Shown piece by piece: positions 1-64,000 of a stretch of DNA of 64,000 bases. Below the pieces are notes generated by a model that was given only the letters and a program-made list of their open reading frames with translations, did not search any database and had not been told where the DNA came from. This stretch comes from Diphasiastrum complanatum (lineage: Eukaryota > Streptophyta > Lycopodiopsida > Lycopodiales > Lycopodiaceae). Position numbers and translations under genes: made by a program. The stretch spans positions 27,098,178 to 27,162,177 of the forward strand of contig CM055109.1 of NCBI GenBank assembly GCA_029204225.1, in the 5' to 3' direction. Numbering within the stretch: the first letter of the stretch is position 1; each line of letters starts with the position of its first letter.

Positions 1-301
1 CTAATTCATGAGTGACATGTGGTTAGATGGTTTTAGCAACCCACATGCATATGCGCCAAGGATCTACCAAGAGGGGCATGGAGGCTTTAGGATGAGTCAG
101 AGTTAAAGCGTGCTGATTAGTGTGAGCCTTGTGCAAACATTCTATATCTTATTCCTATGTAGCTAGGTTGGGAGGAGACTCGTAGTAGAGCTCTCATAGT
201 TTATGGCCGATATATGTAATCCTTTTTGAGATTAATAAAAAGACAAGCTTTTGTTTTAAGTAAATCTTCCGTTTTACTTAGGGTCTTAGAGCTTGTGTGC
301 A
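1..301 (+). repeat. probable 3' part of a Ty1/copia-type LTR
   Basis: The stretch ends in TGTGCA and is followed five bases later by a primer-binding-site-like motif, as expected at the inner edge of a 5' LTR. It contains an AATAAAA polyadenylation-like signal near 233. The 5' end lies outside the window and no second copy is visible, so length and age are unknown. Confidence 0.35.
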
Positions 302-306
302 ACCTT

Positions 307-320
307 TGGTATAAGAGCGG
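307..320 (+). other. primer-binding site, initiator-Met-tRNA type
   Basis: The motif TGGTATAAGAGCGG differs by one base from TGGTATCAGAGC, the usual plant copia primer-binding site. It lies directly after the LTR-like end. The internal region that should follow is not recognisable. Confidence 0.4.
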
Positions 321-1149
321 AATGATTTTTTGGATATGGAGGCAATTAGCCTACCGGATGTCCCTATGCCTACTTTTTGAATGATCTACATCTTCAATTA
401 GCATCAAAAGCCTTCAGCGCCCTACTGAAAAATGTTAAAGGTTTTCAATGCCATTTTCAAGGAAAATTTTAAAAATTTATGATCTTTCAAAATGGTAGAA
501 GTCTTCCCTATGGTGGATCATTGGCCTATTATCTCTTATTGGGTCCAAGTGCCCCTTGTGTAGGCTTTTCTTGATTGTTATGTGGAAATCCAGCTTTTGT
601 GAATCTCTTGTAAATGTTTGTTACTTGTTAAATTTTTGTAACTGGCTATCCATATGAGTGTTAATCCTTCCTATAGTTAGACCAAGTTCCTAGACCCTAC
701 TCTATTATTAATTTTGCTTAGATTTTATTGCAAGTCAAATTTATGCTAGAGGTTGCTAATTTTTAGTGTGACAAGCTTGTTGTGAGTCTGGTTCTCATTG
801 TTATCGGTCAACTCCATCCTATTTTTCTTGGAATTTAGGGTATACTTGTTGTTATGTTGATGATTTGAATGTGCTTTGTTAAGTTTGTTTTTTTCTCAAG
901 TTTGTCAACTATGTTTGAGTTTGGAAAGGCCAACTTTGAAGTTGAGAGACTAGATGTTGTTTGTTCAAAGGAGGATGCAACAAATGTTACACTAAAGCAA
1001 ATTTTGGAGCAACTAAAGTCTAGCAAAGGGACTAGTGTTGCTGAGAAAGTTAGTGGAATTGCTTTGGAAACTAGATTTGAAACTCCCGAAGGTTGTCGAA
1101 GGAGTATTTATACAAACTATAGATGTTGTGGTGAATATGCATCATGATA
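321..1149. other. no recognisable gene; possible retroelement interior
   Basis: Short plus-strand open frames at 869-1147 and 1035-1292 match no family I recognise. The second overlaps the LINE relic on the other strand and is probably its shadow. Position after a primer-binding site suggests decayed retroelement interior. Confidence 0.3.
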
Positions 1150-1985
1150 TGCTTGAGAACTATAAGCCTAGGTCAAAAGAGTTCCAAGACAAAATTTTGG
1201 ACCTGATTCTATCAAGAATCCAGTTAAAACGGTCTCTGTTAGTAAGTGAAGCTCCTGGAGGAAAACCCAAGTATCTGAATATGGTACCGTGAGGAAGGAC
1301 GTGAAGGTCTAAATCTAGCCACCAGTCAGGTGGAGCATCATGAGAGAGAACAATGATATCAGATTTCTGGTAGTTAATCAACGAGTCAAAGAAATCACAT
1401 GAACGAGCAAACTTAGAAAGGAGAAGGAAAGTAGAATGGTAATGTAACTCAATAAAGCAAGCCAAATCATCAGCAAAGAGTTGCAGGCCAAGTGGAACAC
1501 CCTGAAAAATGAAAAGGCGAAAGGAAGGGGAGGAGTTGAGCTTGTGAAGATGGAAAATAAGGGGTTCTGTAGCAATAACAAAGGGATAGGGGGACAAAGG
1601 GCAGCCTTGTCTGATGCCACACGAGACATAGAAAAAGAGAGAGAACACCCTAAAAGATAATGGAAGAGGAGGCAGAAGCAAAAACGGCTCTGATAATCTT
1701 AGTGATGTAGTCAGGCAGTCCAAAAGAAGTGTATCAAAAAAGTAGATAGTTCTAACTAATGCGGTCAAAGGCTTTATCAAAGTCAATCTTAAGCAGAAGG
1801 GCCGGATAATTATACCATAGGGAGGAATCAATGGTGGACTAGACATTCAGGATGTTGTCAAAAAGGGACCTACCTTTGATAAAACTAGCCTAACTTATGG
1901 AGAGATGGGTGGGAAGTAGAGGAGCAATTCTCCTAACAATGGCCTTTGCTATGATCTTATACGAAGTGTGTTGGGTTTTTCTTTC
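1150..1985 (-). mobile_element. LINE (non-LTR) reverse transcriptase fragment
   Basis: On the minus strand a 228-codon open frame (1160-1846) carries L1-type reverse transcriptase blocks in order: GIRQGCPLSPYPF, then FADDLACF (FADD at the catalytic position), then the YLGFPPG block and the start of the thumb ending SKILSW. Just upstream, at about 1850-1970, another frame reads YKIIAKAIVRRIAPLLP and SFIKGRS, the preceding RT block, with an intervening stop. No endonuclease or poly(A) tail is visible, and the copy breaks off at 1150. It is a dead 5'- and 3'-truncated LINE. It lies downstream of the last exon of the radial-spoke gene, on the same strand. Confidence 0.85.
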
Positions 1986-3844
1986 GCTGTTCTTTGGATT
2001 ATTCAACTCCACTTCTACTTTCTTTAGCATCACACCTTGATCATTATAGTTTAAGATGACATCTAGCTCCAGTGTTTTAAAGTCACTTGATATACTTGCA
2101 CATCCACAAGGTCATTCAATTGGCCCAATTCATGACCGTCCCTTTAAAATTAGTTAAGGCTGCACATCAATGTGTATAATTTCCCCACTCAATTCCACCT
2201 GGTCCTATCTCAAAGAAGTGGTTGCTACACCCAATAGTAAGGTGTCATCCAACTTCTCCCATTGTTGAATTTTAACATACTGATTGCCTTCAACAACACT
2301 TCTCCCTCACATTTGACATAATCTACAAATGTATCTTTATTTTTTCATGCAACACTAATATTAGTGATGGCCATATCTATCACAAGACCAATCTTTTTTA
2401 TATCACCTACGAGTTTTAGAGAAGTATGAGACTCTCCCTAGCTTTAAACCTTTATTCCCTTCATAAACTTGCTAAAATTTTCTGGCCTCCTACCACATCA
2501 CACCCAATCCACGTTGGACAATGGCCACTCTTGATTCAAAAAAGGTGTTCACGAGGACCATAATTCCGAGTGCCTTGCCTTATTGTTGTCGATTAAATTC
2601 TTGCTTTTGGATTGATATCCCTAATTACCAAAATCTGCTTGAATGGTGTTGACGGGACTTTCCATGAGTTTGGGCCCTTGGCTTGTGATCTTTGCCTTTT
2701 CACTCTTAAATTGACAAAAGAAGATATTTGAACAATTTACTATAGATGTTTTCAAAGGTATCCTTCCATGCAATGTTAGAGAGTATTTGTAAGAGCGTTC
2801 CTCTGTGGCAGGTCATGTGCTTTAAAAGGTTACTTTCCTAAGGTGATGAAGGTCACCTTACAACCATATGATAGCCTACTCAAGATAATAGATGGCACAT
2901 GTGCTCTCAACCTTCCTTCAATAAGGGATTGCTTTGGTCTTCCACCTGTATTCTCCCAATTCTTTTAAAAAACATTTTCTGCTCTGTTGTAGATAATGTT
3001 TGGGGTTTAAGAGTGGATACAAAAAAGCACTTGCTACCTTTAATGGTTTCTAATAGTTAGATTGGGGATACACTATGACATGCAAAGTCCCCATAGCTCT
3101 TGGATAACTAGTTGAAGTATTAATTAGGAAAATCTTTGTAGCTTTGGATCTTCCTCCTATAACTCCTTCCTCTTACCCACCTCAACCGATTCATCTTTTT
3201 TGTTTTCATCCACGTTCATTTGGCTTTGGTCTTGAAGGGTGTTATTGATACTTTTTTATAGTTCAGCCTACAATTAATCATCTTTTTGAGCATTCTTGAT
3301 TAACTTGTTAAACTTGCATTTTATGTTTAGGAAATGATAGGTTAGGCCTCCGAAGATGGTCCATGTTTGATCGATAAGCTTTGCGATATTTTTATGGCAG
3401 CACATGGTTGCTTGGACACAAGTAGGTAGATACAATGGATTGGATGGTTTAAGGCATGATGTGAGTTTCCAACTTTATCACTTTGGAGAAAGCAATAAGT
3501 TGTGAGCAAAACATATCAAAACATAAAAAAGATATATAGAGAGTATTGCAAATGCATTCACCAATACAAAATTGTAACATCTATGAATATATTGAAATAT
3601 TTAAGCTCCTGTGCTAAGCTAGTCTAAGTTACTCTAAGAGTTGGGCTCTCAATTATCATTCATTGATAATGAGTTGACAAGGTCTATTTATAGCGTGAAA
3701 AGGCCTATATTTGGGCAAGGTATGGGGGCTCTAGTTAGGGCCCAAAAGTAGCTCAAATTATATCACTAAATCTACCCAAATGACAAATTTTAATTACAAT
3801 GTAAAATTGTGGTCCTTACCTTGTCTATGATATTTCGCCTCAAA
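1986..3844. other. intergenic, no recognisable gene
   Basis: A minus-strand frame around 2020-2110 reads like protein (DVILNYNDQGVMLKKVEV) and may be a decayed element, but I cannot name it. The 3' UTR of the minus-strand radial-spoke gene should lie in the last few hundred bases before 3845. No clear polyadenylation signal could be assigned. Confidence 0.3.
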
Positions 3845-3856
3845 CTAACAATGAGT
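3845..3856 (-). CDS. RSP2-like exon 8 (terminal, three codons and stop)
   Basis: A strong pyrimidine-rich acceptor (TTTCTCTTTTCAG) leads in phase 0 to ACT CAT TGT TAG, which would end the protein after three residues. This is the nearest in-phase solution after exon 7. A different final exon, further into the intergenic region, is equally possible. Confidence 0.35.
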   Translation of the reverse strand, partial: THC

Positions 3857-6800
3857 CTGAAAAGAGAAATACATTTTGTTTTTTTAAGTGTTGGATTGAA
3901 GGGCCCCCCGTATAATGGCTCCAAAGAAAAGAGAAATAAAAAAGAAAATTGGAATGGTTCAAGAATCTTAATAAGCAATTATATGAAGTTTGAACTAAGA
4001 GATGATATCATTGTGCAATTACTCATAATTGTCAAAGAAACATTGTAAGGCATTGGAAAAATAAGTATTAACACAAAGAGAGATACCATAGCATGAATTG
4101 ATGCTTTAAACAATATAATTAAGTATGAAAATAAAAAGAGCCTCCAAGTCATCAGAAGAAAAAGTGAAGACTATCAATCCAAGTAAAAAAGGAGAATTAT
4201 TTGATGAGACATGAAATCAATTCTCACCTTGCTTGCATTGTCACATCTTTCCTTCAAATTTTGATGTTTGATTCTTGCAACTGTTAAATCCTTCACTAAA
4301 ACAAGCCATTGTTTTCCAAGCTAAACAAGAATGACAAAATTAGGATTTTCAAAATGTTGTAAGACCATAATAATGATCCATACAAATGTTTTTTTTTTTT
4401 TATGTCTTTTGAATAAAGAGGGGTACAATTGGTGATTCAGAGGCATATTGCTTTCATGTGTCCATGAAAATTAAGCATTCTAGAAGTAATACTTACATAT
4501 CCGATAGGTGACTCGTTAACAAGCTTCTCATCTGGCAAATCCTAAATGACATGCAACATACATAATTTTTTGAAAATTTGACCTTTGTTTCAAGATATCA
4601 CTACCAAACTTGTAAAAGGCATATAGTCAATCAAAGTTGGTATGGTGCTTCATCAATATCTTCTTAGACCATCATTTTTCCTTCATGGGAACATGGGTTA
4701 CGGATTGAAGCTAACAAATGGATTCAAATTAACAACTTTGGATCTGTAATGATGCAACAAGTTTTGGATGTGACATCCTCAATCATAACTACTTAATCAA
4801 GGCGATCAAGCTGATTAGACAAGCATCTCTATTTTTTAGGACAAAAATGTTTAAGTAGGAGGAGTGCCATGTACTTTTAGTACATCAGTGCTTATCAATG
4901 TATTAGAATATCCAGTGTAAGCTTTGTTAGGCCCAAAAGGAGCTATTAGCATTAAGAATAAGGTGGTTCCCTCTTTAGGCCATCCAAAGTACTTAAATAA
5001 GGATAATAGGCCAACAAGGGCCCAAAGTAGACTTAATAAGACTTAACAAGGGCCTTCAAGATAGTTATGTTTAGTTAAGTTAGGGGATTGTCTATAAGTA
5101 AGCAAGAGACATCATTTTACGGATCTTTTGGCTCATTCACAATTGAGAGAAGTTGGAGCTGCATCTCCTCTTCCTCCTTTGTGAATGTGAGCCTTGGGAT
5201 TTCATCTTGCTAGGTCTCATGTGCCCAATACACATGATCCATGCTCTATTCAATGCTTTGTAATCATTTGTTCATTCCTATTGTGATTCATGGAGATTCT
5301 TGTGTCATTTGCTTCATTTGCTTATGCAACATGCTATCTTGAATAGTTTGTGTTTCTCTTGCTTCTAGCTTTAATTTCATTGTTATTGCTCTTAGGCTTG
5401 GGTTTGGCAACCTATAAAACATACTAGTCTCTATTTTAATGTGTTCAAGTATTCACCTATCTAAATTTATATCAGGTATAAATATATAGTCCATCGATAG
5501 GATATAAAGTGAGGTCAGATATGTATACAACCTACATAAACAACAAAACATATTCCAATATATTTATTATGGGGAAATTATTGCATATCTTTTTATCATT
5601 CTTTTATTCTTGCATCCTTGGATGTACGACCTTTTTTTGATACTTCAAATGAACATCATATCTATTGGTGGATTTGTGGATACTTACGTAAGGCAACTGT
5701 AAATTACCTTGAAGTCTGAAAGTCTAATATCAGATGATCTGTTATGGAAATATTTACACCCTTGATCTCATCTATAGATTAGTTTAACCCTTTGTAGTAG
5801 TGTATTCCATTTACATTTTCTTGAACTAGTGAAAGGAAAAAGAAACTCTAGCTTTTAATCCCTTGGTGCAGTTAATGAGCAAACATGTAAAGGTTTTAAT
5901 GGATCTCTATTTTTTTTTCAAAATAAAAAAACATCATAATTTTCCCATATGGATTAGCAAAAGGAGGTGGAAAAGTTGTAAGAACTTACATCAATACATT
6001 TATCTCCAAAATTCCACTTCACAAGGTCTTTTTCTTGGGAAGCATCATAGTGCTTAAGTTCCTGAGAAAGATTGTGTGAAAAAAAATTGGATCGAAATGC
6101 ATTCACCAAAGATACACGATAAATTTGACTGTTGGCATCATCAAGTGATAAGATTCAAAATGGCAATTGATACACAAATGTCTTAGAATTGCAAAAAAAA
6201 AAAAGATCTCTTATAGTTATTGTACCAATAAACCTTCTCGCAACAAGACTTGTTCTTGATTGTCTCGATCTTTCAAAACGTAGATACATCAACCCTTTCA
6301 CCCAATTTATGGATCAAGCAAAGAGAGTAGAAGAGAAGCTGATTTTTAAGTTTACTCCTTGCCGTAGCAGAAGTTCCAGCAAGCTATCTTTTTGTATGAA
6401 CCATCTTATTGATGTATAAAAGTGCTTTTTACCTTGCGTTTCATGTATCCTTATAATTGATACTTGATCTATTTGCATTTTGTATCAATTTCAGCATGTA
6501 AGTTGATTGTCTGTCGTAGACATTGATTATGAGTCTGGATAATGGCATGACCTGATTTTGTCGATATAGTTGACTCTCAAAGTCATTGAAGAAACTTGGA
6601 AGTAGTTAATGGCTTATGAAAAGTTAATTAAGAAAGTATAGGAGGCCCACAACTCATAAAAAGTGAAAAGGTGAGGCACATGAAGAAAATCCACTATAGA
6701 GGGAGTCGATTTCATCATCCTCCATTGTTTGGTAAAGGATTTCTAGTGTTTAAAACCTATACACGAACTTCCAAAGGGTGATTTCCAACAATCATCCTTT

Positions 6801-9800
6801 CGATGATCAAGATGAGAACTAAACAGCAAAAACAAGTGATCACTTTGTTTTCAAGTTTTAAGAGGTCTATAAAATTTCCACTTTTAGGCCTTAAGTCTAG
6901 GACAATTGAGCCAATAACCAAATTTTAAGATTGTAATTGTTTCTTTTTCATGTAGGAATTGTATATTGGTAATTCTAGCATAGACAATAGTAGCACAAAT
7001 TCGTTTCTAACCATTGATGCTTTTTTCCTTTAAAAGAAATTTTTTTGCATTCTAAAATGCTTGTTCCAAAACATGTTTGCAACAGAATGTGTTCTGCTAC
7101 GTTACTAAGAATCTTAGAAACCCGTTTCGACCCAAACTAGTCAAAACATACTATAAGTTCCGGAACATATTGGGTCGGATGTGGTACTTTTGTGAAAACA
7201 CTGTACTTTAGGACCATAAATGGATCTACAAAAGATCCACAAGAGTGATTGGATGCTTGCTTAACAATCTATCAAAAAACTAGACACAAAAAAGTTGATC
7301 TAGATTGGCAATTTGACAAACAACAAGCATTAACAATCAAAAGCATTGATAAACATTGAAATCCGAGCCCACACGTGTGTACTACAGGCTGTAGTACGGC
7401 CTTCAACCTGAGAAACAAGTAGAAATTGATTTGGTTTCATTTGGATCACAAAAACTCAATGTACATAGTAAACTAGCTTGAGATTGCCAATGAGCTCCAA
7501 AAATTTTCTATCTTCTCACTATGGAGAGAGGGAATACATAGCAAATTCGACTTCCTTCTTAAAGTTAGGTGGATTTCCAGCATGTAATAAGGAAGTTAAC
7601 TCACTCTCCTTGACCTAGAATGAAATCCTAGTCTATTTCCTAGAGTTATGCTTGGTAGGTAGCTAGTTGGTCAAATTTTCACCTTAAACTTAGGTGTAGG
7701 TCCTATAAAGTAGGGATGACCATCAAATAGACATGACCAACTCTCTTGACTTGACCTAACCTACATTAGGATGGGTTTCCCATGTGGCATCATGGCCTCA
7801 CATGTGTGGGACCCACTTGTGTACACAATTTACACTATTCTACATGGTTTTTGATCAAGCTAGATTTGCCAATTTTTGGCAAATCTTCACAGTACTAGGT
7901 TAAAAAAAAAAAAAACAAGCATTTTTTTACCTTTGTTACATAATTACGAATTTTTTTTCTTCAATTTTTTTTGGCCACTTTCCGGAACGGAACGGAACGC
8001 GTTCTGGAACAACTATGTTAAGCACCAAGGATTTATTTGGCTTGTAAAGTCCTCAACAATATTTGACTTTCTTTCCTTGCAAAGATTAAACTCTATAAAA
8101 AGATGTTGGAAGAAGATCTGGGAAATTATTTTTTAAAAGAGAGATGAACTATGTTGCCAACATATTAAGAATTTTGACATCCATAAAGAAAACTGCATCC
8201 ACACATCATCGCCCATAAGAGGGCGATGCAAAAGTTGGAGAATACAGCCCATAAAAAGGTCAGAAATTGTGGACGTGGAAAAAATTCGGCTATATAATTC
8301 AAATTCCATATGGAACTTTTACGCTTGGGACATGATTTTCTAGTGACCTTTCCACCGAGTTCAATGTCCGTTCACTTATGGCTCAGCCTAATGACCTAAC
8401 AATAATTTCACAAGCGTGAAAGATCTCTACAGGTTCTGTTTCCCAATACATAATATAGAGACTAACCAGTCAAGTTATACCATGCATTTATAGTAATGTT
8501 TTGTAGAAGACAGTTCTATAAGTATATAGAAGGAAACAAATTAGTCTTGCACTTTTTGTTTCATTGAGAATGCTAACACAATGCCTTTACAAAACTTAAA
8601 GATTCAATGTTGCTCAGCTCCACAAATCTCCCCCAATATGGATGACAAGAAATTAGAACTTACTAACGAGTCATCAAGTCATTTAACAAGTTTTTCCTTT
8701 TCAGGACACTAAAAACAGTATGTCAATGAGGTAATTTTTAGAAAAATATTGGCTTACATTATAGAATGATGTCTTGATGATTTCTCGAACTTTCACCCAA
8801 TTTTCAACGATCTCCTTTGTATATCCTAGTATGTGAAGAACTCCCTGCATAAGATCAATTGAATGGCAGCCTTAGGGTCCAACATGCTCAAGGATGATTA
8901 CACTGGGACAACCACAAGCAAAAAGAATAAGTAAAAAATTAAAGAAAGACATTCAACACCTAAGTCGACATTTCAAATCCAATGGTTATTCTAGCTGTTC
9001 ATGTGGTTTTTGATAGAGTCTATTAAGTAGTGCATTTACTAGGTGTGCAACTGTAATATACTTTCTAGGGTTGATAGCTTACTGCATATATTTTTCTGAA
9101 AAGTATAGCTAATAAGTGTGATAACAAACATTCCTATAGTATTTGTTATTGTATTATGTTCTTACAAAATGTTGGTGAGTTGTCTTTTGACCAGTCCATT
9201 CTACTGCCGATGAAGCAGATCAGTGTAAGCGGCACGGACTTGGCATTTCGACATTTTACATTTGAGAACGTGAACAAGGGGTAATAGCAAACTCTCACGA
9301 GTATGAACAGAGATAAACCCCTTGTGGCATGTTACCCTTGACCTCAAATACTAGTGTTGCACTCACATCCTTTTTTTCCCCTTATCGTGATCTAAAGAAG
9401 AGATCAATCCAACTTTTAAAGGTGTTCACTCAGTATGTACTCAATGCAGCTTGAGAATCAGTGGTTCAGACAGCGTTTAGAATCAGGGTTTTCAGGAAAG
9501 AATAAGCCAGGAAATAACTCACAGGATCAATCGATCCAAGAAATATATGCAAGCAATGCCATTTTTCTTCACACCTAGATGTATTCTGTGTGCTTAACCT
9601 ATGCCAAAAATCCCGCCAGTTTATTTGGTCATTTGAGAAGGACTCACTGTAATTTCAAGATTATCCAAACTACCAGTGAAGGTCTCAAGAAAAACAATAT
9701 ATGATATAAAAATCGAGCGAGAATATCATGGAATTCGTGTGAGATGTCCGTCCGAGAATATAATTGCTCTTACACAAGACAATCGTATGATGGGGTTGTA

Positions 9801-12800
9801 AATGGTTTTTCATGCATCATTTTTTATGATATCTTGATTCACAAAACTATAAGATTTACCAGCAGTCAAATCTTTATGGGCCTGTAAATTTCTGGTTATC
9901 GATTTTCATGGGTTACCGGGCAGGTAAATTCAGTGGAGGGACTTTTGCATCTGGAATTTATTTTTATTTTAGCTCAAAAAACCTGAAGGAAAAATTTACT
10001 CATGAAGTAAGTTCCATGGGTTGTATTTGAAAGTTAACAGTGTTTTCAGTTTAAGCAATGAACACTTGCTGATGGCTGACGAAGCTCTTTCACCTAGAAA
10101 TGGGATGCATGCAATATAATCAGAGATGGCTGTTATTCTCATCCTGATCTCGTCGGCCCCCATCCGAAAACACAAAGCTTCAGTCCATCCTCAAGATGTG
10201 AAACAAAGCCTAAGGAGATGAACAGACCCCTGCTAATGTGTTTTTGTTAAGGTAGAATAGAGTCAACAGACAGAATATGCAGACGTAGAAAAATCTATTC
10301 AGTTCCAAAAACATTCTTTGAGAGTCTGACTTTAGAGGCACTGAAGTCCTCCAAAATTTGGGTTTTGGTTGTTGTATTTATTAGGTTTGAATTCTCTAGA
10401 TAGTTTACAGCTAATTCTTTTCTGTGCTATTTTTATTACATTTAAGCTATTTTAAACTCTGGTATATGGTTGTTAGTTCTTTGGATATTAACTCTAAGGA
10501 TATGTTTTTTTTTTCTTTGTAAAAAAAACGTATTTTTTTCATTTTTTTGTGGGAGAACGCGTTCCGTTCCGGAACGAGCAACTAAGCCCCCCGGATATAT
10601 ATCTAGTCATTACTTTGATATTTTTTGCGAGTCCTTGTACTGATGCTCATACTCAATGACAGAAAATTCCAATCTTTATTGAATATGTTTGCCATGTTCA
10701 CTTTTATTTATCAAAGAATCACCTTAAAATCACAAGGTGTCAAAAGTTGACGTAGACTCTGCTTTGAACATGTACAAAACTGGAAGTTTAGATTCTTATT
10801 TTACCCGAACCCACAACATCAGACCTTTCCTGCTTACAAAACTATGGAGTCACATTATGATGCCCAAAATGTAACCAAGGCCGTGGACACTTTAAAAGTA
10901 ATTGGCATGTTCACAAAAGTGTTATGGAATTTGCCTTGAGAATTCTGAATATGTTGGTGGAAGGGAAAGGCCAACACAAAATTTGGGGCTGCTCAGTTTC
11001 CTGTCAATTAAAAAGCAGAAATAGCATCAGAAAAAGCCTGCACAGTGATGACAAATTCTTAAACATGAAAACTGAAACAGAAAAAAAAAATTGTAAGATT
11101 GTAACTTGAAAGTCGAAACTATAACTGGTTATAAGATTTTCAGATTAGAAGCAGCGGCTATTATATGTTGAGAAACTAGATGTTTATAAGAGCAAGTAAT
11201 CAGTATTGACTATGAAGACATCTGCAAGTAAAGACCACATTCCCTTTGATGTGTCATACGGAAAGCAGATCAAGGCTGTATAGACCGAAAATTACTAACT
11301 TTGATAATAGTTACAGTGCACAATGCCGAGGTCAATTAGCAATTATTTGCACTGTTATAGTCAAGCAATCTACTCATAGAGATGCTACACTGTAAGGATT
11401 AGATTACTAACCAACAGGAGGATAATGAGTTAAGTTTCTGTTAACACACAAAAAAAAGATTCATCCATAAGGCAAAATCTGAATGAAATTTTGACGTGGA
11501 CATATCTCATAGGAAACAGGAACTAACAGTGTATTTCAACCTCACAGAAGCTAGACACTGCTTCTATGTAAAGGAAAATAGGCACAATAATATGGAAAAA
11601 AATGAAAACGGACATTATACCATGGCAGAGGCATAAAACTATTTTGAAAGCTTTCCTGGTTTACTTATCACAAAACACAGACATTACTAAAGATTCACCA
11701 AGAGGTTCAGTTAACAAGCACTTGGGCTAGGATTATGTTTAAACATTCCATAAAACTCCATCTTCTAAGTTGAGAGAAATAAATCTAGTGAGAAATTTAA
11801 TGAATTCAGGTATTCCCATAGGCTAAAACTAGTCATCTGCCTATTCAAGGATGCTTTTCTAGAGAAAATCTGTTTCTTGTACATCTCACATTTTATCGTG
11901 TTTCCATGTGTGCCGGATTGGAGATTTCACTCGCCAGGCCAATCTTTACGTCATCCCTATTGAGTGGCATGATTTGATTCTTGATGTTGATTGGTTTTTG
12001 CTGCATTGAAAACTGTTACATTGAACCTCCAGCAACAGTTGCGCTCTTTTACTCATGATTGGGTCCCTTATACTTTAGTAGGCATCGCTTCCCAGTAGGA
12101 TTACTAGTTTGTATAGCAGTACAGCCTGATGATGCGGGTGCTATGTCATGTTGCTCTAGCTCTGCCTATGCCTCAGGTGATTTATGTAATTTGATCTTTT
12201 ACAATAGTATTAGCATGTATTTGTTTGTAGAGGCTACCACACTGCCACCATTGCAGGATGCTAACCACCATATTGATCTTCGTCCTAGTGCCATTCCTTT
12301 ACGTGCCCCTTTTTGTATGTCTTAATCTGAATGTACTGAACTCCAATGCCAGGTCAGTGAATGGTTTGAATGTTCCAGTTCCAAGTCGCAGTCCTTTTGG
12401 TGCTCATGTCTTGCTTGTTGATAAAAGAATATGGTACCAAAAGCCTTTGCACTGATTATCGTGCCTACATAAGCTCACAATCCACAATCAATCCCTATTC
12501 CTCATATGGACAATCTTTCTGATTAGCTTGACAAAGCTAGAACCTTTTCCAGATGTTATTTGTGTTGAGGCTATCATCAAATCCGCATGAGTCTGGTCGA
12601 TGAGTTTAAGACTGCATTCAATAGCCATGTTGGTCTACATCAGTTTACAGTCTTACCCTTTGGTAGAACCAATAAAACATCATTTCAAAATGCTATGAAA
12701 AATGTCGTGCGTCCTCTCCTTGGGATTGTGTCTTGGTCAACTTTGATGACATCCTGGTGTTCAGTACTATACTCTCTCTCTCTCTCTCTCTCTTGCAGTT

Positions 12801-14376
12801 TCAAATCCCACAACAGCAAGTCATCTCATTCACGGTCACCTCGCCCTTTTCACCCACGATGGTATGACGTGGAATGCCGCTCCCTTCATCACGCTGTCAC
12901 TCATGCTCATTTCCCCACATCTCCTTAGTTCCTCACGTCAATCTTATAAAAGTACACCCCATCATAAAAAACGTGCCTTCGATGACTCTGAAGGAAAATG
13001 CCTTGTGGACCTTTTCAGCTCCTCCTCTGGTGCCTTTTGCCAAATGTTCAAAATGTTCTTTTACTGTTTCTAAGATTGACATTTTACGTTTCTTAGTTTA
13101 TGATGGCATTATTGTCTTAGACTGTAGAATGCTCAAGACAATCCACTCTTGGCCTATTCCTATTGATGTTCATGAGGTCCGTATGTTTCTTGGCTGTGCC
13201 ACTCATCTTCAAGCCTGCTGCAATTTGTGCTACCATTGGCTCTCCTCTACATGGCTTAATGAAGAAAGGGACACCTTATGTTTGGACTGCTAATTGTGAC
13301 CAGCTTGCTTTTGAATCCCTTAAGAGACTGTTGACTTTTGTTCCTATCCTTTGTCTTCTTGATTTTAATCAAAAGTTTATTGTTGAGACTGATGCTAGTT
13401 TGGTTGGCTTAGGGAGCCTTCGTGTGTCAAACTAGTTGTGCCATTGCTTATGAGTCTCATTGTTTATGCTCTAGTGAGTGGCGTCATTCCATTCATGGCA
13501 AAACTTCTCGCTATCATGTTTGCTCTTGAGAAATGGTGTCATTATCTTCTTGTGTCAATTTTGATATTTTTATTGATCATCAATCATTTTGTTATCTTTG
13601 TAAGTTTGTACACAGAAGCAACCAGCAGTACCATTGGCTCTCTAGTTTTTACAATCCTTTCACTCTGATATCCATTATAAACCTAGTCACAATAATGTTG
13701 TTGATGATGCTTTGTCTCATCTTTCTATTGTTCTGACATGGTTTGATCAATTACCTTTTGGTTGTCTTGATTTATGAGATATTTATGCTTTTGCTCGCAT
13801 TCCTTCTTACTGACATCACTAGGCATACTACTCTATTGTTAAATAGCACTTATTTATTATGATTCATTCCTAGTACACTTGATCTACATTCTAAACTTTT
13901 ATCCAATGCACATTTCTCACCTATTGGGGGGACTACTACTCATGTCTTGGAGGATAATATGTGGCATTTTGTTTCTCCTATTGGCTGAGATTGGGATCAA
14001 CATTTATGCCTTGCATTATCACAATAACTACATCCCAGTAGTTATAAGGTTTGTGCAATTTAGGATTGTAGCATCTGTATGCCTTGAGAACTAAGGTCAA
14101 GGCATGATTGTAGGAGGAGAATTCCCTGGTAAGAATGAAGGAAATTGACAAAAAAAAAAGAGGGGTGGGGGTTGGAGGAGCAAAGTTGTGAGAAAATAGG
14201 AGTTCGATAAAAAGAAAGACAGAAGAAGAAAATGAGGAGGTGAAAAATCAATTTATGTCTTTTGGTAAGAAAAGGAGCAGCACATTGAAAGAGAAGTAAA
14301 TCCAAGTGCTTATAGAACTAGTTGGGAGCTTAGAAAACGGCTCTCAAATTTTTGCTCATGAAAAATAGTTAATGAG

Positions 14377-14436
<60 letters not shown>

Positions 14437-17400
14437 CTTCACTTCTATGATAGTCTCAATCACAATAGCAAGTAAGTTTTGGAAATGCTGAATGTAGTCC
14501 TTGGACTTGGAAAGTTTGACTTCAAGCCTTCCAACCTTTTGGCCACGAATTTCAATGGCATTTTTCAGTTTCTCACAGTTTTTCTCAGCAATTGTTACCA
14601 TTTTACGATACTTTGCTATCTCTTTCCTCAAATCCTTCAAATATAATTTTCTTCTGTCCTTTATAGCATCCTCTCCCTCCTCTGGATACACTTCCTCTTC
14701 CTCTTCATCCTCTGCTTTGGCATCATCTTCGGCCATTTCCTCCTCTTCCTCCACTTCATCTTCCTCCCCTTCCTCCTGACCCTCCTCAACCTCGTCTTTT
14801 CCTTCATCCAACTCTTCATCATCCTTGTGTTCCTTGTCATCATCTCCTTGATTGTTTCCTTGAACTTCCAACTTCGATAGTCGCTGTAGGGCTTTTGTGT
14901 CGGCTATTGCCTTCTTCAAAGTCTCTTCTCTCTGATCCTTTATTTGTTGCAACTGGACTTGGATTCTTTTAATTAATACTTCGGTCATGGGCTTGTTTGT
15001 GATTTTTGAATGATTGGCATTCATTACATCACTGATGGAGTCAGCAATTGCTGTAATGAATATAACATCTGATTCAGAAAATGGTCTACCAGTTCCATAT
15101 CTTTCTACTTTTAAAGTATCTGCACATAGCAGTGCAGCAACCTGCATTGTCCAACACCCATACTTAGCTTCATAAGTTAAGCACGCAACCTTATACCATG
15201 ACGAGCATGAGAATTGATATCTACCAGTTCTCTACACAAATTAAATGTTGAATATTCAAATCTTTTATCACACAATATGTACAAAAGCAGTTAAAAAGAA
15301 CAATATCAGAACACTTGAGTTGTTCTCAAAGTGACAGATGAAAGACAAAATGAATTCCTGATGAAAGCTCCAGACATCTCATGCTAAAGAAAGTACAAAT
15401 AACATATTCTTTCATGGAAAAAGGTCACCAACAAGGGCCGTCATAGCTTAGAGTTGAACTGGTTATTGTGAATCTTTACTGTAAGCTTAGAAGCCCGTTC
15501 CGACCAAAATGGGTCAGAACGTTCTGTTCCGACCGTTCCTGAATTCATCAAGAAAAAGATGAAGTGAATACTGAAGAACGGTCTATAATAATCTACAATG
15601 ACTATATAGCTGGAAACCGGGGCAATTGTGCATATCGGGAATATTCATCATATGAAGTGAAGGCTAATGCTCATCCATTTCGCATATATGTAGCTGAATA
15701 GCCCTTCCCCCGTCTCTGAATCCGATGTTTCCGTTGAACCGATCGGGGCGGCTCGGACATACAACTTCTGAGTCACGGATCTCTGTACCCTGCCTGCGGG
15801 CACCTTATCACTGTGTGTTCAATCAAAGGTGAATGTCCACAAGGCTTCCTGCTTTCTTTCCGCAAGCTCACCATCGCTGGAAACTCCTGGACCACGTCCA
15901 TGATATGCTCTTTACGTATTTTTCTGGTAATTGTGCTTTTTATGTCCAATTCATGTTTGTCATTTTATTTGCTGAGTGATTTACTGTTCTTTTTCCTTTG
16001 AGCTTAGATGCTCCTCAAGCTTCCTTAGATATTATGGTTTTTTTTTTCCTTCGTAAAAAAACATTTCTTTTTAGGTTCTCGTGCCGGAACGGAACGCGTT
16101 CGGAACGTACTGGGTCGGAACGTTTTTTCCAAAATAAAAAAACAGGTGCTGCTGGCCACGAACTTCATACTTCTTGATAATACATTGAGCGATGCTTGAT
16201 GATACATTGCGGGATGCTAGACATCAGAAACGCTGGAAAACATACAGTTCAAGCAGAAACAAATTTGAAGAAGTTACTAACTATCGGTTACTTTCACGTC
16301 CTCCACATCTCTGTCATACTCATTTGCGTGTATTTTTTCTAAGTGTGGCTTTCTGTTGCTACTGTGCTATTTGTCACTGCGCTGTGCACATATTCAGATG
16401 ACTGGACCTTTCTAAATCTTCGTTGCATTCCGTATCTCGGTTATGCATGAAATCTAATGCTATATTTGAAAACTCACCCTCTATCTAGATGTCCGTGCCT
16501 TGTCTGACGATAATGCATATCTTGTCTGACTGCTGATACAGAGCTGCTTATAGCCAAAAAAATCTCGCAGAACTTAACAAAATTCTTGCAGCTCCCGTTG
16601 ATCCTAGAATAGCTATCTGAGCCACGTTCTTAAGCTCTTGCTGATCCTAGATTAGCTATTCCGTTCCTTATCTCAATTCCTTTGTTAAATAACGTATTTT
16701 AAAAAAAAAAAATTGGGTCAAGTTCCGGAATGGAACGCATTCTGGAACGCGTTCCGTTCCGGAACGGGCAACTAAGCTACACTTCAAGAGATAATGGAAG
16801 GAAATCACATATATAAAACCACTGATCTAAGCAGTTTCAGCCTGTAAATACCAAAAGCAACTACGAGACCTCTGAAAACACTCCATCATTTCACTTTTTC
16901 TAACTGACAGAGATGACCAGAATTGCTGATTCGATAGTCGAGCAAAACGTATATAGTACTTGATATGTTAAGAATGGGTTGAGATTTCAAACTAAAAGAG
17001 GAAACAGTCTCAAATCCTAACAAGAGTACATGGTTCTTTAAGAACTATTTAAGGAATAGAACTAAAAGATTAAGAAAGTTGCACCAAATCAAAATGGGCA
17101 ATGAGCTGAAACTCAAGGAAACCAGATTCGGAAGTTGTCCAAACCTCCCCAAAATGACTGTGCAAATTAGGTAGAGAAAGAAGGAATAAATGAATGAGTA
17201 AATCTATAGGTCATTTGAAACTTACCGTACCATGAAACACCTTAATAGATTACTTCATTCAAAAAACGGAATAATTGAGTACTGCATACCATATAATGTT
17301 GATATTATTCGATGTCTTTATGTATAATACTGTATGCATTACATACACCTTTAAAATACTATATATAGAGCATCAATTTTCAAGATAGCATTCAAGCCAA

Positions 17401-20400
17401 TAATATCCAAAAATTTCAAGTTTGAGAGTAAACAGTTTTGTCAGTGTATATTGTATTTCATTTTAAAATGATTTGCACAGAATTATTTGATCGATAACTC
17501 CATAGGCAATTTTCAACAACATTCAAAAAGCCAGGGAAGTAATATTTTAATGGCAACGCTGTCTATTTTTTATAATGTTTGTTCTCAATGCTGACAAATA
17601 CAACACATCAAATCCCTGAACTCGATACAGTAGAGCAAAATGTATGTTCCAAAACCAAAAGAGAAGCCATTGGTTACATACAAAACAACATAGAGTATGA
17701 AATGGACACTGATACTGCCAAATGTAATAGTCTCCATGAGAATAATGATGATATTAAGCTGATTTGAACGTAGAATTAATGAGGTTGAAATTTAAATCAT
17801 GCTAACTAAAGCTAAGCTAATCCAAGTTAAGAACTACTCTCCAAGTAATCAATCTACCAAGAAAGGAGGCATGATTGCTATTTATTATACCTTGCTAGGA
17901 GGTTGATCAAGTTGGGGCTAGGAGCCTGATAAGACTGAGCAATCTTATCCAAATGCCAGGTCACCTCTTATAAGACAGTGACCTTATTTGGATACTAACT
18001 TAGCCCAAGAGGACTAATCACAGGATCTTTTGTCAATTAATATAGATGAAATGTCAGAGACCTAGTGCTCGATGTAGGGCCAGTAAATGTCCTATTACTC
18101 TCCCTTTTCTTAAAGGCTTTGTGCCTAGTGTTTTCATGAAGAAAATGCTGATCCTGGATAATAGAAACAGCTGAAGAAGTGCTATTAATAGAAAAGATGC
18201 CTGCATGAAGAAGTAAAAACATAGGAGCCAAATATTACTCACTGCAAAATACCATAGACGTTTCCAAAATGCATATGCTAAAGCAGTGCCTACAAGAACA
18301 GAAATATGTCTCCTAGCTATGGGGCACATAGCAATTTGAATGACCAAGAGAACTACAAGAATGCATCATCATGGAGAACTTTGCAGCATCCTTGTTATAC
18401 TCAGCTTTGAAGAAAACTAGAGTTCTGAGAAACGCTTTTGCCTTGCCCACGAACTTCAAAAACTTGACAGTGAAGAACAAAGATCAAAATGGAGATACAG
18501 TTCAGATTCTAATTGTTACAAACATGAACATGATATTAAACAAAAAAGGAGTACGATAAATAACAAGCAACTAGGATCCATCACAACAGTAGAAAATTGT
18601 TCAGTGTCTTATGAGATTTGCATTCAATATCTCATCATTGTCTAGTGCACTAAGATAGATCTTATATATTTCTAGATTATAGTAGTGGACTAATCACTAT
18701 TTTATTGGCTCATATTTTTCTAATTTCTATAAGTAACTATGCAACATTTTGGACTACGACCTTCGAAGGTTCAGTTAGACGAGATATATGTTACTAGCTT
18801 ATCCATAGGTCAGAGGCTCAAACAAAATTGCAAAAAGAAAAAAAGGGATACATCACAGAGTTGCTTTGGGATGCAATGCCACAAATTGTCTAGCAAGCAA
18901 GGTAGTGGCAGTGTCGGCCTCATCAATAGGAGAACCCACTAAAGCTAGTCTGTCAAGTGAAATCTTGAATTAATTTATGTGATTGTTGATCGAATTTGCT
19001 TCAAACATTTTAGTTAAAAGAGCTTTTTCAGAAATATCCTTGTGGTGACATCTTGGACTACAAATAGGCTGACCATGTTATTCCACGCTTTTTTGATTGA
19101 GTGAGCTCTATTCACGTGAGAAATTTGGGAGTCTTTTAAATTTGATGTGATGAGAGCCAGTGCTTTGCCATCCTTTTGTTCCCACTTGGTAAAAGTGGGT
19201 GAATCTACTTTTGGTTTGTGATCTCTTATACATCAAAAATGTTCTAGAGGTATTTTCTAGTAGCACCATCTTCACTTGAAGTTTCCACATGTGAAAGTTT
19301 TTTCTGTCAAATCCATCAACGAGTCTAATATAAGAAGTTCAGGCTTTCATTTGTAACATAGAACGAAGAGTAAAAAACTATATTATGATGATCCTTCATT
19401 GTTAGATCCTAATGCTATGTGTAAGCAACCATGAATGCCATAGAGAGGTGTCATTTTCTATAAAATGTTAAAAGATCTTTGGTATCCTCGACAAATAAGA
19501 CCTCGGATGTCACAAAAAAAAAGGAGTATGCTAGAGGAAAGACCAATCACCATGTCATAGAAAGTTGTATCAAAAGACCAAATCTAGTGACGAAATGTCA
19601 TGATGAGGTTGTTGGATATCAATGAAAACACGCAATCAAACGATATCTAATGTATACCATGTGATAATAATGGTGGTAAGCCCAACAATACTAAAAAGTG
19701 CACAAATAATAAAAAAAGGCCGAATTGTACAAGATAGAAATAATAGACTTGAGGTTGTAAAATGTGTGAAAGGACTCCAATCCAAGGGTGGATACCAAGG
19801 TAGCCATAAGGCCAATAAGTGCCATATATAAACTTTGTCATATGTTGTAACCCTTGGGAGAAGGAACTTACCTAACTGATTCTCCATAGCGACTTTGTAA
19901 CCTTAGAGGTGGAATAATAAGTTGAAGAAGTTGAGACTAGCTTAGCACCAATTGTAAAGCTAAATCCAACCATTGCACCCTAGAAGACTCAGATGAATGA
20001 TCCTCCCAAGTCCTAGAGCAAGTCTAATGTTGTGTGTTCATCACCAGATTCTATCCTTACCTTGGTCAGTTTTGACCATGGGAATTTCCAAAAGAGGATG
20101 GTTTGGTTGTGGTCTACATTCATTGGACCTAATTGACCTACTTCGAACTTCAACAACTACAAATAGGCGTTCATTTTATTAATTAGTAAGTTCTAGAGAA
20201 GTACTTTTTTGTTCATAAGGATCAAAGGTTATGTGTACCTTGATTTCTTTCCATATCTTTATATGTAATGAGCTAGTATTGAGAAGTCTGTTTTAATCAA
20301 TCTTGTTTGGATCTAACTTGATCTTGAATGTTAGAGGTGATTTTGTCCATGCTACAATCTTGGAATTTTGGCTTTGTTAGTTTGGAAGTGAATCATGATC

Positions 20401-23400
20401 AATCATATCCATATCCAATCTTGCGTAAATCTTACATGGTATCAAAGCTTGTTTAGGCTGATTCAAAATCACTTTCAAGTCATTTTTGTAGGTGCTTGCA
20501 ATTCAATGAGCTTATTTCAAAATCAGGATCCAAGTGGAGGTCAATCTCGTACATATTGTGATTTTGTGCAAGTTTCACCACTTGGATAGGGGATTGGATA
20601 TACGATAATTTTGGTTGCTATCAAGCCCATAATGATCACTTGGATGGAAACAAACACAAAATATTACGGGTTGTAGCAATAACCACCCAACCAAATGTCT
20701 AACATATTGCTAGACAACACCAAGCTAGTCTCTATGCTAGATACTACGATATCTAGAGCACAACAACACTGATGAATCATTGATAGACACAATATATCAA
20801 AAGTGCTAAGATGAGGGTTTAGATATACTCTCTCAAACCTTAGGCTTCATAAGACATGCATATTCTCCTTTCAAGTTCATCCCCTTCCATGAATAATAGC
20901 TACAGTACCCAATATAGACAACATCCACAATGATTCTTGCATGAGGCAATGCATTAACTAACTAGGGACATAGGACCTACTTCAAATTTTGGGAAGTACA
21001 TGTGCTTTAGCAAGAGCATATGCTTCACATACTTTGCCTACTTCATATGCTTCCATGAGGCAAACCATGCACGATAGACTTTTTAAGCAAAGCATCGATG
21101 CATCTAAAATTTGAATTTCCCAATCTTTCCTGCCACATCCTCTACTAAACTTTGGCATCTCTTGTGTAGGATGAGGTATTAGCTCAATCCCTAGCACAAT
21201 ATCTATCAGATCATGAATCACAAGAAGTGATTCCATCCTTATTTTCCATTTAAAATAGTTGGAAGAAGTGATTCCATCCTTATTTTCCATTTAAAATAGT
21301 TTGAAGAAGTCAACCTATACTATTCTCCAAGACAAGACTAACTTGATGAGAGATGGGACCTTATGTGAGTGTGCAAAAGCCATGAGGTTGGAAAAATCGA
21401 ATTGTCCATCTTTGTACTAACTGTCTTTGGAATAGATTGTCTAGTGAGCCCTAAGGGCCTCTAGATAATAGATATAGAGCTATCATTTAGTCATTAGGTA
21501 GCTTATTCATTCTACTGCTTCTCTTCTAAACTTAGCTACTATCATTTGCTTCATGTATTATCTTTCTATGCTCCATTGATTCAATGTATGTGATTGTCTT
21601 AATAACACTTAAGGTCCTTGGGAACTCGAAGAAAACCTCACATCTTGGAAACTCCAAGGATTTCCTAGGTTGATTAACAAAGCCCTTAGCTTCAATCCTA
21701 GGCTAGCTTCATGATTTCTTTGAAAAGAAGAAAACTGACATCTGCTAGAAATGTCATTCATGTGTTATCATATCTAGCTGCTCCTCAACATACTTCCAAC
21801 TTCTAACTTTAAAAGGTATTGTGAACCTAACGAAATCATGCATAATCCAGGTCTTTCGTGATTGAGGGCCCAAATCGGAAACAACAAAGTCAGCAACAAT
21901 TCTCCCTTAGTATCCCTCGATCTAATAAAAAAAAGTTGAAATCCTCATCAATCATTGCCAACCCAATCATGTAATGGTTGAGAGTTGATAGCTACAACTA
22001 TAAAACTTGACAGCAGTTTTTGGCAAGGCACAAGCTTTCCAAGTAGCTACTAGTCAACAGCTTTTGCTAGGAAGCAAAAGATGTTGGAGTCCAGCCAAAT
22101 AAAGCCATGGTGGCAAAACTCAGCAGCAAATCATTCACTCAACAACAAAAGTTTGTTGACGTGAATTCCAAAGTCAAGTAGGATTCTCCTAGAATCTATC
22201 CCTTTACCTCGTCTTTTATTTTTACCTTTGAAACCTGTGTAATGGCCCCTCTCTTTAGTTTGGCAACATGTTGAACCTCCCAGAATGAACTAGGTTCCCT
22301 TGGACTTCTCTACATTGATCAGTTGCACCAAGAGAGGTGTATGTGTTAATATTCTCTCTTCTCTTGTAATCAATTGAACTCACAGCTATAGCTTTGCATT
22401 CATACTAAACCTTTTTTAGGCATCTTCAAATACCAGCTAGGTATTCTAGCATAGGTATATATTTGGTCATCAACTTGAAATGGACTTTCTTTTGAAAAGT
22501 TGATTTTTGGTGACAGAATCACTTGCTCATTCAATGTAGATTTTCTCTATTTTTTTCACCCTAGGTGAGGTCAACTTCAATTCTATGAGTGCAAACCTAT
22601 AGCATTGACCAACCACTCCTACAATAATCTGCCATGATGCTGCATCAACAATTATGCCTGGAGTGAAAACTTGGATAGGAGCCTAACACTCACAAATTTT
22701 GTTGTTAGCTTCTTATGGTCTTCCTGTTTTGATCTGCATCAACCATGACAATTCTTGCTGGCAGCTTCACAAGTAGACATGAAAACAAGGCTGGGAACAC
22801 ACGAGACTCACCAATGGAACTTCAGCCAAGACAACCAAGCAAGCCTACAAACTTGTTTCCTACTTGAGTGACTGAACTCCAAGATGTTTTGCAGAAGCTT
22901 GTTCATCAGATGCAGCAGTTGCTTTCTTTCGGTATTGCTGGTCTATTTTTCTAGCCTGACACAGTTACGATCATCCCTTATGGTGCAACTTTTACTTCAC
23001 AATTTCTATGTCAGCAGACGCTATATGCATATAGCATATGCATTTTTGTGATCAACAGTATAACATCGAGACCCTGCAAACGTGTACTCAGCATATGCCA
23101 TTTTAGTTTTATGATTGCAATAGTTACATTTGTTACCTCTCAGCATTTATACACAATCCTTTCATTTATTGCCACATAGAGGGAAACGATTTTGTTAATT
23201 GTGGTTTGTTATGGACTACAGTACATTGTAAGGGCCTTTTGGTCCTTGGATCTGTACCTTTTTTATGTCATTAAACTTACTGGACTAGGACTCCAAATCA
23301 GTGGTTCTAAAAAAGGTTGGTAATCTTAGCCCTGCTGCTACAGCAACACCATCAAAGGTTCCCTTGAAGGCTTCCAGACTGTTGTATAGATAGGTTCTCT

Positions 23401-26400
23401 ACTTGTCATTCTATAGCTTATGATTTAATAATTTTGAGATCTTTGTAATTGCTCTTCCAAGCAGGGGATCAAGTATTGATAGCATTTGATGCTCTCTCAA
23501 TGTTTTGATTTGGAAAATTGCTTTATGCTCACCTGCTATTGTCTATTGTTCTTCATGTGATGCCACATTCTATGATGTATGTTTATAAATATATGATAGT
23601 CGATCCATAAAAATGTTGTGACAGTATCAACAATTGAACAACATCCTCAAAGATTAAATATAATAATTTCCAAGGTCTAGAATAATGACCTGTGATGGAG
23701 CAGTTTTGAGAGTGATTGGCACTACAAAGTAAGCGCCAACCCTAGGGATACCTCCAAAAAAATGCATACCTGTTTGATTTTCCATACGAAAAGTCTTCAT
23801 GCAAAATTAAGACTAAGACAATGATCACATTCCAATATAGCATGCATTCTCAAGGACTAATGATTACTTTGTGTTTTATTGAGTTATAAACGAAACAAAT
23901 CGAGTAGAAAAGAGACACTTACATCAATGATACATGATGATCATCTCCATAAGTAATAAGCTAATAACAATCTGATCTATAAATGAATGTACTGAAAGCT
24001 AAGTTACATCGTCCTAATGCTAAGCTATTCACTACTCTCAAAAAATCAATCTGCCATACTTAACTAGTAGGTCTAACTAGTTAGGGCCAAGAGATCAATA
24101 AAATTGGCCAGGCTCCTCCAAATGCAAAGTTCCTATTGATAACATTGAATGACCTTATGCTATTGCTAACAGGGTCCAAGAGGCTTAATCACGTCATTTA
24201 TTTCGAAATAATAAGTAACATAGGCCCAAAGCCCAATTTTTGTGTTGAAGACCAAGTGATGTATCTGATAACTCTCCTTGCTAAGACATTGTCTCCAGTG
24301 TCAGAGCTTAAGCTAGAAAATAGAATGGATGCAATATTACACATTGAAGATTCCGAAAATGTATATGTTGAGGTAAACGGGGCAAGATAGGAACAAAATA
24401 GCACCGATAACATATGCAATAGAAGCCACCAAAATGTGCTGCAGTAGAATTTGCGCAAGCAGGAAATTATATCTACTATTACATGGATCAAAGAACCAGA
24501 AAAACTCATCAACAAGAAGAGCTCAGCTACATTTCTTGATACACCATGTCAATGGTGGACCAGGAATGTCACATGAATGCATCGACATAAACCCTTGACG
24601 AGCAATGTATCAATAGAATTTTTATGCCCAAATGATACGCGCCGTGCGAATAAGCCAGGAGCACCATCTAAATGTAGAAGCACCTATTAAATCTATTGTC
24701 ATATCCCAACCCATCTTGATGGACCATGATCTCTATGGGAGCATAAATGTAGACACCATTGTGAAATCAATCATATGCCAAGCCAATCCAAAAGACTCTG
24801 CATGTCATCTGAATAGTGTAATAAAATTCAAAGAGAACACAAAGAACCACCAACAAAGTAGATCCCATGCGATCTGCAGGGACCATGAGTGTCTGAAAGT
24901 AGCAGTAACAACTAACTTAGAGGATAGAAGCATAAACCCCATAGATTTTTCATAAACACTATCTACCCAATAAAAGTCCAAGTCTAATTAATATAACCAT
25001 GATAAGTCTGAGTACAACACCACAATAGAAACAGACCCCTTAGTATGAAAGTAATCATAGTAACCCAAATCAAATCTGAAAAATAGATGTAGCCGGATTT
25101 GTGAAATTGCAATCAAGGTTGATAAGAGCATGTAAAGGAAAAAGCGATACTGAAGAATATCGCTGTTCCTTCCATCAAATCCACCGTTCTCTACCTCGCT
25201 TAGCTCTGATGCAGAGCGGGGTGATGGGGCAAAAAGCTTCTCTGTGAAACCTCCCTCGTCCTCCGAAGATCCTGTGGCTTGTCCAGAGATGAATGATAGA
25301 GCTGTTGCCTACACTTACACCGACGCAGAGGCTCTGTCAGATGAAATGGAAGAGGAGTCTCGCCAATTGAAGGAAATCAACTGCATCAAGGATTGTCTAA
25401 TGAACTATCTTAGGTAGGTCCACAATCTCTGCCTACTTTTGCTTCATTTATGGTGGAAATTGGAACGAGAGATTGCTTTCAGGTGAAAATAACCTGTCGA
25501 GGTCAACATGTAGTATCAAGCTTACCACTTAAAAGTGTTAAGAACATCTGGCTACTGTGGGGAGAGTAATTTGGTAAGGGGAGAACAATTCATTAGATCT
25601 ACATGATATGATCATTTGAAGTTACACACTGGTTGTTGCACCATATGCAACAAAGTTATACATCCTTCATCTTTTAAGCATAGCTCTTTGTGCGTCAACA
25701 ATATCAACAAGTTTCTCATAACTTGCTCCTTGTTGCAGGAAAGTCTTCATCTTATAAACAGGAAAGTAGCTCAAGGGGAAGCTGTAATGCAAACCAAACT
25801 GGTTCCTTTTAGGATGTTGTGATGATACTTGCAAATTAAAGGAATCTCAGAACACTAGTTTCTGAGTAATATGCACTGTATATCTTACTAAGGCTTTGTT
25901 ATGTTCTTGTAAATTGTGGAGGGAGTGCTGCTTGCAGAAAAGATGGTGGCTGTCAATTTGTGTGAAAAGTTAAGTACTAGAAACACTACATTCCGAAAAA
26001 ACATTCCAACCCAGTACGTTCCAGACCAAAAGGGTCGGCACAGGTTTCTAAGAGTAGTAGTAATAAGTGGCCCAAGATGTGTGTAATAACCCCAAGCTAT
26101 TACAACAACACATGAATAGTCATCTTCACAAACCAAGGTGGAGATCAATAATTACCTATAGATAGCTTCACATATAATATGGGACAATCAAGGTTATATC
26201 AAAACTGCTTGAAGCCGAGGAAGAATGACCTGAAGGTAGTGGAATAGTAGGCTCTAAACCCAGCCTGGCCCATGGCATGCAGTCTCCTAGTCTCTGCCTC
26301 AGTACTCACAGCTGACACTAGAATAGTAACATTAAGTTTTGCAATCACGTGCCCAATCATAAGAGTCCGATAATTACCAAGATTCATAGGATCACCATTT

Positions 26401-29400
26401 TTGTGAATAGGATGAATGATCTTAGTGCACCAAGAAGAGGGGAAACCAGTAACAACGGCTTGATTGAGTAAGGTGGCTTGATTGAGCGAGGGGATAACAA
26501 ATCAGCAGCATGGATCAATAACTCAGATACAAGATCATCTATATCACTGGCTTTACATGTGTTCAATTTTTTGATGGCATTATGGACCATATCAGCAGTG
26601 AAGAAGGTGAACTCAAAAGGTCTGGGGGAGATGGAAATAGGTCTGTCAGTAAGAGGCAGCAACAGAGGAAGAGGAAGAAGAAGAAGAAAAAGAAGGGACA
26701 GAAGCAGATGAAGGAGAAGAAGAAGAGGGGGGTGGACAAGAAGAAGAAGAGGAAGGTGGAGAACAAGATGGAAGAGATGGGTGAGAGGAGGGTGCAACAG
26801 CAGCAGGAATAGCAGACGTAGGAGAGACAGCAGGGAGGTATACTGCACCACCAACAACAAGGGGGGAAGGGGTCTGCTTTAGTAGTGATGGAGGGAGAGA
26901 GAGCAGTTGCACCACCTGCAGTGATGGACAGGGGAAGAGGGGGGGAGCCCAGAGTGGGCGTCCTACGAGGAGGAGCCATAAAATCCTTCTGAAATAGCAC
27001 AGGTGTGCTGGAGACCTGCTTTCAGAGCGCTGGAGACCTGTATGCGATGGACAACTACTCCATCATTTTCTGGCTCAGCAATGGAGATGAGTACACCCAA
27101 ATTTCTGAGACAGAGTCAGAAATGCCTTTCTGAAGTGTGATGGATCAGTTGCGGACCAGTTGCTCCTTCATTAATGGAGCAAGTGCACTTCAGAAGTGAG
27201 CCGCTAGAGGAGCGATGGAGCTACAGCTACTGGAGTAGCGATGGTAGGCTACAGCTGTTGGAGTAGCGACAGGCTAGAGCAGCGATCCACCGGCAGAAAA
27301 CTTTTCATCAAGCAGCATTAGGCAACATTCATGGCTGGGGGCAGCGCACCATCACCATCGAGGAGGCAGCTACCAGCAACTTATCACATCGCAGGTCTTG
27401 CCCTAATATCACCGTATCAGACACCTACCATACTGATAAGTTTTAGGCAAGTATACCTATGTTTGTTGTGATCTCAGCTGGAGAGAGAGAGGGGGGGGGG
27501 GGGGGGGCATGTCTCTTCAGCTAGAATAATTATCATGGATAGCGAGACGCTTAAGAGCACGATAGCTAATAACCTAGACATATAGTATCGTCTTTCTTTT
27601 CAGCAAGTAAAAGAGGAGCACCAAAAGGACTTTGACTAGAAACGATGAGACCGTGCTATAATGATTCAATTACATGACACCGAAATTTGGCTAAGTGAGA
27701 CATGCAATGAGGCTTGCAAACTAGAATTGAGTTAGGAAGGAGACCAATAAGTGGTAGGAATGGTTCCACAAACTCATGTTGGAACTGATGCAATAACTTT
27801 GAGACGGTGTGCGGAAGTGGAGAAACAGAGGAAAGAGCCTCTTTAGAAAATGTGCATCATGAACGTAGAGGAGAGTTGCACAACAAGTGATAAAAAAATA
27901 GTAAGTAGCCAAGCTTACAGTAACATCTACTGAGCATGCAAACCAATTAGCTTCAAGAATGAGGTCATACCTCTCAATAGGAAAGATATAAATATCTGCC
28001 CGGGCCAAAAAATCACCAATATGATGGGTGATACCTTGAAGTATGTATGTATTGTGAAGGACTGAGAACAAGCAACTTTCACTGACAAAGGATGGGAGCA
28101 AAAGTATCAACATGAGAAGTAATGAGGCTGCTAATAAAAGAACATGTGTTGCTAGCATCCAGGAGAGCAATGAATTCCCTACAAGAAATGCAACCGGTTA
28201 TTAAATAAGGCATGGGCCAATTTATCCAGCCCAAGTTGCACAAGCAAGTTATCCATGACCCTCAACAATATTGGGAGATCTAGCAGAAAAATCTTTAACA
28301 AAGTATAACTGAGAATCTCTAACGTCATTATTATCATGAACATATAAGTCAAAAATAATGGTATGAGGTTTCTTATAATCCCTAGTGCAATGATCAAGGC
28401 TTTTTCAATCAAAACATGTGTTGCAGCCAAAGAATCAATTACGTGAGCTATTTCCATTGGAAGATCTTGAATAGAATGTTGTTAAGGACACTTTATTGTA
28501 GAATTTACGAGCAATAGGAGCAAGATGGCGTGTAACAGTGGGAGTTGTCTCCACGTCAGGTGGAGTAGCTGTAGGACATGACGGAGTAGGAACATGTAGA
28601 GGGAGTCAAATGGATATAGATAATCAAAGCTTGTAGTGAGGTTGTGAACTCACATAATTTTGGATAGTGATCAACATAGTCGTATGACTAATAATTGTGT
28701 TACCAACTTCATCGATTTGGGTAGCATTGGCAGTGGTAGAAGAGGCTCTAGTGGTTGGCATGATGGAAGCACAATCTAGGGATGGATAGCTTAGGATAAA
28801 ACGGGACAACAAAGAATCAGTAAGGGTGTGAATGGGAAAGAAAAATGGAAATGGGATAGGGAATCAACAATGTAGGTTGTTGGAGGTGCGATAGACCAAT
28901 GATGGAGCAAAAAATAGGGCTAGCAATGCATCGAAGGGAGACGAGAGGGTCAACATGGGATCAACACAAGCTGGTTGGGACTAGAAATGACTAATGGGGC
29001 TGCAATGGAGCAAAGGGACGTGTGTGAAGGCAGTGATGGACCTATAAACAAGTCGTGGATGTCAACAATACAGTCCTATGATATCATGTTATAGACTCAA
29101 TAATAGATATTGGCTTCAAGTGACTTATAAAGACAACAATCAACACTCATAAAGCATTCTATAAGTTTATAACCAATAAAACTAATGAACATCAGTGGCT
29201 ACTGATTGTTCTATTAGATCTCCAACTAAAATCTCTAGAAAATATAGGACTCCTTTACAAGAAGCTCAGGGCAGCAAAGTCATAATTTGAGAAACAGAGT
29301 TCTTCGGCCCTTATCATATCGAATTAGAAAAATGTCTAGAAGCTTCCAACTGCAAACTCTTGTAGGGTGCCCAATTATAGGTCAAAATAGTGTTATCCAA

Positions 29401-32400
29401 AGTAAAGGGGGGTCTAAATTTATAGTATAATATTGTAAAATAATTTTGAGTCCCAAAAGTAAGAGGGTTCTCTCATAACTACTCATAGAGGTGTACTCAC
29501 AAAAGTATGGACCATGCATTCATAACAACTATGGAAGAGAAGAATGATAGAAGGGAGAGATCACTAGGAAAGGTAAGTGCTCTAATATTGTGTTATTCAC
29601 TAAATCACAAATTTTGGCATCACATGAAGCATAAGGGGACAATGTAAGACGTCTAACAAGTAGTCTCCAACTTAAAAAACTTGAAAGAACACTAAATACA
29701 ATAAAGAGCTGAGCCCCAACTAGGAAGAACAATGAGTCACCTACAAAGAAACCAAGAGTGAACCAAATCATAAGCTATTCAATGAGTATCTCTACTATTT
29801 ATAGTCTTCTAGAGGATCCTGTTGGACTCTTTTAGGAACTCACAATGGTCGAACATGAAAATAGAGGGCAACATAAATCATGGAGGGAAAGCATGCACCC
29901 CTTTACAAGTGCCTTGAAATACTGACTAAAAGGAACCCAGATAATATCAGAATGTGCTTTGACGGGCATAATTGCACTATATATCCATAACAATTGACAA
30001 CCACTACATATTTCTTTTGCGGTTCTACTTATTAGTAGTTTATGGAGTTCACCTTTGCTCCCTCACTATCAAAAGCTTTATTCAAAGTTTCCATTACATG
30101 TACATTATGCCTTATGGCATAGTGACAACTTAGCATTAATGCATAGCTAATTCTGTTGTGATGAGGTGTGTTTCCTGAGGCTTCAAGCCTTCTCCCTACA
30201 TCAGCATCGCCCCCCACAACAATGTCACTTGAATATTTATCAGGGATATATGGTCTTTGAGGATCTATTATCTTAAGAGTGACAAACTCAACAGTAGCTT
30301 TGCTTTAATTGATCAAAGCTTGCTTGTTGAAGCTCCTGTTTTGAGTCATGTTTGTCACAGGCATAGGGACGATGGTGTAGTCCTTACATACGGTCTAAAA
30401 TAACAGCCAGTCCAAGGAACAATTGTACTATCAAATCAATTGGCACAGGCCATGCCATGATCCCAATAACTTCTTTAGGAGCCCGTCTTACTCCATCAGT
30501 AGACACAATATGACCTAAACACTCAAGCTCTCACCTACACTATAAGTCAGGATATCATCAAAGGAATTCACAACAAGATTACCCATATAAGGTTTGTACC
30601 CTTGCACAGAGGGTGCCTTAAAACAAGAAAGGCCCAATTAAAGGTCTTCCCCATGTGTAAAAATTGGTCAAATTGTTACTCACAAGAAGATTGTAGATTG
30701 TTGAAATGTACACCTCCCTTTCCAAATTAGTTGACAATATAACTGACGTTTGAAGCATCTTAGAGCTCAATAAAATAAACTCCTTGCAAAAAATCTGTGC
30801 ATTTTGCAAAAATCTGTATTCATGTATTTGCCAGGATAAGTATAAGCATTGATAACAAGGATATGCCAACATTAGTAGACTGTCCAGATTCCAGAAGAAA
30901 CATAATATCATGTTCAGTTGAAGCCTATCTTAGATAAATTTTATTCAAAGAATTTAAGCTCCCTGTGCATGAGCATTTCCAACAGCTGCAATTTTAGTAG
31001 AAAACTTAAACAAAAATGTTTAGTATCGTCATAATAGTGACCAAAGGGTTTAGAACATAAGATTTATCTTAGATGATTGGCCACTCTAGGTGCATCTTGA
31101 AGAGAAAGTTTTCATGGAAAACCAAGATATAAATCTAATGACTAGTAGCTATTTGCTGATATTGGTGATGTGGTTGATACTATTCTCTTCAATGCATCAA
31201 TAATAGCTATCTTATTTTTTTCCCCACCTTCTTTGTAAAGTGCATTCACAACATGCAATTGTTGAATTCCTCGTGTCAACACTTCATATGATACGGGTAC
31301 CTGAACAACAACTAAATATCACAAAATGCACAAACAACAACTAAATATCACACCATAAGACAGAGTGTACCATTTAGAAAACCTCCAACACCATCTACAT
31401 TATCAAATGTCATCATAAACAAGAATAAACTACCTCCACTTCCTCATGAAAAAATACAAGAAAAGGTGAATGCTATAGTGCAAAGTCTAACTTGAATTAC
31501 AAAGCAAAGTTCCATTAGTCAACATAGCTTTTAACTAATTCTTAAGGAATGCCAATTTATATCTTTAATTATAACATTGGGAAAACATTGCAATGCATTA
31601 TGTGGAGAGGAAGATGAAACAAGGATGATAAGAAAAGTGTACAAGAAGAGCCTACAAACAAGGAAAATACATGGGCTACAATTGATCTTAAAAATGTTAA
31701 TCTGCCCAGGTTTAATGAGTACAAAAGCTTGACCTTTAATCTGCTTCAAGGTTCATCGAGCCAACTGATTCACTTTCATAGCATCAATAGAAAACAAGTT
31801 CAATATAGGAGCAGCATCCAAGCAGTCATCCAGAAACAATCAGCTACCATCTCAGGAGGTTCTCAAAATGTTGGAAATTCCATGAAAAAAATTGAAATTC
31901 ATCTTAAACATGACAAAAGTTTGCAATATTCTGTATATCTCATCAACGGAGCAGAAGAGAACATGCCATGGTTAATATTTTCTGTACCAGTTTTCTGTCG
32001 GCTGACATGTTTAACATGAATTTGTTATTTGATGTTGCAGACACATAAACCAAAGTTTTCTTCTTGTAATTAGGAGGCTTTGGAGGTCTTTTCACATTTT
32101 CCATGCTGGTAGTTATATTTTCTCCCTCAGATGTCTCAACATGCTCTGCATCTCTGGTTTCATTGTTATTTATGTTCTCATCTTGCTCCTGCCCTTCATC
32201 CTCAGTTTCCTTGTTGACCTCCTCTTCTTGTTCCTCCTCTGCTTCATTTTGACTTCCTTCGCCATCCCCTTCAAACTGCTCCTCATCTAGATTATCTTCT
32301 TTAGCTTTGAATGCATTGGGAATCCACAATTTATCTATCACCACTGCAATATAGGAAGAGGAACTACCTACAGGTAGATATATAAAACCTGAAAATTAAG

Positions 32401-35400
32401 CAGTGCTTTTTCTTTAATGTTTTGAGCTGAGTGTAAATTAACACATAAGATAGAATTTTCTCGTTAAAAAGCAAAGGAAATCCGAAATGCCATAAGGCTG
32501 TACAGCAGGTTTGTACATTTCAGGTCAAAGGTTCAAGAGTGAATGGATTTCTAGTGTTTCAGCCTACTTGCAGGTTCAATTTCAGCATATTATAGGTCCA
32601 ATTTCAACTCAATTGCTTGTATACTTGGAACTTGTAAGTTGTGCATAAGACATGGGGGTAAAACGTTTATGTACATAGTACACCCCACTTGTGCTAATTA
32701 GGCAAGTAATAACAAGTAAGTTGAAGACCCATGTGGGTTCTAGAGCTAGAATTAGCAAGACACTACCTCTATACATTACATGCTAAATGTAGCCCATAGT
32801 TTGGAGGGGTTTCCACGCCCTACTACTCTTTGAATAATCATTCAAGTTGTGTGAGCTTTGAAGTCTTCTCTCTCTTGCTTTTGTGTTCTACTCCATAGCT
32901 GGTTTTTTCAAGCTTTCATAGTGTGCTTACTATGTTGTTATGATACTCCATAGCTAGGCCTTGGAATTTGTCATGGTATTAGAGCAGGTTATGTTGTGGT
33001 GAAAGCTTGGACCTGTTTTGATCAAATTCCTGCCAGTCCTGAAGAACAGCTTATCTTTGAGGAGGGCGCACTTTTTGTAGGGGCATCTGATCTCTGTGCT
33101 ATCTGCAAGGTTGGAGTACTGTTGGCAAGGGGAGTACAGTGAGCCAAAAAGTTTCTAATTTGGGACAAAAAATTTTGCGTCTTTTTGAATAGCCAGGACT
33201 GTAGGAGGACGCTTTCTACTGTGGGGACTTCAGTGAAAGTTCTGAGTGGATCTTGGAAAAGGGCTAGGGCAGCCATACAGGGGGATAGTTTCAAATCCAA
33301 AAACTAAGGGTTATTAAGCAAGTGGCTGCATACCCTACCCCAGTTTAACTTTTGTGTTTTATTTCTATCCAGCTATGTCTAGTGTTGCAGAGAGCATGCT
33401 GAGTGAAGCCAGTCGGCTTGATGGCACTAACTTTAGCATATGGAAATTCAAGATCAAGAACATTCTTGAAGACAAAGAATGTTGGAAGCTTGTGACAGGT
33501 GAGGAGCCTGTTCCAACATCTGAACTTGAACTCAAGGACTATATCAAGGGAGGGGAAAAGGCACAAAGGATCATCAACATGTCAGTGAGGCATAATGTGA
33601 TTCCTCTAATCAAGTCAGCCAAAGGGCCTGTGGATGCATGGCACATTCTTTGTGCATTGTATGAGACAGCAAGTACAACTAGGTTTCTCTACTTGAAGAA
33701 CAAGTTGTATACTCTCAAAATGGAGACAAGGGAGACAATTACTAATCATCTTACTAAGATTCAGGATCTTAGATATCAGTTTTCTGTGCTTGGAGAGTCT
33801 ATTGCTGACAAATACTTGGTGCCAATAGTTCTGTATAGCTTGTCAGATGCTTATCAGAACTTTGTGATGATGATATCTGTAAGAGAGAAGATCCCTACCT
33901 ATGAAGAGGTCTATGGTCTCTTGTTACAGGAGGAGATGAGGAGAGTTAATCTCTCCAAGAGGGAAGATATCCAGGAGCATGCCTTTGCTTCTAAGAAGAA
34001 GCAAAATCCAGCCAAGGATAAGAAGAAAGGTAAAGGCAAGAACAAAGGAGCACCACAAACACTTGAGCAAGGAATGGAGAACTTGCAGATGTCAGAAGCA
34101 CAATCCTCCTCGAATACTTCTTCCACACCTCGAAGGAAGGGGAATTGCAATTATTGTGGTAAATATGGACACCTTGCTTTTGAGTGCAGAAAGAAGCTTG
34201 CAGAGCAAAAGAAGGGCACAAAGAAGCAGGGAGGAAATGTTGTTGAGAGTGCAAAGTGACATAAGGCAAGCTAAGTTATTTCATGTTGCATTGGCCTCAC
34301 AAGCTACAACAGGTGGTTGGTACATTGACTCAGGTGCTTCAAAGCACATGACCCCTCATAGGGATTGGTTTGATACCTTTGTGGGGATTTGTGATGGACT
34401 CTTAGGTGTGCCTAGGTGACAACTCAACACACAAGGTCAAGGGAAAGGGCACATTACCTGTAAAGCTTCCATCATGAGAAGTCAAAGTCATTAAGAATGT
34501 CTTATATGTACCAAGACTTGCTCAAAATCTTCTTTCAGTAGGAGCTATCACTCAACAAAATATGAAAGTAGAATTTAATGCTACTTCTTGTCTTGTGTTG
34601 GACTTGAGTGATAATATGAAGGTTGTGGCCAAAGGATTAATCTATATAGGTTGTACACTTCTATCCCTAGTCGGCATGCTTATACAGCAAAAGGAAGTGA
34701 TGTGGATAGGTTGTGGCATGAGAGGTATGGACATCTTGGCTACCAAAGCATGCAGGTGTTGAACCAGCATCATATGGTGGAGGGGCTTCCAGTTAAGCCA
34801 AGCTCTTCAGTTTGCGAGGCTTGCGCTATGGGAAAACAACAAATACAGAAGTTTCCCAAGGAGAGCACCACCAGGGCAGCAAGTATACTTGACTTGGTAC
34901 ATTCAGATTTGTGGGGGCCAACCCAAACAGGGGGGAGCATATTACTTTATGACCTTTATTGATGACTTCTCACGCAATATTTGGATTTATTTCTTGAAGC
35001 TAAAATCTGAAGCATTCAAGTACTTCCAGCATTTCAAAGCTTTGGTAGATAAAGTGCTCAGGTCAGACGGTGGTGGAGAGTTCATTAAGACAGAATTTGT
35101 GGAATTCTGCAAGGCCAATGGGTTCAAAAGGCAGCTTAGAGCTCCTCATACCCCTCAGCAAAACGACGTAGCCGAGAGAAAGAACCGAACTATTGTGGAG
35201 TGTGCAAGGTGCATGCTCAAGGCAAAGGGGTTGCCCAACTCTTTTTGGGGCGAGGCAATGCACACAGCAGCGTTTTTGTTGAATAGAAGTCCAACTAAAG
35301 CTGTGGAAGGCAGGACTCCAGAAGAGACATTTAGCGGCATTAAGCCCAAGGTTGACGCTTTGCGAGTGTTTGGTTATACGGCCTATGCCCATATTCCCAA

Positions 35401-38400
35401 GGATAACAGGAAGAAGCAGGATGCTAAATTAGCAAAGTGTATTTTTTTGGGATACAGTGAAGAAAGCAAAGCTTACCGACTTTACGATCTTACTACCAAG
35501 AAGAGGATCATAAGTCGAGATGTGACCTTTGAAGAAGATCAAATGCCACATATAGAGGAACTTGAGATGGAGGATGGTACAAGTGAATTTGTGCCAATAC
35601 TTGATGATCCACATCCATATATTGGGAAGCCTCAGGATGATCATATGAGTGATCAAGAGGGAGAATCTGAGGAGGCTAGGAAGCAGAAGGAAAGGGGCAA
35701 ATATGTTGAGTCCTATTCACCGTCTTCGTCACCAACTGCAAGGAAGAAGTTTCCCAAGTAGTATTGGCAAACTGTGCAGGATGGTTTGATATTGGATGAG
35801 GGAGAGAGTAGCAATCCAGGGGCTAACACCAGGAGACAAACTATGCACTTATGACTACTATTTTGGATTCACAAGATCCGCATACATTCGTTGAGACAGC
35901 AGATGAGAAGGTATGGCAACATGCTATGCAAGAGGAGTACAACTCCATTCTCAAGAATGATACATGGGATGGTGAAGTTACCAAAAGGGAAGCGTTCTAT
36001 TGGCTGTAAGTGGGTCTACAGAACCAAATACAAATCGGAGGGGAGCATCGAAAAGCATAAGGCAAGGCTGGTTGCTAAAGGCTATGCACAGAAGGAGGGC
36101 TTGGACTATGATGAGACGTTTGCACCGGTAGCTAAGATCACGTCTATCAGGTTGGTTTTAGCATTGGCTGCATTTTTTGGTTGGGAGGTCCATCAAATGG
36201 ACGTGAAGAGTGCTTTTCTCAATGGACAGTTGGCTGAAGAAGTCTACATGGAACAACCACAAGGTTTTGAGGCTAAGGACAAGGAAACTAAGGTATGCAG
36301 GCTTAAGAAGGCCTTATATGGTTTGAAGCAGGCACCCAGGGCCTGGTATAGTCGTATTGACGGCTATTTTGCCAAGGAGCAATTCATAAAGAGTCAGTCG
36401 GATTGCAACCTGTTCGTGAAAGAGGAAGATGGGAACATTGTTTTGATAGTTCTCTATGTGGATGACTTGGTCATCACGGGCAGCAATGGGCAGCTTATTG
36501 AAAAGGTGAAGGCTCATTTATCAAATGAGTTCGAGATGAAGGATTTGGGTCAAATCCACTATTGTCTTGGCTTGGAGGATTGAAAAAAGAAAAACTGTGT
36601 GTTTATTTCCCAAGCTAACTATGCATGTGAAGTCTTGAACAGGTTCAACATGCAGGATTGCAAACCCGTTTCCACGCCCATTGATAGCAGTAGTAAGCCA
36701 TCTAGAGATGATGGCACTTCTTTTGTGAACGAGACTCTTTATAGGCAGCTTGTGGGTAGCCTGATTTATCTCACCACTACAAGACCGGACATTTCCTATG
36801 CGGTTGGTGTAGCAAGCCAGTTCATGAGTTCTCCAACTGAAGCACATTGGAAAGCAGCCAAGAGGGTTTTGAGGTATGTCAAAGGGACAACCTGCTATGG
36901 GATTGAGTACACAGATGACAGAAAGCTTCAGCTTGGAGGCTTTACCGATTCGGATTGGGCTGATTGAAAGTCAACCACAGGTTACACTTTCAACCTTGGT
37001 TTAGGGGCCATTTCTTGGTGCAGCAAGAAACAGCCCACAGTTACCCTATCATCAACAAAGGCTGAGTACAAGGCAGCGGTGAAAGCTACCTGCGAGGCAA
37101 TATGGCTCAGGAGACTTGTTGGGGAGGTGCATATTCCACAGGATGGTCCTACTATTCTTCATTGTGATAGCCAGAGTTGCATCCAGTTTGCCAAAAATCA
37201 TGTGTACCATGCTCGTACGAAGCATATTGAGGTGGATCAGCACTTCTTACTAGAGAAGATACAAAGCGGAGAAATTCAGCTCGAGTACTGTGATACCAAC
37301 GATCAAGCAGCAGATATCTTTACTAAGGCACTTAGTAGAGAAAAAATTGAAAAGTTTCGTAGCATGCTAGGTGTTGGTATGAACATAATAGCCATTGAGG
37401 GGGGGGTGTTGAAATAAATGCCTATTTTGCCCCTTAAGGCTTGTATACTTGTAACTTGTAAGTTGTGCATAAGACATAGGGGTAAAACATTTATGTACAT
37501 AGTACACCCCACTTGTGCTAACTATGCAAGTAATAACAAGTAGGTTGAGGACCCATGTGGGTTCTAGAGCTAGAATTAGCAAGACACACCTCTATACATC
37601 ACATGCTAAATGTAGCCCATAGTTTGGAGGGGTTTCCACGCCCTACTACTCTTTGAATAATCATTCAAGTTGTGTGAGCTTTGAAGTCCTCTCTCTCTTG
37701 CTTTTGTGTTCTACTCCATAGCTGGTTTTTTCAAGTTTTCATAGCGTGCTTACTATATTGTTATGATGCTCCATAGCTAGGCCTTGGAATTTGTCACATA
37801 TTTCTCCAAAGAAAATTTTCATGCAATGTTATGAACTGCATTGAAGAGTATTGGCATCCCATGAAGTACAAAGACATTCAAATAGCAACCACAGAGCCTT
37901 CTGCAATTAAAAAAGCTTAATGAAAAGGCTGGCAACAGCTTGGGCAGATCTGCAACAAATGTTTCTTGAATATACGACTCCTTACAAAGAGCTCAAGACA
38001 CCAAACTTAATAAATTAAGAAACGAGAGTCTCTAACTCTTATTTACAATTAGTTAGGAGCAATGTTGCAGCGGATCCGGAACTGCTGCAACAGTGATCCG
38101 GAATGAGCGTTCCGGATCGCCTTTTTATTTTTAAAAAAAATTTATTCATAAAAATTATAAAAAAAAAACAATAAATAGCATAAAAAAACCTTAATAGTAG
38201 AAAAAAATTCTACAGACTGTCTAAACAATTTTACACACCAACAATTCTGTTTTTTTTGTGATCGATTTTTTTTTTAATTGCACGTTCCGGGAATGAGATT
38301 TCCCAGATCGTGTTCCAGAAAGCATTCCGGAACAGAACGCGCAACGTTGGTTAGGAGTATACTATGGCATATATCCAAAGGACGAGGGATACAAAGTGCC

Positions 38401-39787
38401 CCATAATGATGAAGATACTTATCAACAAGTGTATAGACTTAATTAGCAACAATCATGGGTGGTTTAGCAATAAAATGAGAGTCAGCCCTAGGAAGTGCAT
38501 CAAATCAAGTAGAAAGAATAGTAGTAGAGCACAAATCAAACCAAACAGACACAAAAGACTACCATTGATCTTTTTAGAGCAATAATGATTATTGTAATAA
38601 AGGTTTGAAGAAATTGCATCCACTAAATCTGACAATCACTAAGTGCCTTTTGAGAGTTAGTATATGTGAGAGATTCATGACTTGTGTATAATTAAAAAGA
38701 GCTGGTTTGAGATAATGTCAACATTTCTTCAAAGCATAACAATTGTTGCTCGGTGAAGAAAACCACCAATACCGAGCATCAACATCAATTTTGCTGGCAA
38801 ATTTCTTGTCAAAATCAGGTAAAGATAGGACAGGAGCAATGACAAATGTTTGGGGCAATTACAAGAACCTTGACACAAAAGAGTTCATCAATGGTGGTAT
38901 TTTTGCGTAGTGAAACATGTAGAGGATGATCGATGGTGGAAAATTTGAAATAGACTTACGCAAATGAGTAGCTAGACCTATAAACATGTGAACTTCATGA
39001 GTATCAAAAGATTGAGGCCACGTTTGAATGGATGTGCAATTTAGAAGGATCCAAACTTAAAGTACATGAGAAACCAAGAATCCAAGAAAGTTAATTTGAG
39101 ATACAATGACATTTGGATTGTTTGGCATACAATTGATGAGTAGACAAGAGTACAAGATGAGTCAAAAGATCTTTGACTAGAAGCAAGCCTATCATCAAAA
39201 CAAACAAGCCAATAAGCAGTTTGAGAACACTTTCTATAACATTTTGAGAAAGTAGCATCACACGAGATTCACACAAACTAGAGGTAGTATGAAAAGCAGT
39301 CTTAGGCCCATCTTGGTTGGAAAGGATTAGAGAAAAGATTCAATATTCTAAATTAGTGTACTCGTACAATAAAAATAGGCGAGCGTGTGCCACTCGGACC
39401 ATCGCATTCAATAACAGACTGACAATTTTAAGAGTTGGATATGTGTGCAATGTACATGTGGCATTGCTCATCATACCACAGCTATTTCTATGGTGGAAAG
39501 TCCCAGCCTCAGGACTTTCCATGTATTAGGAATCATGGGCTCAAGAGCTGTAGCCCAGGGCCTAGGATTTTTAAAGCGTGGGTGTAAAACTATGCTAAGG
39601 CCTATTCATACCAGGATTATTTCATCGATACTTGTGCATAACAAGCTTGGGATAAAGTTTAGTAGTCGATTGCGTTAAGTCCATGGGCTTTAAGAGGCGT
39701 GATGTCCCAGGCTTATAACGTAGGAATTTTACACCCTTACGCCGTGTCTCTCTCTCTCTCTCTCTCTCACTCACTCTCTCTCACTCA

Positions 39788-39821
<34 letters not shown>

Positions 39822-40341
39822 TTAGATATATAATAGAGTAATTAGATATAACCTTAAACCAAAGTTCCTTAGATATAACCTTAAACCAAGGTTCCCCATG
39901 GCACAGGTGCCGTGGGGTCTGAGTGCCGTGGCAAGTGCGGTATCACGGCACATGTGTCGTGGTACGGCACATAGGTGAATACTATCTAACAAAAGGAGGA
40001 CATGGACCTGTGAAGGTGGATATTGCGTTCAAACATGCGTCCCATAGCAGATAAGGATCATCTTTGATGTTTCTCACATTATCAACTGCTGCTTTCCGCC
40101 TGCTTTCTTCTAACTCCTCTTGAAGCTTGGCTTCTTTCAGCTTATGCTCGCTTTGCTTTTCCATTTCAGCTCGCATACGCTTTTCCTCATGAAAATTGTC
40201 CAGGATAGACACATTCTGGATGTATTTAAGAAGCCATAAACTTAAGTAGGCGATTGGATCAGGAGGCTCAGCTGCAACAACTGCTGAGCAAGCTCTTGCT
40301 ACCACCAATCCTACTGTGTTTTTCAGATAATCGGCGTCCAT
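3845..40341 (-). CDS. RSP2: RSP2-like radial spoke protein (DPY-30, split GAF, coiled coil), 8 exons
   Basis: Proposed join, minus strand: 40341-40008, 32343-31988, 31300-31181, 15141-14437, 8844-8758, 4541-4497, 4320-4228, 3856-3845, about 583 codons. Residues 5-43 form a DPY-30 dimerisation motif ([17 protein letters not shown]). Residues 45-95 are a charged helix. A GAF-like fold starts near 95 ([17 protein letters not shown]), is interrupted by an acidic insert (about 125-195), and resumes through [11 protein letters not shown] and [18 protein letters not shown] second acidic stretch and a coiled coil follow. In Chlamydomonas, RSP2 has DPY-30 and GAF domains, sits in the radial spoke near the spokehead and binds calmodulin. 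By analogy this protein would act in the sperm axoneme. Introns obey GT-AG and phases match throughout, and all frames are open. The family match comes from architecture, not alignment. Exons 3, 6 and 8 are the least certain, and an extra exon in the 16-kb intron cannot be excluded. Confidence 0.7.
4228..4320 (-). CDS. RSP2-like exon 7
   Basis: A 31-codon phase-0 exon between CTTGTTTAG/CTTGGA and GCAAG/GTGAGA. It encodes [20 protein letters not shown] and eleven more residues, an amphipathic, basic helix. A basic C-terminal helix would fit the calmodulin-binding tail described for RSP2 of Chlamydomonas, but that is inference only. Confidence 0.6.
4497..4541 (-). CDS. RSP2-like exon 6 (15 codons)
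   Basis: A 45-base phase-0 exon between CATTTAG/GATTTG and GGATAT/GTAAGTATTA, one of the best donors in the gene. It encodes [15 protein letters not shown]. It is only 176 bases upstream (in gene sense) of exon 7, and the joined peptide reads smoothly into it. Confidence 0.55.
4542..8757. other. RSP2-like intron 5 content
   Basis: A stretch around 4900-5480 looks like a decayed solo LTR: promoter-like CTATAAGTAAGC near 5092 and a T-rich end, but no target duplication could be set. Two parts of the GGAACG-rich repeat family lie at 7113-7190 and 7978-8012, with A/T homopolymer runs between. No other gene is visible. Confidence 0.35.
7113..8012. repeat. GGAACG/CGTTCC-rich terminal repeat family, two ends
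   Basis: At 7113-7190 the sequence begins CTTAGAAACCCG and contains GTTCCGGAACATATTGGGTC. At 7978-8012 it reads CCGGAACGGAACGGAACGCG. The same motifs recur at 10553, 15486, 16081, 16716, 26000 and, with full termini, 38060. These may be the two ends of one 0.9-kb element or of two copies; no target duplication was found. Confidence 0.45.
8758..8844 (-). CDS. RSP2-like exon 5
   Basis: A 29-codon phase-0 exon between CTTATGCAG/GGAGTT and TATAAT/GTAAGC, encoding [20 protein letters not shown] and nine more residues. It follows naturally from the end of exon 4 to form one helix-turn-helix-like segment. Both splice sites match consensus well. Confidence 0.65.
8845..11899. other. RSP2-like intron 4, first part: no gene seen
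   Basis: A/T-rich sequence with scattered short GC-richer patches (9190-9250, 10130-10200). One end of the GGAACG-rich family is at 10553-10586. Nothing else could be assigned. Confidence 0.3.
10553..10586. repeat. GGAACG-rich repeat family, one end
   Basis: GAACGCGTTCCGTTCCGGAA is followed by a GCAACTAAG end, the same ending as the copy at 16776. It is preceded by T and A runs at 10507-10550. Confidence 0.45.
11900..14095 (+). mobile_element. decayed Ty3/gypsy pol (protease, RT, RNase H, integrase end)
   Basis: Pieces of one polyprotein follow in the expected order with many stops and shifts: protease end ([19 protein letters not shown], 11911-12010); RT ([20 protein letters not shown] and PFGRTNK, 12590-12690; the catalytic FDDIL is shifted out of frame near 12735); connection ([18 protein letters not shown], 13140-13195); RNase H ([13 protein letters not shown], 13375-13415; [13 protein letters not shown], 13520-13560; ending near DALSHLS, 13710); and an integrase tail (WDQHLCLA, about 13990-14075), with most of integrase deleted. 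The order protease-RT-RNase H-integrase defines Ty3/gypsy. It inserted antisense in intron 4 of the radial-spoke gene. The protease resembles that of the minus-strand copy at 27510-29087, so both come from one lineage. Confidence 0.85.
12772..12793. repeat. (CT)11 microsatellite inside gypsy RT
   Basis: A pure CT run directly after the remnant of the catalytic FDDIL motif; it probably expanded after the element died. Confidence 0.9.
14379..14434. repeat. (GA)28 microsatellite abutting exon 4 donor
   Basis: A pure GA run on the plus strand, CT in transcript sense, beginning three bases downstream of the exon 4 splice donor. Such a tract is prone to length change and may influence splicing. 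Confidence 0.95.
14437..15141 (-). CDS. RSP2-like exon 4 (GAF end, acidic and coiled-coil region)
   Basis: The acceptor is GACAATGCAG/GTTGCT and the donor GAAG/GTTCTC; 235 codons, phase 0 at both ends. It starts with the GAF core [11 protein letters not shown] and [17 protein letters not shown], continues with a Lys/Gln-rich helix, then about 70 residues of nearly pure Glu/Asp, then a coiled coil ([19 protein letters not shown]). A (CT)28 tract in transcript sense begins immediately after the donor. Reading on through it would give only a Leu-Ser repeat and a stop at 14356, so splicing here is far more likely. Confidence 0.75.
15486..16776. repeat. GGAACG-rich family: possible element with CTTAG termini
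   Basis: The left end at 15486 reads CTTAGAAGCCCGTTCCGACC. The right end at 16776, inverted, reads CTTAGTTGCCCGTTCCGGAA, so the outer 16 bases form an inverted repeat with two mismatches. A further internal copy of the motif block lies at 16081-16128. The flanking 8-mers differ (ACTGTAAG and CTACACTT), so the two ends may belong to different insertions. The terminal pattern resembles the copy at 38060-38349. Confidence 0.45.
15630..15905 (-). other. GC-richer coding-like patch, unidentified
   Basis: This patch is clearly richer in G and C than its surroundings. On the minus strand, after TTACCAG at about 15925, a frame reads [17 protein letters not shown] and then meets GTGAGC, a good donor. 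A second frame further on reads [20 protein letters not shown]. It lies inside the possible CTTAG-ended element, so it could be captured gene sequence. I do not recognise the protein, and the phases do not fit the radial-spoke gene. Confidence 0.3.
20437..20449 (+). other. primer-binding site after a probable LTR end
   Basis: TGGTATCAAAGCT directly follows ATCTTACA, so an LTR ending in CA would stop at 20436. The LTR start was not located. The internal region that should follow is decayed. Confidence 0.4.
20880..21305 (-). mobile_element. Ty1/copia remnant, gag fused to pre-integrase
   Basis: The minus-strand frame reads [20 protein letters not shown], the typical N-terminal copia gag pattern. 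Some 80 codons later it reads [15 protein letters not shown], the pre-integrase zinc region (one Cys replaced by Tyr). Everything between has been deleted, so this is an internally deleted, non-coding relic. Its gag start region is duplicated in tandem at 21224-21305. Confidence 0.65.
21224..21305. repeat. 41-bp tandem duplication
   Basis: Two near-identical copies starting GAAGTGATTCCATCCTTATT lie at 21224 and 21265, differing by one base. It is a local duplication inside the copia remnant. Confidence 0.9.
21306..25157. other. intron 3, middle part: no recognisable gene
   Basis: A/T-rich sequence with short random open frames on both strands. T-rich, promoter-like text around 22200-22420 could be an old LTR but has no defined ends. 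Confidence 0.3.
25158..25413 (+). other. coding-like plus-strand segment ending at a consensus donor
   Basis: From the TGA at 25155 onward the plus frame is open for about 85 codons and ends CTTAG/GTAGGT, a good splice donor (alternatively a TAG stop three bases on). The peptide has a Ser/Pro-rich start ([20 protein letters not shown]) and an acidic helix ([15 protein letters not shown]). Base composition is higher in GC than around it. There is no early ATG, so it would be an internal exon or a captured gene piece. I do not recognise the family. It lies antisense within intron 3 of the radial-spoke gene, about 600 bases before a GGAACG-family end. Confidence 0.35.
25990..26053. repeat. GGAACG-rich repeat family, one end (inverted)
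   Basis: Read on the minus strand it begins CTTAGAAACCTGTGCCGACC and continues with GGAACGTACTGGGTTGGAAT. This matches the left-end pattern at 7113 and 15486. Confidence 0.5.
26190..27000 (-). mobile_element. LINE fragment with Pro/Ser-rich leader and RT start
   Basis: In the minus direction a leader starting [18 protein letters not shown] is followed by long low-complexity Ser/Pro/Leu-coding DNA. Then come RT blocks: [20 protein letters not shown] (26560-26620), [31 protein letters not shown] (26340-26390) and [13 protein letters not shown] (26230-26270). One frameshift at about 26425 separates the first block from the others. The catalytic YADD region is missing. The pattern (KA.D.D, then NYR, then GQAGFR) is that of plant LINE-type reverse transcriptases. 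The Lys-rich plus-strand open frame at 26582-26812 is a shadow of the low-complexity stretch. Confidence 0.75.
27001..27509. other. GC-richer spacer with small internal repeats and a G17 run
   Basis: GCTGGAGACCTG occurs twice (27008-27040), and AGCTACAGCT / GGAGTAGCGA type words recur to about 27290. A run of 17 G lies at 27491-27507. It may be the 5' part of the adjacent LINE. Confidence 0.35.
27510..29087 (-). mobile_element. Ty3/gypsy element: PBS, gag, protease, start of RT
   Basis: In minus orientation: an LTR end (CTATAACA, ending at 29087); a primer-binding-like TGATATCATAGG (29075-29086); gag start [19 protein letters not shown] (28761); a decayed zinc knuckle (CNTCFD...H....Y, about 28360-28440; the last Cys is now Tyr); protease ([11 protein letters not shown] in one frame at about 28140-28170; [20 protein letters not shown] at 27945-28015); and the RT entry (EFVEPFLP near 27760, then [17 protein letters not shown] near 27620). 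It stops at the G run at 27491. Many frameshifts make it a dead copy. It belongs to the same lineage as the plus-strand copy at 11900-14095. Confidence 0.75.
29088..30029. other. probable LTR of the gypsy element; outer end unknown
   Basis: By position this should contain the 5' LTR of the minus-strand element, whose inner end is at 29087. No second copy is available to fix the outer end. No genes seen. Confidence 0.3.
30030..30620 (-). mobile_element. Ty3/gypsy RT-RNase H fragment
   Basis: Minus-strand pieces in order: [14 protein letters not shown] (catalytic FDDIL, about 30540-30580), [10 protein letters not shown] (30490-30515), [16 protein letters not shown] (30400-30470), FDQLKQS (30320-30340), then an RNase H-like tail ([13 protein letters not shown], 30185-30225; HNVHVMETL, 30080-30110). 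The order matches RT connection and RNase H. It lies upstream, in element sense, of the copy at 27510-29087, so it must be a separate insertion or a rearranged part. Confidence 0.7.
30621..31180. other. intron 3, part next to exon 3: nothing recognised
   Basis: A/T-rich, with one 97-codon minus-strand open frame at 30618-30911 that resembles no family I know. Confidence 0.3.
31181..31300 (-). CDS. RSP2-like exon 3 (GAF middle part)
   Basis: A 40-codon phase-0 exon between GTTGTTCAG/GTACCC and ATA/GTATCA. It reads [20 protein letters not shown], which resembles the GAF segment between the second strand and the ligand pocket. The donor is weaker than the others. The expected loop before the next GAF strand is short, so another small exon may be missing between this one and exon 4. 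Confidence 0.55.
31988..32343 (-). CDS. RSP2-like exon 2 (acidic insert within GAF)
   Basis: The acceptor is TATTGCAG/TGG and the donor CTG/GTACAG. The two leading bases complete the codon split by exon 1. The exon encodes residues 112-230: a short strand ([12 protein letters not shown]), roughly 70 residues dominated by Glu, Gln, Asp and Asn, then [16 protein letters not shown], which resumes a GAF-like strand. The frame stays open past the donor for some 40 bases, so the exact end is a choice made on splice consensus and phase. Confidence 0.7.
32615..32973 (+). repeat. copia 5' LTR (start truncated)
   Basis: It aligns with 37439-37796 of the 3' LTR and ends TTTGTCA. The first 32 bases of the 3' LTR have no counterpart here. 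Confidence 0.9.
32974..32988 (+). other. copia primer-binding site
   Basis: TGGTATTAGAGCAGG directly follows the 5' LTR and is one base from the standard initiator-Met-tRNA-complementary TGGTATCAGAGC. Confidence 0.85.
33375..34259 (+). CDS. copia gag (294 aa, intact frame)
   Basis: Structural protein that packages the element RNA into particles. The ATG at 33375 (MSSVAESML) is preferred over an upstream in-frame ATG at 33354, because the family motif [17 protein letters not shown] follows at the usual distance of about 15 residues. The gag fold runs to about residue 205 ([31 protein letters not shown]). A Lys-rich linker follows, then a zinc knuckle C-x2-C-x4-H-x4-C ([14 protein letters not shown], about residues 261-274). 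The frame is unbroken and ends TGA at 34257. Pol starts in the +1 frame overlapping its end. Confidence 0.92.
   Translation: MSSVAESMLSEASRLDGTNFSIWKFKIKNILEDKECWKLVTGEEPVPTSELELKDYIKGGEKAQRIINMSVRHNVIPLIKSAKGPVDAWHILCALYETASTTRFLYLKNKLYTLKMETRETITNHLTKIQDLRYQFSVLGESIADKYLVPIVLYSLSDAYQNFVMMISVREKIPTYEEVYGLLLQEEMRRVNLSKREDIQEHAFASKKKQNPAKDKKKGKGKNKGAPQTLEQGMENLQMSEAQSSSNTSSTPRRKGNCNYCGKYGHLAFECRKKLAEQKKGTKKQGGNVVESAK
34260..37417 (+). pseudogene. copia pol (protease-integrase-RT-RNase H), broken
   Basis: Protease [12 protein letters not shown] (34320-34355) is followed by a TGA at 34417. The pre-integrase zinc region is at 34690-34840 ([24 protein letters not shown]). Integrase has [19 protein letters not shown] and NDVAERKNR (34890-35180), with a short deletion before LRSDGG. 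RT covers 35950-36580 with LYVDDLVI. RNase H runs from 36950 to 37330 ([30 protein letters not shown]). Stops: TAG at 35759, TGA at 36581, TGA at 36965. Two compensating shifts bracket about 35840-35965. Two stops fit TGG and one CGA codons changed by single transitions. The frame ends TAA 11 bases inside the 3' LTR. Confidence 0.92.
37398..37406 (+). other. polypurine tract
   Basis: GAGGGGGGG immediately precedes the TG start of the 3' LTR, the expected plus-strand primer. Confidence 0.85.
37407..37796 (+). repeat. copia 3' LTR
   Basis: 390 bases, beginning TGTTGAAATA and ending TTTGTCA. Complete by its TG...CA ends. Confidence 0.93.
38060..38349. mobile_element. hAT-like MITE with 8-bp target duplication
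   Basis: The 290-bp element starts CAATGTTGC and ends GCAACGTTG (9-bp terminal inverted repeat, one mismatch). It is flanked on both sides by the direct repeat GTTAGGAG (38052-38059 and 38350-38357). Eight-base duplications and CA-starting termini are typical of hAT elements. The subterminal parts are rich in TTCCGGAA / GGAACG words; the middle is A/T only and carries no coding frame. It is the best-defined copy of the GGAACG-rich family seen elsewhere in the window. Confidence 0.8.
38358..40007. other. intron 1, part next to exon 1
   Basis: Mostly featureless A/T-rich DNA. A CT/CA microsatellite is at 39746-39822, and a tandem pair of TTAGATATAACCTTAAACCA units at 39839-39888. A GC-richer patch with repeated GTGCCGTGG / CACGGCAC words (39898-39975) looks like the end of another small element. 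Confidence 0.45.
39746..39822. repeat. compound (CT)n(CA)n microsatellite
   Basis: CT runs interrupted by CACT units, followed by (CA)9. Confidence 0.9.
40008..40341 (-). CDS. RSP2-like exon 1 (start codon, DPY-30 motif)
   Basis: The exon starts at ATG 40341 ([13 protein letters not shown]) and runs 111 codons plus one base to the donor ACAG/GTCCAT. The DPY-30 motif begins five residues after the start, as usual in this family, which supports the start choice. The helix after it is rich in Glu, Lys and Arg (residues 52-83). The last residues open the GAF domain. Confidence 0.8.
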
Positions 40342-41419
40342 GGCATATGCTGCTTTACTACCCCGTCACAAATTCCACCTCCAATTCCAAAGCTATAAAA
40401 TGGATCGGCGGCAAACCTACGAAAAGTTTGAAGCTTTTTTACAACCCATCTGCCAATTTCTTTCCCAAAATGCGCCAATTTGCTGATCCAGTGGTTTCAT
40501 TAGCCAGAGACGCCGTACCTTTAACTACCCTCGAAGCATTGAACGTACGGTCTATGAGGTGTTAAGTGGCCACAGGGTTTATGGGGTGTTAGGAGCCCGC
40601 AGGGTTGCTGCAAGACGTGTGAATGATGTTGAAAAGATTCATAGAAAGAAGGGCAAGAGGCAAGAGTCTGTTCACAAGCTCTTGATCACGATGCAAGAGG
40701 GTTATCCCGGGCACGTTTGTAGTGGAAATTCACAGGCAAGATTCCAAGTGCAGTCCTGGTGCCATGAACCCATATTGCTGCATGGATTAACAACCTCTGG
40801 AAGGCAAAATCAAAGATGAGTTAAAAGCCGTGTGTCTGACAGCATTGGTTTGCAAATTAGCATGCACAACAAAACAACTCCTTTAGAAGCACGCCGCTTT
40901 GCTGCAAATCGTGGCAATAATTGTGACTAGAAGGTCAATTTGTTGAGAACCATCATCTGTGCAGAAGCTCGTGGATGACGAATGCAATCATGCTTCGAGC
41001 ACAAAAGCCTCTTTGAAGAAATATCTGCAGGCGGTTGCTTCTGCCCACATTTGTGCAATCTAGTGAAGGAAGTGCTTCTACCTAGGGCTATGGCCTTAAC
41101 CAAAGGCCCTTCCCAAGTGAGAAAGGGCCTTCAGGCCGAACCCGCATTGCACCATGAAGGATATACGTGCCCAACCAACTCTCATGTTTAGTTGAAGAGA
41201 AATCTTTGTGAAAGAAAGAAGTTTGTAGAATAGCACGTTGAAGATCGATCATACTGCCTCTTGCTAATTCCCTTGGATGGAGATTTTGATTGCAATACAC
41301 ATTTATAGCATGTGACGTTTTTATACCCAAGCACCTGCCTGTATCCACATCAATGATAACGGCTAAAATTCTATCAATTTGATTGTAAGAAAGATTCTCT
41401 AGATTCCCATGAGTTTTGG
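40342..41419. other. upstream region of the RSP2-like gene, with a coding-like relic
   Basis: The first 150 bases should hold the promoter and 5' UTR of the minus-strand gene. A plus-sense TATAAAA lies at 40394. From about 40550 to 40820 a plus frame reads like protein (RRVAARRVNDVEKIHRKKGK) without matching a family I know. Another frame at 40830-41070 (SSTKASLKKYLQAVASAHIC) also looks like a relic. Stops interrupt both. No function is assigned. Confidence 0.3.
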
Positions 41420-42436
41420 ATTCCTTCTTTTGCTACTATTCAGGCACTAGAACAGCTTCATCCACGTGCCAGTGATGGTTCTCTTTCTTTGTGAAAGACT
41501 TTTATCCTGATTCTAATCTCCATCTTGTAGAGGCTCATTCTGTTGAAGCTTTTCTTCACTATCCTCACCTCTTTGCTGGCGAACCTTTGAGGATGGTCTA
41601 TGAGCACCTACGCTAGTGTTTTTCTCCTGATAATTTTACTAGCGACTTTGATCTTCTTTTCAAGGTGTGCTCCTTCAATGCTTGGGGGCAGATTTCTCTT
41701 TTTCTTGCTCATATATTGGGTGCTACTTGTCTTTTAACCATGGATAAACCCTCTGGTGGTGCGCATTTGATTGCAATAGGTGGATCTTTATACATACTGG
41801 TTGTAAGGACAATGTGTTTCAAGTTTCGTGAAGCTTTTTATGCTCATCTTTTCCCTTTTCAATTTGGATGTGCTACTCCTGGTGGTTGTGAGATTGTCGT
41901 TCATGCTTTAGGAGCTATTTGATATCTTCATCTTGATTTGGTTGTTTTACAAGTGGATGTTACTAATGCTTTCAATCATGTGTCTCGCATGACTATTTTT
42001 TAAGAACTTCTTTGTACGTTATCTCTATTCTAGAAATTCATTTCTTTTGCGCACTATTTCTATTAGAGATTCTTTTTCATACTTTAGTCATGCTTCTCGT
42101 ACAATGTTACCATCATTTCTTTTGTTGAGAGAACTCGACAATGAATCCCTTAGGTGGACTTCTCTTGCTTTGGCACATTATTGTGCCTTGTGTGCTATCA
42201 CTACAACTTTTTTCTCCTATATGTTCCCCTCTATTGTGGATGATACACATAATGTGGGGCCTGCTAGCAAAGTCATCCCAGCTTTTTTTGCATTTCTCAA
42301 GGCAACTTTTTTCTCTTGGACTTACAGTGATCAAGTCTAAGGATGTAGCTTGGTGTCCAAAAGGCCTTCCAGATTTCTCCATCCTTGTAGGGTTCATTAC
42401 TCATGAGAATGGCATTAAGATGCTTGGTATTTGTTA
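41420..42436 (+). mobile_element. LINE-type reverse transcriptase relic
   Basis: Plus-strand pieces in order: DKPSGGAHLIAIGGSLY (41740-41795), FREAFYAHLFPFQFGCATPG (41823-41882), GGCEIVVHALGAI, LDLVVLQVDVTNAFNHVS (41930-41990, the first RT catalytic block), then GLTVIKSKDVAWCPKGLPDF and a final LGI block (42295-42436). Stops at 41919, 42000 and elsewhere, plus at least three frame changes, show it is dead. The GGCE and LQVDVxNAFNxVSR signatures mark a LINE lineage distinct from the fragments at 1150 and 26190. The catalytic second block was not found. Confidence 0.75.
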
Positions 42437-43302
42437 AAGATTAACTCAAGGATTCCAATCACTTATGAAGCTTGGAATTTACCACTTAAACATTCAAACA
42501 AGTTAGAATGCATGAAATTGACTAGTTTAAGAGTAGAGCTCCAAAAGATCACTAAAACATCAAATTTTTGGATCTATCCTGACTTGCACTTGTGAAGCTA
42601 TTGTAAAATAATTTTAATATGCTTAACGATCAATAAAATCATTAAGATCACAAAGTACATCAAGCTATGATCTCAAATAAACAATGTAGAAGGCAAAAAT
42701 CAATGTACTATCAATAGTTTCTTGATCAATCCAAGCAAGTACATATAGATCAGCTCGATTTCATTTTTTCAGCCTTCTCCACTTCATTTATGACCTAAAC
42801 CTAACATTCTTAATCCTAAAGTCAATGATGAGTCACCAAACTTATGACACAAACTTGTAGAGGTTTTTTACAAAATAGGGGTATGAACTATGTGTGAAGT
42901 TTTTAGCACGTGTGAACTTCACCACACACCCTACAGGATCTTACTGAGGTGTTGTGATTGCACAAGATTGATCAAAGAACAGTATACTTGAAAAATCTAT
43001 GGCAAGAGCACAATGGCATACATCTGATGAAAAAATCTAACTCCTCACTATGAGAATTGAATGTCAAAAATAATTCTAAGTGTTCAGTATGGGAAAAACA
43101 GCCTGATCTCGAGTAGAGAGAGAAAATCAATGATCGAAAACTCGGGTAGAGAGAGAATGAGTCCAAAACACCAAAATCTCAATATTCACAATATGGCAAA
43201 ACATGCCAAGCTTTCCCTACATGAGAGAGACTCGAATTCCTACAATAGAGTTGCATGGAAAGTCCACTTAACTGAACTAATTCACCTACCAGAGATCCAC
43301 AT

Positions 43303-43445
43303 GTGTAACTGCATGCATGGATGTTGCATGTACTGCATGTCAACTTATAAAACTGCCCTGTGTAGATCACAGAAACCACTTTGCATGTTGCATGCACTGA
43401 TTGCATGTGGCTTGCATGCATATAGTATGACGTTGCATGCTATCT
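43303..43445. repeat. cluster of TGCATG / CATGCATG words
   Basis: About ten GCATG words occur in 140 bases, several as CATGCA, the core of the RY element bound by plant B3 factors. No gene start lies nearby, so this is more likely a simple-repeat-like relic than a promoter. Confidence 0.4.
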
Positions 43446-46422
43446 AAACTTCTGCATGTCATCAAAATTGAATCTATCTAACTCAAATCCGACCTATACT
43501 AGAAAATTATGTGCTCAATTCACATACCTTTTATGTACAGCATGAAATTTAGTGGAAATCACCATGGACATGGCCCCAAACTCAAGATAGGAAGATAATA
43601 TTTTAATAATTTTCACACTACGCCTATCCGATTTGAATTAGAATGTCAAACCAGTGATTTGTTTGATTCTACTTGACTCTAATTTTGAAATTATCAGAAT
43701 TGATATGATTGATTAAGTAGACAAACACAAAGTCATTAGAATATTATTTGTAGAAGCATTAGATAGTTTAGACAAATTTGTACGAGAGTAAAAATCTACT
43801 AAGTGGCAGGATTACATAGAACAATTATTCAGAGAAGAATACATTCATACTGACGCCCAATAATTGCACGCAATAAGACAATTGGATTGAAATCAGATTC
43901 GTAACAAGTGCATAATCAGTTGAATGACGAGCACAAATATTAGTGGTGATAACTGTGTACTCAAAACTATTGCTCATTTAGCATGCTAGTTCAAATATGT
44001 GAAGATCATTCGAATGCTTGCACACAATCTCTTTCTTGAACTAATCGAAGTCTGTATATGACTCCATGTCTATTGCATGCTCCAGTACTTCTATCCTTGT
44101 TTGCATTTATTAAGATATATATTCAAATGTATGGATATGTTGAGCTATGCTGTCTGAGAATGGATATTGGCAGCAATCATGGTTGTCACTATCAATATAG
44201 GCGGTTGTAATGGTTGTCGCTATCAAGATAGGCATCAATCATAGTTGTTGTCATTGTCAATTGACAATATTCGATTAAAGTTGGAGTCGAGTTGGCTGGA
44301 GTTGAGATTGAAAAAGGCTTGAGTTTGATTCAATGCATGTTCAAATCGAGCATTCAAATTTTACTCGATAGTTGATAGTCAACACTCTTTTTAGGAGAAT
44401 TTCCAAAAAGCTTCTCATTGATTAGAAGTTTATTTATAAACCCATTATAGAATATTCAAGATTATTTGATGCATTTGTTCAAATTCTTTACAGTAAACCA
44501 AGATATTAGTTTGATAGACCAAACATATTTTTGTTTCAATTCATTGCCTAATCATGTGCAATAATTTCCCATAGAAACTATGTTCTTGTTGATTAAGAAA
44601 TTAGGACTTGTCAAATTTAAACAAAAGAGAAGCAATTGGAATAAAGATAACACATGTAATTTGAACTATAAAATTGGGAGCATATTGAGATCCCATTTGT
44701 GTCAATTTTAGAGATAATTTTACTAGTGGATACAAAATTTGTCAGCAAGTTGGTAGGGGGATAATTGTTTGTAAATAGGAAACCTGACCCAATCCAACAT
44801 CACACGACATTTTGGCAATCAACAAAATTGGTGAACAATTTAATCCTCATGTGGTTTGCCTAATTAAATTTCACTCATATGAAGTTTTTCTTTTTCATGG
44901 CTGTCTCTCCTCATTAGTGACAAGACTACTTGCATCATTGTAGAATTTATTCACTATATATCATTTATATAGCCATGATAGTACAAGCACTAGGCAGAAG
45001 GAATCATTGGGAATATAAATGAAATCCTTGTAGCAAAGCACAGGTGCCATGACAAACTAGTCAAACAAACTCTATGGCTGAGCAGAATCAGTAGAGGAAA
45101 GATCAAAACTAGACAAAGCTATGAATAGATCCATGCAAGAAGGTTGTAGAATATAACTACTTGACAACCACAAGTGTCACATAAAAGAGCCATGAAGTCA
45201 TTTTTTCTCGTGGTTGACTGTTGTGGACAATCATGGAGAACCTATGGTGTAGAAGGAGGTCAAGAGGGGAATAGTTGCTTGTGGTAATCTAGAATGCTCA
45301 AAGAATGCCTACTTATTTGGTTCAAGATGAACCATCTAGATAAGTTATTTTCATGTATTCCCTTGCAAGCTTGGCTTAATGAATTCTTTGTGTGGCTTAA
45401 AAAACCCTCATGAGAGGTGGTCAAATCTCAAGTTATTTTGTTATTCATTAGATAATACATGATCAGTGCTATTATGGAATTTACCAATGAGCCTCTTGTT
45501 AAGCTTCTATCAAAATTGAAGGATTCTTCTCCAATCAAAATGATAGGAAAGATGATCAGAGCACCTTATTTTTTATCTATCCATTTAACACTTCTCGAAT
45601 AAACGTAGGAGCAGTTTCAAATTAAACACCCTTAGCACAAATACCTCATGTGGAAAATCTAGTAAGGATAGAAGAAAAAATTACATCATGTACAAACTAC
45701 AAAGTCACACTCAACTAAAAGGCTAAACAATAAGCTTTTAAAAGAACTTGTCCATGAAGAAGCTGACATTTTATTGGCACTGAAATCGTAAGATGATGAA
45801 GGGACACTAAGGTCAGTTACGATAAGTGAGCTATAAAATCTCTTAATCAAAGCTCAAAAGGACATATATGTGCACATAGTACATCTTCTTTATGTAACCA
45901 TGCTCTTGAATCAATCAATGTTTGCAATATCTATAGAGATTGTCTACATTATGTTTGAGTGTAGATTTAAAAAACATGCTAAAAATAATTGGAACTAATC
46001 CTTTCATACTATCTACAATTTCAATATTGATAGCACTCTCATATTTTTGTGAAAAAAAAAAATTAAGTTTCAAACATGCATAAATCATGACTATGTACTC
46101 ACAATGGACTCTAACATAGTTCACCATAAGACTTTAAGGGCTGATTAAAAGATGAATCTCTTGAATTATCCCATGATGTCATAACTTACATCATTAAAGG
46201 TCATCTCTCTCTCTCTCTCTCAATTATGGGTCATGAGCAAAGCTTAAAGGTTTCTATGAAATGCCAAAGCCTCTCTCTATCTCTTACAAGTTAATTTGGA
46301 AGAAGTGTTATGGTTGACGGAATCGTTTGATGATATCACATGTGCATCACAAAGCTAGCAACCTTGATTGGTTTCAATAAAGTGTGGAGTCCACGACACA
46401 TTTGATAATATCATCATCCAAG

Positions 46423-46425
<3 letters not shown>

Positions 46426-46473
<48 letters not shown>
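46426..46473. repeat. (CT)24 microsatellite
   Basis: A pure CT run ending in a short C run. Confidence 0.95.
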
Positions 46474-46475
<2 letters not shown>

Positions 46476-47197
46476 CCAAAACTTCAGAGCAACTCATTCT
46501 AATTTAGTAAGTTTTTTATTTATAACAGACAAATGACAAAAGGTCAATCACTATGCCACACTTCTAGGGAAATCTTGTCTTGGAAGATAGCTAAATACTT
46601 CTCATCCAATCTTATTCAATAATATTGATTTCGGGATAATACCAGTGTGGTAAAGGCCTTTGTCATTTAATGCAATATTGTTTTTTTCTAAGATTAGTTA
46701 CTTTTAGCCCACTATCATAGCTTGGCCAATTTTTTGTTTTTCCTGCAACCTTGAAGTTTCTTCAACTTTTTGCTTAAGGTTGTAATAGGACTTTGATGTT
46801 TCCCTTCAAGCACAAGTTATGTTGTCTTAATCTTATTATTCTTGCCAACTAGAACTAAGGATGGATTCACATAGAGTGGGGGGTAAGTCCAAAAGGCCCA
46901 AATCCTTTACTTTGATTGGTGGAGCCACTTCAAGAGGCCTCCCCCCCCCATTTCACAAGGAGTGTGAGTTGCCTCTAGGTGGCATTGAAAGGTTCCAAGC
47001 TGGGGTAAGTCAAGTTACCAAGGGGAGTGAGTACCTTGGATCTCTTGGAGTATGGGGGCTAAGTGGGCCTTCTCTCTCTCCTCCAATAAAAACCATAAAT
47101 ACCTTATCTAATTTGAATTTAAATATTAAATGCTTTGCCCTTCACATGAAAAGGGGCTTTCACATGGAATGACATGAAAGGACCCAGGCTTTCAACC

Positions 47198-47301
47198 GGG
47201 GGGGGGGGGGGGTTAAGTGCAAATTTTGAAATGGCCTTCCCTAAATGAGCATTAGTTCAGGTAGTTTGCAACTCGAGTGAGTGAGTGAGTGTGTGTGTGT
47301 G

Positions 47302-47360
<59 letters not shown>

Positions 47361-47528
47361 GGGTTGTCTCGTGGTTCTTTAACACAGTAATAACATGACC
47401 ATCAATGAGGGGATGCTATCCACACACACACACACTCACTCACTCACTCGAGTTGCAAACACCTGAACTAATGCTCATTTAGGGAAGGCCATTTCAAAAT
47501 TTGCACTAAACCCTCCCCCCTCCCCCCC
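47198..47528. repeat. large inverted repeat (foldback structure)
   Basis: The left arm (47198-47303) and right arm (47420-47528) are reverse complements over about 100 bases with only a few mismatches, including the TGAGTGAGTGAGTGTGTG blocks and the outer G/C runs. The 116-base loop begins with a (GA)26 tract. It sits directly beside the truncated end of the glycosyltransferase pseudogene. Folded, it would form a long hairpin. Confidence 0.9.
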
Positions 47529-47541
47529 ATCCCCAATGGTA

Positions 47542-48150
47542 TCAACTGAGCCAACAGGGAAGACCCAAAAGAATGGTAGTTGACTGGTATTCCAATTCTA
47601 CTGCGATCTCGTATATCTGGGCTTCAGAAGGAGCATAGACGCTACCGAAGGAGATGTAAAGCACAAATGAAGGGGATTGGGAGTCCAACCAATACGTAAA
47701 TTCGTTTTGTTCAAGGCTTGAAGCCGATACAATTACTGGGCTGTCATCTACAAAGAATAATCGTGGAAGCACTAGCACAATTGAAAATATTAACACTCCC
47801 TTTGGATTTATACTCTTGCTGTTTAGCGCATCGATTGCGCCCAATTCCAGTTCGTACAAGTTGTTAACAAAGACTGTCAAAGCTTGGTGCAATCTACATG
47901 CATTGCTAAGGAAACACAGGCATACAATATTTGAAGATGGATCTTTCAAGGACATGGGCAGCTCACGAAATGGATCAATCTTATATTGATTTATCCAAAT
48001 TATGGGCTGTAACAAGAATGGAAGATGGAGTGAGCCCATTGAAAGGTGTGTGCCGTGCATGAATCAATGGAGTCGCACTACCTGCTTCGTTGATTCCACC
48101 ACAACGCAGCTGGAAACAAATATGCTGAGATTGCTTCAATTACATGCAAT
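47542..48150 (-). pseudogene. UDP-glycosyltransferase (UGT) fragment
   Basis: The minus-strand open frame (172 codons from 48060) carries plant family-1 UGT features: VFVNNLYELELGAIDALNS (the NTFYELE block), then YWLDSQSPSFVLYISFGSV (the WLDSQ..SV.Y.SFGS block) and QIYEIAVELEYQ. An out-of-frame relic of the preceding part is visible to about 48150. The C-terminal half with the PSPG sugar-donor motif is absent: the frame breaks at about 47560, next to the inverted repeat. No proper N-terminus is present. It is therefore a truncated pseudogene. Substrate cannot be inferred. Confidence 0.8.
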
Positions 48151-50752
48151 TATACTGATAATACACTTGCTTATTCAACATCAGTAGCATGGATTTTTTT
48201 CACCACACCCTCAGGTAGTAGGTAGTATGAGTTTTCATGCATAAGGCACACTAGTCTGCGTGTCCGGCCTCAATATCTCGACTGTTTAGCCAAATGAGAA
48301 ATTAGAATACATGCCTAGCTTTAGTAAGCGAGCATTTCATCATCAGTGGACCATTTTCGAATGATAAAAAATTTTAGTTGCAAGAAGCATGAACGATTTT
48401 ATCTTTGATTTCCAGCTTCTTATGGATTCAATTAGTTTGTCAACACACCAAAATTGGTTCTATGCTCTAGACAAGTAGAGCATATTTGTCTCATATATGA
48501 GGAAGAGGGTCATAGATAAGAGCTGACAATATTGTCGACATTCTCAGGGTGTGCCAGTCAATGGAATCTATGGAGGAAGCGTTGAACACTCTCATCAAAA
48601 CAATATATATTTAAAATAGTTGAGTTATGAGAGGTAGTTGAGTCTTTTACGAACTTTATACCTGTAAAACCATCGAAAAATCTCAATAGTATTTATCCAG
48701 ATGCAACACATGCAAGGCTTTCAAGATCCAGAGTTTCCTAGAGATCATTGAGGTGTTTGGATTGACCAAACAACACAGCAAGACAAAAGATATTTCTATC
48801 AAAGAGAACAATGATGAAAAGCCAACGTAGTTGTCTTAGGCCTATTGGCAATAGATAGAGCTTTAGAAATATCTAGCAAATTAGCTTTGCCAAATATTGA
48901 AGAGTCAATGTCAAAATTGCATGGTCAAACTAGGCAAAGTTTAAATAACTTTAAACTACTTTTAGTCAATGGAGTTTGAAATAAAACCAATGTCAAAAGA
49001 CAAAATGTGGTGGTGGTCTTAACTTTTGAGGCTTATGCCTATGCTAAGGGCTCAATTACCAAACATGTAAGTGATCTAGATCATGCATGCATGGAAAATA
49101 GCATAGGACATTTGTTGAATGGAAAAGATTTTTGGGAACTTCTATTCATGAGTTGGCGTGCAAATACGTGTTTTGCATGCCACATTTTGCTTCAAATGGA
49201 AAGGTTTTTTGAATGTTGAAGTATGCTTTGAACAGATTGAGATAGGTCCTAGGGTTCTTTTGGTGTAATGCACTATCTTTGCTAAGTGGTTCTCATGATT
49301 ATAGTTTCTAATTGTTTATTAAAACACCTCTATTAGATGGGAATTGTGCATGTTAGGCCTTTGAGGATGGACGACAATTGGGCCTATTATTACTCTTTAT
49401 CAATTTTCAAAAGCATTGTATAGGCTTTGGAATTTGGAATATGACCTCTTTCATGCTTTTGCAAGTGAACATTGTTTTGTTAGTGATTTTTTTATAGCTA
49501 TTTAAATTTTCAGATTCCATATTGGATGAAGAATTGGTCGACCTTTCTGAGATGCATCTTAAAGACTGCCTAATTGATGGTTGGTGACAATTATCTAAAA
49601 TTGTGAATATTGAAAAAGCAAATATTATGAATACTGATCGGGAGCATTATGAATGTTGAATCTCATGAATACTCTTGAATATTGATCATAAATACTCTGA
49701 TTACTAACATAAATACTTTGAAAAATGAAAGATAAATATTTTGAGTAATCATCTTGAATACTAATTGTGAATTTTTGGAATGTTAGTGATAATACTGATT
49801 TTGAAGAGTAAAATTTGACTATTCCAAATAAAGATTGTGATTATTGATCTTGATTACTTGTGGTGAAATTCTTGTGTAGATGCGATCTATCTACAACAAA
49901 AACAAAATTTAGCCCATTTTAGTACTTGTTGGGAGAGAATAGTCTTCAAAACTTATGTTGGTCAATGTGAAAGGAAAATTTTGCACAAATGCTAGCGGTA
50001 TGATCATTGGTTTTGATAGTTTAAAAACAATAGCAAAACCTATTCTACAAACTTTTAAATACTTTTGTGATAAAGGTTTCAATAGTCTTGAAGCTTAAAA
50101 TGCTAAAAAAACGAATGAATCATCCCAATAATTTACCATATCTTTTCTTTGCAAATACGAAAATCTCAAAAGAAACCAAAAATAATTCTACTAAATAATT
50201 CTAATTTTTGAATCCAATTAGAGAAGACCTTTGTGCCATAATACTACAATGTACTTGAGACAAAATCACAATAACAACACAAGTTCAATACATTTTGACA
50301 CTCACATTTGTAATTAAAAAGAGTGTGGCATGAAATTTGGCCATTTTTTACACCTTTTTAATTGAAGAGCGTAATGCATCCATTCAAATTTCCTTTCACC
50401 AAGAAATTGGTTTGATTTTTGGGCCTTTCTTTGAAACATTGCATTTTGAAAAGCTGATGCCAAAGCCTTTCAAGTGCATTGCAATCTGCAGTCTCTGCCA
50501 ACGACTTCAGACGAATCCAAGCGCATCCTCATACTTCTGCGAAACAGCGAGGTTATTGTCTGGAATTTGTGAGCTTGCCTGCTATGATCCTATCCCATCT
50601 TCCATGGATCATCATGATCCATCTGTTTTCCATGCCTGTCTCACAATTCCTTAACAATCTACTGTGCTGGAAGTGTGTTATCAGAGAGATTCTCTTTGGG
50701 TTATCATAGATTTTGCTTTTCCTGGACTGGCAACAGTGAGCTGCAGCTCAGC
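48151..50752. other. intergenic and upstream region of the receptor kinase
   Basis: A/T-rich with no recognisable gene. The last few hundred bases should hold the promoter and 5' UTR of the plus-strand kinase gene; no convincing TATA box was assigned. Confidence 0.4.
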
Positions 50753-52709
50753 ATGAGAACACAGCATCGTTGGGATGCGGGTCTACACTCCTATTCTCTC
50801 TGCTTCCTCATCCTTGTGTTGCTGTTTCAATGTTTGGTATTCCCTGGATTTTCTTTCGGACTTCAGCTTGAGGCTCAAAGCTTTACGTTCAAATTTGATG
50901 GGCTTTCTGAGCAGCTGATGTCGGATGGATTCACTTACATCACAAAGTATCTTACTTCTGATATGGATGATACGTTTGCCTTCGGAGCTGTGCGCAAAAG
51001 TCTGAATGCTCACACCCTTGCTGTGTGGCTTGATGTTCCAACCAAGCTCTTGGCTACTGTTGTGTGGAGCTCTAATAGAAACCAGCCAGTCACGGTAAAT
51101 GGATCTATGAGTTTCGTAGCCAATGGTAGTTTGGTGTTCAATGACAGTGATGGACGGGAAGTGTGGTCAACACACACGGATGGGCGTGGGGGGCTTGGAA
51201 TTAGATTGCAAGACTCGGGAAATTTGGTTGTTTACAATGATCTTAACGAAAGCGTCTGGCAAAGCTTTGACTTTCCCACAGACACTCTTTTGCAAGGTCA
51301 GGTTCTGTCTCCTGGTATGCAATTAGTTAGCAGCGTATCTGATAGAAACCTTTCGGAAGGATCGTACTCACTGGTGATGGCCACAGGAGGGCTGGCTTGC
51401 TACGCAATATCTCCAAATCCGTTGCCGTATTGGATCTGGGGATATTATGGGAAAAATGACACAGTTTCTTTGAAGCAAACCTGCCAGCATCCCACCCAAC
51501 TAACTTTAGCTTCAAACCGCGCAGGAATTCTCATAATGTCGCAAACAAATGCAACAAATCTAAGCAGTGGCACCTCCTCTGCCCTATGTAACATTCCCAC
51601 CAAGGATTTGCAGGTCCGAACCCAGACGTTCTTGTCGAATTACACAAGGTTTCTAAGGATTGAACCTGATGGGAATTTGCGGATTTACGTTTATAGTGGC
51701 GCTCTCAATGTAGACTACGACCTTTTCCCTTCCACTGGGCAGTGCAGGCTTCCTGACACATGTGGTCCTTATGGAGTGTGCAATGGCTCAACTGGACAAT
51801 GTAGCTGCCCTGATAATTTTCTGCGTGTCAATGCTTCGTCTCCATCTCAAGGCTGCTATCTTAAATCTGGAGAGCTGACATGTAATCAGACCAACACAAG
51901 GACCTACAAACTGGTGGAGCTGCCTGGTGTAGACTACTTCCCTAACAAATTTGTGCCGAATTCAGAGCAAACAGTTCTCACAAAAGCTAATTGCATGGAC
52001 TTATGCTTGCAAAATTGTTCCTGCACCTCATCCTTTTTCTACGAGACATCTAGTTCTTGCTTCATCTTCACAGACCCGCTGCAAACGTTGCAAGTTGTTC
52101 CAGATCAAAGTAAGTTGGGGTTTATCAAGGTTCAAGATCAACAGCTGCCTTCGTCCAACAAAAAGCAAGCTCTAGCTGGTGGTGTGATTGGCTCTCTTAT
52201 AGCAGTCTGTGCCTTCCTTTCGGCCATTTTCTGGTACAGAAGAAAAAGAAACACAAAGACGGTGTATCGTAACACCGAAGATGAATCTTTTATCACGATG
52301 TTGCCAGGTATCCTTACAAGATTTTCTTACCACGACCTTCACGTTGCAACTGAGGGTTTCAGAAAACAGCTGGGAGCTGGAGGTTTCGGATCAGTATATG
52401 AAGGGAGTCTTAATGATGGAACTAAGATTGCTGTGAAGAAGCTAGAGGGTGCGAGGCAAGGGCAGAAAGAATTCAGGGCAGAAGTTGTCACAATTGGCAG
52501 CATTAACCATATCAATCTTGTCCGCCTACGTGGGTTTTGCTCAGAAGGCTTTGATTACTTGCTGGTATATGAATATATGCCAAACGGTTCGCTTGAGAAA
52601 TGGCTATTTGGCAAAGACGAATCCAGCACAATATTGAATTGGCAGAGACGATTGCAGATAGCTCTGGGCACCGCTCGTGGGTTGGCTTACCTACACGATG
52701 AATGCAGAG
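50753..52709 (+). CDS. S-receptor-like kinase exon 1
   Basis: It encodes residues 1-652 and the first base of codon 653, ending YLHDECR and donor AGAG/GTAAAA. It covers the ectodomain, membrane span and kinase N-lobe up to the helix before the catalytic loop. Without splicing, the frame would stop after 24 unrelated residues at 52783. Confidence 0.92.
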
Positions 52710-55700
52710 GTAAAATCATATCATTTCAGCTCAAAATTGCTCCAAACTATGTAGTGATACTTGTCTATACTGAGCAAAATTGATCTTCGGTCAAGAATTC
52801 TCATTCCTACTTCATTCCCTTCCCTAGCTCATTAGATCTGAACTGCCACCATTCCCACATCATTTCTCAAAGCTTCTCAAAAAATGTCTCTTCTTTTGAG
52901 GTGTTTTCACAATAGTGGCAAACTCATTTGCTATTCCCTTTACTTTGTTTGTCAGCCTTGGCAAGTGATATCGCTTGCAAGCATTGCTCACAAAAATAGA
53001 CAAAGTCCTACAACCAATCAACTAAATTTTAAACAAGCAAGAAACCCAAAATCTAGAAATGAGCTAAAAATGTGAGATGCAAAAATACGAGTAAATTTTT
53101 AAGAATACTTTCACATAATTCATTGAATCACTCACCTACTTTTAGAAAGTAGATATACAATCGATTAAATTTCAAACAATCACGAAACCCTAAATCTAGA
53201 AATGAGCTAAAAATGTGAGATGCAAAAATAGGAGGAAATTTTTTAGAATACTTTGACAAAATTCATTGAATCACTCACATACCTTTAGAAAGTAGATATA
53301 CAGTCTACAATAAGTAGCATTACTCTCTAGATTTCTTTTAGCAAACTTAGCCTAAAACACTTTAAAGAAATTATGTTTTTTATTGAGGGTTGTATATTGA
53401 CTATATTAATTTTTTTTCAAAGTTTCAAATTTCACACGTTTGATTTCTTAAAGGAATTTCAATAAATAATTCGCAAGTGCACTTTTGAACTTGAACTTAA
53501 AATCGACAACCTTTGAAAGTTCTAGAAACTCGGTGGTTGGAAAAGCTGTAGGAAACCAACCGACATGAGATAAAAGAGAGCGTGAGCACTCCTTGCAACA
53601 AACCACCCGTCTGATTGGTAATAGTTAAATGGAATGTTATGCTACAAGTTCATTGGCGGATTGAGTCTCTCTCATTTCTTTGATTCATATTTCTTAAGTT
53701 GACTTAACATGGCAAGCAAGGTTCCTAAATCCATAAAACCATTTTCACTTGCACCTATGTGGCAAGAGGGCCATGCCACATCATGTGCCACGTGGTGGCA
53801 AGATAAGTGTGAAAGGTAAGAAGACCCCTATTTTGCAAATGGACTAGTGGGAGAACTCTATTTTAAAGTAGCAACTTGTTGGCCACTCCAATGTGAAAAC
53901 ACTATACCCATGTCCTTAGCGAGCCTAGTACATAGTAGATGATGAATTTGATGTAAGATATCAATTACACAATCTACAAAAGCAAGACAACTATGCACAA
54001 GAAATGTTACCAAAATGAAAAGTGTAATCATTTTGAATACATTGTTCAAATTTCACATCATATCTAGGCTACATGGTCCGTACCAAAATCCATACGGGAT
54101 CCTTTTCCCCTTTTACACTTGATCACAACTTGGCTCTTAACCACTATTTCATTTGTTGCGGGTGATGTGGCGACCAACTAGTGTGAATTGCAACAAGATT
54201 ACTCCTCTCTCAATGTAATCTCCTAATTTTCTTCTCTTTGTTGAGTGAATCTATCCCTACGGAGGGCCTTTCTCATAAGGTTTGCTATCATTCATTTGGT
54301 TGGACAATATGTGAGAATCCAAGGAAAGCTCATGGCATAGATGGTCACATAATCGAGAGTTGGGTGGACTATTGGATGAATTTATTTCAATGGTCCCACA
54401 TCCTTGACAAAAGCTTCCAGTATATTATGGATATATGTCTCCCATACTCGTTGTTGTTTAATCAATATTTACAAAAAAATAATCTATGCCCTTTAGCGAT
54501 GGTTGAGATAAAAGTGCTCACACATTACTATTGGATAAATTTGTTATTATGATCATGCCATTTGAATTCTCTGAAGTTGTAACTAAGAGTGTCAAAATCA
54601 TGCATAAGTCGTTACTTCTAGAATTTGCTCACGAGGCAAGACATTGGAAATGGCAACATTAGTTATGATACCTTTGATAATGGTCTTCTCCACACAAATG
54701 AGAAAAAGTCTCATCAAGTAGGCTAAGTAGTTTAAGCCTACTCTCTAAAGTCTTTTAATAGTGGTGTGGAATGTTTTTTTGAGGTCCTATATCATGTCCA
54801 AAAGGCATGGCGTCCATTAAGCTAAGGTCATGACATAATCCCTTAAAATCAACCATTTTCCAATTAATTTAGACTAGCACTCAACCACATCATGTAATAG
54901 GAAAAAAATTGGTCATTGTTCTAGGTTTTTAGGTGATAGTTCATAGCCCATTGCCAAAGGTAGAGTCCCATGCATTCATTGGTATCCAACTATACCTTTG
55001 AATGGCTATTATAGCCTTGGACTAAAGAAACAGATTCAAAATTAGTCGTTCATGGTTGCAAACATGGTGCATGTTGGTTGGGTTGGCCATTGTATGGCTT
55101 CAAAGTTGGTGCATACCACTCAGTCTGTATTGGCGCTAGTCTCACAAGCGCAAATTATGATGCTTGCTAAAATAAATTGAGGGGAGAACTTTTAGAGAAG
55201 TCTAATCCATGTTCACTCTAAATAATTTTATTTTAGGTACCCGTGCCTAGGAAAAAGCAATGGAAAGAGTGTGGTACCCCAATGAAACAAGTAATGATGC
55301 ATACATTCCTGCTCCTCATGGTTGGGGCACTGACATGCACTTCCTATAGGCCTTGCATTCTTTTGCCAACCAATATCAGAACTTGTTCGATCTGACAGTA
55401 AAGTTCGCAGCATCATTTGCATGAGATCTAGCCTTCTTGCTAGCAATCAAGATCAAATGGAATGATTTTTTGGCACCTCTTACATTCAAACCTAATCTTG
55501 CCTTCACATCTTTGGACATCAAAGATCAGCTGCCAAGGAACACAACCATCTTTCCTACCAGATCAGCGTGATCATAACCTACCAAGTCCGACATATTATA
55601 TATGAAAATGGTCAACTTATACTTCATCAACAAGCTAAGGCTGGATGATAAGGCTCATTTCGAGCTTAAAGCAGTTTTTTTGTTACGTGCCTTGCAACTG

Positions 55701-57031
55701 TGATCAATTTAAGTCTAGGATAGGGCATTTGGTGGGACCCATGTCAAGGCATAACGATGTACTTAGAATATAAGTATTTAATACCTAATGTCATAAGACA
55801 TTGTTATAGTTTTGTCTTGGTATATTGGGCATTTTTTGTTGAATGCAATATCGTGCAAAATTTGGGTTTAACCTTTTATCTCCAAGGTTTGTCCAAATCC
55901 AAAAAAGTTGTCAAAAACCCAAAAATGGCAAGAAGAATCTCAAACCTCTCACAAATTTTAACCTGTTCTAAGAGGTCTGATTATTTTAAAAAGCACAACG
56001 AACAACTACCCAAAAGCTAAGAACTCATCTTCAGCAGAGGCTTCTCTGAAAGCTATTACTCAAAGCAGTGCAGTGAGTGTTAGCTTCAGATCCATAGATT
56101 CAGCTCTGAGCCACAATCACACTATCTATTGACCTCCTTCTCGAGATTACAGAAATATATATATGTTCTTCAATCTGGAATACTCCTACTGATTACCGTT
56201 GACGGATCATTCCATGTAGGAATGTTGGGTTCATCACCATCTCAGCTAATGCATCACGTATTTCCAGTTCGATATCCAAAGCAGTAGATAGTAAGGATTT
56301 AAATCAGATTTGTGCTCGTAACTATCACTCATTTCTAATTGATTTTTGTTGTTGTGACAGAGCGCATCATCCACTTAGACATCAAACCCCAAAATATCCT
56401 GCTGGATGATTCCTTTCTTCCCAAAGTTGCAGACTTTGGTCTCTCAAAACTAGTTGACAGAAATCAGACCATGGTGTACACTACGATGAGAGGCACACCT
56501 GGCTATCTTGCTCCGGAGTGGCTTCTGCATGCTGCAGTAACTGACAGAACCGACGTGTTTAGTTATGGTATGGTCCTTCTAGAATTAGTCACCGGGCGCA
56601 AGGCATTCGATATAAAATGCACAGACCCTGAGAAGCAGTATCTACCAGCATGGGTAGTCTATGAAATCCAGCAGGGCAGAATGATGGAGGTGGTGGACAA
56701 GTTGCTGCATGGGGATGTGGACAAAGAAGAGGTGGAGCTGTTGATCCACATTGGACTTCTGTGCATCAAAGACGAGATGGAGAGCAGGCCATCTATGACC
56801 ACCGTGGTTCAAATGCTAGAAGGACGAGTGATGGTGCCACATCCCCAATTGGAAGCATACAGATTTAGTGGTCAGAGAGCATTTACGAGCAACTCTTCAT
56901 CAAGAGAGTCTTATAATTGGAACACCACCAACACGTCTAATTCCACTTTTACTGACAACACTTCCAATTCCACCACATCCTTCATCTCCAATAAGTCCGT
57001 GAGTGAGATGTATCTTTCCAATCCTAGATAG
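50753..57031 (+). CDS. G-type lectin S-receptor-like serine/threonine kinase (SD2-5-like), 2 exons
   Basis: Join 50753-52709, 56361-57031; 875 residues. This is a plasma-membrane receptor kinase of the S-domain family, which perceives extracellular cues. Layout: signal peptide (1-36, hydrophobic SLCFLILVLLFQCLVF), B-lectin region (about 60-185), EGF-like C331-C352 (CRLPDTCGPYGVC), PAN-like Cys-rich region (about 377-440), membrane span (about 474-495) followed by RRKR, and kinase (about 535-815). Kinase residues visible: G-loop GAGGFG 541-546, Lys562, Glu577, HLDIKPQN 657-664, DFG 677-679, APE 703-705. The HRD Arg is Leu, so it is a non-RD kinase, common in immune-type receptors. ATG 50753 was chosen because the signal peptide follows at once. 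The C-terminus is Ser/Thr/Asn-rich. Ligand unknown. Confidence 0.93.
52710..56360 (+). other. 3.65-kb intron within the kinase domain
   Basis: GTAAAATC...TTGTTGTGACAG. It contains a 143-bp tandem duplication (53021-53305) and A/T-rich sequence. Short open frames at 54238-54552 (plus) and 55228-55446 (minus) match nothing I recognise. Confidence 0.9.
53021..53305. repeat. 143-bp tandem duplication in the kinase intron
   Basis: Two diverged copies share ATCTAGAAATGAGCTAAAAA and AAAGTAGATATACA, with the same spacing, offset by 143 bases. Confidence 0.85.
56361..57031 (+). CDS. S-receptor-like kinase exon 2
   Basis: The acceptor GTGACAG/AGCGCA completes codon 653 as Glu and reads directly into RIIHLDIKPQNILLD. 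It encodes the catalytic loop, activation segment and C-lobe, ending with a low-complexity Asn/Thr/Ser tail and TAG at 57029. Confidence 0.93.
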
Positions 57032-60000
57032 TAGACCATATCTGGAGGTTTAAGCCTCATTGCATTTTAATATCTCAAGTACACACATAATTCTCTATTC
57101 TCATGAACATTTTAAGCCATAGTTTAAACTCATGCAAGCTGATTTTTCTGAAAGTATTGTGTTGATAATGAGAATTCACTTGTAACCTTTATAGTTTAGC
57201 CTTGTCCACATAGGTCTAAGCACCCTCGGTGGAAACCAAGGTGCACATTGGTGCTCAAATACCACTCAAAACTCCTAGGATTCTTAGCCTACTACTCAAG
57301 GGTGATGGGCGATGTGCTTAATTGTGAGGAGGACATCATTGTGGTATTGAGCTGATTTTGTTTATATGGTATCCAATTGAGTCATATATGTCTTAAATTT
57401 CAGGTTACTCGAAGATGCCTAGTTTTGTTTTGAGTATGCCAACCAACCAATTGTAATGAGTTTCTCAAATTTCACATTTGAAGTAGAATTGAAAACTTAT
57501 TGTGATATAGCAATTTCATTACAACAACAACACAATGTGTCACCAAATAATCTCTCAAATTGAAGGTTTCTCTTGGACATGCTAAGCAAAGGGACTTAAG
57601 ATCTTATCACAAATATAGGCTTCTAAATAGACCATGCCTTGAAGTCAAAGTTGAGCAAAAGTTTTGCTTACTCTTACTCAAAGAGATCTTAAGACATGCT
57701 AAAAAAAAGATTTTCAAGCATCATTCTCTATCACAATTTGATTTATAGAATGAGTCAAAGGTTTTACAAACAATAAATAACATATATGGGCCACAAAAAT
57801 CACATGTAGTGAATCCAAATTATAGTCTAGTTACAATTTACTATGCATTTTTGTGTATGGAGAACTCTTCCATCATGGTGTGAACTTCTATTTCACCTCA
57901 AAGAAGTTGAGGCACTTTTATAACTTGCTTGATAGTTAATATCCACCATTGTGCAATGTGTGTGAACATGAGTTTGAAATTGTATAGCTAGTTCTAGATA
58001 AGCATGCATCCAATGTCATGTTAAGCCATCACTACATTTGGGCATAAATGCTCACGAGATAAAAGATTGACCGATGTCCTATGATGAATGTGAAATAAGT
58101 GGAACTTGTTTAAGCTAAACATGCCAATGCCTAAACTGAATCATCAATGAATTCGAGCTTATTGTTCATTTTCCTTTTGTAGCAAGAGAGGCAACTTAGG
58201 CAATTGACCAACTTATTGATTCATTGATGCATACTTTTATCGATTAAGAGGAGAATAATCTCAATTGTCATAGGAGTTTCTTTTTAACATATTATATAAT
58301 ATAATCAAATGAGTTTCACATGTAATGCTTCCAAAGTTGAGTATTGAACAATGACTTCTCTCTTACGTTTGTGTTATCATGTGTCATCCTTTTGATTGTG
58401 AAAAGAAATGTGTTATCATGGGACAATGTCATCATACATTCTCTTCATATAATTCCAACTTGAGTTGTATGTGTGCATAATTTGCCTAAGTTTTCTAGTT
58501 GAAGATTTGCATAGAATTTTCAATTTGTGGAATGTTGTATGAATTTGCTAATTTGATTAGCCCTCTATGGTGTGTGGTGTGTGGTGTTGCAAAGTGCAGG
58601 TTGGGCTTGCCCACCTAGGTTGATTTCCTTGACCACATGTGTCCAAAGGCCTAGTAACATGAAAAAAATTGCTATTCTAAAGCTTCATGAAGCTACAAAT
58701 GATGATGATTGGATGAATTTAGCCTCATGATCATCCATTAGTGCATCTTGTCTCAAAGAAAAGGGTCATGTTTAGCCTAAAGAGTCATTTTGACACCCAA
58801 TACATGCCAAGAAGGCTTTCCTTTATCAAGATATGTAGGAAGGAAATATCACATCTTTTTAATGACTCCAATTCTATATCTTTTTCTTTCTTTTGATAGC
58901 GTGCAACTACCATGCTAGTAATGCAGTTGTGTTTTTCGTGGTGGTCCATTTTGAATTTATTTTGGCTATAGTTTTCTCTTGTCTAATGTTCTTCATGTCA
59001 TATTATTTGCACTTTGGTCTCTGCTTTCAAGGAAAGAGTCAATATCCTTCATCAAACTATAGAACTCGTTGTTTGATATCTAGATTACTTAGTCATTGTT
59101 TTTGCATTTGATAAAAGGTTGGTTAATGCATTTTTGTCCATCACATGTTGCTTTCATGATCATGCTTCTTTCAACACTATTGCGAGTTGAATGAGAAAGT
59201 TTGCAAGGTTCTCTTAAGGTATTAAGACTTTTTGTAAAAACTCATAAAAATGCACCAACTTATGAAAAAATGTTTTTTTTATGCGTCATTTTTAAAAAAT
59301 TACCTAGTTTTTAAGTTTATATTAAGACATTTCTTTCTTAAGTAATGTAATTTTATGGATTACAAATTATTTATAAATAATTAATTCTATAAAGTTCATA
59401 ATTTTTTAAAATTTTAAGAAGATTTTAAAATTGTACACCAAAATTCAATTCTTATTCATTAAAAAGACCTTTATAATACATAATTTGGAACTTTGCATGC
59501 ATTCACATTGTAAATATTTGGTCCTACAAATCCCAAATGGCACCCCTCCTAAAAGCAACATGGAATAAATGATCAAATTTTTTAAGGCCCTATCCTCTCA
59601 GACTCGTCTATAAAAATGCCAATTTCTGTAAGGCATTTTCGTCTTAAATTAACAACAAGCTTTTCATTTCATGTTTCATAACATAATCTTCAAATTCATG
59701 ATAAAAAAATGAATTTTTTTGATAAATGCCATTTTTGCACGATAGTTATCGTTGTTATGGTCCCAAGCTAAAAGTTTTGCCTCTTCCAAGGTGAGCTCAG
59801 CAAAAACTTTACAGTCACAAAATTGAAAGACACCGGAATGAGGGTGCATAGCATGAAGCTGCCTACGGGCCCACAATGACTATAAAGGGGACTACTATAG
59901 CATGAGGATTTTTATTTTTTTTTTCATTTTTTTCATCAGGTTCGAAACATGAACCTTATGTGGGGCTCTCACTTCCATGGGCCTCCGTCTTGTGTCCTCA

Positions 60001-60099
60001 TTAATCGGAGGTCTATAAATCTTCTCTATTGGAAGTTGCAAGATTTTTTTGCTCACTAATTTTTACACAACAATTTTCTCTCGGATTTTGTTTTGTTCA
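57032..60099. other. 3' flank of the kinase gene and intergenic DNA
   Basis: The kinase 3' UTR should occupy the first part. The rest is A/T-rich with no recognised gene. Confidence 0.4.
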
Positions 60100-61059
60100 C
60101 TACTAAAATCCTAGTTGTGACAAGAAAACCAAGGAGGCTTTTTTCTTCAGAATCGTCCTCTGATTCTTCCTCTTCTTCTACCACCTCTTTTTGCTTTCTG
60201 AAAGCCTTGGCTGGAACCTCATTTGACACAACTGCTAAAACCTTCTTTGAGACCGCAACAATTGCTTTTGAAGACTCTGTTTGATCTTTTGTGCCTAATA
60301 GTTTCTACCTCACTGGTTTCTCAATTGAAACTGCAAGCCTTTTCTCATGGCGGCTCTCTTCATTAGCCGGAGGTTCTACTGGTACCTCCTTCCTTGCGAA
60401 TGGGCCTAAAGAAACTATCAAATTGGAAGTGGATCGGAGGCGCTTCTTCAAAATGGAAGGGAAGCAAAGATCAACTATGCACAATTTTTCATCTAAGCTA
60501 AATAACCTTTTTGAACTTGATGAAGGGACTTCAACAGTCAAGGTGATTGAATCAAGATCCTCTTCGCCTTCGTAATCCACCCAAGTTACAAGCCCACAAC
60601 ACTTAAATGTCGCTCATATCTAAAGCAACATCTGGTTTTCTCGAAATAAAAAGAAAAATGTCTTTTTTCTGTGAGTATTTAAGGGCCCATTCATGAGCAA
60701 GACGTTTAGATTTTTATGGTTTTGATATTGGAGGAGGCAAATTTGGGCAACTTTGAGATTTCTTCGTAGGTGGAGGAGATTGCTCCTGAGAGAGATTAGT
60801 TTTGACATTCTTTGCATCATTGCATGCAATTGTAAATTACAAATCTGTCTTTGGCAATCTGTCTCACTAAGGTGTCATGTGGTAGTCCTGTATGACGTAA
60901 TTCCCTCATATTTGGCAACTCGTGCCCTAGTGTTTGTCGGCTACTATCTAGATCGGATTTCTCATGGCCTTACATTCAAGTGTGGCGATATGTGCTTCCT
61001 CTACAATCGTGGCTCTAGATATAGCCTCTTCAATGACAAGATTATTGTTTCTGTAGACG

Positions 61060-61430
61060 TTTGTTGTATGGTAGCTAGTGCAAATGATTAGACTATCTAG
61101 ATTATAAGTGCCTCTGAATTCTCTAAAGAATTCCTGATAGTACTCCTCAAGTGTGTTGATAGAAGCTCTAAGTAGAGTATGCTACCATCTCCCGGCTATT
61201 CCTACCAAAGTAGTGGTGAATAACATCATCTGATGCGCCGGACTAACCCTATTCACGAGCATTAGCGTTTCAAAATCCTCAACATGCTCATGGGCATCTT
61301 CGTCCTCGTTTCCATGAAATTGCGGTAGGAGGCTTGCTATTTCAATCCCCCCAGTGTCATCTTGGACAACTATTGGCTCAATCACCTTCCTTACTCTCGG
61401 AGTGATAAGCGTAGGGCTAGGTGTTTGCAC
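61060..61430 (-). pseudogene. Ty3/gypsy gag fragment
   Basis: An 82-codon open frame ends in a stop after AGRW. The same domain continues in another frame (LLRASINTLEEYYQEFF), so one frameshift separates two halves of the retrotransposon gag domain. The role was capsid formation. It is dead in this copy. Confidence 0.65.
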
Positions 61431-62790
61431 AGTCGGGTGATTTGTGGGCAGATCGTCATTCTCAGCTAAAATTTACTCCACAACAATCTCCTTGTCATGG
61501 TTGGTCCCGATCGAATTTAAGTTCAATTCAATCTCACTTATGACTTCTTCCTCATGTCCTTCGTCCGAAATTGATTGAACTTTGCTTTCAGACATGGCTT
61601 CCCACTCAGATATTGTGTCCTCCTCCTCTGGAGTTGGCTCAATTTCATTTTTCGACATGGTCTCCCACTCAAATCCATCATTATAACTCTCAACTAGATT
61701 AGAATCTCCTCCTCATTGTCATACTATGTCGAGGGCTCACCTATCTCTACTTCTGGTGGGCGGTCATCCATGTAGGTATCTAGCTGTGTTTTCCATTCTT
61801 GTAGAGATAGCGCTATTGCTATTTGTAGGTCAGTGGTGCTATCCTCCTGATCTTCAAGGAAAGTTATATTCGTGAGCTCTTGTGGTGATTGTTCCTGAGT
61901 GTCAACCACTTCTGGGAGTAGGGGAGGTGAATCTCTTGCTATCTGCGGCTAGACTTGGTTCTCTATGCAATAGACTAGCCTCTTGTAATGAAATTTTTAT
62001 AGTCAGGTCTAGTTCTGCGTATGAGAATCCTCCTAGGTCTAGTTGTGGTCCTTCGGTCGACTGTGGCTCTAGATGAAGTTCACTGAAGACGTCCTCTACT
62101 ATGACGTGTTTTTCTTCAACATCTATGTCCTCCCTCTCTAATTTTTTTGGCCTAAGATAATTTAGTTGTGTAGCCTCCTCATCATTGTTAAGGTTTGCTA
62201 GGAATAGATCAACGGTTTTCTAAAACTCGTTGGTAGATTCCATAGATGTGTCTTTGCATTCGTATTCATGATCCAAGGTAGAGTATCTCTCTATCTCTTC
62301 TTCTGAGGTGTTCAATACTAAAAACATCATCAACTGACCTTTGATAAGGTGTTAGTCACGGCATTATGGCTTGGCAGACAATGGCCCTAATTGTCGTACT
62401 TCTTCTTGAAGTCTCTTTTGAGTAATTGATATCGCAGGAGTTTCCATAGTCCATCTAGGAGCTCTACCATTTTGAGGTACAAGGCCTTCATCAGTTCTAG
62501 CAAGGGTTGTGTGGTACCTAAGGCTCTCATTCTACAGATACTAGAGAGCAGGTCGGCTAAGGGCGTGGCTCCCTGATAGATTAGTAGTGGGATCAGCACT
62601 TGCACGATGCTAACCACCTCGACATTCAATACCACCAAAATTGTTTTCTGAACCAACATGGGACACTAACAACTAGTCAAGCAACTTGTAGTAGTGTGGC
62701 TGGCGATATATTCAATTGACAAACTTCTCCACATACACTTTGTAAGCTATCGGTATAATGACTGTCTTTCAGACAATAACCTCTAATAAG

Positions 62791-62815
62791 ATTCGACTCC
62801 CGGCAGACGCACCAA
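62791..62815 (-). other. primer-binding site complementary to a tRNA 3' end
   Basis: On the plus strand the site reads TTCGACTCCCGGCAGACG followed by CACCA, i.e. the T-loop (TTCGA), acceptor strand and CCA of a tRNA. The element strand therefore carries its complement, next to an LTR end (TAACA). The tRNA species was not determined. Confidence 0.75.
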
Positions 62816-64000
62816 TGTTAGGGCCTTTTTCTGCAGGGGATTGGTCCAACCAAAAAGTCCTAAAAGGGTCAAAGGGCACCACCACTAATGCTGGTTATGC
62901 CCTACGTGAGTAACAGACGACCTACCACATCCAATCTTGGGGGCCTTCTCTGGTACCCCATGCTCCCGAGCCGATGAGAGTTTTCCAGGCTCTCAAAAGT
63001 ACGGTTGTAAGGAGGGGTGCTAGCACTTTGGTTCAATGATCCACTAGCTTTCTAGGTCCATGCTCCCAGATCCACTTCTTTAATGGTCAGCTCTCGTTAA
63101 TTTCCCTTTCCCCATCTAATTTGGCTTTCAGATGGCCCTTACTGGCTAAATGTTAGTTACGATGTGGTTTAAGCCAGCATCTAGTGGTTTAAGGACATTG
63201 TCTCTAGTTCTAGGGCACCGCCCCTAAGTTCTGGTGGTCAGGTCTTGAATCCCTGAGGGCGTCAGCCTCAAACCTCGTCTCTAGGTAGTCTGGTCATGGC
63301 CATTAGACTCTAGGGCATCCTTAGCCTATTAAAGCCCCATATTCTACTTGTTTAGGAGCTCCCCTTATATCTTAAGGTACTATCATTATGTCTTTAGTAA
63401 ATTGTCCCTAATTCCTTATGGATTTGTTCCTCAAATTCAGGGTATTGCTTTTAAGTTTTAGGATTGTGTCTTTAGATTTTTAGGATATAGCCTTTAACTC
63501 TAGGATCATGACCTCTGGTAAAGTATAGACCTTAGCGTATAAGTACGTGCTTCTGAAGTCATGTGATTCTCAAGGGGTAAGGCTATGCCCTTAAAAGATC
63601 GTACGGGAAGTGTTTGACAAAAAGGCTAGTGCTCGTAAATTCATAGTAATGTCCATGAAGTGCTCGTGATCCGTGTTCGTGAAAATTATTATTGTCCATC
63701 AATGATCATAGTGCATACGGGGAGAGATCTTGAAATATCAATGCTCGTCAAATTTGTGTGATGGGTGCTTAGAAACAATATAACAATATTTGATGATTCA
63801 ATCCCTCACCAATGTTGTGCATAGGTGGTGATAAATTACACCTGCCACTCTGTTTGATGGACAACGATATTTCTCCACCCCTCAGGTCTAGTTATTTCGC
63901 TAGACAGTTCCAAGGGAGGGTGTGACTAGTGACCCCTAACCCAGGTGGTGTATTTCATCCATGTTGGGTGGACGGCCCACTCTTGTGTTTCAAAGAGGTC
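62816..64000 (-). repeat. LTR of the minus-strand gypsy element (inner end; outer end not located)
   Basis: The inner end is ...CCTAACA at 62816, directly beside the primer-binding site. It is GC-richer than the rest of the window. From 63180 to 63560 it shows a loose repetition of words such as GTCTTTAG, TTTTAGGAT and GCCTTTAAC. The outer end may lie outside the window. Confidence 0.5.

Follow-up and report, generated by a model that had tools for sequence, protein, structure and literature searches.

We analyzed a window of 64,000 nucleotides from the genome of the clubmoss Diphasiastrum complanatum. On its minus strand lies a gene resembling that for radial spoke protein 2 (RSP2), which runs from a start codon at position 40341 to a stop codon ending at position 3845. 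The gene model consists of nine exons, which, when joined in phase, give a frame of 1,809 bases encoding 602 residues, in which the sole stop codon is the terminal one. The eight introns, all of the GT-AG type, range from 176 to 8,548 bases and sum to 34.7 kb; introns 1 and 3 are in phase 1, and the other six are in phase 0. The original prediction placed both ends of the gene exactly but counted eight exons against the nine of the present model, and its statement that all exons stay open was borne out when they were joined. The exons are as follows.

40008..40341, minus strand: exon 1; start codon, DPY-30 motif, then a helix-like stretch; 111 codons plus 1 base; donor CAG/GT, phase 1
31988..32367, minus strand: exon 2; beginning of the GAF-like region, acidic insertion; acceptor CTGTAG/G, donor CTG/GTACAG
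31228..31300, minus strand: exon 3; second piece of the GAF-like region
23690..23769, minus strand: exon 4; third piece of the GAF-like region; phase 1 acceptor CAAACAG/GT, joining exon 3
14437..15141, minus strand: exon 5; last piece of the GAF-like region plus acidic and coiled-coil-like runs; (TC)n repeat adjacent to the donor
8758..8844, minus strand: exon 6; 29 residues; donor AAT/GTAAGC
4497..4541, minus strand: exon 7, tentative; 15 residues; TTTAG acceptor, GTAAGT donor, phase 0
4228..4320, minus strand: exon 8, tentative; 31 residues; GTTTAG acceptor, GTGAGA donor, phase 0
3845..3856, minus strand: exon 9, tentative; THC and the stop codon; TTTTCAG acceptor

Splicing of all nine exons into one transcript is predicted from the sequence. 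The last approximately 50 residues, encoded by exons 7 to 9, are assigned tentatively, with good splice sites and no homology support. In the joined frame, the GC content was 0.54, 0.29, and 0.38 at the first, second, and third codon positions, respectively. From base composition alone, the chance of 603 codons staying open was approximately 8e-19, a figure to be taken as a guide only, since the exons were chosen for openness. Longer forms of exons 3 and 4 (31300-31181 and 23794-23690) were rejected: the protein containing them scored 101.3 bits against RSP2, whereas the shorter, in-phase pair gave 119.8 bits and an alignment free of gaps in this region.

The claim that the gene is RSP2-like and ciliary was supported by a search with the joined protein, residues 2 to 555 of which aligned with residues 9 to 529 of the 738 residues of Chlamydomonas RSP2 (7jrj_I; E = 1.3e-33, 119.8 bits). 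Exon 1 alone matched the same chain with an E value of 2e-17 (phmmer), and the GAF-like region alone matched the corresponding region of RSP2 with an E value of 2.3e-9. Exon 4 aligned without gaps to VKFFRKFPKIGSY of Chlamydomonas RSP2, and in the joined-protein search exon 6 aligned with ALLHLLGRPAASFSTWKRAHSHFSPRLFEDM of that protein. Against the Protein Data Bank, the open stretch of exon 5 alone gave a weak RSP2 match (E = 0.01), the open stretch containing exon 2 (31946-32395) alone gave no match to RSP2 at E<=10, and the C-terminal quarter of the protein alone did not recover RSP2. The likeness to Chlamydomonas RSP2 (PDB 7jrj, 7jtk, and 8glv) comprises the N-terminal DPY-30 motif, an acidic insertion in the next region, a second acidic run, and an LRNML..T..VKALLHLLG block, with their order kept. 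The acidic and coiled-coil-like stretches of exon 5 were judged by eye; the LLHLLG block is present after them, aligned to RSP2. The two proteins differ in length (738 residues in Chlamydomonas versus 602 here), with insertions and deletions in between, and past RSP2 residue 531 exons 7 and 8 are unmatched.

We scored seven pieces of the protein against RSP2 residues 9 to 360 and 480 to 529, with 500 shuffles each. The RSP2 segments were copied from the alignments; the scores carry no positions, and the order of the pieces was taken from the joined alignment. For five of the seven pieces, none of the 500 shuffles reached the score obtained on the expected RSP2 segment, while 43 to 464 of 500 did so on the other segment. 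These five were exon 1, the final part of exon 2 (score of 53 against residues 9 to 360), exons 3 and 4 together in their short form (score of 70 against the same residues), the start of exon 5 (score of 67), and the final part of exon 5 joined to exon 6 and two residues of exon 7 (score of 53). The long form of exons 3 and 4 scored 37 against residues 9 to 360, which was reached by 10 of 500 shuffles. Exons 7 and 8 together scored 40 against residues 9 to 360, the wrong segment for them (4 of 500 shuffles); this match, which fell at -2.3 bits within the DPY-30 stretch, was treated as chance. With an anchored query, the alignment stopped at RSP2 residue 531 and did not extend over exons 7 and 8.

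DPY-30 motifs are found in several complexes, and the locus might instead hold another DPY-30 gene, such as one for a chromatin (COMPASS) subunit, followed by unrelated downstream exons. The exon 1 search did return six weak rows named "Protein dpy-30 homolog," with E values from 0.44 to 0.97. However, RSP2 at 2e-17 was ahead of them by many orders of magnitude, so that chromatin DPY-30 was rejected as the nearest relative, and the match to RSP2 continues through exons 2 to 6. We regard this explanation as exceedingly improbable. The matches that came next after RSP2 were DPY30 domain-containing proteins, with E values of 3.1e-8 to 3.9e-6 for exon 1 and 1.2e-5 to 4.1e-5 for the joined protein. 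DPY30 domain-containing proteins 1 and 2 (8wzb, 8j07, and 9fqr) have the DPY-30 motif and the stretch following it in common with the clubmoss protein, but they are only 159 to 177 residues long, and the match is limited to residues 1 to 80. The RSP2 of 9e5c (chain 2e), which we judged to be from a trypanosome by the name of another chain, TbRSP63, also shares the DPY-30 motif (E = 0.006 for exon 1 alone and 0.11 for the joined protein), but the match covers only approximately 40 of its 518 residues. Tetrahymena RSP2 is described as resembling Chlamydomonas RSP2 at the N terminus only (PMC12399478).

Of the domains that had been proposed, the DPY-30 motif in exon 1 was upheld by the direct RSP2 alignment across it, whereas its Pfam Dpy-30 score (21.9 bits, E = 1.4e-4) fell a hair below the curated cutoff of 22. 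The first joined model had scored 19.3 bits with this profile, and Chlamydomonas RSP2 itself scored 27.5 bits. When the whole genome assembly (1.745 Gb) was searched in six frames with Pfam Dpy-30, 42 candidates were obtained, none at E<=0.001, and 14 control genomes gave no match. A GAF domain after the DPY-30 part is what we would presume of an RSP2. The corresponding region of the clubmoss protein aligned with that of RSP2, as described above, but no GAF domain was recognized in the joined protein by the Pfam GAF profile. The same search of residues 9 to 360 of Chlamydomonas RSP2 likewise recognized none; therefore, the missing profile match does not refute the proposed GAF domain, and the profile test cannot decide the matter.

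The gene is present a second time in the same assembly. Contig C2098 matches positions 1 to 55629 of the window, except for 20006-22049, with 99.55 to 100% identity in long blocks (blastn); it appears haplotype-like, and we provisionally read it as the other haplotype. Over the 1,809 coding bases, the two copies differ by no substitutions and by one 15-base in-frame insertion. Eight of the nine exons are identical, and the 15 extra bases on C2098 lie in the acidic run of exon 5. The introns carry single-base changes, small insertions and deletions, and a 2,044-base presence/absence difference. Two intron features are given here.

20006..22049, no strand assigned: segment missing from C2098; 2,044 bases of intron 4; blastn
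32615..37796, plus strand: copia-type LTR retrotransposon with a broken coding part; intron 1, antisense to the gene

No direct repeat was found at the junction of 20006-22049; thus, loss of this segment from the other copy and its insertion here are equally likely. By eye, a piece of this segment resembles copia gag. The terminal repeats of the copia element in intron 1 (32615-32973 and 37439-37796) are 96.1% alike, and its Pfam matches to gag, integrase, and RVT_2 fall in three open stretches, between which stops or a change of frame intervene. This element was the one examined with regard to the claim that every transposon in the introns is decayed. Elsewhere in the window, a fragment at 1163-1846 on the minus strand matched the reverse transcriptase profile RVT_1 (30.2 bits versus a cutoff of 29.6). 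On the plus strand, 50618-52783 and 56339-57031 encode a G-type lectin receptor-like kinase, as seen from matches to B_lectin, PAN, and a kinase domain; the last of these is split between the two stretches, probably by an intron. A tRNA scan found no genes.

A (TC)n repeat at 14379-14435 adjoins the exon 5 donor and appears longer on C2098. Exons 5 and 6 occur a third time on contig C716 (81,401 bases), where they encode the same protein sequence and lack the 15-base insertion. The exon 1 search gave no match on C716, which may end before reaching that exon and is perhaps an assembly leftover. The exon 6 search found that exon on three contigs and nothing else at E<=10; for exon 1, the sole other match seen was a weak one on C17 (E = 5.6, 20% identity).

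These observations bear on whether the locus could be a decaying RSP2 pseudogene whose exons are still readable but whose expression has been lost. Such a reading would accommodate the long introns with transposon matter, the unconfirmed exons 7 to 9, and the exon 5 donor that abuts the (TC)n repeat. However, the coding sequence is free of stops and frameshifts in both the window and C2098, the only coding difference between them preserves the frame, and the partner genes RSP3 and RSP4/6 are present in the genome. We consider a pseudogene very unlikely. The frame, open on the window and on haplotype-like C2098 and matched in an alga, speaks for purifying selection, which is in agreement with the selection originally proposed. 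Judged from the sequence, the locus is in all probability a working RSP2 gene.

Matches to exons of other ciliary genes were found in the same genome, and the presence of RSP3, RSP4/6, and dynein is meant here in the sense of exon matches only. RSP3 gave six rows, which represent three exons seen twice (best E = 3.6e-16; two of the six rows with stops), and RSP4/6 gave four (best E = 2.8e-34; one with stops). The dynein heavy-chain stalk gave 16 rows (best E = 1.4e-22; two with stops) with a model that does not part axonemal from cytoplasmic dyneins. The stops in these rows may be exon edges. The same searches of 14 control genomes, a set containing no cilia-less plant, gave no match. Since exons of RSP3, RSP4/6, and the dynein stalk are present, motile cilia are likely in this plant. 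These exons, together with the long match to Chlamydomonas RSP2, support the core of the original prediction, namely that a plant with swimming sperm carries an intact RSP2 gene. The doubled RSP3 exons lie on contig C20 (16063573-16065648 and 16173043-16175118), in opposite directions, approximately 110 kb apart, and with equal scores, representing either an inverted duplication or an assembly artifact. Photosystem reaction-centre matches were seen in nine rows on contigs C6, C17, C3235, and C1464, eight of them with stops; these probably represent nuclear insertions of chloroplast DNA, for which reason plastid gene order was discarded as a guide to lineage.

Conifers and angiosperms are not known to have dynein heavy chains. 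It is reported that Cycas has most flagellar genes, that Gnetum, conifers, and angiosperms have lost many, and that Ginkgo lacks RSP2, RSP3, RSP9, and RSP11 (PMC9023351). Because Ginkgo is singled out there as lacking RSP2, the source implies that RSP2 is present in other plants with swimming sperm (PMC9023351); the RSP2 proteins of those land plants would be the expected direct orthologues of the clubmoss protein. A fern gametophyte transcriptome is reported to include radial spoke protein 9 as well as sequences related to dynein (PMC6027899). The gene had been taken to imply swimming sperm in a cycad, Ginkgo, fern, or lycophyte. A plant with swimming sperm is supported, but Ginkgo should not have been among the candidates, given its reported lack of RSP2 (PMC9023351). 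Clubmosses have swimming sperm, so an RSP2 gene is to be expected in Diphasiastrum, and the surprise expressed in the original prediction was overstated. Among open-licence papers we found none on this very locus, but the public genome annotation may well include it.

RSP2 pairs with RSP3 via the DPY-30 motif and binds calmodulin. If the clubmoss protein behaves as its family does, it would be located in the neck region of the T-shaped radial spokes in sperm flagella, where it would help to pass the central-pair signal on to the dynein arms and so enable the flagellum to beat. Expression would be predicted during sperm formation in the gametophyte. In the literature, RSP2 is described as a spoke-neck protein with a DPY-30 motif (PMC6678824 and PMC12399478), a dimerization motif (PMC6678824), and knockdown of Tetrahymena RSP2 lowers the levels of Rsp12A and Rsp12B (PMC12399478). 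In Chlamydomonas, a long C-terminal part of RSP2 reaches the surface of the spoke head and is absent from the mammalian spoke (PMC10774353). In contrast to the mammalian spoke, which lacks that part, the clubmoss protein is of the longer form. It is conceivable, though we consider it doubtful, that the clubmoss has retained RSP2 in its long, algal-type form, whereas mammals possess a short DPY-30 protein at most, and that its C-terminal end, encoded by exons 7 to 9, has become shortened and diverged in a way of its own. If so, the contact between neck and head in the spokes of clubmoss sperm would be built unlike both the algal and the animal ones.

RSP2 has already been followed across land plants (PMC9023351), and nothing is overturned by the present analysis. 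It provides an exon map of a spoke gene, along with a second copy that is haplotype-like, for a clubmoss, whose lineage diverged earlier than those of ferns and seed plants. Together with its partner genes, this RSP2 helps to trace the loss of spoke genes on the way toward pollen tubes.
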